Below are positions 1 to 47,189 of a DNA stretch of 47,189 nt, piece after piece. The number at the start of each line of letters is the position of its first letter. Position 1 is the first letter of the stretch. A program made the position numbers and the translations under genes. Under the pieces are notes generated by a model, which was not told where the DNA came from, made no database searches, and saw only the letters and a program-made list of their open reading frames with translations. This DNA comes from a virus. The stretch is taken from positions 1 to 47,189 of IMG/VR virus record IMGVR_UViG_3300037071_000750; one strand, given 5' to 3'.

Positions 1-407
1 GTTGCTGTTGGAGTGCGAAGAAACGCAGTTCGTGGTACGCTTCAGGTGCAGACAGATTGCGCGCCTTCATCAGTTCCGCGATTGCGTCTGCGTGCGGCGC
101 TGCATCTGGGTACTGCCCCATGAATGCGTCGTACCGTTCCTGTGCGACGGTACGCTGTTGTGCAACGGTACGGTCAAGTTCCTCGCGCTGCCGTTGCCCA
201 GCGGTGGCTTCATTCACAAGTTGACGGATCGCGGACATCTCAATTGCGTTGCCCGCATCCTTGCCGATGATGTCAGTTGCGTTGATCCCCCGCGCCATCG
301 TCTTCGCAACCATCTCGCGACAGACTGTCAGCGGGTCATTGTTCCATTGTGCGATCAGACCAACACCAAGATTGTACTCCTCACGCGACACACCCAGTTT
401 GGCTGGC
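1..407. repeat. Terminal duplication, left copy
   Basis: This stretch recurs in the same direction at 46780-47186 with mismatches at 53, 95, 137, 164 and 224 only. It lies inside one gene, so it is an overlap of a circular or circularly permuted sequence, not two separate gene copies. Confidence 0.95.
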
Positions 408-913
408 AGTTCCGCGAGTTCCTTCGCAGACGCAATCAACTGCTGCTGACTTGCGATCTGACGGTTCAGCGTCTCTGCCTGTTTCTGGTACGTTACCGCA
501 CTTGCCGCTTGTTTGGAGAGGTTGGACCAGTGTCGTGCTGGCTCACCTTTTGCGGCCATGACACGACCGTCCCGCGTAACGATGTTTCCGTCTTTGTCTG
601 CGAAGAGTGAGCCAACGCGGGTGAACCCTTTTGGGTTGTCGGGGTCGTATCCTGTGGGGGCTGGTGCACGTTGGTCTGGGAGTTGCATCGGGAGCGCAGG
701 TTCTGCGGACGTTCCCTGCGCAGCATTCGTATCACGTTCACCGCCAGCATCACGTCCACCACCAGTATCGTCACCAGCATCAGGTTCGTCAGCATCATCA
801 TACATCTCCGCATCTACGTCCAACATCTCATCGATGCTGTCCATCGGGGTGGGTGCGCCACCTTCGTCATCGATGCCAATGTCAGGTACTTGTCCCGGTC
901 TGCCGTTCACCAT
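1..913 (-). CDS. Scaffolding protein, N-terminal part (cut by window end)
   Basis: This gene lies between portal and major capsid, the usual place of the podovirus scaffold, which directs procapsid assembly and then leaves. The start ATG at 913 follows AGGAG at good spacing. The N-terminus is very acidic (many Asp and Glu, about residues 10-60), followed by a Pro-rich linker and a Gln/Ala/Glu-rich helical part likely to form coiled coil, as in known scaffolds. The frame runs open off the left edge and continues at the right end of the window. Joining the two copies gives about 374 residues. The function rests on position and composition, not on a recognised motif. Confidence 0.75.
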   Translation of the reverse strand, partial: MVNGRPGQVPDIGIDDEGGAPTPMDSIDEMLDVDAEMYDDADEPDAGDDTGGGRDAGGERDTNAAQGTSAEPALPMQLPDQRAPAPTGYDPDNPKGFTRVGSLFADKDGNIVTRDGRVMAAKGEPARHWSNLSKQAASAVTYQKQAETLNRQIASQQQLIASAKELAELPAKLGVSREEYNLGVGLIAQWNNDPLTVCREMVAKTMARGINATDIIGKDAGNAIEMSAIRQLVNEATAGQRQREELDRTVAQQRTVAQERYDAFMGQYPDAAPHADAIAELMKARNLSAPEAYHELRFFALQQQ

Positions 914-922
914 GTCGTGCTC

Positions 923-3250
923 CTACTGTACGCGCGGGGGTGGCTGCCCCTGCGGTGGTTGTGGTGGACCCTGCGGTGCACCCTGTTGCGGTGGCTGTCC
1001 ACCACCATTCTGTTGTGCGACTTGCTGCAACTGATTGAGGATTTCAGGCAGTGGCACACCCTTCGCAATTGCTGCACCGAACTTCTGTCTGATGGGTTCA
1101 GGCAGTTTCTGCAACAGGGCATCGAGTTGCGCGACACCCTGTTGCATCCCACCCCCACCCTGCTGTGGTGGCGCACCTTGCTGTGGTGGTCCACCAGCAG
1201 GAGCACCTGCTTCCGGCGCAGGCGCTGCACCTTGCTGCTGCATGCCGATCTGTTGTTCGATCGCACCAAGGATCAGTTTCCAGTCCGCAGGATCGAGATC
1301 CAACTCATCGCTGTACGCGCGTGCGAACAGTTTCAGTGTGACGTAGAATGCGAGAGGGTTGTTGGCACCAAACTGCCCCAACACCTGGCCGATCTCACGT
1401 GCCTGTGCCTTGCGTGTCTTGGATGTCGGCTTCAGTGACGATCCACCGGTGACAACCAAACTGTAACTGTCCTGTGCCTCACGCGCAGACATGTTGGGTG
1501 GCCAATTCGCAGCCTCTTCTGCACCAATGAGTTTGGCAACCTCATCCTGCGTCATGAATTGCAGACACGTGCACAGGATTGCGTATCCAACGCGTCCGAT
1601 CAACTCCTCGATGGCGTCGATCTTCTCATCCAGACGCTGTTGCGTACTGCTCTCGTATGTGTCAATCGCACGGTTCGTCGTGTTTGTACGAAATTCGACA
1701 TTTCGTAGCACAGCGGACACCCCCGACACACGATCAATCGCTTCGAGAGTTTGGCGCTTGTCAAATAGCTGCGAGTACTCCTGCGACGGCACCGGAGGCG
1801 AGGACAGTACATCACCGATCTTCATCCCTTCAGGTATGTCGATGGTGATGATCTCACTGCCAACGACTGGTTTGATCAGTCCCATGATGGAGGACTCATC
1901 ACTGACTGCGCGTTTGTTGACAACGATCTGGTTAGACACACGCCAACGCATGCGGCTGACCTGACTGTTGATCAGGTTGAGTTCGTCCTGCTGATCCAGG
2001 TAGTACGACACCTCACCCTTCGCATCAACGTCTTCGGGATCAGTGTGGAACGCCAGTGGGAATTGCATGAAGAAGTCGTCCAGACCGTACGGGTCATCCC
2101 ACACCCAGATCGGCCACTTCCAGTCGTTCTCTGCGTACATCAGAATGCGGCGCGTGGTCTTGTCCCACACACGCCAGACAAAGGTGCGCTGTGCACGCCT
2201 GTAGGAGCGCTCGTCTTCGTACCCATAGGATGAGTACGCGTTGTCGTCATCGTACGCGAACAGGTTGAAGTTGAGGATGTCTTCGTCGTGACCAGCCATG
2301 TTGGACTCGCCACTCGCATCCCGCTTCAACACGTGTGTGGGTTTGTACAGCGATGCGTACTGACCAGTCTCTGGGTCTTTTGTACGATACACCGCATTGA
2401 TAAAGGACGTATCGATGACATCATGTACCATGATCCATTTCGCGTCCGAGAGGTCAGGGAGGGTCGCATCTGGATCACGGATGATGTCTTTAGGATGGAC
2501 CGCACGCGTCCACGGACCAGCAGGTTGCAGGAGGTCGATTGTGTCGTCCATCGCTTGCAGTTGGCCTTCGAGTTCGCGGACTTCCTTCTGATCTTTGGCG
2601 GTTTCGAGTTTGCGTGCAATTGCGTCAATCTGCTGCATCGCTGCATCACTGGACATCTCCTTCTTGGTGTATCCAACTTCGATGTAGCTGATGTTCATCA
2701 GAGTGGTGCGCACAACGCTCACCCGTGCCTTCGGCTTCAGGTTCACGCCGGGAGGTGTGCGTTTCTGGAGCAATGTGCGCACCAACTTCTGTGCAGCAAC
2801 GGCGAATGTGCGTTGTTCGTCACCTTTGTTGGAGAACACCGACACATCTGGGTTCTTGGCGTAGATCGCAGGGACGATGGACGACACATTACTGAACACA
2901 ACGTTTTCGGTGCGTGAAAATGGACCTCCGGTGAGTTCAGCCTCCGGGCCAAGTGACGGAGCATCGGGATTGTCCCTGTTTCGCTTGTTGGTTTGGTCAT
3001 TCTTGTAGTATGCGACGCACTCATCCCAACTGTCGTGTGTGCCTTTCGACTTCAGTTTGGCAACTGCCTGATCGAAGCGTGATTTCCACAAACTGCCAGT
3101 GGATTTGGACACAGGTACACGCGCTTCTGGGTACTTCTTGTAAATCGGACCAGTTGGTGCAGCATCCGCACCCTCAACAGGCGGTGCAGCGCCAACTTGC
3201 ATGTCGCCTTCTGCAATCGTCTGGTCAACTGGTGACGGTTTCTTAGCCAT
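923..3250 (-). CDS. Portal (head-tail connector) protein
   Basis: This is the portal, the dodecameric ring through which DNA enters and leaves the capsid. The 775-residue product is longer than the T7 portal (about 536). Its N-terminal 50 residues are Pro/Ala-rich, the middle is a typical portal wing and stem region with many Trp and Tyr, and the C-terminal 130 residues are Gln/Pro/Gly-rich low complexity (repeats of QQGAPP type). The start codon overlaps the 3' end of terL by 8 bases, and scaffold and capsid genes follow. The identification rests on the terL-portal-scaffold-capsid order, the size and the general character. The Gln/Pro tail is probably disordered and faces the capsid interior or the core. 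Confidence 0.85.
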   Translation of the reverse strand: MAKKPSPVDQTIAEGDMQVGAAPPVEGADAAPTGPIYKKYPEARVPVSKSTGSLWKSRFDQAVAKLKSKGTHDSWDECVAYYKNDQTNKRNRDNPDAPSLGPEAELTGGPFSRTENVVFSNVSSIVPAIYAKNPDVSVFSNKGDEQRTFAVAAQKLVRTLLQKRTPPGVNLKPKARVSVVRTTLMNISYIEVGYTKKEMSSDAAMQQIDAIARKLETAKDQKEVRELEGQLQAMDDTIDLLQPAGPWTRAVHPKDIIRDPDATLPDLSDAKWIMVHDVIDTSFINAVYRTKDPETGQYASLYKPTHVLKRDASGESNMAGHDEDILNFNLFAYDDDNAYSSYGYEDERSYRRAQRTFVWRVWDKTTRRILMYAENDWKWPIWVWDDPYGLDDFFMQFPLAFHTDPEDVDAKGEVSYYLDQQDELNLINSQVSRMRWRVSNQIVVNKRAVSDESSIMGLIKPVVGSEIITIDIPEGMKIGDVLSSPPVPSQEYSQLFDKRQTLEAIDRVSGVSAVLRNVEFRTNTTNRAIDTYESSTQQRLDEKIDAIEELIGRVGYAILCTCLQFMTQDEVAKLIGAEEAANWPPNMSAREAQDSYSLVVTGGSSLKPTSKTRKAQAREIGQVLGQFGANNPLAFYVTLKLFARAYSDELDLDPADWKLILGAIEQQIGMQQQGAAPAPEAGAPAGGPPQQGAPPQQGGGGMQQGVAQLDALLQKLPEPIRQKFGAAIAKGVPLPEILNQLQQVAQQNGGGQPPQQGAPQGPPQPPQGQPPPRVQ

Positions 3251-4790
3251 ATCGCGGTTTCCGCGTGTCAGGTGCGTGATCGTACGTCTGCCAACTCATG
3301 TACGCAGGTACAGCTTCTTCCATGCGCAGAATGTCACCAACTTGTGGTGCATCACTCAGCATGTACTTGATCGTGTCGAGGCTGTGGTCATCTTTGTCAA
3401 CAGGTTCGTCCTGTGGTACGTCGTGCGAGTCTCGTTTCCACATGTAAGACGACATCTCGTCAGCAATAAATGGCAGTTTGTCAGAGACGAACAGCATTGG
3501 AGAATGAGTGTCACCAGAATAGGGATGTCGCGTACCCGATTGCACTGTGAGATATGACTGCACTTTAATGATGCCATTAAGGATGTCATTATTGCCACGG
3601 CGAAGTCGGATCTTCCCGTAATCCCAAAAGAGGTCAGGAGTTGATTTACCAACGGTGGAAGCAGTAGCGCGAAATCGTCTGAAAACGGATGGATCGGCAT
3701 AGATGTAGTCATCAGGGACACCGTAGTGCGCACGGAGTTTGTTGATGTGCGCAGCTTGGAGTTTGATGTCATATTCCTTCTGATGGAACCCGTCCACAAT
3801 GTGCAGTTTGTGGTACGGATCAACAAATCCGAGGAGGTAGCAGGATTGTGACGCAACGCCAAAGTCATAGCCTTCAACCCAGTTGGGTGTGTACTGCCGT
3901 CCGCGCGTGAGATCATCGAGATAGTTCAGCATGTCGCCCTGTGTGATGACGTGCACCATGTCGGACCACTGCGGATAGATCAGTCCTTCGTACGATGCCC
4001 ATTTGCCCATCAGGTAGCGGTCGAACATCTGCCCCTGATACGTGGACTCCAACGTGTTGATGTACTTCTCAGACAGGTTGCGGTAGTTGGCGTGCGTTGG
4101 TGCTTCGAACAACTCCAACATCAGATCAGGTTTGCCATCAACCAAGATCGGCACACGATTGCGGTCACGTCTGCACAACAGATCATCAGTGATGATGCCG
4201 CGCTCCTGATACATCTTCAGCGGACGCACCAAACGTTTGTACACCCATCCAGCAGATGGATTGCACGACAACATCAGGAACTGCGGACCACTCTTCGGCA
4301 TCGTGGGATCGAAGCCACGATAGATGGCGTTGCCACGCAAGCGGCCAAGTAGATCGTAGAAGTCTTTCTCGCTGATCTCTGGGTCTTCGATCTGGTCCAC
4401 CACAATGAAGTCGTACGTGGCAGACAGTTGGTTGGATGTGGACTGTTCGACACTCTTGCCCTGTTGGCTGATGTACCTGAAGTTGCATGCGGACCCATTG
4501 GCAAATGTCGCAGTGTTGTCGCTGTTCTTCGATGTCGGGAAGGAGACGATCTGTTTCACGGGACACCATTTCTTGAACTCCTTGCGGATGGTGTCATTCA
4601 GCTTCGGGAACGTGGCACGTGCAATGAGACCGTTGCAGCCGGGGTACTCATTGATGATGCGGATGGCCTTGACGCACATTGCTGCGGTCTTGCCATTGCC
4701 GAAGCCGCCACCAAACAGTTGGATGGTTGCACGCGATGCAAGGAACTGCTGGTGCACGCTGTTCTCTTCGATGATGTATTCACGCCCCAT
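3243..4790 (-). CDS. terL: Large terminase subunit, DNA packaging ATPase/nuclease
   Basis: This is the packaging motor and headful or end-cutting nuclease. The 515 residues are a usual length. Walker A GGGFGNGKT lies at residues 27-35. The Walker B stretch is FIVVDQIED, with Gln where most terminases have the catalytic Glu. A C-terminal RNase H-like nuclease domain shows Asp residues in GYDFGV, YADPS and KDDHSLD. The start overlaps the 3' end of the small terminase gene by 11 bases, so translation is probably coupled. The part that encodes the nuclease domain (about 3480-3720) is richer in A+T than its flanks. The call is firm. Confidence 0.93.
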   Translation of the reverse strand: MGREYIIEENSVHQQFLASRATIQLFGGGFGNGKTAAMCVKAIRIINEYPGCNGLIARATFPKLNDTIRKEFKKWCPVKQIVSFPTSKNSDNTATFANGSACNFRYISQQGKSVEQSTSNQLSATYDFIVVDQIEDPEISEKDFYDLLGRLRGNAIYRGFDPTMPKSGPQFLMLSCNPSAGWVYKRLVRPLKMYQERGIITDDLLCRRDRNRVPILVDGKPDLMLELFEAPTHANYRNLSEKYINTLESTYQGQMFDRYLMGKWASYEGLIYPQWSDMVHVITQGDMLNYLDDLTRGRQYTPNWVEGYDFGVASQSCYLLGFVDPYHKLHIVDGFHQKEYDIKLQAAHINKLRAHYGVPDDYIYADPSVFRRFRATASTVGKSTPDLFWDYGKIRLRRGNNDILNGIIKVQSYLTVQSGTRHPYSGDTHSPMLFVSDKLPFIADEMSSYMWKRDSHDVPQDEPVDKDDHSLDTIKYMLSDAPQVGDILRMEEAVPAYMSWQTYDHAPDTRKPRYG

Positions 4791-5430
4791 TGTTCATCCT
4801 CATGCTGGGGATGTTGGGACGTTCCTGTTCGCGCACCACGCGGATCACAAGATGATCGTCACTGGACTTGCCCATCGCAATGACGACAGATGCATGGTCT
4901 GCGGGACGGTGGCCACTGCGATCAAGGATGTCCTTGGCAGCTTCCATGCGCATCACCTTGGAACTGTCGTCCAGTGAGCCAACGATGATGTGTGCGGCCT
5001 TCACCGCATGTTGCGCGATGACACCGTGCGCCGACGCGGTATACGCTGCATTGACACCTGCAACGAGTGCATCGTGCATGCGGCTGTATTCTTCAAGATC
5101 CCGCACGATGCACACTTCATCAGGTGTGCAATTACACTGTAGGGCAATCTCATCATCGGGCAAACCCCACAATGTGTACACGAGTACATTGTTGATGACA
5201 GCCATCTGCTGCGCGTTGAGTGTGAGATCAAGGATGGACCTGCGTGAGAGGGGGGCGATGGTGACCGGTTGAGAGGAGGGTATCGAGGGGCCAACAGAGT
5301 CACCATCGCTTTCGACTTCGCTGATTGAGGGGTCGCTTCCGACGGGGATCGGTTGGCGGGTCAGCGGGTCGATCAGTGTACCATCCGCGAGACGGATGAG
5401 GCGCACACCGATTTCGGGTCTGTCACTCAT
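4780..5430 (-). CDS. Probable small terminase subunit
   Basis: The gene encodes 216 residues directly upstream of terL and overlaps its start by 11 bases, the usual arrangement for the DNA-recognition subunit of the packaging motor. The first 70 residues are Pro/Ser-rich. From about residue 73 there is a helix-turn-helix-like stretch (MAVINNVLVY..WGLPDDEIALQCNCTPDEV) of the kind that opens many small terminases. A helical middle part follows, which could form the oligomer core, and a charged tail. The call is by position plus the helix-turn-helix-like pattern; sequence alone would not prove it. The start ATG overlaps the stop of the preceding 51-residue gene. Confidence 0.72.
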   Translation of the reverse strand: MSDRPEIGVRLIRLADGTLIDPLTRQPIPVGSDPSISEVESDGDSVGPSIPSSQPVTIAPLSRRSILDLTLNAQQMAVINNVLVYTLWGLPDDEIALQCNCTPDEVCIVRDLEEYSRMHDALVAGVNAAYTASAHGVIAQHAVKAAHIIVGSLDDSSKVMRMEAAKDILDRSGHRPADHASVVIAMGKSSDDHLVIRVVREQERPNIPSMRMNNGA

Positions 5431-5582
5431 GGTACAGGCACGTACGCAGGATTGGCAGACGGTGAGCCGGGACGTGTCTTCGCGGTGATGCCGGTCTTCA
5501 CCAAATCTTCAGGCGGGATGACATGCAACTCCACGATCACACCGATGGGGCTGTTGCCAGATTTGTCAGTCACGGTTGCCAT
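5427..5582 (-). CDS. Small protein, unknown (51 aa)
   Basis: This is a 51-residue gene starting at ATG 5582 with AAGGAG eight bases upstream. Its TGA overlaps the ATG of the small terminase gene by four bases. The product begins MATVTDKSGN and has a short beta-strand-like middle and a Pro-rich C-terminus. No family is recognised. The strong ribosome binding site and the exact ATGA junction argue that it is real. It is co-transcribed with the packaging genes and could be a head or packaging accessory. Confidence 0.6.
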   Translation of the reverse strand: MATVTDKSGNSPIGVIVELHVIPPEDLVKTGITAKTRPGSPSANPAYVPVP

Positions 5583-5593
5583 GTGTGCACTCC

Positions 5594-6346
5594 TTACGGG
5601 ACGCGCGGTAGTTTGTGCGGACCCAGTGGCATTCTGCGTGTGCCTGCACCCGGCATGCGTTCAATGCCCGGTGTCACATCCTGCATGTGTTTGATCTCAC
5701 CTTCATTGAAGAAGCGATCCATTGCGAAGTTGTCAGGTGCGTCAGGTGCGCCACGCATGGAGGTGTCTGCGGGAGGTGGCACGTCAGCAGGGTTGTATTC
5801 CAACAGACGCTGATCACCGGGCTTGTTCAGCAGATTGCCACCGACATCATTCGGGACACGCTGCAACGGCACTTCAGTTGGAGGCTGCATCCCTTCCATC
5901 GATGGCAGTCTGATGCCACTCTCACCGGGCGGCAGTTCATTCGCACCACCGACACCACGCTGCGCAATGAGACGCTGCAACAGCAGTGAGGTGATCAGAC
6001 CTTCGATGCCTGGACCTTCTGCGGCTGGCACATTGGGTGATGCAGTCAGCGGATCGTCCTTGGTGCGGTCAGGTGAGTTGGGATGCATGGGCGATGGGCG
6101 GTCGCGAGGAGTTGGCACGTTCTTGCGGCCGCCACCACCACCACCCTTCGATTTGGACTTCGCAGGGCGATCAGGCTCAGTCTTCATTGCAGTGGATGTA
6201 CGCGGGTTGGGGTTCTTGCCACTCTTCACATTGGCTTTGCGTGCAGCACGATCGCGCGCTTCCTGTTGTGCATCACCGCGGTTGACGTTGCCACGGCCAC
6301 GCAACTCACTGCGTATGCTGTCATCGAATGTCCCACGTGCGACCAT
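5594..6346 (-). CDS. Basic low-complexity virion-region protein, unknown
   Basis: The product is 250 residues from ATG 6346, chosen because it overlaps the upstream stop (ATGA) and has AAGG nine bases before it. The N-terminal half is strongly basic and rich in Arg, Lys, Gly and Pro, with a run of six glycines near residue 70. The C-terminal half is Pro/Gly-rich with a short hydrophobic stretch (GLITSLLLQRLIAQRG). No domain is recognised. Its position at the start of the late operon, just before the terminase genes, suggests a structural or packaging role, but this is inference. Confidence 0.6.
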   Translation of the reverse strand: MVARGTFDDSIRSELRGRGNVNRGDAQQEARDRAARKANVKSGKNPNPRTSTAMKTEPDRPAKSKSKGGGGGGRKNVPTPRDRPSPMHPNSPDRTKDDPLTASPNVPAAEGPGIEGLITSLLLQRLIAQRGVGGANELPPGESGIRLPSMEGMQPPTEVPLQRVPNDVGGNLLNKPGDQRLLEYNPADVPPPADTSMRGAPDAPDNFAMDRFFNEGEIKHMQDVTPGIERMPGAGTRRMPLGPHKLPRVP

Positions 6347-6774
6347 CACAGACCACCTTTCCCGCCACCGCCATTGCCACCCTTGTCCACTGGCCATGTC
6401 GGTCTGTTGTTGAAGCTGATGTCCTGTTGCAATGCAGTCTGGTCAGCGACAGTCACGTTGCGGTTGATTGCGTAGTGGGTGACGACAGGACGCACACCAC
6501 CAGTGGAGGCGGGATGGGTTGGATCTTGTGCAGCGATCCAGCGACCGGGTGCCTGTGCCAGTGTGCCGACGGTGCCAGTGACGAATGCCTTGATCACTTG
6601 GTTGTATCCGTATCGGCCCCAGTTGCGGATCGACATGCCGAAGCCACGGCGCACGTTCTGACTGTCGATGCGGATGTACTGTTCACCGTACACTTGGTTG
6701 AACAGACCAGACCATCCAGCGACTGGCAGGACGACACCTGTACCGGATGCTGTCCAGATTGGCTTGTTGGTCAT
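6346..6774 (-). CDS. Late-operon protein, unknown (142 aa)
   Basis: The product is 142 residues. The start at ATG 6774 is preferred over an in-frame GTG six bases upstream because AAGGAG sits eight bases before the ATG. The protein is rich in Gly, Trp and aromatic residues and looks beta-rich; it ends in a Gly-rich tail (GGNGGGGKGGL). No family is recognised. It lies second in the leftward late operon, overlapping its neighbours by one and a few bases. It could be a minor virion component. Confidence 0.6.
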   Translation of the reverse strand: MTNKPIWTASGTGVVLPVAGWSGLFNQVYGEQYIRIDSQNVRRGFGMSIRNWGRYGYNQVIKAFVTGTVGTLAQAPGRWIAAQDPTHPASTGGVRPVVTHYAINRNVTVADQTALQQDISFNNRPTWPVDKGGNGGGGKGGL

Positions 6775-6776
6775 GA

Positions 6777-7064
6777 TCACAACTCCTTGTCAGTGGGGAC
6801 CGCGTTCTCTGCGGTGTTGGGTTCATGTGGATCATCAGGGTCAGCAGGTTCAGTGTACACGGATGTCTGGTGTTCGCGTGCTGATGCGATGTCAGTCTCA
6901 ACCAGCATGTCGATCACACTGCCATCAGGTGCAGTGACAGTGGCAGCATCGACGGTGGTGGCTTCAGGTGCATCATCGATGAGTTCTTGGATTGCAGCCA
7001 TGAAGTCATCAACCTCAGTGCCGTCATCGACACTGAAGATCAAGCCAAGGGTGTAGGTTGCCAT
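6777..7064 (-). CDS. First gene of the leftward late operon, unknown acidic protein (95 aa)
   Basis: The product is 95 residues from ATG 7064 with GGAG upstream (GAGGAGACC). It is very acidic (Asp, Glu) and poor in Lys/Arg, with a short beta-like N-terminus (MATYTLGLIFSVDDG) and then a helical part. No family is recognised. As the first gene after the control region it is likely read early in the late programme. A perfect 7-base-pair hairpin at 7084-7100 lies in its leader just ahead of the ribosome binding site. Confidence 0.6.
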   Translation of the reverse strand: MATYTLGLIFSVDDGTEVDDFMAAIQELIDDAPEATTVDAATVTAPDGSVIDMLVETDIASAREHQTSVYTEPADPDDPHEPNTAENAVPTDKEL

Positions 7065-7083
7065 GTGCAGGGTCTCCTCAAGT

Positions 7084-7100
7084 GGGGGCAGCATGCCCCC
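7084..7100 (-). promoter_or_regulatory. Hairpin in leader of late operon
   Basis: A perfect GGGGGCA / TGCCCCC stem with a three-base loop lies 20-36 bases upstream of ATG 7064, directly before the GAGGAG site. It has no T-run, so it is more likely a leader structure affecting translation or mRNA stability than a terminator. It can form on either strand. Confidence 0.5.
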
Positions 7101-7422
7101 GAAAGTCCGGCAGGGGCGGTCATCTGTGTCATCTGTTGTGGTCTGCGGACATCTGCATATATATAGAGCGTGGTCATATCGTGAACGTGCGGGGGATTGT
7201 TGTGCAGGATCAGGGGGTTACATGGTTGTGTTCTCCATGTGTTCTGGAGGCGGATGCGTGCACGGTACTCCTAGTGGGTGGAGTTGACAAGCGGTACCAC
7301 ATGTAGTAGGGGTGGCAGCACAGTCTTCATCCGGCTGTTGTTGCAGTGTCTCAACGCCCCTCGCATGTGGTCCTTTGCAGTTGGATCATGTGCGGGGGGC
7401 TTTGTTTTGTGCAATTGGGACA

Positions 7423-7436
7423 GGTACTTGCGTACC
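7423..7436. promoter_or_regulatory. Palindrome GTAC-TTGC-GTAC in control region
   Basis: Five-base arms GGTAC / GTACC flank TTGC. This is a member of the genome-wide GTAC-N4-GTAC family and lies in non-coding DNA midway between the two divergent units, so it could act on either as an operator. Confidence 0.5.
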
Positions 7437-7687
7437 GATGTTGCATGTACCGCGCGAACGGGGGAGTGTGGGGAGTTCGATCCCACCCACCCACCGCATT
7501 GTACCCCGCGCAAGTATCCGTTTGGAAATGGCGGGGGAGTGGCAGTACAGTGCAAGTACAGTGCAAGCAACGCACAGTATAGGGCAGCCGCGCACAGTAC
7601 ATGCCATTCGAAGGCGGCACATATACTGCTGTTTTTACATGCACTATACTTTGGCCGCGTGCATGGTGTGCGGGCAGCGGCGCATCC

Positions 7688-7701
7688 TGTATATGAATAC
7701 A
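7688..7701. promoter_or_regulatory. Palindrome TGTAT-ATGA-ATACA in control region
   Basis: Perfect five-base arms flank the spacer ATGA, the commonest spacer of this palindrome family. It lies in non-coding DNA, about 140 bases upstream of the -35 box at 7830. Confidence 0.5.
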
Positions 7702-7757
7702 AGCCCGGTCATACACGCATGCCATTACTGTGCACGCTACTGCAACGTTGCTGCGCT

Positions 7758-7771
7758 TGTACTTACATACA
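7758..7771. promoter_or_regulatory. Near-palindrome TGTAC-TTAC-ATACA
   Basis: This is a variant of the same palindrome family with one arm GTAC and the other ATAC. It sits about 60 bases upstream of the -35 box of the rightward promoter, a position suitable for control. Confidence 0.35.
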
Positions 7772-7829
7772 CTGTGAACACTGTAACACCGCATGCATCA
7801 TGACAGTACTTGACAAGGTGCTACACCCA

Positions 7830-7858
7830 TTGACTTGTGCATGAATGTGTGCTATACT
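7830..7858 (+). promoter_or_regulatory. Sigma-70 promoter of the first early gene
   Basis: TTGACT (7830-7835), a 17-base spacer and TATACT (7853-7858) form a near-consensus host promoter. The spacer ends TGTGC, close to the TGTGG of the promoters at 9403 and 14626. Transcription would start near 7865. A TGAGGT/ACCTCA hairpin at 7885-7903 lies early in the leader. Confidence 0.8.
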
Positions 7859-7991
7859 TGTCTTTCGTTAGTGCATTGGTTGTCTGAGGTTTCCACCACC
7901 TCACCGGCCCGTTCTGTCCGCCATCGTGAATAGGTCAAGTAATCGCGCGCATCCATCGCGTGCGAATAGTGTTGACCATGTAATGGACTAC

Positions 7992-8013
7992 CTGTTGTAC
8001 ATGGGTACAACAG
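7992..8013. promoter_or_regulatory. Extended palindrome in leader of first early gene
   Basis: Nine-base perfect arms CTGTTGTAC / GTACAACAG surround ATGG, the longest member of the palindrome family. It lies in the leader, 33 bases before ATG 8046. As DNA it could bind a dimeric repressor. As RNA it would form a nine-pair hairpin with a four-base loop. Confidence 0.6.
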
Positions 8014-8045
8014 TATCAAACACTGCAACCAAAAAGGTTACTGCA

Positions 8046-9089
8046 ATGAACACCACCATCACAAACAACGCTGCCGCTATCGTCCCGTCACTGGCCGGTG
8101 ACAACACTGGACTGGCAGCATTCACCAAGGCAATGCACAATGTCGCAAGCAATGAAGGTGCGCGCACTGGACTTGAACTTGCTGTCATCGTGGCAGTGCA
8201 TAACATGGGCAGCTTCATCAATGTTGACCGGCTCATGACCGGCACCAAGTCCAGCACTGGCAAGACTGTGAGTGCCAATGCACTGCAAGTCCAGTTTCTG
8301 AAGGACAATGACCCGTCCTACGTTACTTGGCACAACGGCAAATCTACTGTGAAGCCAACAACTGATGACAGTGCGAAACTGTCGGCATGGTCTGAAGCCA
8401 AGCTAGAGAACACTGCCAAGTGCAACGCAATGGAAAAGATGCTGAAGCGCGTGCTACCAGTGTGTCACTACTTGCGCGCACTGGATGCGTCGGAAGTCCG
8501 GACTGAGAACAAAGGCAAGACGCTGGTATACACTGCCAAGAATATTGACCCGTCCACACTGGCACCGGTCGAAACTACTGGCACGCGCCACTCGATACTT
8601 GCGGAAGTTCACCGCGTTGCTGACAAGTTCAATGAAGCCGAAGCACGCGGCTTCAAGGCTCCTGCCGCAACGGTTGTGACCGCGCCCGCCCAGCCTGCCG
8701 CTGGTACCGGCCAGCCTCAAGAAACGCGCACTGCCATCGATACGGCTGGCGCATTGCATGACATCTTTAACAGCAACGCCACCACCAAGGCGACGCTGGA
8801 CAGTCTCAAGACAAGCCCGACGCTGGACTTGGTGATAGTCGATGCACTCAAAGCCAAGTTCACCACCAAGGATGACACTGGCACCTACTTGAACCTTGTT
8901 GCCTTCGGCATTTGGCTCAACACCACCATGAAAGCCGCGCTTGGTGACTTGCAAGTGCGTGGCAAGGTGACCGCGCCCGCGCCCGAAACCAAGGTTATCA
9001 AGGCCGATGCTGTCCAGATGGATGGCAAGCTGCCCGGTGACACCAAGCCCGACACTGCCAAGCCTGCGAAGAAAGGCAAGGCAGCCTAA
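8046..9089 (+). CDS. First early gene, highly expressed unknown protein
   Basis: The product is 347 residues from ATG 8046, with AAAAAGG upstream; the frame is open back to 7926 but nothing there resembles a ribosome binding site. The protein is rich in Ala, Thr and Lys. It has a helical N-terminal half, an Ala/Pro linker near residues 200-225 and a Lys/Ala-rich tail (AKPAKKGKAA) that could bind nucleic acid. No domain is recognised. It forms its own transcription unit between a near-consensus promoter and a strong terminator, as expected for an abundant early protein such as a host take-over or DNA-binding factor. Codon use (frequent ACTGGC, AAG) differs from the following small genes. Confidence 0.75.
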   Translation: MNTTITNNAAAIVPSLAGDNTGLAAFTKAMHNVASNEGARTGLELAVIVAVHNMGSFINVDRLMTGTKSSTGKTVSANALQVQFLKDNDPSYVTWHNGKSTVKPTTDDSAKLSAWSEAKLENTAKCNAMEKMLKRVLPVCHYLRALDASEVRTENKGKTLVYTAKNIDPSTLAPVETTGTRHSILAEVHRVADKFNEAEARGFKAPAATVVTAPAQPAAGTGQPQETRTAIDTAGALHDIFNSNATTKATLDSLKTSPTLDLVIVDALKAKFTTKDDTGTYLNLVAFGIWLNTTMKAALGDLQVRGKVTAPAPETKVIKADAVQMDGKLPGDTKPDTAKPAKKGKAA

Positions 9090-9106
9090 CACTGCCCGAC
9101 ACTCAC

Positions 9107-9139
9107 AAGCCCGCAGCCATTTGGTTGCGGGCTTTTTTT
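9107..9139 (+). terminator. Rho-independent terminator
   Basis: A perfect GCCCGCA / TGCGGGC stem with a ten-base loop is followed by seven T residues, 18 bases after the stop at 9089. It closes the first early transcription unit. Confidence 0.93.
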
Positions 9140-9402
9140 GTGCCTTGCGTTTGGGTGTAGCACAGATCCAGGCACCGCGCTGGCACCGCAGTGGCACTGT
9201 AACGCAGCGGCTCTGTGACGGCTCAGAGACGCACCTTGGCTCTATGACGCAACACATGTGTGCAACTGCGCCCCGCGCCTGCATACGACCCCTCTACGAC
9301 GTGACAGCGGCACATCAGTGTGCGATCAGGGACGCGATCTGCATCAGATTTGAACCGGTGCTACACTCAGCATGTTGTGCACAACCATTTGGTGCAGGGG
9401 GG
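9140..9402. other. Intergenic stretch without a gene
   Basis: These 263 bases lie between the terminator and the next promoter. I see no credible gene. There are short internal repeats (GGCACCG twice near 9170-9190; GGCTCTGTGACG and GGCTCTATGACG at about 9209-9250) and a copy of GGTGCTACACTCA at 9357-9369. Possible roles are a protein-binding region or an origin; neither can be shown. Confidence 0.35.
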
Positions 9403-9431
9403 TTGACATTTACACGTATATGTGGTATACT
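9403..9431 (+). promoter_or_regulatory. Consensus sigma-70 promoter
   Basis: TTGACA (9403-9408), a 17-base spacer and TATACT (9426-9431) form a strong promoter. The last 15 bases, ATGTGGTATACTGTA, are identical to those of the promoter at 14626. A GAGTTGG/CCAACTC hairpin (9439-9468) begins at about the transcription start. Confidence 0.9.
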
Positions 9432-9494
9432 GTATGTTGAGTTGGATCAGGTTTGTGCGTACCAACTCCCCCACTCCATACCACTGCAAGGAAT

Positions 9495-9508
9495 TGTATT
9501 CATGTACA
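9495..9508. promoter_or_regulatory. Palindrome TGTAT-TCAT-GTACA over a start codon
   Basis: This member of the palindrome family spans the ATG at 9502, so the start codon would lie in the loop and 3' arm of the hairpin if formed in RNA. It starts 70 bases after the -10 box, almost the same distance as for the promoter at 14626. Confidence 0.5.
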
Positions 9509-9762
9509 TCAACATCGACCACCTCACGCCATCGCACGTGAAACTGTTGTCCAAGTGGGCATCAGTGCAGCGCACCGTGACACAGGCACGCCACCTGCTG
9601 TTGGAGTGTGCCACGCGCCATCAACAATCAGACATGACGTTGGATGACATCAACGCATGTGTTGACGAACTCAGTGACATCGGGCCTGCACTCGATGCAC
9701 TGCACCAGCTTGTGCGCTCACAGTTGTGGGCGCGCGAGGCATCCGCAACCAAGGAGAAGTAG
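9502..9762 (+). CDS. Small early protein, unknown (86 aa)
   Basis: The product is 86 residues from ATG 9502 with AAGGA nine bases upstream. It is mostly helical and rich in His, Leu and Thr (MYINIDHLTPSHVKLLSKWA). No family is recognised. It is the first gene after a consensus promoter, and its start codon lies inside a GTAT-N4-GTAC palindrome, which may control translation. The next gene begins two bases after its stop. Confidence 0.65.
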   Translation: MYINIDHLTPSHVKLLSKWASVQRTVTQARHLLLECATRHQQSDMTLDDINACVDELSDIGPALDALHQLVRSQLWAREASATKEK

Positions 9763-9763
9763 A

Positions 9764-10168
9764 ATGTCACACACACTCAACAGCATTGAACCCTTCCTCG
9801 CGTTCTTGGACATGCATCCCACGCATGAATTCGACACGCGACGGGGCACCGACTGTGCGTATGCGATGTACCTCATCGGCACTGGCATGACCAAACCGTC
9901 AGTGTCGGACGATCGGTTCAGGTGCCTTGACGCAATGGGCAACGGAGTCAGCATGGATCTGCCGAAGGAGTTGGGGCAGGAGCACTGTCGCCCTGATGAC
10001 GGTAGGCAGATCATCTCGTATGCCATGTTGGCCAACCGCATTCGTGACCGCATGCACAGCATCAGCATCAGGCGTGCGGTGTACGAGCCATCGGAGATCA
10101 CCGTCATGATGGCCAAGGTGGTCAGTGTCAAGGCCACCATGAAGGAGTTGTACACGTGTACCGTTTGA
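9764..10168 (+). CDS. Early protein, unknown (134 aa)
   Basis: The product is 134 residues from ATG 9764, right after the preceding stop, with AAGGAG upstream. It is a mixed alpha/beta protein with several Met and His residues and no transmembrane segment. No family is recognised. Its 3' end overlaps the next gene by 13 bases. It belongs to the string of small early genes that often act against host functions in lytic phages; that role is inference. Confidence 0.65.
   Translation: MSHTLNSIEPFLAFLDMHPTHEFDTRRGTDCAYAMYLIGTGMTKPSVSDDRFRCLDAMGNGVSMDLPKELGQEHCRPDDGRQIISYAMLANRIRDRMHSISIRRAVYEPSEITVMMAKVVSVKATMKELYTCTV
10149..10162. promoter_or_regulatory. Palindrome TGTAC-ACGT-GTACC over a start codon
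   Basis: This GTAC-N4-GTAC site spans the GTG start at 10156 of the next gene and also lies in the last codons of the previous one. The ribosome binding site AAGGAG is just outside the 5' arm. A hairpin here would hide the start codon. Confidence 0.45.
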
Positions 10169-10404
10169 ACAGAGATGAGTGCGCGGAGTTGGGCACATTC
10201 TTGCGCACACTGTGTCGCATGAACCGCATCGATGACGCGAAACATGTGGCAGGGATGAGTGATGCGCAATTGTCCATCCTCATCCAGTCGGACAAACTGT
10301 GGCGCACCGTGGATGGTGAGGAAGGAGGTGAGAAGATCGGCCGCACGTTGGCTGACAATCTTGACAAGGCACTCAACAACGCAGTCAACAAGAACACTGG
10401 CTGA
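10156..10404 (+). CDS. Small early protein, unknown (82 aa)
   Basis: The product is 82 residues from GTG 10156, with AAGGAG eight bases upstream and a 13-base overlap with the previous gene. It is predicted helical and charged (MYRLNRDECAELGTFLRTL) with two Cys residues in the N-terminal part. No family is recognised. The start codon is buried in a GTAC-ACGT-GTAC palindrome, which suggests translational control coupled to the upstream gene. Confidence 0.6.
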   Translation: MYRLNRDECAELGTFLRTLCRMNRIDDAKHVAGMSDAQLSILIQSDKLWRTVDGEEGGEKIGRTLADNLDKALNNAVNKNTG

Positions 10405-10437
10405 ACCACAACGCAACAACAACTGGAGACAACTGCA

Positions 10438-10725
10438 ATGTCAATTACCGCGACGAAGTCGCCTGCGGCTTCCAACAACCCACGCCCACTGTCTGTCATT
10501 GCGCGTGAGATCCGCACGTATTGGCCCAACATGTCAGTGCATGCGCGGCCATATGCCAATGCAATGATGTCGTTGGATGCCATCACTGACGACTTCTACA
10601 ATGACAGTGCGCAGTCCGTGGTGCTGTACTTCCTGTCCAATGCAGCCACGTGGCGTGGTGATCATGCCAAACGCATCAAGGCTGAGTTGAAACGCATGGT
10701 GAAGGCAAACGGTTACCCCATCTGA
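10438..10725 (+). CDS. Small early protein, unknown (95 aa)
   Basis: The product is 95 residues from ATG 10438. The leader carries the recurring CAACAAC..GGAGA..CTGCAATG arrangement seen before several stand-alone genes in this genome. The sequence contains a helical core (YANAMMSLDAITDDFYND) and a basic C-terminal helix (HAKRIKAELKRMVKANG). This layout is shared by many small phage proteins with no known role. No function is assigned. Confidence 0.65.
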   Translation: MSITATKSPAASNNPRPLSVIAREIRTYWPNMSVHARPYANAMMSLDAITDDFYNDSAQSVVLYFLSNAATWRGDHAKRIKAELKRMVKANGYPI

Positions 10726-10762
10726 CGGTGTAACTGGGCACGGGACAAGATGCACGGAGGTG

Positions 10763-10783
10763 CGCGGCAGGAAACTGTCCGCG
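10763..10783 (+). promoter_or_regulatory. GAAA-tetraloop hairpin before a membrane-protein gene
   Basis: CGCGG and CAG pair with CTG and CCGCG around a GAAA tetraloop with one bulged base. It lies in the 91-base gap after 10725. Only a weak TTTC follows, so it may be an attenuator or an mRNA-stabilising structure. Confidence 0.45.
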
Positions 10784-10816
10784 TGCTTTCGTGTGTCTGC
10801 AAAAAAGGAGACTGCA

Positions 10817-10954
10817 ATGCTGTTATTTGAATTGATCGCAATCGCGGCCATGCACTTTGGTGCGGGTGCGTTCATCGTCTGCATCATACTGTTGACCATC
10901 TTGGCAGTAGTGGTGAGTGCATCGGCACCTGCATATGATGAGGATGACGAATGA
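10817..10954 (+). CDS. Small membrane protein (45 aa)
   Basis: The product is 45 residues. ATG 10817 is chosen over an upstream in-frame GTG (10760) because AAAAGGAG lies just before it. Residues 5-33 are almost entirely hydrophobic (FELIAIAAMHFGAGAFIVCI and on), forming one transmembrane helix, and a short acidic tail (YDEDDE) ends the protein. It could be an inner-membrane effector or superinfection-exclusion factor; position in the early cluster makes a holin role unlikely. Its stop overlaps the next start (ATGA). Confidence 0.6.
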   Translation: MLLFELIAIAAMHFGAGAFIVCIILLTILAVVVSASAPAYDEDDE

Positions 10955-11058
10955 CCAACACTACGAAGCCGCGCCCGCCACACTGCACATGTCCAACCTG
11001 CTTTGGCATACTCAGTGGACGCATCAAGGTGACAAAGGTACGCAGGAGGCCCAAGTGA
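10951..11058 (+). CDS. Micro-protein with Cys cluster (35 aa)
   Basis: The product is 35 residues between two exact overlaps: its ATG overlaps the previous stop (ATGA) and its TGA overlaps the next GTG start (GTGA). It contains HCTCPTCFG, a Cys/His cluster of zinc-binding type, and a basic C-terminus (KVTKVRRRPK). It could be a tiny nucleic-acid-binding zinc knuckle. Such length makes any call uncertain, but the junctions support a real gene. Confidence 0.5.
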   Translation: MTNTTKPRPPHCTCPTCFGILSGRIKVTKVRRRPK

Positions 11059-11366
11059 TCGTGTTGGATGCAGCAGATGCAGCATACGCGACAACTCTGT
11101 GTCTGTTTGTGTATCTGTTGTGGGCAGCAGTGACATGGCCAAACAGAAGGAGGTTGGTCAGGATGTTGATTGGGATACCGCCTCGAACCAGCTTGAGGAC
11201 AATCGCACGCCACGAAGGGCTGTGGGTCGTGTGGACAGGCATTGATGACATGCAGAAGCCGTACGCAGAGTGGCGTGGCACGTACATCGCACTCTATGAC
11301 AATGGCACTGCGTACTCAATGACCGTGCAACCAGATGGCACGGAGGACTGCATACGCATCAAATGA
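11055..11366 (+). CDS. Membrane-anchored small protein, unknown (103 aa)
   Basis: The product is 103 residues from GTG 11055, with AGGAGG six bases upstream and a GTGA overlap with the preceding micro-gene. Residues 9-27 form one transmembrane helix (AAYATTLCLFVYLLWAAV), followed by an Arg-rich stretch and a soluble beta-like domain (WVVWTGIDDMQKPYAEWRG). An N-in or signal-anchor topology is likely. No family is recognised. Confidence 0.6.
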   Translation: MIVLDAADAAYATTLCLFVYLLWAAVTWPNRRRLVRMLIGIPPRTSLRTIARHEGLWVVWTGIDDMQKPYAEWRGTYIALYDNGTAYSMTVQPDGTEDCIRIK

Positions 11367-11368
11367 GT

Positions 11369-11382
11369 TGTACAGGAGTACA
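11369..11382. promoter_or_regulatory. Palindrome TGTAC-AGGA-GTACA carrying a ribosome binding site
   Basis: The four-base loop AGGA plus the next G is the Shine-Dalgarno sequence for ATG 11387, so folding of the five-pair stem would mask it. This is the clearest case for an RNA-level function of the palindrome family. Confidence 0.55.
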
Positions 11383-11386
11383 GAAC

Positions 11387-11872
11387 ATGTCGAGAGTGAA
11401 GAGGGCGTTGAAGTACAACATCGAAAGAGAAGCCACAATCAGGCACGGTGACTATCAGGACATGACTGATGAGGAGCTGTTGCGCAAGGTGCGTGAGTTG
11501 TTGCCCGGTCGTTGGACGCAGGGTGCGAATGCACTCAACGCGTTGGGATTGCCAACGTCACCAATGAGCGACAGTGCGGTGCAGTTCTGTCTACGTGGTG
11601 CATGCATCAAGGCATTGCAGCCGTCTCCGCATGTGTTGGTGTGCGATCTGCATCTGGAGCGGTCACGCATCTCCAAACAGATTGCACACGCATTGGGATT
11701 TGAAGCCAGCAGTTGGCTTGTGCAATGGAATGACACGCAGGGTCGCACTGAGGCTGACGTGTTGGCACGCATCGACCACTACATCAGGAAGGAGGAGCAT
11801 AGTGGCCAGAAGAACTTGGGAAAGGATGACGCACGAAGAAAAGGCGCAGGCAATCCACATCCTTCGGGGTGA
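11387..11872 (+). CDS. Unknown protein, DUF6197-like
   Basis: The product is 161 residues. ATG 11387 is chosen because GGAG lies nine bases upstream, inside a GTAC palindrome; the alternative ATG at 11363 lacks a site at useful distance. The stretch GRWTQGANALN through DSAVQFCLRGACIKAL (residues about 40-75) resembles the repeat of DUF6197 proteins, which are common in phages and actinobacteria and have no known function. The C-terminus is charged and overlaps the next gene by 71 bases. The family match is from memory and moderate. Confidence 0.6.
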   Translation: MSRVKRALKYNIEREATIRHGDYQDMTDEELLRKVRELLPGRWTQGANALNALGLPTSPMSDSAVQFCLRGACIKALQPSPHVLVCDLHLERSRISKQIAHALGFEASSWLVQWNDTQGRTEADVLARIDHYIRKEEHSGQKNLGKDDARRKGAGNPHPSG

Positions 11873-11987
11873 GTTGCGCGTTGCGTTGGATGCACTTGTT
11901 GTTGAGGTCAACGAACTGTTGTCCGCAAACGATGCACCATTTACTGTTGAGATCACATTCACCATCAAACGGAAGGAACTGCACTGA
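11802..11987 (+). CDS. Small protein, unknown (61 aa)
   Basis: The product is 61 residues from GTG 11802, with GGAGG six bases upstream (an inner ATG at 11826 is possible). It overlaps the previous gene by 71 bases in another frame. It is helical and acidic in the middle (LRVALDALVVEVNELLSAND) and then beta-like (FTVEITFTIKRKE). It may form a small coiled-coil dimer. No family is recognised. Confidence 0.5.
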   Translation: MARRTWERMTHEEKAQAIHILRGELRVALDALVVEVNELLSANDAPFTVEITFTIKRKELH

Positions 11988-12418
11988 TGAATTACCTCAC
12001 AATACTGGACACTCAGATCAATGAGTTGGAGACACGATTGGCTGCGTTGCGCACTGCGCGTGCTGTGGTCGCGGAGTTGGCAGAAACGCGCGCAGAGGTG
12101 TACTCAGGTACAACCGAGAAGAAGCCGCGCAAGGATCGTGCGGTTGGGAAGGCGTACACCACGAAGAGTGGCATCATCCGCAATCCCGGTGCTGCACTGC
12201 GTGCGCGTGGGTACATCATTGACTTCTTGCAAGGGCAATCGGAGCCGATCAAGGCATCACTGATCTCGCAGATGCTGAACACGCACAACATCAAGGACAC
12301 CACCATGTGGGGTGTGTTGAAGACACTGCGTGATGAGGGTGTCGTCAAGTGGGACACTGACACGCGACTGTACAGCATCGTGCCCATGATGCAGCATGGC
12401 AAGGCAGCAGCGTCATGA
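11987..12418 (+). CDS. Coiled-coil plus winged-helix-like protein (143 aa)
   Basis: The product is 143 residues, and its start overlaps the previous stop by one base. The first 35 residues are a heptad-like coiled coil (ILDTQINELETRLAALRTAR), a basic linker follows (KKPRKDRAVGKAYTTK) and residues about 75-135 look like a winged helix (IKASLISQMLNTHNIKDTTM, then WGVLKTLRDEGVVKWD). The design is that of a small dimeric DNA-binding regulator, a candidate ligand for the palindromes. Function is inferred from fold-like features only. Confidence 0.6.
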   Translation: MNYLTILDTQINELETRLAALRTARAVVAELAETRAEVYSGTTEKKPRKDRAVGKAYTTKSGIIRNPGAALRARGYIIDFLQGQSEPIKASLISQMLNTHNIKDTTMWGVLKTLRDEGVVKWDTDTRLYSIVPMMQHGKAAAS

Positions 12419-12591
12419 AGGTCGGTGACCCCGGCTGGCAGCAACACTTCATCAACAGGAACAAGGAGATCATGAAACTGTTGGATGAGGGTTGGGGAAT
12501 GGCTGCTGTGGCGCGACGGTTTGGCGTCACAAATACACGTGTACAACAGATCAGGCGCAAAGAAACATGGAGAAGGGAAGCAGCGAAATGA
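12415..12591 (+). CDS. Small helix-turn-helix protein (58 aa)
   Basis: The product is 58 residues with ATGA overlaps at both ends. Residues about 20-50 (EIMKLLDEGWGMAAVARRFG, then VTNTRVQQIRRKE) match the helix-turn-helix found in resolvases and sigma-like regulators. The protein is basic and probably binds DNA. It is one of three consecutive predicted DNA-binding proteins (11987-12866), which suggests a regulatory cassette. Confidence 0.65.
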   Translation: MKVGDPGWQQHFINRNKEIMKLLDEGWGMAAVARRFGVTNTRVQQIRRKETWRREAAK

Positions 12592-12866
12592 GTGCACAAG
12601 TCATCAAGATGCGCAGGCCGCGCACATTCACATCCGCAGAGGCAGTGTTGGACGAGATCCGTGAACGCATCCACATGTGTGGCATGACGTACACGCAGAT
12701 CGCACTCAAGACAGGTGTGTCACCGTCCACTGTTGGCAACATCGCAACCAGTCACACCAAGTGGCCACGCCACACCACACTGTTCCCACTCATGACTGCG
12801 TTGGGCATGCGCATGACCATTGAGTCACCCAATGGCGGCAACCGCACGGAGGGAGAGGCAGGATGA
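12588..12866 (+). CDS. XRE-family helix-turn-helix regulator (92 aa)
   Basis: The product is 92 residues starting in an ATGA overlap. Residues about 34-75 hold a Cro/CI-type helix-turn-helix (MTYTQIALKTGVSPSTVGNI, then ATSHTKWPRHTTLFPLMTAL). This places it in the XRE family, which binds palindromic operators as dimers. It is the best candidate in this genome to bind the recurrent TGTAY-N4-RTACA palindrome, but nothing proves that link. There is no integrase or divergent cro/cI pair, so it is not a lysogeny switch. Confidence 0.75.
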   Translation: MSAQVIKMRRPRTFTSAEAVLDEIRERIHMCGMTYTQIALKTGVSPSTVGNIATSHTKWPRHTTLFPLMTALGMRMTIESPNGGNRTEGEAG

Positions 12867-13126
12867 GCAAGGGTCAGCCGCTGACATACACACAACGGTT
12901 CGCGGTCGAAACCGCGGTGGATCTGATCATGAATGCAGCAACCAGTCGTGTGACACAAGGCACAATGGTTGACATGATCACTGCACCGATCCTCATCCAC
13001 ATGTGTTCGACCAAGAGAAACATCGACAGAAACTCATTGGAGGAGGTGTTGAAGGTGCACTGCATGAGCGTGCGCATGTATGCGGACATGATTGACATGA
13101 AACTTGAAGAGGAAGGTGAGACATGA
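12863..13126 (+). CDS. Small protein, unknown (87 aa)
   Basis: The product is 87 residues in an ATGA overlap with the preceding regulator and with a GGGAGAGG site upstream. It is mainly helical, with many Met residues (SVRMYADMIDMKLEEEGET at the end). No family is recognised. It is part of an unbroken run of overlapping genes and so is almost surely translated. Confidence 0.6.
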   Translation: MSKGQPLTYTQRFAVETAVDLIMNAATSRVTQGTMVDMITAPILIHMCSTKRNIDRNSLEEVLKVHCMSVRMYADMIDMKLEEEGET

Positions 13127-13404
13127 GCATGGGCCAACCACGAGCAGCACGCGGCATTGGTACGTACATGCGTACAATTGCCATGCTGTTGAAGAAAGAC
13201 GAACCATCCACCGCGCGTCACATGTTCGAGATGGTGCACACACCTGATGAGGGGTACGCAGCAGCCACGCTCATACGACTGCGACAACGTGGCATCGCAA
13301 CTGAGGTGGATGGCAGTGGCTACATCCGCGGACCTGAGTGGGCTGCATGCGCTGCATACTATGGTTGGCCACATCAGGACATCCCCCGTGCGACGCAAGA
13401 ATGA
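13123..13404 (+). CDS. Small protein, unknown (93 aa)
   Basis: The product is 93 residues starting in an ATGA overlap. It contains a pattern like a winged helix: EPSTARHMFEMVHTPDEGYA, then TLIRLRQRGIATEVDGSGYI. This suggests a small regulator or modulator. A GTAC-ATGC-GTAC palindrome lies about 40 bases inside the gene. It overlaps the HNH gene by 17 bases. The function is not known. Confidence 0.6.
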   Translation: MSMGQPRAARGIGTYMRTIAMLLKKDEPSTARHMFEMVHTPDEGYAAATLIRLRQRGIATEVDGSGYIRGPEWAACAAYYGWPHQDIPRATQE

Positions 13405-13867
13405 ACCCATTGACGTGTGGTTGCATGTCATCATGCCACCAGACGGTGACATCGAACCATGTTGGCCATGGGATGGTGCACTCAACAAATCAGATGGACG
13501 CCCCTACTTCACAGTGGGTGGCGTTCGTTGGCTCGCGTACCGCCTCGTCTACACGTTGGTGTATGGCCCAATCCCTGATGGGCATGTCGTGCGCCATCGT
13601 GAGTGCAACAACGAGGCATGCTGCAACCCGTACCACCTGTTATCAGGGACGCAGGGTGACAACGAACGCGACAAGGGTGACACTGACAGGTGGGGTTTCC
13701 CCCGCGCGATACTGGACGCTGTACTTGAGTACAATGAGTTGGGTATGCCGCAAGCTGCCATCGCATCAGTGTGCAGTGCGCAGTACGGCATCCTCATCAC
13801 ACAACAACGCGTGTCAGACATTGTGACAGGTGCACGACGCGCATCACAAACAGGAGTGAAGACATGA
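13388..13867 (+). CDS. HNH endonuclease (homing type)
   Basis: The product is 159 residues from GTG 13388, with AGGA eight bases upstream. The core contains CWPWDGALNKSDGRPYF, then HVVRHRECNNEACCNPYHLL, the HNH pattern of phage homing nucleases (His in VVRHREC, Asn in CNNEACCNP, His in YHLL). A C-terminal helix-turn-helix-like part (MPQAAIASVCSAQYGILITQ) would guide DNA binding, as in NUMOD-type homing enzymes. It is a free-standing insertion in the small-gene cluster, not within an intron as far as I can see. Confidence 0.85.
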   Translation: MRRKNEPIDVWLHVIMPPDGDIEPCWPWDGALNKSDGRPYFTVGGVRWLAYRLVYTLVYGPIPDGHVVRHRECNNEACCNPYHLLSGTQGDNERDKGDTDRWGFPRAILDAVLEYNELGMPQAAIASVCSAQYGILITQQRVSDIVTGARRASQTGVKT

Positions 13868-14109
13868 GACCCAACCAGAACGATGTGTTGAACAGACTGT
13901 GGGGTGAGTTGCAGGCCGTCGGTGTGATGATGGTGTACGACGAGTTGCCGTTCGACATACGACAGCACATGGCACGTGCGATCTTCAAGGGTGCATCACG
14001 CGTTGGGTTCACAACCAATGAGTGCGAGGTGCTGTTCCTCTGTTTCTTCAATGAGGCAGAGGCATCGGACATCGAGAAGGTGAAGATGCCTGAGTTCAAG
14101 CTGCGGTAG
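13864..14109 (+). CDS. Small protein, unknown (81 aa)
   Basis: The product is 81 residues starting in an ATGA overlap with the HNH gene, with CAGGAG upstream. It is helical and mixed-charge (MRPNQNDVLNRLWGELQAVG) and has no transmembrane segment. No family is recognised. Confidence 0.6.
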   Translation: MRPNQNDVLNRLWGELQAVGVMMVYDELPFDIRQHMARAIFKGASRVGFTTNECEVLFLCFFNEAEASDIEKVKMPEFKLR

Positions 14110-14119
14110 GAGTGGAGAC

Positions 14120-14230
14120 ATGAGAGAACCAGTGTGGAGGCCATCACCGCGTGCACTGTTGATTGCTGCGTTCGTGTGGCTGTTGATCATATCAATCAGC
14201 ATCAAGTGGTGGTGGGGAGTGTTCGGATGA
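14120..14230 (+). CDS. Small membrane protein (36 aa)
   Basis: The product is 36 residues from ATG 14120, with GGAGTGGAG upstream; its TGA overlaps the next ATG (ATGA). After a short basic start (MREPVWRPSPRA), residues 13-30 form a single hydrophobic helix (LLIAAFVWLLIISISI), ending in three Trp residues. It is a plausible inner-membrane micro-protein of unknown role. Confidence 0.5.
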   Translation: MREPVWRPSPRALLIAAFVWLLIISISIKWWWGVFG

Positions 14231-14442
14231 ACGTGAAACTGAACGACATCATACAGATCATCCCAAGGGACTTGGATGCATCTGCAATGTTCAACGCGTG
14301 TCTGTTCATCGTCGATGAGGTGGGCGACTGGGGTGTGCAGTGCTACATGATCAATCCTGATGGCAGCATCGTCCCGTACCGTGCAGCCAATGATGAGTTC
14401 GTTGTCGTTGGTCACGCAACGTACTTGGTGGAGGTGCACTGA
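14227..14442 (+). CDS. Small phage protein of a widespread unknown family (71 aa)
   Basis: The product is 71 residues in an ATGA overlap. The layout with FIVDEVGDWGVQCYMINPDG, then IVPYRAANDEFVVVGHA, resembles a small protein found in many phages of the type (short strand)-(VTEVKSWGVQ)-(RL.WEEIE.VG). No function is known for it. The resemblance is from memory. Confidence 0.6.
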   Translation: MNVKLNDIIQIIPRDLDASAMFNACLFIVDEVGDWGVQCYMINPDGSIVPYRAANDEFVVVGHATYLVEVH

Positions 14443-14624
14443 TGAAGAAGCACAGGTTCGTGTGTGCAAGGTGCGGCAAGGATTGTGTGTCGCACAAGAA
14501 TGATGCCACCGCCATCGCTGAGTTTGAAAGGAGGTTCAAGCAGAAGTTCACCCGCGAAGACACTGTAGAAATCTGCGGTGACTGCGAGAAAGAGTACACA
14601 CAATGGATGAAGTCACAGAACTGA
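14442..14624 (+). CDS. Small zinc-ribbon protein (60 aa)
   Basis: The product is 60 residues from ATG 14442, overlapping the previous stop by one base. Two CxxC pairs, CARC near residue 8 and CGDC near residue 45, make a zinc ribbon separated by a charged helix. Such small zinc proteins bind nucleic acid or partner proteins. It is the last gene before the promoter at 14626, which starts two bases after its stop. Confidence 0.65.
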   Translation: MKKHRFVCARCGKDCVSHKNDATAIAEFERRFKQKFTREDTVEICGDCEKEYTQWMKSQN

Positions 14625-14625
14625 C

Positions 14626-14654
14626 TTGACATGTGCCACATTATGTGGTATACT
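14626..14654 (+). promoter_or_regulatory. Consensus sigma-70 promoter
   Basis: TTGACA (14626-14631), a 17-base spacer and TATACT (14649-14654) form a strong promoter. It shares TTGACAT and the 15 bases ATGTGGTATACTGTA with the promoter at 9403. A GGGGAA/TTCCCC hairpin (14667-14690) lies at the start of the leader. Confidence 0.9.
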
Positions 14655-14714
14655 GTACTGTTGAATGGGGAATTGTGTGTGTAGTTCCCCGCAGCGACAA
14701 TCGCAACGGCCAAT

Positions 14715-14730
14715 CTGTACATGAGTACAA
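14715..14730. promoter_or_regulatory. Palindrome TGTAC-ATGA-GTACA in leader
   Basis: This site has the consensus spacer ATGA. It begins 68 bases after the -10 box of the promoter at 14626 and ends 26 bases before ATG 14756. A second copy with the same spacer lies inside that gene at 14858-14869. Confidence 0.55.
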
Positions 14731-14755
14731 CGGCCATAACCGATAGGAGCATGAC

Positions 14756-15220
14756 ATGGATAGGCAATTTGCAGACAAGTTGCAGACGGAACTGCAACTG
14801 TTCGGACGCGAAGGCAAGTACGCGCCTCCGAAGTCGCAAGATCCGATGGACAAGGTTGTACATGAGTACTTCGTGTGCGATCTGATGGCGTCCATCGCAA
14901 ACAAGAGACGCGGCATGGCCAAGGAGATGGTCATTGGTGGTGCGCAGGAGGGTTTGGTAGATGGGCTGATCTCATCTGCCATCAAACAGAACAACCTGCA
15001 ATCCGCGACACTGTTCAGCACTGAACACTACGTGGCGGTGCTGCGTGTTGCGAAGCCGGTCGAAGCCATCGACCACAAGAAACTGCGCACCGAGTTGATC
15101 AAACTTGGTGTTGATGAAGTCACCATTCAGAAGGCGTACGACAACGCGCAGACGACACGTGAGCCTGCGAAGACGTTGGTGGTGACTACAACCCACTCAC
15201 CTGCGGGCAGTGGTAGGTGA
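14756..15220 (+). CDS. Unknown protein at head of middle operon (154 aa)
   Basis: The product is 154 residues from ATG 14756, with TAGGAG eight bases upstream. The first 100 residues are mixed alpha/beta with a conserved-looking acidic/aromatic stretch (DKVVHEYFVCDLMASIANKR). The C-terminus is Thr/Ser/Pro-rich. No family is recognised. As the first gene after a strong promoter it is likely abundant. It carries a GTAC-ATGA-GTAC palindrome inside. Confidence 0.6.
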   Translation: MDRQFADKLQTELQLFGREGKYAPPKSQDPMDKVVHEYFVCDLMASIANKRRGMAKEMVIGGAQEGLVDGLISSAIKQNNLQSATLFSTEHYVAVLRVAKPVEAIDHKKLRTELIKLGVDEVTIQKAYDNAQTTREPAKTLVVTTTHSPAGSGR

Positions 15221-15248
15221 GTACAACTGCAACCAACGGAGAACAGAC

Positions 15249-15476
15249 ATGCAACATGAGAAGTTGACACAGTTCATCGAGTTCTGTGAAAGCCTGCACC
15301 CTGACACCATGTACAACTGGGACGACGCAGGTCAGTGTGCACTCGGACAATTCAACGGGTACAATTCAGCCGGTTGGGAGGATGAGTTCCACACCATCAA
15401 CAGCGTCGCGCGCTTCGAGCCGCAAACGTTCGGTGATTTGGCTGAACGTGTGAAACTGGAGTTCGGCATCAACTGA
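15249..15476 (+). CDS. Small acidic protein, unknown (75 aa)
   Basis: The product is 75 residues from ATG 15249. The leader has the recurring CAACTGCAACCAACGGAGAA element. The protein is acidic and aromatic-rich (PDTMYNWDDAGQCALGQFNG), a style seen in DNA-mimic and anti-host proteins, though that is only a suggestion. A hairpin follows the stop. Confidence 0.6.
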   Translation: MQHEKLTQFIEFCESLHPDTMYNWDDAGQCALGQFNGYNSAGWEDEFHTINSVARFEPQTFGDLAERVKLEFGIN

Positions 15477-15486
15477 CACCATCAAG

Positions 15487-15513
15487 GGGTGGCTGGCCAT
15501 GCGCTGGCCACCC
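15487..15513 (+). terminator. Probable terminator hairpin
   Basis: A GGGTGGC / GCCACCC stem surrounds an inner TGGC..GCTG part that can partly pair. Only a weak T-rich tail (TATTCGTGTTT) follows, so termination may be partial. Confidence 0.5.
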
Positions 15514-15597
15514 TATTCGTGTTTGGCACGAGACTTGCTACGCACACATGAGGGCGTACCTGTCACGGTAGTTTAGGAAGAAAGAAGGAAGGAGTAC

Positions 15598-15855
15598 GTG
15601 ACACACATGCGACACATACGTGAGAAGACTGAGGACCAAATTGTTTCTGAATACATCAACAAGATGCACCGCATAGGGACCATGATGCGTGTGTTTGGTT
15701 GCAGTCGCGATGATCGGTTGCAGCAGGCACGGTTCGCACGCAGTCTTGCACTGTCGAAAGGCGGTGACGCAGATGCCATCAAGGCCATGTTCTCCGCGTA
15801 CTTCTTACATGGAGAACTCAGCGATGGGGTTGGGCAGTTGGAACTGGTGAAGTAA
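15598..15855 (+). CDS. Small protein, unknown (85 aa)
   Basis: The product is 85 residues from GTG 15598, with a long purine-rich ribosome binding site (GAAGGAAGGAG). It has a basic helical N-terminus (MTHMRHIREKTEDQIVSEYI) and then an Ala-rich helix. No family is recognised. It lies alone between a terminator-like hairpin and the next palindrome-bearing leader. Confidence 0.6.
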   Translation: MTHMRHIREKTEDQIVSEYINKMHRIGTMMRVFGCSRDDRLQQARFARSLALSKGGDADAIKAMFSAYFLHGELSDGVGQLELVK

Positions 15856-15871
15856 CACCGGACCTCGATTT

Positions 15872-15885
15872 TGTATTCATGTACA
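15872..15885. promoter_or_regulatory. Palindrome TGTAT-TCAT-GTACA in leader
   Basis: This is a reverse-oriented member of the family (spacer ATGA on the other strand) with an outer T-A pair. It lies 17 bases before ATG 15902 in a 46-base intergenic gap. No other regulatory signal is visible there. Confidence 0.5.
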
Positions 15886-15901
15886 AACCCTGTGGCGGGG
15901 G

Positions 15902-16333
15902 ATGGACATCAAAGATGCGAGGCGTAAGATGATTACCGATGGCGGTCCAACCGAGGGGACCAAGAACATTTCCAGTACAGTCATAGATTTCGCGCAACGG
16001 CGCAAGCAACTCCTTGCAGGTGAACAGCAACCGCAAAGTGATGATGCGTTGCCTGAGTTCATCCACCCGTCAGACATCAGTACAATGACAGATGATCAGT
16101 TGGATCAGTTGATCAACATCATCAGGTTGCGTCGTCTCAACAGCACAATGATCTACGAACGGACCATGCGTGAGAAGGAACAGATCACGATGGGCAAAGC
16201 ACGTGAGCAGTTGGAGAAGAAGTGCGGCCAGGTGTTCAAGTGCATCGACACCGCGCTGAACCAGCTTGAGAAGTTGGAACTGCGTGTCAATGAGATGCGC
16301 GCACTGCGAATACAGGCAGGATTGGATTGGTGA
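15902..16333 (+). CDS. Helical protein, unknown (143 aa)
   Basis: The product is 143 residues from ATG 15902, with GGCGGGGG upstream as a weak site. The C-terminal half is a long charged helix with coiled-coil character (TMREKEQITMGKAREQLEKK). No family is recognised. It precedes the recombination genes and may be a structural or adaptor protein of that module. Confidence 0.6.
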   Translation: MDIKDARRKMITDGGPTEGTKNISSTVIDFAQRRKQLLAGEQQPQSDDALPEFIHPSDISTMTDDQLDQLINIIRLRRLNSTMIYERTMREKEQITMGKAREQLEKKCGQVFKCIDTALNQLEKLELRVNEMRALRIQAGLDW

Positions 16334-16346
16334 AAGGAGCACGACA

Positions 16347-16616
16347 ATGAGACAGTCTGAAGTTGCCACCATGATGAAGAAGTACGGACATGAGCGAGGG
16401 ACGTTGCATTGTCTGATGCGTCTCGCTGAGGAAGGCGAAGACTTGCAGCGTTCGTTCAAAGAGTTGGCGCAAGTGGTTGATGCGATGTCAAACGTCATCA
16501 CCCTGCTCAATGGTGTCGCAGAAGGTATGAAAGGAAAGATCGATGGTATTCATCGCCGCATTGACAACGATCCTCGCAGCACTCATGCCATCGTTTCTTC
16601 GACAGACCCCGAATGA
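16347..16616 (+). CDS. Small helical protein, unknown (89 aa)
   Basis: The product is 89 residues from ATG 16347, with AAAGGAG upstream. It is helical throughout (EDLQRSFKELAQVVDAMSNV), suggesting an oligomeric coiled coil. Its last 74 bases overlap the start of the nuclease gene in another frame. Confidence 0.6.
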   Translation: MRQSEVATMMKKYGHERGTLHCLMRLAEEGEDLQRSFKELAQVVDAMSNVITLLNGVAEGMKGKIDGIHRRIDNDPRSTHAIVSSTDPE

Positions 16617-17733
16617 GTTCCCACCGGACTTCGAACTGAGCATCGAACCGTGGGATGAGCGCAAACATCCTGACAATCTGCCATCGTTTGACAACGTGAA
16701 GCTGACAGCGATCGCAACGTGTCCAACGTTTGGCATCATGCGATACCAACATCACAAGGTGTATGCATCGCCAAGGAGGTCGATGCCGCTTGTCGCGGGA
16801 CTGGCTGCACATGAAGCATTCAGCGCTGTGCGGTTGGGTGACCTGTTCTTCAATGGGCACATGTTCTACCCAGACATGGATTGCAAACGCACTGCCATCA
16901 GACGTGCGAACCAACTGTTTGGCAGTGAGCGCACAATTGCGTGGGTGGAGAAGATGTCTGCCGGTGAGGACATCGAACGCAGCGTCATGTTGGGTGCACT
17001 TGAGATCTTCAACAGCACAGGGTTCTACGATGATCCAGACGACAAACGCAGAACCATCGCCAACATTGAGGAGACGATCATTGCGTACTGCTCACGGTAT
17101 CCGATGGGCAAGACGATGTGCGTGGTGGACATCGACAAGTTGGGTCGGCAGTTCGTTGGTGTCGAAATCCCAATCAAGATGTTCCTGCGCATCAGGAACC
17201 ACGACGTTGTACGTGAGTACAAGTTCCTTGGACGTGTGGATGGTGTGATGTGGACAGGTCCAGACAAGACTGCCATCAATGTCGAAGACGACAAGACTGC
17301 ATCACGGCTCAACGATGCATGGCACGAGAGTTGGAAGATCGCACATCAGATGACTGGTTACTGTGCTGCCATCAACGCACTGTTAGGCGTGGAGACAATG
17401 CAGGGCATCGTACGTGGTGCCAGCATTCCACTGCCAAAGACGTACGACTACGGTGGCGTCGTTAATGTGCCATTCAGACGCAATCTGCCGCAATTCAAGG
17501 AGTGGGCCGACTACGTGGTGCACATCATGGACATCATGCAGAAGTACGTGAACACACCGCTGTCTGCACCACGGTACACACACAGTTGCAACCGGTACTT
17601 CAGACCGTGTTCGTACATCCCATTCTGCGACAGTGACATGGAGGAGCGTGCACTGATGTACAGTGAGATGGATGACGAGGTGTGGGACCCCACCACTGGT
17701 GCACACTACGATGAGGAGGAGCATGATGTCTGA
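16543..17733 (+). CDS. PD-(D/E)XK nuclease with Cas4/AddB-like iron-sulfur motif
   Basis: This is probably an exonuclease of the phage recombination pathway that makes single-stranded ends for the partner ATPase and ssDNA-binding protein. The 396 residues contain a Glu helix (AAHEAFSAVRLGD, about 93-105), the active-site stretch GRVDGVMW followed by NVEDDKTAS (Asp, then Asp-x-Lys, about 230-255), an early Cys (ATCPTF, about 60) and a late cluster C-x6-C-x5-C (SCNRYFRPC, SYIPFC). These four Cys could bind a 4Fe-4S cluster as in Cas4 and AddB. The start is uncertain: 16543 gives an odd hydrophobic N-terminus; 16585 is an alternative. It overlaps the ATPase gene by 8 bases. Confidence 0.8.
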   Translation: MVFIAALTTILAALMPSFLRQTPNEFPPDFELSIEPWDERKHPDNLPSFDNVKLTAIATCPTFGIMRYQHHKVYASPRRSMPLVAGLAAHEAFSAVRLGDLFFNGHMFYPDMDCKRTAIRRANQLFGSERTIAWVEKMSAGEDIERSVMLGALEIFNSTGFYDDPDDKRRTIANIEETIIAYCSRYPMGKTMCVVDIDKLGRQFVGVEIPIKMFLRIRNHDVVREYKFLGRVDGVMWTGPDKTAINVEDDKTASRLNDAWHESWKIAHQMTGYCAAINALLGVETMQGIVRGASIPLPKTYDYGGVVNVPFRRNLPQFKEWADYVVHIMDIMQKYVNTPLSAPRYTHSCNRYFRPCSYIPFCDSDMEERALMYSEMDDEVWDPTTGAHYDEEEHDV

Positions 17734-18625
17734 CATCGTAATGAAGCACGAGAACATCAGCGATGGCACAGCACTGCCGATGATCGGTGGTGCACATGCA
17801 CGCAGACCGGAGGACATCGACAAACGCATGACTGCGCTGCTGTGGGGTGATGCTGGCGTTGGCAAGACTGTGCTGGCTGCAACTGCACCGGGACGCAAGT
17901 GTTGGTTTCAGTTCGATCCCGAAGGCACCAACACACTGGCTGGCACTGGTGAGGATGTACAGGTGTACGACCTGAGTGCAATGGCAGAGTCCACATTGGA
18001 GAGTTTCAAGAATGTCGGCAACCCGCTCAACATCAAGACGATCTTGGACCAGTTCGACACGTTCGTGTTTGACAGCATCACGAACATCACGGACAAGACA
18101 CTCATGCGCGGGATCAGCACAAACAAGGGAGCCACAGTGGAACGACCTTCGCCAGCAGCTTACGCAACTCGAAACGCTCTGGCTATCCGTCTCATTAAGA
18201 ATGTCATGGCAGCTACACAGAAGGCGAAGAAACATGTCATATTTATTGCGCATGAGAAAGCGCCGACAACAGATGAAGAGACTGGGCAAGTACTGTTCAT
18301 TACTCTTGCACTTGGAGGCCAACTCGCGGCTAACGTAGGCATCGACTTCAGTGAGATCTGGCATCTGTATCAAGTGGACAACCGCAATGAGCGGCGCATC
18401 TGCATACGACCAGCACGCAAACGCAGACCTGCCAAGACACGCATGTGGATACAGAGTGGCAGCCCAGAGTTCGAATGGAAATTCAATGCGGAGAAGTGGG
18501 ACGATGTTGGCAACAAACCATTCCGCATGGACACGTGGTTCAATATGTGGAACACAGTCGGCCACAAGTTGACATTGCCGGGGACACCGGAGTTCGATCG
18601 ACTGTACAAGGAGGTGTACAAGTGA
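17726..18625 (+). CDS. Sak4-like RecA-fold ATPase (recombination)
   Basis: The product is 299 residues of the phage nucleotide-binding Sak4 type, single-domain RecA-like proteins that act in single-strand annealing and recombination. Walker A is GDAGVGKT (41-48) and Walker B is TFVFDSITNI (about 112-121). ATG 17726 is chosen for its distance to GAGGAGG; ATG 17723 is possible. It lies between the nuclease and, farther on, the ssDNA-binding protein, the common order in such modules. The part at about 18140-18345 uses clearly different codons (GCT, ATT, TTT, ATA) from the rest, which suggests a recombinant patch. Confidence 0.85.
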   Translation: MSDIVMKHENISDGTALPMIGGAHARRPEDIDKRMTALLWGDAGVGKTVLAATAPGRKCWFQFDPEGTNTLAGTGEDVQVYDLSAMAESTLESFKNVGNPLNIKTILDQFDTFVFDSITNITDKTLMRGISTNKGATVERPSPAAYATRNALAIRLIKNVMAATQKAKKHVIFIAHEKAPTTDEETGQVLFITLALGGQLAANVGIDFSEIWHLYQVDNRNERRICIRPARKRRPAKTRMWIQSGSPEFEWKFNAEKWDDVGNKPFRMDTWFNMWNTVGHKLTLPGTPEFDRLYKEVYK

Positions 18626-19206
18626 CAGCAAAAAGCAGCCAGAGACTTGCGGATGTACTGCTCGCCGCAGGGTTCAACGAACTGGCAAACAGAGCAGCGG
18701 AGGATGAGTTCCATGACTTTCTCTCACCGAACGCAACGCCGTCTGTCAACCTGGATATGGAGTTGGTGGCACTCATCAACGACAATCCCATCGGCAGCAG
18801 AGAACACATCGCAGCAGTCAATATCCGCGGACGACACCACAACGGTGACTTCGATGCGGACGAGGCAGAGAGTGAGGAGTGGGCAGCAAGTGACGAAGGG
18901 AAAGCCACCATCGACCGACTCATGAGTGAGGTGAAGACCAAGCCAACACTCGGTGATGCACCGATCGATCCTGAGTTCCGTGACAAGATGAACAGACTGG
19001 CACGGTCACTGCAAACACTATTCAATGGTGAAGGAACGCGCATCGCAGACAGCAAGGTTGGGTTCGCGTTGATGGTGTTCCACATGAACAAGGAAGGAGG
19101 ACGCGCCAACTACATCAGCAATGCACAACGTGCGGATGTGATCACACTGTTGAAGGAACAGGTCGCACGGTTTGAGGGCATGCCAGAACAGAAGGGACAC
19201 GCGTGA
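18622..19206 (+). CDS. Unknown protein of recombination module (194 aa)
   Basis: The product is 194 residues from GTG 18622 (GTGA overlap with the ATPase stop), with AAGGAGGTG seven bases upstream. It is acidic to neutral and mixed helical. No domain is recognised. Its tight coupling to the Sak4-like gene suggests it works with it, for example as a DNA-binding partner. Confidence 0.6.
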   Translation: MTAKSSQRLADVLLAAGFNELANRAAEDEFHDFLSPNATPSVNLDMELVALINDNPIGSREHIAAVNIRGRHHNGDFDADEAESEEWAASDEGKATIDRLMSEVKTKPTLGDAPIDPEFRDKMNRLARSLQTLFNGEGTRIADSKVGFALMVFHMNKEGGRANYISNAQRADVITLLKEQVARFEGMPEQKGHA

Positions 19207-19418
19207 TGGAACGCAATGTGGAGATCAATTACAAACACATGCAGCTTGTCGATGTTACTGTGGAGACGGTGCAGATGTCTGTGGATGAGGCACGTGCATT
19301 CATCGACGGTTCGCTGCACGACTTCGATGACTTGGAGACGTGCATCGATGCCGCACAGGGTGACGTGTTCAGTGGCATTGCACCTGCCGCATACGTCATC
19401 ATCAAGATCGTGAAGTGA
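19206..19418 (+). CDS. Small protein, unknown (70 aa)
   Basis: The product is 70 residues from ATG 19206 (TGATG junction with the previous stop). It is alternating beta and helix, with an acidic middle (SLHDFDDLETCIDAAQGDVF). No family is recognised. Confidence 0.6.
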   Translation: MERNVEINYKHMQLVDVTVETVQMSVDEARAFIDGSLHDFDDLETCIDAAQGDVFSGIAPAAYVIIKIVK

Positions 19419-19446
19419 ACTGCAACTGCAACAACGGAGAACTGCA

Positions 19447-19932
19447 ATGACTGACAAACTGCTGCATGGGTATCTGGTGGACCCATACACCAAGACCATC
19501 AAGGAGGTGTACGTGTCACCGTACCCTGCATGGAAGGCACTGATTGAGGTGGACATGATCGAGGCAGTGACCATCGCACGATACGCAGATGGCACAATGG
19601 AGACACTGTGGATCGATGAGGAGGGACTGCTGCATGACAAGGCAGATGGTCCGTACATCAAGGTGAAGACGCACCCACAACCGATGGCAGGGAAGGGCAT
19701 CATCCTTGGCACCGACGCGCAGGGTGAGACAGTGAACAGCAAGTTGCCAATGAACTTGGTGCAGCAACTGATCTCATTCCCGACTGATGTCAGGTTCACA
19801 GGGTTCGAAGCACTGCCAGAGACGACAGTGGTACTGCCGGGCATCGGTGAGATGACGCAGATCGGACACCGCGCAGTGTTCGAGAAGGTCAAGGTCGAAC
19901 CACTGGATGAAGAAGACGCACAGGGAGATTGA
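19447..19932 (+). CDS. DUF3846-like protein (161 aa)
   Basis: The product is 161 residues with the recurring CAACAACGGAGAACTGCAATG-type leader. The layout (beta-strand, LIEVDMIEAVTIARY, then WIDEEGLLHDKADG, then GIILGTD) recalls DUF3846, a small domain of unknown function common in phages and plasmids. The C-terminal 60 residues (from about 100) are extra. The family match is tentative. Confidence 0.5.
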   Translation: MTDKLLHGYLVDPYTKTIKEVYVSPYPAWKALIEVDMIEAVTIARYADGTMETLWIDEEGLLHDKADGPYIKVKTHPQPMAGKGIILGTDAQGETVNSKLPMNLVQQLISFPTDVRFTGFEALPETTVVLPGIGEMTQIGHRAVFEKVKVEPLDEEDAQGD

Positions 19933-19936
19933 TGAC

Positions 19937-20326
19937 ATGAAGAAGTTGAACAAGGAGCAGATGGAACAGCGCGAAACGCACTCGACCACACTGCACACTG
20001 CATTCGAGAAGATCGAAGCCAACTACTCCATACTGGAGGACATGATCAACGACTACAACAAGGACGTTGACACGTTCAATGAGGCATTGGCTGCGACGCG
20101 TGAGTTCGTGGGCGAGATCACTGCCGACATGAACAGTTACATGGAGGACAAATCTGAGGCATGGCAGGAGGGCGACAAGGGAGGTGAGTACGCGGAGTGG
20201 CGTGACACTTGGGATCAGATGGAGTTGGAGGACATGGAGCATTTGACCATGCCAGACAACCCAACCGACACCACGTACTCCACAATCCCTGATGAGTTGC
20301 GTGAACTCCCATCCGAACCCGGCTGA
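19937..20326 (+). CDS. Acidic coiled-coil protein, unknown (129 aa)
   Basis: The product is 129 residues from ATG 19937, with GGGA about ten bases upstream. It is helical with heptad-like spacing (FEKIEANYSILEDMINDYNK) and has a very acidic C-terminus (EWRDTWDQMELEDMEHL). No family is recognised. It may be a DNA mimic or a scaffold for the recombination complex; both are guesses. Confidence 0.6.
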   Translation: MKKLNKEQMEQRETHSTTLHTAFEKIEANYSILEDMINDYNKDVDTFNEALAATREFVGEITADMNSYMEDKSEAWQEGDKGGEYAEWRDTWDQMELEDMEHLTMPDNPTDTTYSTIPDELRELPSEPG

Positions 20327-20411
20327 CGATGGCAGCCGGTAGACGCTGCAACCTTCCCCTCGGTTGATGCAGCGTCCGGTGGCGGGGCATGTTTGCAGTG
20401 CATGTCCCGCC
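20319..20411 (+). ncRNA. Structured intergenic RNA: three successive hairpins
   Basis: Three strong stems follow each other: CCGGCT/AGCCGG (20319-20339, holding the upstream stop codon), GACGCTGCA/TGCAGCGTC (20342-20376) and GGCGGGGCATG pairing with CATGTCCCGCC (20381-20411, one G-U pair). No T-run follows. The GTAT-ATGA-GTAC palindrome comes next. The unit could be an mRNA leader with regulatory structure, a processing site or a small RNA. Confidence 0.5.
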
Positions 20412-20413
20412 GC

Positions 20414-20427
20414 TGTATATGAGTACA
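20414..20427. promoter_or_regulatory. Palindrome TGTAT-ATGA-GTACA before ssDNA-binding gene
   Basis: This site has the consensus spacer. It ends 33 bases upstream of ATG 20461 and directly follows three hairpins, giving a fourth. A possible weak promoter (TTGCAG, then TATATG) overlaps it. Confidence 0.5.
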
Positions 20428-20460
20428 ACACTGCGCAACAGCCAACAGATGGAGAACACA

Positions 20461-20880
20461 ATGGCTGACATTGGCATACTGGAATTCAGTCAAGACATCG
20501 GTGAAGCAGAAGCACCGCCCCCGTTGCCCGTTGGTGAGTATCCAGCGACAGTGGAGGCACTTGAGGTGCGTGTGTCCAACACGTCAGGGCGTGAATACCT
20601 GGGCGTGAACATCCGCATCGCAACCGATGACTTCCCGCCTGACTTCGAAACCGACGCGTATCCTGACGGTGTACTGCTGCGTTACAACCGCCTCTTCACT
20701 GAGGACAACGCACGCAACAGGTACAACTTCCGCAAGTTCTGCGAGGCGTTGGGTGCACCGATGGGCAAACAGATCGATCCCAATGACTGGATCGGCATGA
20801 CGCTCAAGATCGGCATCAACCACCGCAAGTGGGAGGATGAGGATCAGGCCAACATCACGAAGATCGCGTCCGCTGCTTGA
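20461..20880 (+). CDS. Single-stranded DNA-binding protein (DUF669-like)
   Basis: The product is 139 residues from ATG 20461, with GGAG upstream. The pattern LPVGEYPATVEALEVRVSNT, then YLGVNIRIATDDFPP, then LRYNRLFTEDNARNRYNFRK and LKIGINHRKWEDED is that of DUF669-type proteins, OB-like ssDNA-binding proteins often found with Sak4-like ATPases. It would coat single strands in replication and recombination. The leader has strong RNA structure. Confidence 0.75.
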   Translation: MADIGILEFSQDIGEAEAPPPLPVGEYPATVEALEVRVSNTSGREYLGVNIRIATDDFPPDFETDAYPDGVLLRYNRLFTEDNARNRYNFRKFCEALGAPMGKQIDPNDWIGMTLKIGINHRKWEDEDQANITKIASAA

Positions 20881-20904
20881 CGCGTATGCGTGCATATGTA
20901 TAAT
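20877..20904 (+). promoter_or_regulatory. Sigma-70 promoter overlapping a half-palindrome
   Basis: TTGACG (20877-20882), a 16-base spacer and a perfect TATAAT (20899-20904). The TTG overlaps the stop of the preceding gene. The -10 box lies inside TGTATAATGAGTACA, a palindrome-family variant with a five-base spacer, so a protein bound there would block the promoter. Confidence 0.85.
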
Positions 20905-21010
20905 GAGTACACCGTGAACGGGAGGGAGTGTTGAAGTGTGTGGCCGACCATCTAGTGCCCCGTCAACCCTCTCTCGCACGGACCCCCCAACCCTGTAATG
21001 GAGCAATGCA

Positions 21011-21256
21011 ATGGCAAAGGAAGCCCGTGAGACTGCTGGCATCAGCGAAGACACACAGACTGGCGCACCAAAGGCGAAGCGCGTCGTCAACCGTGGTGCA
21101 CGCGGACCACAGCCGGTATACGTGTTCGTGAAACAGGACCCCAGCACCGGCAAGCTGGTGATCACCAAGTCGTTCCGCGATCCGCGCAAGATGGCTGGCT
21201 ACTTCCAGACCGCGCAGGAAGAGGGCAGTCAGTTCCTCGTCACCACGCCGGAGTGA
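21011..21256 (+). CDS. Small basic protein, unknown (81 aa)
   Basis: The product is 81 residues from ATG 21011, expressed alone between a strong promoter and a terminator. It has a basic linker (KAKRVVNRGARGPQ) and a small beta-like domain (VYVFVKQDPSTGKLVITKSF). It may bind nucleic acid. Its own unit suggests abundant expression. No family is recognised. Confidence 0.65.
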   Translation: MAKEARETAGISEDTQTGAPKAKRVVNRGARGPQPVYVFVKQDPSTGKLVITKSFRDPRKMAGYFQTAQEEGSQFLVTTPE

Positions 21257-21271
21257 TCTGAACCTACACAG

Positions 21272-21303
21272 GCCGGTGCATGCTGGAGCGTGCATCGGCT
21301 TTT
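21272..21303 (+). terminator. Rho-independent terminator
   Basis: Twelve base pairs (GCCGGTGCATGC with GCGTGCATCGGC, two G-U pairs), a TGGA loop and TTTT follow the stop at 21256. This ends the unit of the small basic protein. Confidence 0.85.
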
Positions 21304-21328
21304 CATTTGACAGGAAGGTGCTACACTC

Positions 21329-21634
21329 ATGGTCAACAAACTTACACAAACTGTACAGATACCAGTACCGCGCACCACGATACAGATGTACCGCGGGTTC
21401 ACCAACAAGAAGTCTGTGCACACCATCCCCATATCAGTGCGATGGACAGATGCAGACCGCGCATTCGTGGACCGACAGGCCGGTGTGTTGGGCATCAGCT
21501 TCAGTGAGTTCGTGCGATGGAGTTCGTACTTCATGGCAGTGGAGATCAACAAACTGGAGATGATGGAGTCATTCCGACTACGACAATCAGAGGCGCAACC
21601 AAAGAAGAAGGTTGACATTGCGGAGTACGAATGA
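21329..21634 (+). CDS. Ribbon-helix-helix-like DNA-binding protein (101 aa)
   Basis: The product is 101 residues from ATG 21329, with AGGAAGG eight bases upstream. Residues about 35-72 (HTIPISVRWTDADRAFVDRQ, then AGVLGISFSEFVRWSSYFMA) fit the ribbon-helix-helix fold of Arc/CopG regulators. Such proteins bind palindromic operators as dimers, so this is a second candidate reader of the GTAC palindromes. The start codon lies at the end of a GGTGCTACACTCA motif copy. Its stop overlaps the helicase start. Confidence 0.65.
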   Translation: MVNKLTQTVQIPVPRTTIQMYRGFTNKKSVHTIPISVRWTDADRAFVDRQAGVLGISFSEFVRWSSYFMAVEINKLEMMESFRLRQSEAQPKKKVDIAEYE

Positions 21635-23046
21635 TGATCCATCTGAGCACGCAACAACAGATGTGCGTTGACTTCTGCTGCGATCGCACACGCACCCTCG
21701 CTGCAATCACCGGACAGGCAGGCACCGGCAAAACCACCCTCATCAAATACATGACCGAGCAGCTTGCATTCAAGTACAGGCAGCGTGTGGCAGTCTGTGC
21801 ACCCACAGGCAAGGCCGCACGCCGCATCATGGAAGCGACAGGAGTACATGCGTTCACAGTGCACAAGCTGCTGGAGTACGGCAGACCACGCGACCGCGAT
21901 CCTGACACTGGCGAGGGTGATCCAACGCTCCCGCGCAGGGACAAGTTCAACCCACTCGATTACGACGTGGTGATCTGCGACGAGTACTCCATGATCAACC
22001 ACGAACTGAACCGCAACCTCATCGATGCGTTGCCCAAGGGTGCGCGGCTCATCATGGTTGGTGACGTGTCGCAATTATCACCCATCGAACGGTATCCGCT
22101 GATGACACCGGACAGTCCGTTCATCCAACACCTTGCTGTCGATGGCAGGGCGTTCACACTTGAACATGTGTACAGACAGGAGGTGGGCAGCGATGTGTTG
22201 GTTGCTGCCACCGCCATCAGACAAGGACGCATCCCACGCAAGGGTGACAACTTCCGCATCGCAATGACGGAGCAGCCGGTCAAGAAGCTGCGCGCATTGA
22301 TCGAGGAACTGCCGCATGACTTCAGCAAGTTGGAGAACCAGATCATCACACCGGTCAAGAACAAATGGATCGGCACACGTGCGTTGAATGTGATGCTGCG
22401 CAACATCTACAATCCACAGGGCCGACATGCAGTGGCACTGATGCGGTACTCATGGGACGACAAGACGAAGGTCATCGTCAGCATTGGCGACAAGGTGGTG
22501 TGCACTGAGAACTCGTACGATCTGCGCAATTACAGTGACCGGTATGAGAAGTGGGATGACGAGGGGCGTGCGATCCTGACATCGTTCATCCCTGTACCTG
22601 ACACGAAGTGGATGCTGAATGGTGAGACTGGCGTCATCATCGATATCCATCCAGACACCACCATCGAAGTTGACTTCGGTGACCGCGTGGTTGAGATCCC
22701 GTATGAGTATGAGGAGTGGTCGGAACGGCACAACAAATACTTCAACCAGTACCCGCAGCGTGCGATCGATCTTGCGTACGCACTGACCACACACAAGGCA
22801 CAGGGCAGTGAGTTCGACAACGTGATCTACGTCATCAGCAAGACAGTCTCGTTCATGCTGTCACGTGAGAACATCTACACTGCGGTGACGCGTGCACGGA
22901 AGTCTGCGTTGGTCATCACTGATGCACAGTCACTGATGGTCAGCATCAGGGTGACACGTGACATCGCACACAAGCGTGACAAGGCACGTGCTGCACGTGC
23001 GAAGAGCATCATCGATCCAAAGGCAAAGATCGTGAGGAAACAATGA
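21631..23046 (+). CDS. SF1 helicase, RecD/Dda-like
   Basis: The product is 471 residues with the SF1B motifs in order: Walker A GQAGTGKT (28-35), Walker B ICDEYSM (about 115), motif V THKAQGSEFD (about 387-396) and motif VI YTAVTRARKS (about 415). It is close to RecD2 and Dda, 5'-3' helicases that remodel forks. No DnaB-type helicase is present in this genome, so this may be the replicative helicase. ATG 21631 overlaps the previous stop; ATG 21634 is also possible. Confidence 0.9.
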   Translation: MMIHLSTQQQMCVDFCCDRTRTLAAITGQAGTGKTTLIKYMTEQLAFKYRQRVAVCAPTGKAARRIMEATGVHAFTVHKLLEYGRPRDRDPDTGEGDPTLPRRDKFNPLDYDVVICDEYSMINHELNRNLIDALPKGARLIMVGDVSQLSPIERYPLMTPDSPFIQHLAVDGRAFTLEHVYRQEVGSDVLVAATAIRQGRIPRKGDNFRIAMTEQPVKKLRALIEELPHDFSKLENQIITPVKNKWIGTRALNVMLRNIYNPQGRHAVALMRYSWDDKTKVIVSIGDKVVCTENSYDLRNYSDRYEKWDDEGRAILTSFIPVPDTKWMLNGETGVIIDIHPDTTIEVDFGDRVVEIPYEYEEWSERHNKYFNQYPQRAIDLAYALTTHKAQGSEFDNVIYVISKTVSFMLSRENIYTAVTRARKSALVITDAQSLMVSIRVTRDIAHKRDKARAARAKSIIDPKAKIVRKQ

Positions 23047-23321
23047 AACGCGATTACCGACTGCTCCGTACGCAATGTCCATTCTGCAATGATGGGCACG
23101 ATGCCATAGCAACACCGGAAGGGGATGTGCCGCAACCCGACGATGGCGACTTCTCATTCTGTTTCACTTGCGGTGAGTGGGCAGTGTTCGACATCGGCAT
23201 TGTAGGCACACTGCGCAAACCAACGTGGGAGGAGTACACAAACATCGCTGCTGATCCACGCAAAAACAGGATGCGTGCGGCATGGTTGATTGTGATGAAG
23301 GAAGAGAGGAAGGTGCAGTGA
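23043..23321 (+). CDS. Small zinc-ribbon protein beside the replisome (92 aa)
   Basis: The product is 92 residues in an ATGA overlap with the helicase gene. CPFC (about 12-15) and CFTC (about 40-43) form a zinc ribbon of the kind that opens bacterial and phage primases, but there is no TOPRIM or polymerase domain. The position between helicase and polymerase suggests a replication factor. No primase is recognisable elsewhere in the genome. Confidence 0.65.
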   Translation: MKRDYRLLRTQCPFCNDGHDAIATPEGDVPQPDDGDFSFCFTCGEWAVFDIGIVGTLRKPTWEEYTNIAADPRKNRMRAAWLIVMKEERKVQ

Positions 23322-23443
23322 TGTTCGATGCAATACTCAACGGACTGGTGGTGTGTGGCTGCGTGGTGCTGCTGCTGCTGCCACCACGGTACGACCCTGC
23401 GATCATGTTGAAGGACTGGCTGATGAGGAGGATACGCAAATGA
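23321..23443 (+). CDS. Small membrane protein between helicase and polymerase (40 aa)
   Basis: The product is 40 residues. Its ATG overlaps the previous stop by one base and its TGA overlaps the polymerase ATG (ATGA). Residues 4-22 are hydrophobic (AILNGLVVCGCVVLLLLP) and the C-terminus is basic. It could anchor replication to the membrane, but this is only a guess. Confidence 0.5.
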   Translation: MFDAILNGLVVCGCVVLLLLPPRYDPAIMLKDWLMRRIRK

Positions 23444-25938
23444 TGGACACAGCCAACGTCAACAACCTCAAGTCATTGATGGATGAGTTCAAGTCACGCT
23501 GCGAACAGTCTGCGTTGGACTTCGCATGCGGTGCGGATGGTACGTTCTTCGCACAGGTGGCAGTGGTTGCAGAGGCACCCGGTCCAACGGAGGCACGCAG
23601 CCACATCCCGTTGTCAGGTGGCAGCGGCAACCTACTGTGGACCAAGATGCGCAAACACGTGGGCATCACGCGCAAGGACTGTTACGTGACCAACGTGGTC
23701 AAGCGTCAGGTCGCATTCGCAGATGACACACGACACGGAGTGGATGCACATGAACTCGGACTGTGGGAACAACTCCTCCTGTGGGAACTCGGTCACCTGC
23801 CTCACCTGCGATACATCTTGGTGCTTGGAAACTACGCTCTCAATGCACTTGCGGGACACACAGGCATCACACAGTGGCGCGGGTCTGTGCTTGATGCGCG
23901 CATTCCTCATCACGGGGGTGAGGCTGATCGACATGTCCAAGTTGTCTGTTGCAATAACCCTGCTGCGGTACTGCGAGAACCACGACTGGACATTGTGTTC
24001 GGGTTCGACATTGGAAAACTCAAACGAGTGATGGACGGTGACTTCCATCCAACGACAATCGCCACTGAGATGTATCCATCGGTGCAACGTGTAGAGGAAT
24101 GGTGCAATGACGCACATGCCAGTGGCGACATGGTGGCAACTGACATCGAGACCATCAGCGGAGAGACTGCATGCATCGGATTTGCTCGTACGACCAGTGA
24201 GTCATTGTGCATTGCGTTCCGTGGAAAGACCGATCACGTGTACACAAGTACAGAGGAGCGACACATCCGCCGCACTGTCAACGCATTCTACAACAGTGGC
24301 ACCCGCTTCATCGCACAGTACGGTGGTTTTGATGCAACGTGGTTGCAGTTCTTCGACAAGATACGCATCCCGCGTCTGTGGATGGACATCCTCTTGGGAC
24401 ACCATGTACTGTATCCGACACTGCCACACAGTCTCGCGTTCATGACATCGCAGTACACCGACAACCCGTACTACAAAGATGAGAAACACTCATGGCGTGA
24501 GGGTGAGGACATCAACACGTTCTGGGACTACAACGGCAAGGACTGCTGCAACACACTGGCTGTGGCCTTCAAGGTGTTGGCAGAACTGCGCGCAGCTAAT
24601 CTGGACAAGTTCTTCTTTGACCATGTAATGCGGCTGCAACCGCACCTGTTCGACATGACCAATGGCGGCATCCTCATAGACATTGCGCTGAAGGAACGCA
24701 TCCGCGAAGACATGTTGAAGACAATCGGCACACTGTTGGACAAGTTCCAGACGATGGTCAAGACTGTCCTCCAGACGGATCAACTGTACAATCCCAACTC
24801 CCCGAAACAGATGTCGGAACTGTACTTCAGTAAACTGAAACTGGTTGGGCGTGGGGTGAAGACGGATCTGGAGAACCGCAATCGCATGTTCGAACATCCG
24901 CGCACATCTGAGGGGGCGCGTGCGATCATTGCCACCGTCAACGACTACGCCAAGGAACAGAAGTTCTACTCCACGTATGTCAAGAGTGAAGCCGACTACG
25001 ACAATCGCATGCGGTGCATGTGGAACCAGACTGGTGTGCAGGAGGCACCGGGACGGTTGTCATCCAGTCAAACACTGTGGGGCAGTGGTGCCAACCTACA
25101 GAACCAACCGGAGCGGGCGTATGAGATGTTCATCGCTGATCCGGGATACGGGTTTGCCCACTTCGATCTGAGCCAGGCAGAGGCCCGCTACGTGGCATGG
25201 GATGCCAAGATAGACAAATGGATGGAGCAGTTCGAAAGAGCGCGTGTAGACCATGCCTACGACGCCCACAGGGCACTAGCCGCAGACATGTTCCACATCC
25301 CGTACGACGAGGTGCCCACCTTCGACCGTTACGACGCTGCCAAAGGGCGGGTCCCACCGCAGGGGGTGAAGGACGGTGCGGTCACGCCGAGGTTTGTGGC
25401 GAAGAGGTGCCGTCATGGTCTGAACTATCGTATGGGTGTAGCGCGGTTGGCGATAACGACAGGTCTCTCGCTGCGTGAGGCGGATCATGCGTATCGGGTG
25501 TATCATCGCGAAACTCCTGAGCTGCGTCAGTGGTGGGAACTCTTGGAACGCGAACTGACCAAGGCCGGTTCCCTGTACAACTCCTACGGCAGACGCTTTA
25601 TCCTATTGGAACGCAAAACACCAGAGGCAATGGAGTCCATCGTTGCGTTCAAGCCGCAGTCCAGCATCGGTGACAAGGTGAACCGTGTCATCTACATGTG
25701 TCAGGAGGATGACGATTGGCCATCGCACTGCCGCATCCGACTGAACAATCACGATGCGCTGTTGGCATTGTGCAGATTGGACCAACGTGAACAGGCACTG
25801 CGTGTCATGCTCAAACACGCGGAGGAACCGATCATGGTGCGTGGCGAACAGTTGATCATCCCCGCGGAACCGCACCTGTCAGTTGCTGACGAGCGCGGTA
25901 TCCACAGGTGGAGTACGTTGGCAGACGCTACGGTGTGA
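23440..25938 (+). CDS. DNA polymerase A with N-terminal UDG-like domain
   Basis: The product is 832 residues of the replicative phage polymerase. Residues 40-200 match a family-4 uracil-DNA glycosylase fold (AEAPGPTEARSHIPLSGG, YVTNVVK), but the motif usually containing HPA reads NNPAAVLRE and the iron-sulfur Cys set looks incomplete. A 3'-5' exonuclease follows (DIETISG about 234; FDATWL; YNGKDCCNT), then Pol A motifs: motif A DLSQAEAR (about 574), motif B KRCRHGLNYRMG (about 650) and motif C NNHDALLAL (about 770), where HDA stands for the usual HDE. The segments at 23815-24110 and 25195-25640 differ in codon use. The 3' end overlaps the convergent late operon by 11 bases. Confidence 0.92.
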   Translation: MMDTANVNNLKSLMDEFKSRCEQSALDFACGADGTFFAQVAVVAEAPGPTEARSHIPLSGGSGNLLWTKMRKHVGITRKDCYVTNVVKRQVAFADDTRHGVDAHELGLWEQLLLWELGHLPHLRYILVLGNYALNALAGHTGITQWRGSVLDARIPHHGGEADRHVQVVCCNNPAAVLREPRLDIVFGFDIGKLKRVMDGDFHPTTIATEMYPSVQRVEEWCNDAHASGDMVATDIETISGETACIGFARTTSESLCIAFRGKTDHVYTSTEERHIRRTVNAFYNSGTRFIAQYGGFDATWLQFFDKIRIPRLWMDILLGHHVLYPTLPHSLAFMTSQYTDNPYYKDEKHSWREGEDINTFWDYNGKDCCNTLAVAFKVLAELRAANLDKFFFDHVMRLQPHLFDMTNGGILIDIALKERIREDMLKTIGTLLDKFQTMVKTVLQTDQLYNPNSPKQMSELYFSKLKLVGRGVKTDLENRNRMFEHPRTSEGARAIIATVNDYAKEQKFYSTYVKSEADYDNRMRCMWNQTGVQEAPGRLSSSQTLWGSGANLQNQPERAYEMFIADPGYGFAHFDLSQAEARYVAWDAKIDKWMEQFERARVDHAYDAHRALAADMFHIPYDEVPTFDRYDAAKGRVPPQGVKDGAVTPRFVAKRCRHGLNYRMGVARLAITTGLSLREADHAYRVYHRETPELRQWWELLERELTKAGSLYNSYGRRFILLERKTPEAMESIVAFKPQSSIGDKVNRVIYMCQEDDDWPSHCRIRLNNHDALLALCRLDQREQALRVMLKHAEEPIMVRGEQLIIPAEPHLSVADERGIHRWSTLADATV

Positions 25939-28900
25939 GCGTGGACTGAATGTATGCAACGGCGCTGTCCACATCGGTCACGCCAATTCGACCCCAGTGG
26001 TTGGCGAGACGCATCTCCAACCGCTGGAACACTTCTTCCTCCTGCCGATCGATGGCGTTGATCTTCTTCTTCAGATCTTCAGTCTGTTTGGTGTAGTCAG
26101 ATGCTGCGATCTTGCCTGTGTTTGCGTCAAGGTAGTTGATCTGGTCGTACAGGTCCGCGCGTTGTTTGCGCAACGTCAGCATCACATGCGCATTGGCAGT
26201 GGAATGCAACTCCTCCAACATGCGCTGTGCATCTGGATCATGCGTCAGTGGCATCTCCATGCCCGCAGGGTTCTCACCCGCATCCCGCTGATACCCACGC
26301 TGCTTCGTGATGTTCTTGATCGCGTCGAACTTCTCCGTGTTGCGTTCGCGTGTCGCACCCTTGGTGTAGTGGCGACGCTGCCCACCAAACAGCGGTGACA
26401 GTGGCGTCTCTGGGTACTTCTGTTTGGCAGTCTCGACAGCGTACGAGATCGCCTGCTCCATCGCATCGGCAATGCCCTTGCCACGGTACAATGAGTCCGT
26501 CGCTGCACTGTACCCTGCGGCTGCGACATCCATCGACCCTGAGAACACCGCACTCATCATGTCCTTGAACATGGTGGCACCTTCACTGGGCGTGCTCAGA
26601 CCCTGCGAGAAGTTGTCTTTCGCGTCCTTGCTGAACACCGTCATCAGATCAGCGATGGGCAGTCCGAAGTTGCCGATCTGTGCGAGTGCGTGCATCTGAT
26701 CTGACCATGCGGAGTTGTTGCTCGGTTGCACACCCGGCATGCCTGTCTTGTGCACATCGAACCATCCCGCTGCCTGCAACCCATTCATCACCGTCTCTGC
26801 GATGAGCACTGACTCCGGTGCCTGATGCATCAGCACAAGGTCATCGGTGGTTGGCTTGCGGAACTCTCCAGTGGCGATCTCCAACAGGTACGATGGCGAC
26901 AACATCGGCACGGTTGTCTGCCGCTGCCACGTTGGCATGTCTCCATAGTACCAATCCACGAACTCCTTGCCCATGTACCCAACGAGTGCAGTTGTCCAGA
27001 ACACTTTGGGCAGCACCATGTGCGTGAGTATCTTCGATCCCACGTACGTCTTGTTGTGTGCCAACCCTTCGAAGATGTGCATGTATGAGTTGATGCTGTT
27101 CGCGCCGTATGGTGCGATGCTGGCAAGGTTAGCCAACGCGGGACTGCCAATGGCTTTGGACATGTCACCGCCCATGTACCGCATGTCTTTGACGTACCCA
27201 CGCATCACGTCGTTGGGGATGTTGCCATTGTGTTTCTGCAACAGCCTGTCGAGGTTCTGTCCTGCAATGGCGTACTTGGCCGAATTGCGGATCACGTCAG
27301 ATGCGCCAAGGTACAGTTCGAACGCGTTGCGGATGGTCGCACGCACTGGTTTGGGTGTGGCGTCCAGCATCTGTTTGGCAGCCTTCCAATTGTCCCAGAT
27401 GCGTTCGTTGGAGTGCACCACATGATCCACTGTCAGGATGTTCTGTTTCTCCATGAACGTGATGCGCGTGCGGATGTCGTTGGTGGTGCGGATCATTGCC
27501 TGCGCAACTTTGTTGGACGTGACTGGACCCAACAGATGCATCAACTGCGACTGCTGCATCATGCGATTGCCCAACATGTTGGCCAACTTGTTGATCGATT
27601 TGCCGTACGCCAACTCACCAATGGCTGCGAGATGCTGCAACCGAAACGACGGATCAGGGTAGTACTCGAACAGTTTGTTGAGGTGTCCCATTGGCGGGAA
27701 GACGTCCTTCATCATGCGATCGATCCAGCCAACACTGTACTTGTTGCGGTCCAACATGATGCGTGCCACCGCCAACTCGTTCTCACCAGCCTTGAGTGCG
27801 AACCACGGTGCCAACATGTCACGCGTGTAGGTCATCTGCATCCACCGACGCAGATTGTCCATGACGCCTACTGTCGATGATGGGTTGTGTCGCATCGCAC
27901 GTGCCAACTCATAGTCATGGGCGCGCATGATGTGCACCAAGCCGTCAGCGTTGTATGTGTATACATGTTTGTCGCGCAGGATTTCGCCCAACTTCTTGCC
28001 AGGGTTCTCAAACTCCCGTGTGGTGACAGGAGGATGCGCACGTTGGATCGATCTGCCCCAGTCGTTGGTGCCAAGAACCAGTTCCGTGGCTGTCTGCGCC
28101 GCGCGATCCGCACGGACCTCCCTGTGGAAGTTGTGGATGTGCGTCTCCAGTGAGTTCAACACGTCATGCAACTCATCGTGTGGCGCTGCTGCTGCCCGCT
28201 TGCTGCTGTGGATGGCACCACGTTTGCCTTCGTACATTGGATGCGCAAGGGCACCCATCTCTTCCTTCTCTTTGCGACCAGTGAGTGTCCGCCCAACACG
28301 TTTCGCGAAACCGCTGATGCCTGTTTCCTTCGCGAGTGTGTCCTTCGATGTCGGCACGTAGTTGGGACGCGTCTGCCTGCGTTCCGTCACCTCCGCGCGT
28401 GTCTTCCTGCCCAACGCGACCGCGGACTCCTCAACATCCTGCAAGATCTGTTCCACACCGCGCACGATGTTCCTGATCTTGGGATTGGCATCAGCAGCAG
28501 CGATCAGCGCATTCACGTCACGCACTGACAGACCGTTCTCATGCGGCATCATTGCGTTCGGACCAGTGGCTGCACGATGCTCTGCTTCAAGTGGTTGTAT
28601 CTGTGCGATCAGATTGCGGCGTGCCTGCGGTGCGGTGGTGTTGGCAAGCTTCTGACGCAGTGCACCCAGTGCGGCAGCGCGATCATTGTTCGTGCGATTG
28701 AACCCATCCATGCGGTCACCGAGGACCATGCGTTTCTGCAACTGCTCCTGTTCGGCTGCGTCAAGACCCGCATCACGGAACTTGCGGATGTTGTTCAACG
28801 ACAACGTGTTGCGCGTCATCAGTGGCAGTTCGCCAGTCTCGTATGTGCGCTGCGCTGCATTGGCAACCTCCAACGGTGATGCAGTACCCACCTCGCGGTT

Positions 28901-30316
28901 GATCTTGTTCAGTTTGTCCTGCGTGGCAGGGTCATTGGGATCGAGTGCGTTCTTCACCACGTTCTTGATGGCAGCAGTCTTGTTGAGACCAGTCTCGATG
29001 CGCTGACCACCAGACCACCTACGCGGATCGACATGCATGAGATCGACATCTGGCATCCCCTTGTTGAGAGGGATGTTCGGTGTCGCTGTGGGCTGCATGC
29101 GTGCGGCTGCTGCTGGACTGTCCACATCTTGGATCACACGTGATGCCAACCCTGCTGGCACCTTGCCGCGCAATGTCGCTCCAAGGAGTGCTGCTCCTGC
29201 TGTGATGCCCGCAGCCCATGCCCAACCACTGCCACCACCTCCACCGTCCTTGTCTTTGTCAGGGTACTGCGGTGGGTCCTGCGGCAACTGCACCGGCTGT
29301 GCAGGCTTCTGCTGCTGCGGCAGACCGTACTTGAATGGAGGTGTCCACGCAGGTGCCTCAGCGGCGGCGGCCTGCGACACCAACGAAAAAGGGCTGGATG
29401 CAGATGCATCCTCCACACCGGGAATGTGGCGTGGACGCAACTGCGGCTGTGGTTGTGGTTGCAGACGGTCACCCTTCCCTTGACTGTCCTGCGCTTCCGC
29501 CATCAGTTCCTGCGGCAGATCGGATGTGCCGGCCGCGTAGTTGGGTGCACCACTGACAGTGCGCAGTGTCTGATCAATAGCCAACGGTGCAGCGACGTTG
29601 AATGCTGCATTCCCAGCACTGGACGAACCGGGTAGCAACCACTCTGCAACACGCCCCGCGACCTTCAATGCAGTTGGTGCACCCTCAATTGCCTTCAACA
29701 CCTTGGACGGTGTGGGCACCAGCGCACCACCAATGAAGTCCGCCAAGTTGTCGGTGCTGGACATGGAGTACGTTGGGTTGATGGACATCTTGTCGCGTAC
29801 GAAATCCTGCGCCTTGATGCTGAGTTGGTTCAGCGTGCCGGACTGCGCCTCCTTCAACCTGTTGTACCCCTCCGATCCTTGGATGGCTGATTGCAGTTTG
29901 GCCAACACCGCAGGATCATTGCGTTGATGTTCTGGCAGTTCCTGTGTGTACTTGGCCAACTCCGTCTGCATGTAGTCTTGCAACTTCTTGACACCCGCGT
30001 CACCACCAACGGAGCGTTTGAACACGGACTCCCCGTACGTTGCTTTCGGGTCCTTCGATGTCGCGTAATCGTACGCACCACCACCAACGTTCCACAGGAA
30101 CTCAGGTGCCTGCAACATCTGTGGGAATGAGTTGATGCCGCCAGCACCGACCTTGCGATACCAGTCCTCCTGTCCATGCAGATAGTTGCCAACTGCCTCT
30201 GGCACGTACGGCTTGATCAACGTGGACAGCCAACTCTTGTCGTTGGGTCGCACGCCCTCACCACTGGCCAGTGCAGCGTTGATCTGATCCTGCGTGTACC
30301 TACGCTGGTCTGCCAT
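25928..30316 (-). CDS. Very large internal virion (DNA ejection) protein
   Basis: The product is 1462 residues from ATG 30316, chosen for GGAGG five bases upstream. By size and place it corresponds to the largest inner-core protein of T7-like virions (gp16 type), which is ejected and spans the cell envelope during DNA entry. It is largely helical, with one hydrophobic segment near residue 375 (WAWAAGITAGAALLGATLRG), Pro/Gln-rich low complexity just before it and long charged helices. I see no transglycosylase motif here; that activity is in the upstream gene. It is the last gene of the late operon. Confidence 0.75.
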   Translation of the reverse strand: MADQRRYTQDQINAALASGEGVRPNDKSWLSTLIKPYVPEAVGNYLHGQEDWYRKVGAGGINSFPQMLQAPEFLWNVGGGAYDYATSKDPKATYGESVFKRSVGGDAGVKKLQDYMQTELAKYTQELPEHQRNDPAVLAKLQSAIQGSEGYNRLKEAQSGTLNQLSIKAQDFVRDKMSINPTYSMSSTDNLADFIGGALVPTPSKVLKAIEGAPTALKVAGRVAEWLLPGSSSAGNAAFNVAAPLAIDQTLRTVSGAPNYAAGTSDLPQELMAEAQDSQGKGDRLQPQPQPQLRPRHIPGVEDASASSPFSLVSQAAAAEAPAWTPPFKYGLPQQQKPAQPVQLPQDPPQYPDKDKDGGGGGSGWAWAAGITAGAALLGATLRGKVPAGLASRVIQDVDSPAAAARMQPTATPNIPLNKGMPDVDLMHVDPRRWSGGQRIETGLNKTAAIKNVVKNALDPNDPATQDKLNKINREVGTASPLEVANAAQRTYETGELPLMTRNTLSLNNIRKFRDAGLDAAEQEQLQKRMVLGDRMDGFNRTNNDRAAALGALRQKLANTTAPQARRNLIAQIQPLEAEHRAATGPNAMMPHENGLSVRDVNALIAAADANPKIRNIVRGVEQILQDVEESAVALGRKTRAEVTERRQTRPNYVPTSKDTLAKETGISGFAKRVGRTLTGRKEKEEMGALAHPMYEGKRGAIHSSKRAAAAPHDELHDVLNSLETHIHNFHREVRADRAAQTATELVLGTNDWGRSIQRAHPPVTTREFENPGKKLGEILRDKHVYTYNADGLVHIMRAHDYELARAMRHNPSSTVGVMDNLRRWMQMTYTRDMLAPWFALKAGENELAVARIMLDRNKYSVGWIDRMMKDVFPPMGHLNKLFEYYPDPSFRLQHLAAIGELAYGKSINKLANMLGNRMMQQSQLMHLLGPVTSNKVAQAMIRTTNDIRTRITFMEKQNILTVDHVVHSNERIWDNWKAAKQMLDATPKPVRATIRNAFELYLGASDVIRNSAKYAIAGQNLDRLLQKHNGNIPNDVMRGYVKDMRYMGGDMSKAIGSPALANLASIAPYGANSINSYMHIFEGLAHNKTYVGSKILTHMVLPKVFWTTALVGYMGKEFVDWYYGDMPTWQRQTTVPMLSPSYLLEIATGEFRKPTTDDLVLMHQAPESVLIAETVMNGLQAAGWFDVHKTGMPGVQPSNNSAWSDQMHALAQIGNFGLPIADLMTVFSKDAKDNFSQGLSTPSEGATMFKDMMSAVFSGSMDVAAAGYSAATDSLYRGKGIADAMEQAISYAVETAKQKYPETPLSPLFGGQRRHYTKGATRERNTEKFDAIKNITKQRGYQRDAGENPAGMEMPLTHDPDAQRMLEELHSTANAHVMLTLRKQRADLYDQINYLDANTGKIAASDYTKQTEDLKKKINAIDRQEEEVFQRLEMRLANHWGRIGVTDVDSAVAYIQSTLTP

Positions 30317-30317
30317 G

Positions 30318-31769
30318 TCAGCCTCCTGTCGAACGCCATTCACCGTCTACAAGGATTTCCAATTCACCGTTTGCGTTGCGGCGTGTGCGTGCACCTGTTG
30401 GTGCAGATGCTGTTGGTGTCGCGTTGGACACAGGTTCAGTGCCAACACCGGACACGATGCGCTGGTCTGCTGGCGGCGGTGCCGCTGCTGCTCCTGCCGT
30501 CACCGGTTGCAGGTCAACAGGTGCCGCCTCGATCGCACCAGGGTTCGGTGTCGCCACTACTGCATTCGGATCAGTCGGTGCCTGTGCACCACCCGCATTG
30601 GGGAAGTAGTGTTCGTACTGCGGAGTACCGGGTTTGGGCTGCAACACAAGATACTGGTTCGTCTCTTCAGGACTGAAGCCACCAACAGGGATGATCCGTT
30701 GCAGCATCTCAGGTGCAGTTTTCGCCATCTGGTCCAGTGCTGCACCACTGAAGAATTGCGTGTCAACCACATCCATGTCTGGCGGCACATCCAACGTGTC
30801 CGCGTATTTGATGCCGTTCTCTGCGTAGTCCTTCTCAGTCCACACAGGTTGCGGTGACACGAACTCAGGTGTTGCTGCTGATGGCTGCGTGTCTTGAGAT
30901 GGTGCGGTGTCGTCTGTCACCACCACTGGCTGTTCATCTGCCTGCGCACCGGGGTATCTACGTTGTGCGGGTGCGGCAACAGTCATGCCACCACCGGCTG
31001 CGGGTGCAACTGCACCACCACCACCGAACACCTCACGTGCAGCGGACTGACGATGCGCGAGACTGCTGCTGTCTGCCGGACGTTCGTACAACCGCATGAA
31101 GATCTCAGCAGCCTGTTCAGGTGTCTGCGCCTTGGCTGCCTCTTCCAATGCGCGTCGTGCACCGGGATCGCGACCTGACATGCCCTCCTCAACATAGAAG
31201 TCGAGTTGGTCTTCCGTTGTCGGTCGTGAGTTGCCACGTGATTGCGCGAACTCGAACAAGTGCTCCTGACGCGGACCACGCCACTGTCCTGCACCGAATG
31301 CTGTGCCGCTGTCACCACGACGTGTGCCACTGAACACAGCAGGGTCCCACCCACTCTCAGCAGCGATGTTGCCAACGATGCCAGCAGCCACGATGGGTGG
31401 CACACCACGCTGTGTGTAGTGTTGGTACGCGGACTGTGCGTTGATGCCAGCGGCAGGACCAGTTGCACCGGGTGCCGCTGCTGGCTGTGCAACGTGGCCA
31501 CGGCGTCCGCTGTTCTTGGCGTTGCGCGTCAGTTCGTTCTCTTGATGTGTGAATGCGCGTGCTGCCTCATCACGTGCAACCTGCTGATCGTAGTCACCAG
31601 CGTCTTTGAACATCTGCCGATCGAACAGCGTGTTCGCAGCCTGTTGTGCAGCACTGGTCTGGTACATGCGCTCATCAATGTCAGCGGTGTACCCACGTTC
31701 GCGTGTGCGCTGATCGTACAGCATCTTGGTGAATTGTTCACCGATTTCCCAAGGTGTCGTGCTGGCCAC
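30318..31769 (-). CDS. Internal virion protein with tail-lysozyme domain
   Basis: The product is 483 residues. About residues 105-245 contain the pattern of phage tail lysozymes: AAGIVGNIAAESGWDP (catalytic Glu), then RGDSGTAFGAGQW and LDFYVEEG. This domain cuts peptidoglycan locally when DNA is delivered. The remaining C-terminal 230 residues are Pro/Ala/Val-rich and probably unstructured. It lies between two other ejection-type proteins, which supports a role in cell-wall penetration. Confidence 0.82.
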   Translation of the reverse strand: MASTTPWEIGEQFTKMLYDQRTRERGYTADIDERMYQTSAAQQAANTLFDRQMFKDAGDYDQQVARDEAARAFTHQENELTRNAKNSGRRGHVAQPAAAPGATGPAAGINAQSAYQHYTQRGVPPIVAAGIVGNIAAESGWDPAVFSGTRRGDSGTAFGAGQWRGPRQEHLFEFAQSRGNSRPTTEDQLDFYVEEGMSGRDPGARRALEEAAKAQTPEQAAEIFMRLYERPADSSSLAHRQSAAREVFGGGGAVAPAAGGGMTVAAPAQRRYPGAQADEQPVVVTDDTAPSQDTQPSAATPEFVSPQPVWTEKDYAENGIKYADTLDVPPDMDVVDTQFFSGAALDQMAKTAPEMLQRIIPVGGFSPEETNQYLVLQPKPGTPQYEHYFPNAGGAQAPTDPNAVVATPNPGAIEAAPVDLQPVTAGAAAAPPPADQRIVSGVGTEPVSNATPTASAPTGARTRRNANGELEILVDGEWRSTGG

Positions 31770-31780
31770 GGACTATCTCC

Positions 31781-32773
31781 TCACGCCAATGTGTACTTGT
31801 ACTTGTTGTCACTGGCAGTCGGTGCGGCAGGGAACATGCTGCTGTAGTTGTAGCCGCCACCGGGTGCACCCTGATTGCCACCAAACCCTGCGAAGATGTT
31901 GTTGCCCAACTGCGAGAACGTGTTGGCCATGCCCATCTCTGCTGGTGCTTTGTAGTTCATCTGCGGCACGGGTCTGGCCATCGCTGTCAACAGGTTCTGG
32001 TTCGCAGCACTGCCTGCCTGTGTCGCGTTCTGCGGTGTGCTGATGTCGCGTGGACTGTATGGCGCACCCTGCGCACCAGATGCACGTGTGCGGAACATGT
32101 TGTACAGGTTCGCGTCGTTGGACACTGCACCAGTATGCCGTGCAGCCGCGGCCTCACGTGATCCTGTCGCATTCTCCATGAACGCACGTCGCAAGGCATC
32201 AGCGCGTCCTGCGCCGATCTGGTCAGCCATCAGTCCTGCGTTGCTGTTGCCAGTGCGTTGTGCATTGCGCATCGATGTGTTGAGTGCAGTGTCGTACCCT
32301 TCGTTGATGCCCTCTGCCGACAGCAGATTGCGCATCGCCTCCTCACCACCGGGTTCCTCCATGCGGTGAGACTTCAACTGCTCCATCAGTGCGTCTGCGT
32401 ACCCACCCTCAGTGCGTTGTGCAGCAGCGTTGGCGAACCGACCCTCACGCGCGAGTGGCACATCCTGTCCGAGTGCGCGTTCCTCTTCAGTGTCCTGCTG
32501 CCACTGCGCTGCCTTCTGCTGTGGTGACAGTTCGGTGACCCAGCCCTGACCCTCAACGAAGTGCACACGATTGCCGTGCGCATCTGTCATGCCCAGTTTG
32601 CCTTCGCCCTGTTGCTTCTGGGCTTCGGCAAACATCTTGTCGAACTTTTCCTTCTCAAGTTCGTAGTTCTTGAGTGCGATTTCGTAGTTCTGTTTGTTGG
32701 CCTTCTTCTCAGCACTGGACCCCATCAGTCCACCGAAGAGATTGAGACCCGCGCCGATGATTGTTGGCCACAT
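31781..32773 (-). CDS. Internal virion protein, gp14-like
   Basis: The product is 330 residues. The N-terminus has a hydrophobic segment (PTIIGAGLNLFGGLMG) followed by a long charged coiled coil (NKQNYEIALKNYELEKEKFD), and the rest is Ala/Gln/Asn/Gly-rich. This is typical of the smaller ejection proteins of podoviruses, which form the outer-membrane pore in T7. The identity rests on layout and neighbours. Confidence 0.65.
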   Translation of the reverse strand: MWPTIIGAGLNLFGGLMGSSAEKKANKQNYEIALKNYELEKEKFDKMFAEAQKQQGEGKLGMTDAHGNRVHFVEGQGWVTELSPQQKAAQWQQDTEEERALGQDVPLAREGRFANAAAQRTEGGYADALMEQLKSHRMEEPGGEEAMRNLLSAEGINEGYDTALNTSMRNAQRTGNSNAGLMADQIGAGRADALRRAFMENATGSREAAAARHTGAVSNDANLYNMFRTRASGAQGAPYSPRDISTPQNATQAGSAANQNLLTAMARPVPQMNYKAPAEMGMANTFSQLGNNIFAGFGGNQGAPGGGYNYSSMFPAAPTASDNKYKYTLA

Positions 32774-32784
32774 GATCGTGCTCC

Positions 32785-33888
32785 TCAGAATGGACCGGCA
32801 GAACCGATGTTGCGTTTGTCTTCTTCAGACACCAACGCACCGGTGCCTGATGGATTGCTGCCTGCAATTGGTGTGTTGGCTGCACCACCACCCGCTTGAC
32901 CAGCTTTGGCGAACAGTGCATTGGGATCGAACAGTTGCGTGTTGCCAAGGGCCTTGTAGATGTCGCCCTCCATGCCACCACCGAACTCAGTGGCTTTGTT
33001 GCCGACACTGGTCTTCCATGCATTCGGATCAAGGTGTTTGCCCAACGAAAAGTTGGTGATGTCGTTCTGGAAACTGGTGGCTTCGTCACCCAACTTGCTG
33101 CGGTAACCGGACAGTACACCGCCACCGAGACCCTGCAAGTTGGAATATGCACCAGCAGCCTGACCTGTATATGTGTCCGAACCGGGAGTGTATCCGAGCA
33201 GGTTCTTCGCGTAGTCGTACGCGCCTTGTGTCATCTGACCGCGTGCCAGTTTGCGATCCAACGTGTCCACCAACTCACCACCCTGTTGGTTCATGATCTG
33301 CCGCAGGATGGGATCGTCTTTGTCATTGCCGAAGTAACTCTCCTGCCAACCTTGCGGTGTCAGATCTTGGAACTGTCCTTGCAGTGTGGCACGCTGTTGA
33401 CCAGTCTCACCAGTCACCGCCTTGTTCAACAGATCGCTGTAGTTGTAGTAGTTGCTGACGTTTGGTGCGCCAGTGGTTGGCACATTCTGACCGACCAATC
33501 CCAGTGCCTCATTGAACCGTGTCGTGACATCAGCGATGTCGTTTGGGTTGGTGAGACCCAGGTCTTTGATGTGCGTGGTCAGCCATGAACCACCACCTTT
33601 GACCGACTCATCGATTGCGTTCTGCCGCTTCTGCGCATCCGTCAACGGTACAGGTCCAGCAGGTGCCTTCGTCACTGGTGCAGTCGTCGTGGTTGGTGCC
33701 ACTGTCTTCGCAGGTGCAGTGATCGACTTCGGCAGTGCGACCGGTTTGCGACCAGCCTGTGGATTGGTCCAGTTCTGATTGCCACCACCGCCCGACTGTC
33801 TCTGTGCGTCAATCGCGCGGTAATAATTGATCAGGTCGTTGGTCTGCGCGAGACTCGTGCCTCCGCCAGTAGTGTTCTGATTTGCCAT
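32785..33888 (-). CDS. Virion protein, unknown, low-complexity N-terminus
   Basis: The product is 367 residues from ATG 33888 (GAGG upstream; an in-frame start 12 bases earlier is less good). It starts with Asn/Gly/Thr/Pro-rich low complexity and contains a helical core and a Gly/Ala-rich end. It sits between the endolysin and the ejection proteins and is probably a further internal or core protein. No family is recognised. Confidence 0.6.
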   Translation of the reverse strand: MANQNTTGGGTSLAQTNDLINYYRAIDAQRQSGGGGNQNWTNPQAGRKPVALPKSITAPAKTVAPTTTTAPVTKAPAGPVPLTDAQKRQNAIDESVKGGGSWLTTHIKDLGLTNPNDIADVTTRFNEALGLVGQNVPTTGAPNVSNYYNYSDLLNKAVTGETGQQRATLQGQFQDLTPQGWQESYFGNDKDDPILRQIMNQQGGELVDTLDRKLARGQMTQGAYDYAKNLLGYTPGSDTYTGQAAGAYSNLQGLGGGVLSGYRSKLGDEATSFQNDITNFSLGKHLDPNAWKTSVGNKATEFGGGMEGDIYKALGNTQLFDPNALFAKAGQAGGGAANTPIAGSNPSGTGALVSEEDKRNIGSAGPF

Positions 33889-33900
33889 GATGTGCCTCAC

Positions 33901-34632
33901 TTATCCAATGACGTTGACTTTGACTTCGACACCGGGAGGTGCATCGACAGCGACGTTGATGGTGACGGTCAGCGTCTCTGGTGAGGGTGCGGGCGCAATG
34001 CGTGCAGCGATGAGTGCAGTGAGAAACTTGCCGTGGTATCCTTTGATCAGGTTGCCGATCGACACACCATTGGACCACGATGGCACCTTGGTCTTGTCGC
34101 CGTTGATGATCTCGCGTGCAGTGAATGCGTCGTTGACATCATCGTTGAAGTAACGTGCCAACGTCTCTGGTTCACCGTTCCTGGACTTGCGGAACCAGCC
34201 CTCGAACATGCCGATGTACATGACACCAGCGCTGATTGTCGGATTGAGTGCATTCTCAGCATGCCACTCCAGATCCAATGCACTCTTGTACTGAATGCCC
34301 AGTTCGGTTGTGGCTCTCTTGTAGTTGCTGCGATGCGTGAGTTGCACATCACCGCGTCCGTAATACGCCTGTCCAGTCTCAGGATCGATCTTGCCGTACG
34401 GCATGCCTGCGCCTTTGCCGTACTCCTCGATTGGCCACATCTTCTGCGCAGTCTCGTGGTACGATGTCGCAAGTGGGTACGCCAACCAACGCAGATCGAG
34501 ATCAGCGTACCGCTCCTCCCACACATCCAGTTTGAAGTTCATGCCATCGACTTGTTGCTGCGACAAGTTGCCACCAAACAGTGACGCGCGTACGCTGTCG
34601 AAGAAGATGTCACGATTGAAGATGACAGTCAT
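33901..34632 (-). CDS. GH19 chitinase-like endolysin
   Basis: The product is 243 residues from ATG 34632. The pattern ATSYHETAQKM (catalytic Glu 60), then PIEEYGKG (Glu 69/70), then YYGRGDVQLTHRSNYKRA is that of glycoside hydrolase 19 endolysins, which cleave the cell-wall glycan. A C-terminal part of about 45 residues (from APAPSPETLTV) is Val/Pro-rich and beta-like. No signal peptide is seen, so a holin is needed; the two-segment membrane protein at 35473-35670 is the candidate. Coupling to the preceding gene is tight. Confidence 0.9.
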   Translation of the reverse strand: MTVIFNRDIFFDSVRASLFGGNLSQQQVDGMNFKLDVWEERYADLDLRWLAYPLATSYHETAQKMWPIEEYGKGAGMPYGKIDPETGQAYYGRGDVQLTHRSNYKRATTELGIQYKSALDLEWHAENALNPTISAGVMYIGMFEGWFRKSRNGEPETLARYFNDDVNDAFTAREIINGDKTKVPSWSNGVSIGNLIKGYHGKFLTALIAARIAPAPSPETLTVTINVAVDAPPGVEVKVNVIG

Positions 34633-34633
34633 G

Positions 34634-35140
34634 TCACATGCCTTCGTATTTGCCACCGGGACCGTAGTCATCGGAGGTGATCGGCTCGCGTGCCGGTGGA
34701 GTGAGACTGCGGCGCACGGTGTTGAATGACGCAAGTGGCGATGAGTACATCAGCATGTCCATGATGGTCTTGGTGATGCCACTTGGAGTGTTCATCGCAG
34801 CGCGCGCATCCTCTGCATCCATGTCAATCGACTGACTTTTAATTGCTGCCATCTCCTCATCCGACATCGATGCGTTCATCGCACCCTTGTACTTGGGTAC
34901 AACTTCTGGCGGCTGTGCGGGTGGTGTGGGTGCTGGCCCGTACTTCTTCGTGTAGTCGTACTTGCGCGTCTCTGGGTAGTCGTACTCCTGCATGTCCGGT
35001 TCCATCAGCACCTGTGGACGGTTCTTCGGCAGTGGCTCCATGATCTGTTCTTGCATCTTCAGCCGCCTGTACATCGTGTCGTCTTTGGCACGCGCTTGCT
35101 GCTGTCTGATGACATCATCGAAGTTCCCACGGGGTGGCAT
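34634..35140 (-). CDS. Virion-region protein, unknown (168 aa)
   Basis: The product is 168 residues with a GGAGC site upstream. It is charged and Tyr/Met-rich in the first half (MQEYDYPETRKYDYTKKYGP) and has an acidic helix near residue 95. The C-terminus is basic with Gly and Tyr. No family is recognised. It lies in the lysis and internal-virion cluster. Confidence 0.55.
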   Translation of the reverse strand: MPPRGNFDDVIRQQQARAKDDTMYRRLKMQEQIMEPLPKNRPQVLMEPDMQEYDYPETRKYDYTKKYGPAPTPPAQPPEVVPKYKGAMNASMSDEEMAAIKSQSIDMDAEDARAAMNTPSGITKTIMDMLMYSSPLASFNTVRRSLTPPAREPITSDDYGPGGKYEGM

Positions 35141-35142
35141 GG

Positions 35143-35334
35143 TCAGCTCCAGTGTTCACTGTTCCGTTTCAGTGTCTTTGTCTTTTTGCCGATGCGTTCT
35201 GGCAGCGCGCCGACCTTCCCGTGTGCGTGAAACTTCTGGCCCACACTCTGCGGCACGCCAGTCTTCTTCGCGGTTGCGGGGTTTGTGCGAACGGCCTCCA
35301 TCAGTCGCCGCTGCGCTTCTGATTTGAATGGCAT
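35143..35334 (-). CDS. Small basic protein, MPFKS-AQRR type (63 aa)
   Basis: The product is 63 residues from ATG 35334, with GGAGG six bases upstream. The N-terminus MPFKSEAQRRLMEAV matches a small basic family that recurs in phage and bacterial genomes (about 60-80 residues, unknown function). It is Lys/Arg-rich overall. It shares most of its DNA with the zinc-like reading frame at 35156-35476 in another frame, which is unusual. Confidence 0.6.
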   Translation of the reverse strand: MPFKSEAQRRLMEAVRTNPATAKKTGVPQSVGQKFHAHGKVGALPERIGKKTKTLKRNSEHWS

Positions 35335-35476
35335 TTCCAGCCTCCACTGTTTTGTACACAGGTACAGTTTTCCGAATGCGTCCGCACACCTTGCACTGTT
35401 CGGTCCACACAGCATCACGCCACACTGTGTACAGACGGCAGATCGGCAACGGGCACGGATCGGGTTGCGTCTTCAT
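35156..35476 (-). CDS. Overlapping reading frame with zinc-binding N-terminus
   Basis: The frame encodes 106 residues starting at ATG 35476 in an exact ATGA overlap with the membrane protein. The first 35 residues hold four Cys (CPLPIC and CKVC) of zinc-ribbon type. The rest is Arg/Glu/Lys-rich and shares its DNA with the gene at 35143-35334. The N-terminal 45 codons are likely real. The long tail could be true, or reflect a missed stop or frameshift before 35334. Confidence is therefore limited. Confidence 0.4.
   Translation of the reverse strand: MKTQPDPCPLPICRLYTVWRDAVWTEQCKVCGRIRKTVPVYKTVEAGNAIQIRSAAATDGGRSHKPRNREEDWRAAECGPEVSRTREGRRAARTHRQKDKDTETEQ
35353..35366. promoter_or_regulatory. 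Palindrome TGTAC-ACAG-GTACA upstream of a small late gene
   Basis: This GTAC-N4-GTAC site is read as TGTAC-CTGT-GTACA on the coding strand, 19 bases before ATG 35334 and just before its GGAGG. Here too the palindrome precedes a ribosome binding site. It also lies in the overlapping zinc frame. Confidence 0.45.
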
Positions 35477-35670
35477 CCAAGTTTCGGCAGACCGCCACCG
35501 ATCCCTGCAATCGACGCCAGTGCGTAGATGATGATGATGGCACCGATGACGATGGACACCACCTTGATCAACTTGTTCAACGGTTCAGGCACCGGCAGGA
35601 AGTCCACGACCCACCAGACGACACCGATGATTACGCAGACAACTAACAGGTAGATGAGTGTGCTGATCAT
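35473..35670 (-). CDS. Two-segment membrane protein, likely holin
   Basis: The product is 65 residues with two transmembrane helices ([20 protein letters not shown], then VVSIVIGAIIIIYALASIAG) and a short linker (PVPEPLNKL). It resembles a small membrane protein family I recall as Thivi_2564-type, found widely in bacteria and phages. Its place upstream of the GH19 endolysin makes a holin or pinholin role likely, but not proven. Confidence 0.65.
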   Translation of the reverse strand: MISTLIYLLVVCVIIGVVWWVVDFLPVPEPLNKLIKVVSIVIGAIIIIYALASIAGIGGGLPKLG

Positions 35671-36140
35671 TTCTTGTTTCCTTTGCTGCCACCTTTGCCA
35701 TGCCCTCTGCCGGGATTGTTGCCTGTGCCGGGATGACCGGGACTGTCGGGTCTGCTGTTGGTGTGATCCTTGCCCGGTTTGCCGGGTGTACCTGGGGTGC
35801 CGGGTGATCCCGGTGTGCCTGGAGTTCCGGGACTGCCGGGTGATCCGGGTGCACCGGGTGATCCTGATGGTCCTTGTGCACCGGGTGCACCATTGCTGCC
35901 GTTGCTGCCGTTGCCGGGTGAACCAGAACTGTCGTTCGATCTCGACACATCGTCCCTGATCTGCGTGACCTGTCCACGCGGATACCTTTTGTCGCAGATG
36001 TCGCGCACGTCAACGCGCATTTGCCGCAGCACCCTGCACTGACCTTCACTGAACTCCACTCTGTCCGCCCTCTCTGCTGACGCGTTTGTACTGACGAATA
36101 ATAGGCTCGTCAGTATCAGGGAATGATGGACTTTCGGCAT
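35667..36140 (-). CDS. Secreted collagen-like protein (157 aa)
   Basis: The product is 157 residues from ATG 36140. A signal peptide (basic start, hydrophobic LILTSLLFV, cut after ASA) leads to a short Cys-containing domain ([20 protein letters not shown]) and then a collagen-like Gly-X-Y region of about 60 residues ([20 protein letters not shown] and on) rich in Pro, ending in a basic Gly tail. Such repeats form triple helices in phage fibres, but fibres rarely carry a signal peptide. It overlaps the membrane-anchored gene upstream by 95 bases in another frame, a spanin-like arrangement, but there is no lipobox. Confidence 0.65.
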
Positions 36141-36528
36141 CGGGGTCTCGCATGAAGTCAACGATCAGGTTCAGTGTCGCGCAGTAACTGTTGATGTCAG
36201 TGTTGTTGGGCATATGGTCCATGACGACGGATACGATGTACCGATCACTGCCAGTGTATGCAAACCCAGTGCTGATGCCCCACGACTCAGTGCCTCCCTG
36301 TGCGCGTGCTTCGCGTACGGTGCATGGTGATTGCTGCGCACTGTACTCGCGGTAATGGGACATGAAACGGTCGAGCAACTTCTCATCATTGATCGTCCTG
36401 TACACAAGATACGTCGGCACTGCCACAATCACCAGCATGACAATCACCGCCGCGTTGGCAAATGTCAGCCCCTTGACTGCATTCAACCACCCAAGGAACC
36501 GTCCATCGGTGGGCGGTTGCGGTGACAT
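36046..36528 (-). CDS. Membrane-anchored protein, possible inner-membrane lysis factor (160 aa)
   Basis: The product is 160 residues from ATG 36528, in an ATGA overlap with the preceding gene. Residues about 24-44 form one transmembrane helix (FANAAVIVMLVIVAVPTYLV) and the rest is a soluble, probably periplasmic part with two Cys (SPCTVRE, SYCATLN). Together with the overlapping secreted gene it looks like an i-spanin/o-spanin pair in layout only. The function is not proven. Confidence 0.55.
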   Translation of the reverse strand: MSPQPPTDGRFLGWLNAVKGLTFANAAVIVMLVIVAVPTYLVYRTINDEKLLDRFMSHYREYSAQQSPCTVREARAQGGTESWGISTGFAYTGSDRYIVSVVMDHMPNNTDINSYCATLNLIVDFMRDPDAESPSFPDTDEPIIRQYKRVSREGGQSGVQ

Positions 36529-36845
36529 CACACCACAGGTGCGAATGCATTGGAACGTGCATCCCAGATCGATGACAGTGCGAACTCGATGTCACCATCT
36601 GGCACGTTCTGTCCCGCTGTCAGTGCCGCGGCAATCGTGGGGTTGGACGCTGTAACATGCTGCGCCAACAAGATGGCGTTGTCATCCCCACGGAAGACGC
36701 GGTTGGAGTACGCGACACGGTTGACATGGTTCGGTGCGGATGGGTCCTCACTGGCCACATTCTGTGCCACCTTCAATGCGATGAATGCGACCCGCGAATA
36801 GAACAACGGATCACTCGCGGCAGTTACAACTTCGGTGCTGCTCAT
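36528..36845 (-). CDS. Small virion-region protein, unknown (105 aa)
   Basis: The product is 105 residues from ATG 36845, in an ATGA overlap with the fibre-assembly-like gene. It is Ala/Val/Asn-rich and well folded in look (FYSRVAFIALKVAQNVASED), without a transmembrane segment. It may be a tail or head component. No family is recognised. Confidence 0.6.
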   Translation of the reverse strand: MSSTEVVTAASDPLFYSRVAFIALKVAQNVASEDPSAPNHVNRVAYSNRVFRGDDNAILLAQHVTASNPTIAAALTAGQNVPDGDIEFALSSIWDARSNAFAPVV

Positions 36846-37132
36846 GTTACGCCACCTTTCAGGGCTTCTTTGATTGAGATGTTGTGGAACATGCCAACAG
36901 GTGCCTGCTCCACGTTTGTGGTAATCGATGGTGGGATCGGTTTGTCCTCCACATGCCATGCACCAGCAGTGAACACCGCGTGTTGCGTCTTCGGGTTGCC
37001 GGGTGATGGTGGCACTATCGGTGTGGCGTATGCAGGGATCAAGAAGTTGCCCGGCTGCAACTGATCTTCATCAGCCTCAGATGACCAGTTGAGGTATGCG
37101 CCTGTGTCGGGATCGTAATGGTACACAATCAT
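36842..37132 (-). CDS. Probable tail fibre assembly chaperone-like protein (96 aa)
   Basis: The product is 96 residues from ATG 37132, with GAGG upstream. The start YHYDPDTGAYLNWSSEAD, followed by AYATPIVPPSPGN and FTAGAWHVEDKP, is the pattern of the N-terminal part of phage tail-fibre assembly proteins. It directly follows the fibre gene, overlapping its end slightly in the usual order. It would help fold or attach the fibre. Confidence 0.65.
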   Translation of the reverse strand: MIVYHYDPDTGAYLNWSSEADEDQLQPGNFLIPAYATPIVPPSPGNPKTQHAVFTAGAWHVEDKPIPPSITTNVEQAPVGMFHNISIKEALKGGVT

Positions 37133-37140
37133 GATGGACC

Positions 37141-38442
37141 TCAATATTTGATGCACGCCAGCAGCGCGTTGTTGCGTGGTCGTGTGTCAGTGCCAGTACC
37201 GTAGGTAGCGTTGGTGCCAGCCGGTGTGCCAGCGGTGATGGCGACGTTGGTGATGACATGTGTATGCGCCGCACTACGACCACCAGTCGTACCAGAGACA
37301 GCAACTGTGTGCGTGTGTGCTGCACCAGTGCTGCTGGTGTTCTGAACAACAGAAGCTGAGAAGGCAGCGAAGGTGGCACCACCTGCGGCCGCAGCCGTCG
37401 TGCTCGGTCCTTCTTCAGTGTGGACGTGGTTGGCACTGCCTGTGCCTGTCGCAGATGATGCGTCAGCGAACGTGTGCGTGTGATCTGTGGTCTCAGCCGC
37501 GGACGATGCAGTGTGGTTGTGTGTCGCCAACGCTGAACCGGTGAATACGTGCGTGTGGCTCTCGATGTTGGCAGCTTGTGCCGCGCCAATGACACGACTG
37601 ACATCAACACCACGACCATCATCCCAGTTGCGGTCGAACACACCACGTGCGTCAGGGAGACGGAACGTGCTGGAACCATCACCGGGTGAGAACGCACCTT
37701 CGTTGCCTGTCCATGCCGCATCAGATGCGGTGAGGTTGCCACTGGCCTGTGCGAATGCCCACAGTGCTGCATACGTGGCACGTGAGATCAGTGCACCATT
37801 GCGTTTGAGGTAGCCAGTCGGTGCAGCAGTGGCAGGGAAACTGATGCATGCACCAACTGGCACTGCACTGGCCACCGCGACGTTGACAGCAGCAGTGACG
37901 AATGCAGTTGTGGCGATCGATGTGTCGTTGTCACCAGCAGTGGGTGTCGGTGCCTTCGGATCGCCAGTGAATGTCGGACTGGCAAGGTCTGCCTTGAGTG
38001 CGAGTGCGGAGGTTTGTGCACCATCGGACGTGGCGATTGCACCAGTCACGAATGCGGTGGTCGCAAGTGACGTGTCGTTGTCACCCGCCGTTGGCGTTGG
38101 TCCAGTCGGATTGCCAGTGAACACAGGTGATGCCAGCGGTGCCTTGGCTGCAAGGTCACTGACGAGGTTGGTGACACCACTCTGTGCAATGGGCAGCGTC
38201 GGTGGATACGTGGACGGCTTCCCTGGCAGTGATGTGTACGTGACCGATGTCCAACCAGACGATTGGCGACCGTATATCGCACCATCAAGTGGTGCCTCTG
38301 GGATGCCGCCAACAACAGGCGCGGGAGGTGGTGCCTCTTTCATCCGCCACTGGCCACTGTTGTATATGTATACAGGTCCACCAGCGACAGGCCCGAATGT
38401 CTGACCTTCAGTTGGGCTGTTTGGGAAGTTGAACGCTGCCAT
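37141..38442 (-). CDS. Receptor-binding tail fibre with collar domain
   Basis: The product is 433 residues from ATG 38442. It starts with a short attachment part, then two copies of a fibre repeat (LASPVFTGNPTGPTPTAGDN and LASPTFTGDPKAPTPTAGDN, each ending in ATTAFVT), then a phage tail collar domain (PVGACISFPATAAPTGYLKR, then FRLPDARGVFDRNWDDGRG). The C-terminal third has repeated His-x-His motifs (SHTHVF, TDHTHTF, AAHTHTV, AAHTHVI) of the kind that bind metal ions in needle-like fibre tips. This is the likely host-recognition protein. Confidence 0.85.
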   Translation of the reverse strand: MAAFNFPNSPTEGQTFGPVAGGPVYIYNSGQWRMKEAPPPAPVVGGIPEAPLDGAIYGRQSSGWTSVTYTSLPGKPSTYPPTLPIAQSGVTNLVSDLAAKAPLASPVFTGNPTGPTPTAGDNDTSLATTAFVTGAIATSDGAQTSALALKADLASPTFTGDPKAPTPTAGDNDTSIATTAFVTAAVNVAVASAVPVGACISFPATAAPTGYLKRNGALISRATYAALWAFAQASGNLTASDAAWTGNEGAFSPGDGSSTFRLPDARGVFDRNWDDGRGVDVSRVIGAAQAANIESHTHVFTGSALATHNHTASSAAETTDHTHTFADASSATGTGSANHVHTEEGPSTTAAAAGGATFAAFSASVVQNTSSTGAAHTHTVAVSGTTGGRSAAHTHVITNVAITAGTPAGTNATYGTGTDTRPRNNALLACIKY

Positions 38443-39209
38443 CAGATCCACGCGCTCCCGTTCCAAGTCTTGACTGGTTTAGTGACCCACGCGGAGCCGG
38501 ACCACACCTTCACCGGTTTGGCAACCCATGCACTGCCGTTCCACACCTTCAACAGACTGGCTGGTGTACCGCCTGCTGGCTTCAGCGCGATCAGGCATGT
38601 TGACCACGGATCGCCGACGCCATTATTGCCATTGGAAGACACGACAACTGTTCCGGTAGCACCTGCGCTGGCGTTGAGGGTGTTCTTGTCGATGCTGGTG
38701 ACCACGAAGTCGTAGCGCTCAGTCCAGCCGGTTACCGGGTCCGCACCGTTTGCCTGCCAGTTGCTGCTGTACATAGACAGCAGTGTGTTGGCAACGGTGG
38801 TGGTAATCGATGGCGCGGTCGTGGTGGTACCCGATCCACTGGCGGTGGAGAACGCGTCAATGGGTGAGCCGCTGGCGATGCAGCCAGAGAACGCACGGAT
38901 AACGATTTCGGCTCTGTCATCGGTATTGCCACTGGTGAACACATAGCTGCCGCTCTCACTGGCCGCGCGCTTCCAATAGGTGCGTGTCCTTGCAGCAAGG
39001 CCACCGTTAGGGCCAAGCAGCACTGACGCAGTGACAGCAGTCCAACCAGCCGGTGGCGTGAGTTCACCGGGATCGGAGGCACCGTTGGCGACGAACGTGT
39101 CGGCGATGAGGATGTCGCCGTTGGCAATACCGGAAGGCGCACTGACCGTGTGCGTAGTGCCGTGGATGGCATACGCCAGTGATGAGACGGAGCGGAATGC
39201 AATCGCCAT
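38442..39209 (-). CDS. Tail-associated protein with tandem NGSAW repeats
   Basis: The product is 255 residues. The first 215 residues look like a beta-sandwich typical of fibre-associated or adhesin domains. The C-terminus has three tandem copies of about 12 residues (VWNGSAWVAKPVK, VWSGSAWVTKPVK, TWNGSAWI), aromatic motifs that often bind sugars or pack on a fibre. It is co-transcribed with the fibre genes on both sides, overlapping each by one base. It is likely a fibre component or adaptor. Confidence 0.7.
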   Translation of the reverse strand: MAIAFRSVSSLAYAIHGTTHTVSAPSGIANGDILIADTFVANGASDPGELTPPAGWTAVTASVLLGPNGGLAARTRTYWKRAASESGSYVFTSGNTDDRAEIVIRAFSGCIASGSPIDAFSTASGSGTTTTAPSITTTVANTLLSMYSSNWQANGADPVTGWTERYDFVVTSIDKNTLNASAGATGTVVVSSNGNNGVGDPWSTCLIALKPAGGTPASLLKVWNGSAWVAKPVKVWSGSAWVTKPVKTWNGSAWI

Positions 39210-41161
39210 TACGTTGTGTCGATCCAGACATCATTGGTTGCGGGTGACGATGGTGCAGTTGATGCGACTGTGATCTTCTTGCCAGTGATGAGTTCGGCAT
39301 CGAGGCCACTGCCTGCACCGTCAACTGTCAACATCTTGGACAACACATCAGCGGCAGTGTACGCGCTGCTGTTCAGTTTGGCTGCGAGATCAGTGGTCAG
39401 ATTTGTGACATCACTCTCTGCGATTGGCAGCGTGACATTGCTGACACCGAACGGTCCAACGTTGACACCGTTGATGCGCGCGTACAGCCCTGCCGTGGTG
39501 GTCCAGAGATCGCCGTTGCTCGGTGTAGTAGGTGCCACGCCGTGCTGTAGTTGGAACCCAGCACGTGTTGTGGATGATGCAGCAGTCGCGACCTTGAATG
39601 CACCATTGAAGTCCATCGAGTTCGCGCCGATGGTCACCTTGAATGTGCCACTGACGCTAAAGCCAAGGAGAGTCGCAGTGCCGTAGAAGCCAGTGCCTGC
39701 CGTGCCGAAGTGGACTGCCGGAGTTGCCGCCGCACCTGCTGTCAGCCCCAACACACCGGTCATGCTGTCGCCACCTTTGAGGAGGCGCGCTGTCAGATCG
39801 GTAGACAGACTGGCAACGTCGGCTTGCGGGATCGGTGTCGCGTATGGGAACGTCGATGGGATGCCAGTCAACGTTGAGTATGCGTGTGTGTGCACTGTCG
39901 GTGCTGCACCAAGTGTTGTCAGCATCGCACCAGTTGTGGTGTCATCCAACACTGTCTTCGCAGCGGCAGTCACCACACCACTGTCGAACAGCCATGTCGC
40001 ACCGGTGCCACTGACTACGATGTCACCCTTGTCACCGTCAGTGACACCAGATCCACCGCCGCCACCTCCAGTCGCAACAACCCATGCAGCGTCTTTGCGT
40101 TCGTACGCAGTGCCATCGATCGGTGCTTCTGGCACGCCACCACCAGCAGTTGGAACCGGTTGCAGACCAGCGTTGGCAGGGACCCACTGCTGACTGTCAC
40201 CGTCGTTGTACCAGATGAACAGATCACCGGTGTCGGACTCCCACCACAGTTGGCCAACCGATGGTGATGACGGTGATGCGGTGCCGATGCTGATCACTGC
40301 GCCAGTGAGTGGTGCCCATGCTGCGTTCTTGCGACCATACGTCTGACCGTCCGATGGTGCTTCAGGCAGGAACGTGGCAGCAGATGCAGCGGCAGCGGCT
40401 GCGCTTGCGGCTGCGGCAGTTGCGCTACCGGATGCAGCAGTGGCACTACCAGCAGAGGCAGTTGCACTGTTCGATGCGTTGGTGGCCTGCGTGGTTGCAT
40501 TTGTCGCGCTGGTTGCAGCGTTGGTCGCGCTCCCTGCGGCTGCCGTCTTGGATGCATCTGCGGCAGTGGCAGAGTTGGCAGCATTGGTTGCGCTGGTTGC
40601 CGCAGCACTGGCTGATGTGGCAGCGTTGGCTGCACTCGCCACTGCGGATGCTGCCGCATTGGTGGTGGTATTGACTACGTTGGTGCTGTCAGTGATGATG
40701 ACGAAATCCCCAGCAGCGACATCATCATCGTACGTGCTGGATGACACGAACTGGCGTGTGCTCATTGCCCATGAGTATTTGGACGCGTCTTTGTACACAA
40801 CGTCGTTGACGAAGTACGTGTTGTTTGGTTGCCACTGTCCGCGTGCGTGCAGCACGGTTGACACCAACTCCCAGTAGCCGGGGTGCGCTGCTCGATCCGA
40901 TGCGAACGTGCCAGGTGCGGCATTTGATGTGTGCGAGACGAGGCAGCGGTACAATGCATCAGCCACGCCATCGACGACCAACTGACCAACAGAATAGGAT
41001 GTCTCGTTGTGCCAGACACCACTGATCTGCACACCAACCAGACCCATCGCAACATCGATCAGTTGCGAATTCTCGTTGGCATCGTCTCCCCAATTCGGGA
41101 AACTGAACTCCAACAGCCCAAGACCAAGGTTCGTTGTGCGGTCGTATACAGCGCCACTCAT
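39209..41161 (-). CDS. Tail fibre/stalk protein with Ala-rich repeats
   Basis: The product is 650 residues. The N-terminal 150 residues contain two carbohydrate-binding-like stretches (GVWHNETSYSVGQLVVDG, ARGQWQPNNTYFVNDVVYKD). A long Ala/Ser/Thr-rich stalk (about residues 165-270) with a seven-residue rhythm follows, then fibre domains with repeated PEAPxDGxxYxRKxAAW motifs and a C-terminal fibre repeat region. It would connect the tail to the receptor-binding fibre. Its start overlaps the nozzle gene (ATGA). Confidence 0.8.
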   Translation of the reverse strand: MSGAVYDRTTNLGLGLLEFSFPNWGDDANENSQLIDVAMGLVGVQISGVWHNETSYSVGQLVVDGVADALYRCLVSHTSNAAPGTFASDRAAHPGYWELVSTVLHARGQWQPNNTYFVNDVVYKDASKYSWAMSTRQFVSSSTYDDDVAAGDFVIITDSTNVVNTTTNAAASAVASAANAATSASAAATSATNAANSATAADASKTAAAGSATNAATSATNATTQATNASNSATASAGSATAASGSATAAAASAAAAAASAATFLPEAPSDGQTYGRKNAAWAPLTGAVISIGTASPSSPSVGQLWWESDTGDLFIWYNDGDSQQWVPANAGLQPVPTAGGGVPEAPIDGTAYERKDAAWVVATGGGGGGSGVTDGDKGDIVVSGTGATWLFDSGVVTAAAKTVLDDTTTGAMLTTLGAAPTVHTHAYSTLTGIPSTFPYATPIPQADVASLSTDLTARLLKGGDSMTGVLGLTAGAAATPAVHFGTAGTGFYGTATLLGFSVSGTFKVTIGANSMDFNGAFKVATAASSTTRAGFQLQHGVAPTTPSNGDLWTTTAGLYARINGVNVGPFGVSNVTLPIAESDVTNLTTDLAAKLNSSAYTAADVLSKMLTVDGAGSGLDAELITGKKITVASTAPSSPATNDVWIDTT

Positions 41162-43803
41162 GTCAGTGCACCCGACTTCTTGTGGTAGTACATGGTTGCA
41201 GCGGAGACGGTCAACGGTTTGACAGACGATCCTGCGAACCGCAGTCGGAACAGTTTGCCCTCAACAGGCATGCCGCGCAACCACTCCTGACGTGTGTTGC
41301 GCCCACCACCGTAGGGTTGGGCACCTGCACCGAAACCTGGCGCATCCTGCCCAATGAAGATGGTGGTGCGACGCGGGATCAGTTCAAACGTCTCGAAGTC
41401 TTCGCGGATGCTGTTGGTGTAGATGCTGAATTCGAACTCGCTGCTGCCCTTGCTGTCAAACCGCACGACTTCGATCTGTTTGTTGGACATGCGATCCTTG
41501 AAGTCGGTCCACGATGTCTCCAACTCCCAATCAATGGGGATGCCGGTGAATTCGTCGTACCATGTGGGGTGTGCATCACGCGCGGCTTTGAATGTGCCAG
41601 ACGCTGGTGAGGTGTGGTTCACCAACACGATGTACACCTGCCTGTATGATGCGTCGAGGATGCGGTCACCAGCAACGTACGCAGTGTTGATTGCCCACAC
41701 GCGTTTGGTGTAGTCACCCAACATGTCAGCAGGGAACTTGTCCAACGCGTTGCCGTATTTGTACACGCGACCAGTGCCACTGCCGAAGTACAGACGCGAC
41801 AGTTGTGACACCGCACCCCATGCGAAGTTCATGCCGCGGAACCGTGTCCAGCGTCGGATCTTCAGCCGCGCGTTGTACTCAAATACATACGCTGGCGTCT
41901 CGTCGTTGACTGGTTTGACAGCGCCGTTGATCCCACCAAATGCGTAGTTGAGACCAGTTGGGTACAGAGGCACCTCGATCACAACAGTGTCTTCGTCCAC
42001 CACTGCACGGATGCGACGCACACCGTTGATGTTGGCTGCGAGGATCAGTCCGTCCAATGAGTTGGTGACACCGCTGATGGTCACGTAGTCACCGGCATCG
42101 AATGTGTGCGATGGCAGCAGCATGTATGCCAAGCCATGCGGCTGCAACGTGTTGGATGCGACGATTGGATCATCCGGCAGATCGTACGTCACATCACTGT
42201 ATTTGGGTGCGAACATCATGTAGGAGCGGAAGTTGCTGTCCCACACTGCGAATGTCTTGTACCTGCGATCGGTCTCAACCAGACGCGCAAAGTGCCGCAG
42301 CATCACAGGATGGATGAGATCGCTGATGGTTGTGGGTGTGTACTCACCACTCGCGCGGCTGATCTCCAGACTGTTGATCCCGTTGATGGCAGCGCAGAAG
42401 ATGTCGTTGCCAAGGGAGATGATGCTGTGATGTGAGAACGATCCCAGCATCGCCACGTTGTCTTTGAACTCAGGTTGGTGGAACGCACCACTGTAGATGC
42501 CAAGATCACCGAGGATGGAGCGATCGTGCAGCGCGATGAACACCTTATTGCGGATGACGTTGGCACCAAGAATGGTGGTTTCGACAGCAGAGGTGACCAT
42601 GCCGAGATCGATATCGACTGCATCATCTGGGAACGGATCACCCGTGAACACGTAGTACGTGTCCTGCGCAGAGATGCAGATCGTTGTTGGGCCGTTGGGG
42701 GTCCGATCTGTGGAGATCAACAACACATAACGGTCTGTTGCGATGATGAAGTCCGCGCGTGGGATGGCAGTGTTGTCCACCATGTCATTGACAAGGTAGT
42801 TGCAGGTGGTGACACCGGTCGTGGCATTGGTGAAGATGTCCAACGGCTTGTCATTGGTGGCACCATTGACCGCAAGCAGGTGGCCCTTCACGATCTCAGC
42901 AGAGATGCGGCGGCAGTTGGACCACGGTGGCATGGGAATGGCCAATGCCTGTGCGATGGCGTGGTTCCACACCTTCGTAACCGTACCAGCGACATCAACC
43001 TTCACGACCTCACCAGTGTCACTGAACACGAAGATGCTGTCTTTGTAGTAGCGTCCGTAGATGTCACCGCCACCGAGTGCGTGGGTGTCCCTCGTCCATC
43101 CGATGGTGATCGATGCAGATGCGGTGGTCGGCACAGCGCGCACGTAGATGGTGAAGTTGTTGCCATCAATGACATCGACAGCATGCACACCAAGGAAGTC
43201 GGCTGCCGCAATGCCACCGATGGGTGCAGACCATGACGTGATGTTGATGTGGTCACCATCCGACATGCCGTGTGTGGCTTTGGTGATCTTGACCACACCA
43301 GTGGCGATGGTGGATGCCTTGACCTTCAGGTCGGTCTGTGCAGCAGCAGCACCAGATGTGTCAACGCCAGCCAGTGTGAACGTGTTGGCGGGTGCACCAA
43401 CCGAACTGATGATGTGCGGACCCATTGCAGGGGTCATGCCAACAGCAGGCACACCAGTGATGTTGACCACCATGTTGTTGACGAATTTGGCGATGTCAGC
43501 GGGTGCGACAGTGCAGACCGCAGGACCACCAACACCAGACTTCGACAGACTGGTGATGACGACGTTGATGGCACTGCCTGTGGTGACGACAGTGCATGCA
43601 GCGGGTGCGACAACAGTCTCCGCACCCTGTTTCAGATCAGCGAACAGTCTGCTGCCGGGACGGATGCTGAAGCTGCCATCAGTCTGACGCACAATGTTGT
43701 CGCTGATGGGCTGATACTTGGACGACAACGACTTGTCACTGTCAGACACATCCCACCCGCCACCGAAGTCACGGACTGTAGACTGCGCGAGTTTGTACGT
43801 CAC
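41158..43803 (-). CDS. Tail nozzle/tubular protein B-like
   Basis: The product is 881 residues, about T7 gp12 size (794). The N-terminal pattern RDFGGGWDVSDSDKSL, followed by NIVRQTDGSFSIRPGSRLFA, is the start found in podovirus tail-tube (nozzle) proteins. The rest is beta-rich. It follows the adaptor gene and precedes the fibre genes, the usual order. It would form the distal tail tube to which the fibres bind. Confidence 0.78.
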   Translation of the reverse strand: MTYKLAQSTVRDFGGGWDVSDSDKSLSSKYQPISDNIVRQTDGSFSIRPGSRLFADLKQGAETVVAPAACTVVTTGSAINVVITSLSKSGVGGPAVCTVAPADIAKFVNNMVVNITGVPAVGMTPAMGPHIISSVGAPANTFTLAGVDTSGAAAAQTDLKVKASTIATGVVKITKATHGMSDGDHINITSWSAPIGGIAAADFLGVHAVDVIDGNNFTIYVRAVPTTASASITIGWTRDTHALGGGDIYGRYYKDSIFVFSDTGEVVKVDVAGTVTKVWNHAIAQALAIPMPPWSNCRRISAEIVKGHLLAVNGATNDKPLDIFTNATTGVTTCNYLVNDMVDNTAIPRADFIIATDRYVLLISTDRTPNGPTTICISAQDTYYVFTGDPFPDDAVDIDLGMVTSAVETTILGANVIRNKVFIALHDRSILGDLGIYSGAFHQPEFKDNVAMLGSFSHHSIISLGNDIFCAAINGINSLEISRASGEYTPTTISDLIHPVMLRHFARLVETDRRYKTFAVWDSNFRSYMMFAPKYSDVTYDLPDDPIVASNTLQPHGLAYMLLPSHTFDAGDYVTISGVTNSLDGLILAANINGVRRIRAVVDEDTVVIEVPLYPTGLNYAFGGINGAVKPVNDETPAYVFEYNARLKIRRWTRFRGMNFAWGAVSQLSRLYFGSGTGRVYKYGNALDKFPADMLGDYTKRVWAINTAYVAGDRILDASYRQVYIVLVNHTSPASGTFKAARDAHPTWYDEFTGIPIDWELETSWTDFKDRMSNKQIEVVRFDSKGSSEFEFSIYTNSIREDFETFELIPRRTTIFIGQDAPGFGAGAQPYGGGRNTRQEWLRGMPVEGKLFRLRFAGSSVKPLTVSAATMYYHKKSGALT

Positions 43804-44468
43804 GGGCTGCTGTCCTTCACGTACCAGTCGGTCATGGGATTGCCCGCGCGATTGGGCTTGGTGCTGTACACTGCCTTCACCTCATCCATGCGGTACAGTG
43901 AAATCAGCGCGTCGAACTGTTTTTGGAGCACACCAGTCAGTTCAACATTGAGACCCGACTTCACAGACAGTTGAAATGCAGTGCCGATGATGAGGAGGTC
44001 TTTGTAGAATGGCACAGGGTCATCAAGTTCGAAGTCGGTGTCGCGGATGACACGCGACCACAGGAAGTAGTTGTTCGTCGCACCGACAGGGTAGATGGCG
44101 AACACCTTCGGTTGACCGATCGGCACGATGGTGGGGATGCGGATGATGCTGGGGTTGATCAGTGCAGGTGCCCACGGGAGTTCCGGCTCCTGATCCTTCT
44201 TGTACACGCGCGCGACATCGCTGAACGTGCCAATGACAGCGGTCAGATCCTCAACAGGTGCACCAGTTGTGGCGTTGGTCGTGAATGGTGACAACGTGAT
44301 GAAGTCACGCCACACGTACCTGCGCATGAGGCTGCGGTACAGCATCGATGCATCTTGGATGATGCCACTCTGGAGGTGGATTTGCACATCCCGACCTGGA
44401 GCGTACCGCATCGCCAACAACACGCCGTTGACGACATCTTCCATCGTGAATGGCGTCGGTGCGGGCAT
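43800..44468 (-). CDS. Tail adaptor/tubular protein A-like
   Basis: The product is 222 residues, close to T7 gp11 (196). It begins with a helical part (TMEDVVNGVLLAMRYAPGRD) and continues mixed alpha/beta with a C-terminal helical bundle. The position between capsid genes and nozzle fits the adaptor that links portal and tail. The leader carries a GTAC-N4-GTAC palindrome and GGAGG. It may be the first gene of a tail sub-unit of expression. Confidence 0.7.
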   Translation of the reverse strand: MPAPTPFTMEDVVNGVLLAMRYAPGRDVQIHLQSGIIQDASMLYRSLMRRYVWRDFITLSPFTTNATTGAPVEDLTAVIGTFSDVARVYKKDQEPELPWAPALINPSIIRIPTIVPIGQPKVFAIYPVGATNNYFLWSRVIRDTDFELDDPVPFYKDLLIIGTAFQLSVKSGLNVELTGVLQKQFDALISLYRMDEVKAVYSTKPNRAGNPMTDWYVKDSSP

Positions 44469-44480
44469 GGCAGCCTCCGT

Positions 44481-44494
44481 TGTACATGAGTACA
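44481..44494. promoter_or_regulatory. Palindrome TGTAC-ATGA-GTACA before the tail adaptor gene
   Basis: This site, read on the coding strand as TGTAC-TCAT-GTACA, lies 13 bases before ATG 44468, immediately ahead of GGAGG, and right after a strong hairpin. It is the clearest late-gene copy of the family. Confidence 0.55.
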
Positions 44495-44528
44495 GGGTGG
44501 CAGGAAAGGGACGTTAAACCTGCCACCC
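44495..44528 (-). terminator. Strong hairpin between head and tail genes
   Basis: A perfect ten-base-pair stem (GGGTGGCAGG / CCTGCCACCC) with a 14-base loop starts 15 bases after the stop at 44543. No T-run follows, so it may reduce rather than end transcription or protect mRNA ends of the abundant capsid messages. Confidence 0.5.
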
Positions 44529-44542
44529 CATTCAACAGACAG

Positions 44543-45211
44543 TCACGACGTGAAGTGAGCCAGTCCGTGAAGCTGTCCGTTGAGCGCGTACCCACCCAAC
44601 ACGAAGTCGCGTGCGCCGTCAGGGGCTGAGTTCGGGATGTACGTGCCCCGTGGATCACCTGACGAGATCGTCTGTGCTGTCAACACCGCAGGTGCGAATG
44701 TGCCAGCAGTTGCGATGACGTTGTTCAACAGTTCAGTGTCGATCTTGACCATCGCATACGGCAGACCGAGGGTGGTACCGTAACCGAGGTTGAGCGTGGT
44801 CGCTGCGACACCAACACTGGTGGTGATGTTGTCAACAGACTTGAACGCCTTCTTGCCAACGACGGGTGTTGCACCAGTGGCGACGAAGTTCTCACTGATC
44901 GGTTGGCCGAGGTAGTCACGACCGCGCACAGTGACAGTTGGCGTGCCTGCACCAGACAGCACCAGTGTGAGATTGCGGCCGTATGGACCCATCACTGCGT
45001 CAGCGTTGAACGTAGGCACGATGGTGCCGCCCTTGGTGATGATGGCAGCGACATCGACTGCGCTCATGATGCCAGCCGCAACAGCAGCGGCAGGCGCACC
45101 GAGTTCGATCCGGCACAGACCGGTGATGTCAACCTCCGACGCGAACGCGAGATTGTTCACACGACTGTTGGCACGACGCGGGAAGTACGTGGGGTGGTTG
45201 TTCGTGGACAT
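44543..45211 (-). CDS. Head structural/decoration-like protein
   Basis: The product is 222 residues, Ala/Thr/Val-rich, with a beta-rich look (VTVRGRDYLGQPISENFVAT). It is encoded two genes after the major capsid gene, where podoviruses often carry decoration or minor head proteins. It begins MSTNNHPTYFPRRANSR. No family motif is recognised, but the composition is typical of an abundant virion protein. Confidence 0.6.
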   Translation of the reverse strand: MSTNNHPTYFPRRANSRVNNLAFASEVDITGLCRIELGAPAAAVAAGIMSAVDVAAIITKGGTIVPTFNADAVMGPYGRNLTLVLSGAGTPTVTVRGRDYLGQPISENFVATGATPVVGKKAFKSVDNITTSVGVAATTLNLGYGTTLGLPYAMVKIDTELLNNVIATAGTFAPAVLTAQTISSGDPRGTYIPNSAPDGARDFVLGGYALNGQLHGLAHFTS

Positions 45212-45214
45212 TGA

Positions 45215-45586
45215 TCACTCCTGTGTGGCTATGATGTCAATGTCGTCGTCTTCCCGCTCATCAATGTCGATGGGCAGATCGATGTTCGGCATGACACCTT
45301 TGACTTCGCCCTCATCGTCCAACAGTGGGATGAGTTGCATGTTGGCACCGATCATGCGCAGATGCGCGTCATCACGGCACCGGATACTGTGGCCCTTGTA
45401 GAACTTGACCAAGTATCCCGCAGGTTCCTGTATCACCTTCGACTTGATGCGGTTCGCTTCCTTGTCGAAGATGTGCACACGATGCGGACGTGTGCCGGAC
45501 AACTTCTCCACTGTGTACGCAGGCTTGACTACTTGCTGCTGCGGCATTGCCGCAAAGATTTGTCGTTGGGTTGATTTGCGTGCCAT
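45215..45586 (-). CDS. Small capsid-region protein, unknown (123 aa)
   Basis: The product is 123 residues from ATG 45586, with AGGAGG right before it. It has a basic N-terminus (MARKSTQRQIFAAMPQQQVV) and a very acidic C-terminus (DIDEREDDDIDIIATQE). It lies between capsid and decoration-like genes and is probably virion-linked. No family is recognised. Confidence 0.6.
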   Translation of the reverse strand: MARKSTQRQIFAAMPQQQVVKPAYTVEKLSGTRPHRVHIFDKEANRIKSKVIQEPAGYLVKFYKGHSIRCRDDAHLRMIGANMQLIPLLDDEGEVKGVMPNIDLPIDIDEREDDDIDIIATQE

Positions 45587-45594
45587 GTTTCCTC

Positions 45595-46551
45595 CTACAT
45601 CATCACGACAGCGTGGGTGCGGAACATGCGCCACATGCACCACTGACCCTGCCACTGCGTGCGCTGACCAGACGCGTCCATCGTCCACGGTGCGGCAAGG
45701 TCTTTGACCTTCATGTTGACACCGCGGAGGATGTGCAGTCGCAGGAACTTGCTGTTGATGAAGTACGCGCGGTTGACGGGGCATGCCTCATCGTACAGCA
45801 TGGGGATGCCGTCGTGTGCGACACCACCGAAGCCGAGATCGACCATGCCTTTGCCTTTGGCCAGTTCGTTGAGGTTGATGACAACCTTGTCACGCACTGC
45901 CGCACGGTAGGTTCTGATCCAGTTGCGACCGCTGATGATGACATCTGGCTTGTCACCGTTCATGGTCAGATCCAGCAGCACATCGTCCATCGCTTCTTCG
46001 ATGTTGCTGCTGTCCATTGTGCCTGCGAAATCGTACGATGATGTGCGCAGTTGCGACTCCAATGCACGATCCAGACCACCAGTGAGACCGACAGTTGGAT
46101 CGTCGGGGATCATGTTCTGCAATCCATTGGGATCGAGACCCGCACCTGCACCATACAGGTACTGCGAGAACTTCTCCTTGATGGACTCCTCCAACACCTC
46201 CATCTTCGCCTTCAGGAGTTTGAAGATCATGGCATCGCCACGGTTCTCATCCTCCTCCTGATCGGAGATGATGACACTACCGACAACGCGCGACCACCCG
46301 TAACGGAGGGTGTTGAATTCGTCGGTCTGCGCCAACGGAATGTTGTTGTAGTATTCGGTTGATGTCACGTTGGGATTGCGTCCCAGTGTGATCGGGTTGG
46401 TGATGTCCTTCCCACCGTCTTCGAACTCAACACGCTTGGTGTTGAATGCCCACGCCATGAGTGCGTTGGACATGATGGCGGCCATGATGAGCTTTTTGCG
46501 GCTCTTGGTCAGGACGGAGTGTACGACTGTGTTCAGAACAGATGACGGCAT
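45595..46551 (-). CDS. Major capsid protein (HK97 fold)
   Basis: The product is 318 residues directly after the scaffold gene. The stretch NPITLGRNPNVTSTEYYNNI, the acidic middle (IISDQEEDENRGDAMI) and the C-terminal beta-rich part (RAYFINSKFLRLHILRGVNM) fit podovirus HK97-type capsid proteins. The length is similar to T7 gp10A (345). It has no delta-domain of its own; the separate scaffold does that job. Confidence 0.85.
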   Translation of the reverse strand: MPSSVLNTVVHSVLTKSRKKLIMAAIMSNALMAWAFNTKRVEFEDGGKDITNPITLGRNPNVTSTEYYNNIPLAQTDEFNTLRYGWSRVVGSVIISDQEEDENRGDAMIFKLLKAKMEVLEESIKEKFSQYLYGAGAGLDPNGLQNMIPDDPTVGLTGGLDRALESQLRTSSYDFAGTMDSSNIEEAMDDVLLDLTMNGDKPDVIISGRNWIRTYRAAVRDKVVINLNELAKGKGMVDLGFGGVAHDGIPMLYDEACPVNRAYFINSKFLRLHILRGVNMKVKDLAAPWTMDASGQRTQWQGQWCMWRMFRTHAVVMM

Positions 46552-46567
46552 GGTTGTGTCCTCTCAA

Positions 46568-47189
46568 TCATGCGGAGTTGTACAACACGGTGTTGAGGAT
46601 TTCTCCCCACGTTGAGTTGGCGTCCGCATACTGTGTGTTGTTGGTGAGATGGTCACGGTTACCGCCACCGCCGCCGTTGACCATAGGCGCACGGTAGGTT
46701 CGATCGTTGGGCGGAGGGGGCGGAGGCGTCTGACGTTGACGCGCTGCGACCTGTGGCCCAAGTGGGTGTGTGAAATCCAGTTGCTGTTGGAGTGCGAAGA
46801 AACGCAGTTCGTGGTACGCTTCAGGTGCAGAGAGATTGCGCGCCTTCATCAGTTCCGCGATTGCGTCTGCGTGTGGCGCTGCATCTGGGTACTGCCCCAT
46901 GAATGCGTCGTACCGCTCCTGTGCGACGGTACGCTGTTGTGCGACGGTACGGTCAAGTTCCTCGCGCTGCCGTTGCCCAGCGGTGGCTTCATTCACAAGT
47001 TGGCGGATCGCGGACATCTCAATTGCGTTGCCCGCATCCTTGCCGATGATGTCAGTTGCGTTGATCCCCCGCGCCATCGTCTTCGCAACCATCTCGCGAC
47101 AGACTGTCAGCGGGTCATTGTTCCATTGTGCGATCAGACCAACACCAAGATTGTACTCCTCACGCGACACACCCAGTTTGGCTGGCCCC
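46568..47189 (-). CDS. Scaffolding protein, C-terminal part (cut by window end)
   Basis: This part holds the C-terminal 200 or so codons of the scaffold gene whose N-terminal part lies at 1-913. The frame enters from the right edge. The region contains a helical, Arg/Glu/Gln/Ala-rich core (QRQREELDRTVAQQRTVAQE), a Pro run (PPPPPP) and a Gly-rich and Asn-rich end. Positions 46780-47186 duplicate 1-407, with five synonymous differences. The last three bases of the window (CCC) do not fit the first copy. Confidence 0.75.
   Translation of the reverse strand, partial: GPAKLGVSREEYNLGVGLIAQWNNDPLTVCREMVAKTMARGINATDIIGKDAGNAIEMSAIRQLVNEATAGQRQREELDRTVAQQRTVAQERYDAFMGQYPDAAPHADAIAELMKARNLSAPEAYHELRFFALQQQLDFTHPLGPQVAARQRQTPPPPPPNDRTYRAPMVNGGGGGNRDHLTNNTQYADANSTWGEILNTVLYNSA
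46780..47186. repeat. Terminal duplication, right copy
   Basis: This is the right-hand copy of the 407-base overlap, 98.8 percent identical to 1-407. All five differences are at synonymous codon positions of the scaffold gene. Confidence 0.95.

Follow-up and report, generated by a model that had tools for sequence, protein, structure and literature searches.

Dispersed palindromes in an uncultured phage genome as a probable stoperator-like operator network with lineage-specific site sequences

Why does the genome of an uncultured phage carry about 27 dispersed copies of one short palindrome? In the window, the whole stretch of 47,189 nt analysed in this study, the repeat unit is TGTAY-N4-RTACA, with 20 exact copies against 0.08 expected, and a weight matrix, trained on the same genome that it scanned, gave 27 sites with about one false positive expected. 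The original prediction had counted 17 exact GTAC-N4-GTAC sites by eye, and all 17 start positions were exact on recount; 500 synonymous, codon-preserving shuffles gave a mean of 1.38 and a maximum of 5, and Markov models of order 2, 3 and 5 predicted about 2, the largest of 100 being 7, 5 and 7, respectively. The core TGTA-N6-TACA was sharper (20 against 0.55, maximum 4 in 500 codon-preserving shuffles). The claimed preference for a spacer of four was reproduced, with 17 copies against 0-8 for each other spacer in the range 0-30, and the seven variants with GTAT or ATAC arms were all present, together with one that had been overlooked, at 41874. The span given for the family, 7423-44494, proved too narrow, since the sites at 3299 and 5175 fall outside it. 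The nearly constant orientation that had been claimed was weak: on the plus strand 14 of the 27 sites have TG at the centre and 7 have CA, the arms are symmetric, and orientation was dropped as a usable signal. A pyrimidine-purine centre was found in 25 of the 27 and is not universal, with 4 of 14 sites in G028 and 11 of 18 in G006.

The sites are concentrated early in the genome, with 19 of the 27 in its early 40% (p=0.0014). Two lie in the divergent control region, TGTAT-ATGA-ATACA (7688..7701) and TGTAC-TTAC-ATACA (7758..7771), and over six genomes this region carries one to three sites each, 11 against 2.5 expected. Three similar early promoter-like sequences were recognised by sequence match on the plus strand, each with a TG: TTGACT-N17-TATACT (7830..7858) and two copies of TTGACA-N17-TATACT (9403..9431 and 14626..14654). 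Downstream of the first, a site at the start of the plus-strand first early gene (7983..9089, 368 aa, no PHROG match) has its midpoint about +137 from the inferred transcription start (7996..8009). For the other two the midpoints lie at about +63, in a site overlapping the gene 9502 start codon (9495..9508), and about +61, in the intergenic TGTAC-ATGA-GTACA with the top matrix score, 33 bp upstream of gene 14756 (14716..14729). No site lies within 490 bp of a fourth strong promoter-like match (20912), and sites near sigma-70-like promoters amount to 3 of 27 in the window (background 2%), 5 of 27 in G022 (6%) and none in G018, G028 and G029.

Further sites lie over the beginning of gene 10156 (10149..10162, one mismatch), shortly 5' of gene 11387 between genes (11369..11382), within the gene at 11987 (12099..12112), about 49 bp upstream of an XRE gene as the degenerate AATACACGTGTACA (12532..12545), between genes 5' of an HNH gene with one mismatch (13163..13176) and within the HNH gene (13720..13733), within gene 14756 with one mismatch (14857..14870) and weakly across its end (15212..15225), and between genes 5' of gene 15902 (15872..15885). 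Other sites are found within genes: exonuclease-like (17208..17221), Sak4-like (17956..17969, one mismatch), DUF669 (20414..20427, barely inside), helicase (22161..22174, weak), UDG-PolA (24239..24252), a 1462-aa gene (27952..27965), gene 34634 (34888..34901), a collar-domain gene (38361..38374, TGTAT-ATGT-ATACA), an 881-aa gene (41874..41887), large terminase (3299..3312, TGTAC-GCAG-GTACA) and small terminase (5175..5188). Two intergenic sites stand 5' of the minus-strand genes 35143 (35353..35366) and 43800 (44481..44494).

Using gene calls from a custom script (62 called window proteins), 12 of the 27 midpoints lie between -80 and +20 of a called start against a background of 13% (p=7e-5), so the estimate that about half of the sites lie in leaders or over start codons was roughly right. 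Intergenic sites make up 8 of 27 in the window (background 7%) and 52 of 163 in a set of nine genomes, where 8% would be expected (p=2e-18); despite this enrichment the majority of sites are intragenic, and 12 of the 20 exact window sites are wholly coding. Sites that are spread genome-wide, in genes of both strands and within coding sequence, might also have their function outside transcription, in DNA replication, packaging or partition, and KorB and similar plasmid proteins act in both ways. However, the excess of sites in intergenic stretches, around starts and early in the genome indicates gene control, a Pfam scan that covered part of the window proteins revealed no ParB family, and we regard a replication or partition function as quite improbable.

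The palindrome behaves as a DNA site, not as an RNA hairpin or a cyanobacterial LexA box, both of which had been suggested. A hairpin with a four-base loop, acting on the transcript, would agree with the few sites that extend into longer stems, e.g. CTGTTGTACATGGGTACAACAG at 7996, and with the leader 14662-14755, in which the site is paired and for which 199 of 200 shuffles fold less well. However, the flanks beyond the core are not complementary at 26 window sites (p=0.20), and of the nine genomes examined G018 and G022 reached a nominal p of 0.03-0.04 for flank complementarity. Over the nine genomes, sense-strand departures from the palindrome comprised 39 G-T against 40 A-C, with 94 of other kinds, whereas a hairpin would be expected to show an excess of G-T on the sense strand; the hairpin explanation thus appears highly improbable. 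As to LexA, the consensus RGTACNNNDGTWCB, as given in the original prediction, was found once against 0.21 expected, in the GGTAC-N4-GTACC at 7423..7436, which is among the 17 counted sites, has changed outer bases and is no matrix site. The 27 matrix sites have T as the left outer base in 24 and A as the right one in 24, the palindromes of relatives are quite different, and host LexA was rejected as the binder.

These relatives are uncultured tailed phages with dispersed 11-14 bp palindromes of their own and different arms, among them TAAC-N4-GTTA, CCAA-N6-TTGG, TTATACGTATAA and TGACA-N2-TGTCA. Of 47 scanned records, the window included, 13 reached p<1e-6, and 12 of these have one dispersed family; the mirror-repeat control gave one of 47. 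The remaining record, G024 (TGTC-N3-GACA, 4e-7), passes numerically and was set aside because its excess is one of hairpins in general, with no single word; the excess in L057, L061 (G021) and L069 (G024) is general in this way, and G031 and G034 were grouped with them from the spread of words alone. G017 (5e-5), G010 (7e-5), G046 (5e-5) and G001 (2e-4) fail on their own and were assigned because they share a relative's word; in G025, CGTA-N6-TACG is suggestive (4 against 0.24), and in G021 the word of the window shows a nominal, partly clustered excess (9 against 1.6, 4e-5). The closest record by terminase identity (63%), G029, longer than 40 kb, carries a weaker family, TTACACGTGTAA, in 8 copies (6e-7). 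Altogether eight kinds of arm occur among related records, thus the site sequence diverges between related phages. The TGAC and TAAC families also occur with the inter-arm spacing one base shorter, which a rigid dimer would not favour.

A host protein, such as a repressor, a LexA-like protein or a nucleoid or partition factor, could in principle account for this divergence, with sites differing as hosts differ, and several motifs have the centre CACGTG, which is also the centre of the bacterial parS site. However, besides the single LexA box, twenty-odd repressor sites, many of them intragenic, would presumably be selected against unless the phage benefits, and a host binder seems improbable.

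The expectation that copies are conserved in related phages was borne out in part. The arms of site 5175 match at 10, 9 and 9 of 10 bases in L139, L006 and L007, and those of site 41874 at 10 of 10 in L139 and 8 of 10 in L140, whereas site 3299 is lost (3 of 10 in L139; 5 of 10 in L006, L007 and L009). Site 44481, the sole alignable intergenic one, persists in one of two relatives: L139 has the one-mismatch copy CGTACTTGAGTACA, whose score of 7 of 10 reflects a gap in the alignment, and L009, with 5 of 10 arm bases, has lost the site. Among the four TTATACGTATAA phages, arms were identical at 9-10 of 10 bases in 64-86% of alignable sites against a background of 25-50%, which may be counted as a sign of selection.

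It had also been proposed that one of the phage's own HTH or RHH proteins binds the sites, and here co-occurrence favours the XRE-family helix-turn-helix protein of 92 aa encoded at 12588..12866 on the plus strand, and speaks against the RHH protein at 21329. With iterated profiles the XRE family was detected in seven of eight records longer than 40 kb with sites and in none of five without; the seven genomes represent about four independent lineages, and the eighth, G029, has no detectable XRE protein. One of the seven matches, that of G049, is weak: it was found at E=0.012, was missed by another search and was entered manually as a seed, its membership backed by a common N-terminus and a neighbouring HNH gene, and dropping it leaves 6 of 8. 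Some labels are arguable, as G017 counts as "with" through its relatives' word (own p 5e-5), and G024 (4e-7) and G021, the latter despite 9 against 1.6 of the window's word, count as "without". A less sensitive sweep of the 62 called window proteins found no other family with a similar distribution; the search for XRE went further than this sweep, which recovered the XRE family in only 2 of 8, thus other fast-evolving proteins could share the distribution unseen.

The predicted fold is HipB-like and 434 Cro-like, with a HipB-operator complex as top match (E=0.0034), no Foldseek match below 0.001 and moderate AlphaFold confidence (pLDDT 71.5). The geometry of the 434 operator, 4-bp arms with N6, one helical turn apart, suits such a dimer, and the same pattern is found here, with symmetric TGTA-N6-TACA arms one turn apart and an XRE gene in the same genome. 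The XRE protein of G018 shares 65-76% identity with those of the three other TTATACGTATAA-group phages. An unrelated phage, G048, encodes an XRE protein of 63% identity whose recognition helix differs, and neither a TGTAC site (at most one mismatch) nor a dispersed family was found in its genome. L272 and L273 also surfaced as XRE relatives; the translated stretch of L272 appears unlike an XRE protein. On co-occurrence, we put the chance that the XRE protein binds the sites just short of even, lowered slightly from even because the match in G049 is weak and G021 may have sites without XRE.

Alternatively, the sites might be operators of another phage regulator, encoded at 7983-9089, at 11987, by the small HTH gene at 12415 or by the RHH gene at 21329. 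The first early gene adjoins the site-bearing control region in six genomes and varies between lineages as the sites do: relatives have at its position a gene of 290-402 aa, with similarity recognisable only within small groups. Three HTH-like genes stand in tandem at 11987-12866, and sites occur in G029 without XRE. However, the RHH family is missing from 4 of 8 genomes with sites and present in 5 of 5 without, a distribution contrary to that of the sites on which it was rejected; profile searches of the other genomes turned up no homologue of the proteins at 11987 and 12415; and the product of 7983-9089 belongs to no recognised family. Taken together, another regulator appears unlikely, with an appreciable minority chance. 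By eye, the protein at 11987 looks winged-helix-like. The conserved protein at 6346-6780, first suspected because one-mismatch sites lie directly upstream of its homologue in G021, was rejected as a regulator; it lies in the late block, has a conserved glycine-rich tail and gave no Pfam match.

We propose that the palindromes are probably dispersed operators, double-stranded DNA sites on which a dimeric regulator encoded by the phage, most likely the small XRE-type protein of 12588-12866, would dock. With sites densest early, both in the divergent control region and in leaders some 60 bp past two early promoters, and also within genes on both strands, the bound regulator would hinder RNA polymerase chiefly as a roadblock and less by promoter occlusion, and regulator and sites would have co-diverged across the clade into lineages with their own words. 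In stoperator systems the bound repressor stops elongating transcription and provides immunity; for the window sites, repression or roadblocking as the effect is put forward tentatively, and a role in early-gene shut-off or in the exclusion of relatives is rather doubtful. A lysogenic repressor is doubtful because no integrase or recombinase was found among the families assigned to 59 of the 62 called proteins (Pfam, PHROGs or both), and a pattern-limited search of the species genomes with the major capsid protein as query gave no relative. The window encodes a P22-type portal, and its nearest named phages are remote.

One clade thus presents eight kinds of arm with similar geometry, which raises the question of how a regulator shifts its specificity when some 25 sites must shift too; the natural protein-site pairs of the window, G022, G049 and the TTATACGTATAA group make this question directly testable, and the same palindrome scan could indicate regulators of other uncultured phages from sequence. 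A bolder and unlikely proposal is a clade of probably virulent, uncultured podovirus-like phages governed by lineage-specific address codes, in which one small XRE dimer per phage would act on 20-30 symmetric roadblock sites in genes and leaders, helix and sites would switch together, and relatives with the same code would be silenced and others not. If so, the stoperator principle would have evolved independently outside temperate actinophages, and specificity changes would be readable from sequence alone.

Dispersed operators have been described in detail in few phage groups, and on a partial survey of the literature we know of no published description of this palindrome system, which is most likely a stoperator-like network of dispersed operators in a new phage clade, with a putative binder and effect. 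Streptomyces phage phiC31 has conserved inverted repeats at early promoters and phage P1 has scattered C1 operators; the window resembles both, as generally described, in the dispersal of operators over a phage genome, and their sites are mostly intergenic and served by other repressor families. The predicted fold and the 4-bp arms one helical turn apart recall the XRE systems of 434, P22 and HipB, yet in 434/P22-type phages a single regulator gene is flanked on either side by about three operators, unlike the 27 sites over the whole genome here. The SPBRE of Bacillus prophage SPbeta was found from sequence and years later shown to be the site of the master repressor MrpR, which has a tyrosine-recombinase fold and nine or ten sites of a 15-bp motif in promoter regions (PMC10516654). 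The window repeat was likewise found first by sequence, and many of its 27 sites lie within genes. Cluster A mycobacteriophages (L5, Bxb1, TipsytheTRex) have 20-30 dispersed stoperators per genome, most of them away from promoters and some at them, with asymmetric, mostly transcription-oriented 13-bp cores that are recognised by a monomeric protein possessing two DNA-binding domains and diverge between subgroups along with the repressor (PMC6550527, PMC9283540). In contrast, the window site is a symmetric palindrome of no clear orientation, the candidate binder is an apparently single-domain XRE protein of 92 residues, and the window has a P22-type portal with no integrase found; the 27 matrix sites nevertheless fall within the range of 20-30, and, as in stoperators, the site sequence differs between related phages.

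All 17 exact GTAC-N4-GTAC sites of the original prediction are present in the window, and their excess survives codon-preserving shuffling (1.38 expected, with a maximum of 5 in 500 shuffles); a Markov-chain expectation is about 2. The sharper core TGTAY-N4-RTACA occurs in 20 copies against 0.08 expected, and 27 sites were recovered by a symmetric weight matrix whose cutoff allows about one match per Markov-2 genome. A spacing of four is favoured as predicted, exact five-base arms being found 12 times at this spacing, never at 0-3 or 5-7, and twice at 8. Across the 27 sites the left outer arm holds T in 24, G in 26, T in 26 and A in 27, and the right outer arm T, A and C in all 27 and A in 24, while the inner C and G are less constant (20 and 22 of 27); the centre is pyrimidine-purine in 25. 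This 47,189-base virus record belongs to a tailed phage with a P22-type portal and terminase, for which a custom script called 62 proteins, including a RecD-like helicase, a Sak4-like protein and, at 23440-25938, a uracil-DNA glycosylase domain fused to a PolA-type DNA polymerase. The late block lies on the minus strand and the early block on the plus strand, at about 7.1-25.9 kb. Both ends carry a terminal repeat (1-410 and 46780-47189, 402/410 identical, 8 mismatches), the two slightly different copies of which perhaps reflect assembly of variants.

The sites are unevenly placed. Of the 27, 19 fall in the early region, which makes up 40% of the genome (p=0.0014), 8 are intergenic against 7% expected, and 12 lie at -80 to +20 of a gene start against 13% expected (p=7e-5). 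Nine genomes together have 163 sites, 52 of them between genes (8% expected); taken alone, the shares in G028 (2/14) and G029 (2/11) are not significant. Where the early and late blocks diverge, six genomes together contain 11 sites against 2.5 expected. Three promoter-like sequences in the window share TTGACW-N17-TATACT with a TG before the -10 and are 69-78% identical over 32 bases, although promoter-like matches overall are about as many as chance would give (6 against 6.1). Counted from the inferred start of transcription, site midpoints fall at +61 and +63 for two of these promoters and at +137 for the third, which has two further sites upstream, thus the sites come after, rather than cover, the three similar early promoters. 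A fourth strong promoter-like match (20912, different spacing) has no site within 490 bp, and the link is weaker in other genomes (5/27 in G022 against a background of 6%, 0/21 in G018). The first early gene (7983-9089) has the same place in G022, G029, G017, G018 and G021, with recognisable sequence similarity only inside small groups; by eye, the G022 counterpart contains a DnaJ-like HPDK stretch.

It had also been proposed that the palindrome might be an RNA hairpin with a four-base loop. Imperfect pairing on the sense strand in nine genomes comprised G-T and A-C cells almost equally (39 and 40, with 94 other cells), and the flanks outside the core showed no complementarity over 26 window sites (p=0.20). 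This is the pattern expected of a DNA dimer site, not of an RNA hairpin. On the other hand, flank pairing was nominally raised in 2 of the 9 genomes, G018 and G022 (p=0.03-0.04, uncorrected), and the leader at 14662-14755 has a clearly more stable fold than its shuffles (z -2.4), thus a small number of sites may also serve as hairpins. The other two early-promoter leaders gave z -1.8 and -0.1. A hairpin is predicted after each of the three similar promoters (7866-7920, 9439-9470 and 14662-14695), and their sequences differ.

The original prediction looked to conservation in related phages, and this was borne out in part. Near the window, the sites at 5175 and 41874 were kept, as was 44481 with one mismatch in L139, while 3299 was lost and 44481 was lost in L009. 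The four TTATACGTATAA phages, which are 73-82% identical, kept 12/14, 14/19, 11/17, 7/9, 5/11 and 6/14 of alignable sites, with 9-10 of 10 arm bases identical in 64-86% of sites against 25-50% of background. Sites thus persist and also turn over.

Relatives were collected by large terminase (best 80 of 145), capsid (best 80 of 366) and helicase (2), and 47 records were scanned, namely the window, 45 such relatives whole (G019 minus its last 158 bases) and the unrelated phage G048, using all 256 four-base arms with spacers of 0-12 (about 3,300 words per record) and collapsing matches <300 bp apart. Thirteen records reached p<1e-6, and twelve count as having a palindrome family; G024 was set aside due to the general hairpin excess of its group. 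In the mirror-repeat control only 1 of 47 passed, the window itself (4e-7, three copies). The words, with numbers found and expected, were TGTA-N6-TACA in the window (19, 0.6), TAAC-N4-GTTA in G049 (14, 0.06; two of the 14 are one site in both record ends), CCAA-N6-TTGG in G022 (19, 0.9), AACA-N2-TGTT in G028 (13, 1.3), GACA-N2-TGTC in G006 (15, 1.5) and G007 (10, 1.1), CAAC-N4-GTTG in G014 (10, 0.5), ACAC-N0-GTGT in G051 (9, 0.7), TATA-N2-TATA in G018 (14, 1.4), ATAC-N0-GTAT in G011 (11, 1.4) and G015 (11, 1.3), and TTAC-N4-GTAA in G029 (8, 0.7; the weakest of the twelve at this number of words). There are eight kinds of arm, TAAC being common to G049 and G051, and the build is mostly uniform (11-14 bp, A/T flanking the centre on both sides). 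G006 (TGAC-N4-GTCA 15, N3 13; L124-L125) and G049 (TAAC-N4-GTTA 14, N3 9; L222-L224) each have their palindrome both with an even centre and, one base shorter, with an odd one, as if a dimer tolerated one base less or two regulators had common arms. No family at p<1e-6 was found in longer relatives including G054, G027, G030, G021, G016, G013, G053, G050, G052 and G055; in G021 the window's word is nominally overrepresented (9 copies, 1.6 expected, 4e-5). L057, L061 (G021) and L069 (G024) are enriched up to four-fold, genome-wide, in perfect 5-bp inverted repeats whose loops measure about 3-9, with 75 against 18 expected at loop 4 in L061; this excess is not of one word and is pervasive hairpin potential. 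Among the papers listed by our literature searches, none described such palindrome families in this clade. A 180-base phage ORF (MW202489 39992-40171, L262) is labelled class D beta-lactamase OXA-58, most likely a misannotation since it is far too short.

Three HTH-like genes are consecutive in the window, at 11987 (by eye), 12415 and 12588, the last encoding an XRE protein whose structure model (pLDDT 71.5) predicts a HipB/434 Cro-like fold. Iterated unfiltered profiles placed this family in G000, G022, G015, G017, G018 and G011, and not in G029, G054, G027, G030, G024 or G021; the G049 match was weak (E=0.012, missed by one profile search, then entered by hand as seed) and was accepted on a common N-terminus and a nearby HNH gene. 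In the 13 clade records >40 kb, XRE was found in 7/8 with sites (6/8 if G049 is dropped) against 0/5 without, G017 being labelled 'with' through its relatives' word and G024 'without'; Fisher's test gives 0.005 for 7/7 against 1/6, with kinship ignored and about four independent lineages. A less sensitive sweep of all 62 called proteins found no other family so distributed, XRE itself, seeded with one sequence, reaching 2/8. G029 has a weak palindrome family and no XRE found, and G048 encodes a 63% identical XRE protein, yet has no TGTAC site with <=1 mismatch, its palindromes being local clusters of TTAG-N4-CTAA only. These clusters (L136-L138) lie at 829-875 and 50348-50379, near both record ends. 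Owing to the weak G049 match and the G021 facts, we lowered our estimate that the XRE protein (12588-12866) binds the sites from an even chance to slightly below it.

We propose, as most likely, a dimer that would mark its own genome at about 27 places and slow or stop transcription there, so that early genes would be turned down as the dimer accumulates. Such a roadblock is tentatively favoured over a classical operator, at somewhat less than even confidence, since sites are found downstream of promoters and within genes on both strands. Lysogenic immunity seems less likely than early-gene timing or exclusion of relatives, because no integrase was among the families of 59 of the 62 called proteins (Pfam or PHROGs scan) and a pattern-limited search of species genomes found no relative. 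Known systems for comparison are the stoperators of cluster A mycobacteriophages, SPBRE/MrpR of Bacillus prophage SPbeta, and phages phiC31 and P1. Cluster A phages carry 20-30 sites, most away from promoters and oriented with transcription, and their motifs and repressors diverge together (PMC6550527), the stoperator binder being a monomer on an asymmetric site (PMC9283540), while the recombinase-fold repressor MrpR has SPBRE, an element discovered in silico, as its site (PMC10516654). The window system resembles both in working, and we claim membership in neither, as its site is symmetric and its candidate protein comes from another family.
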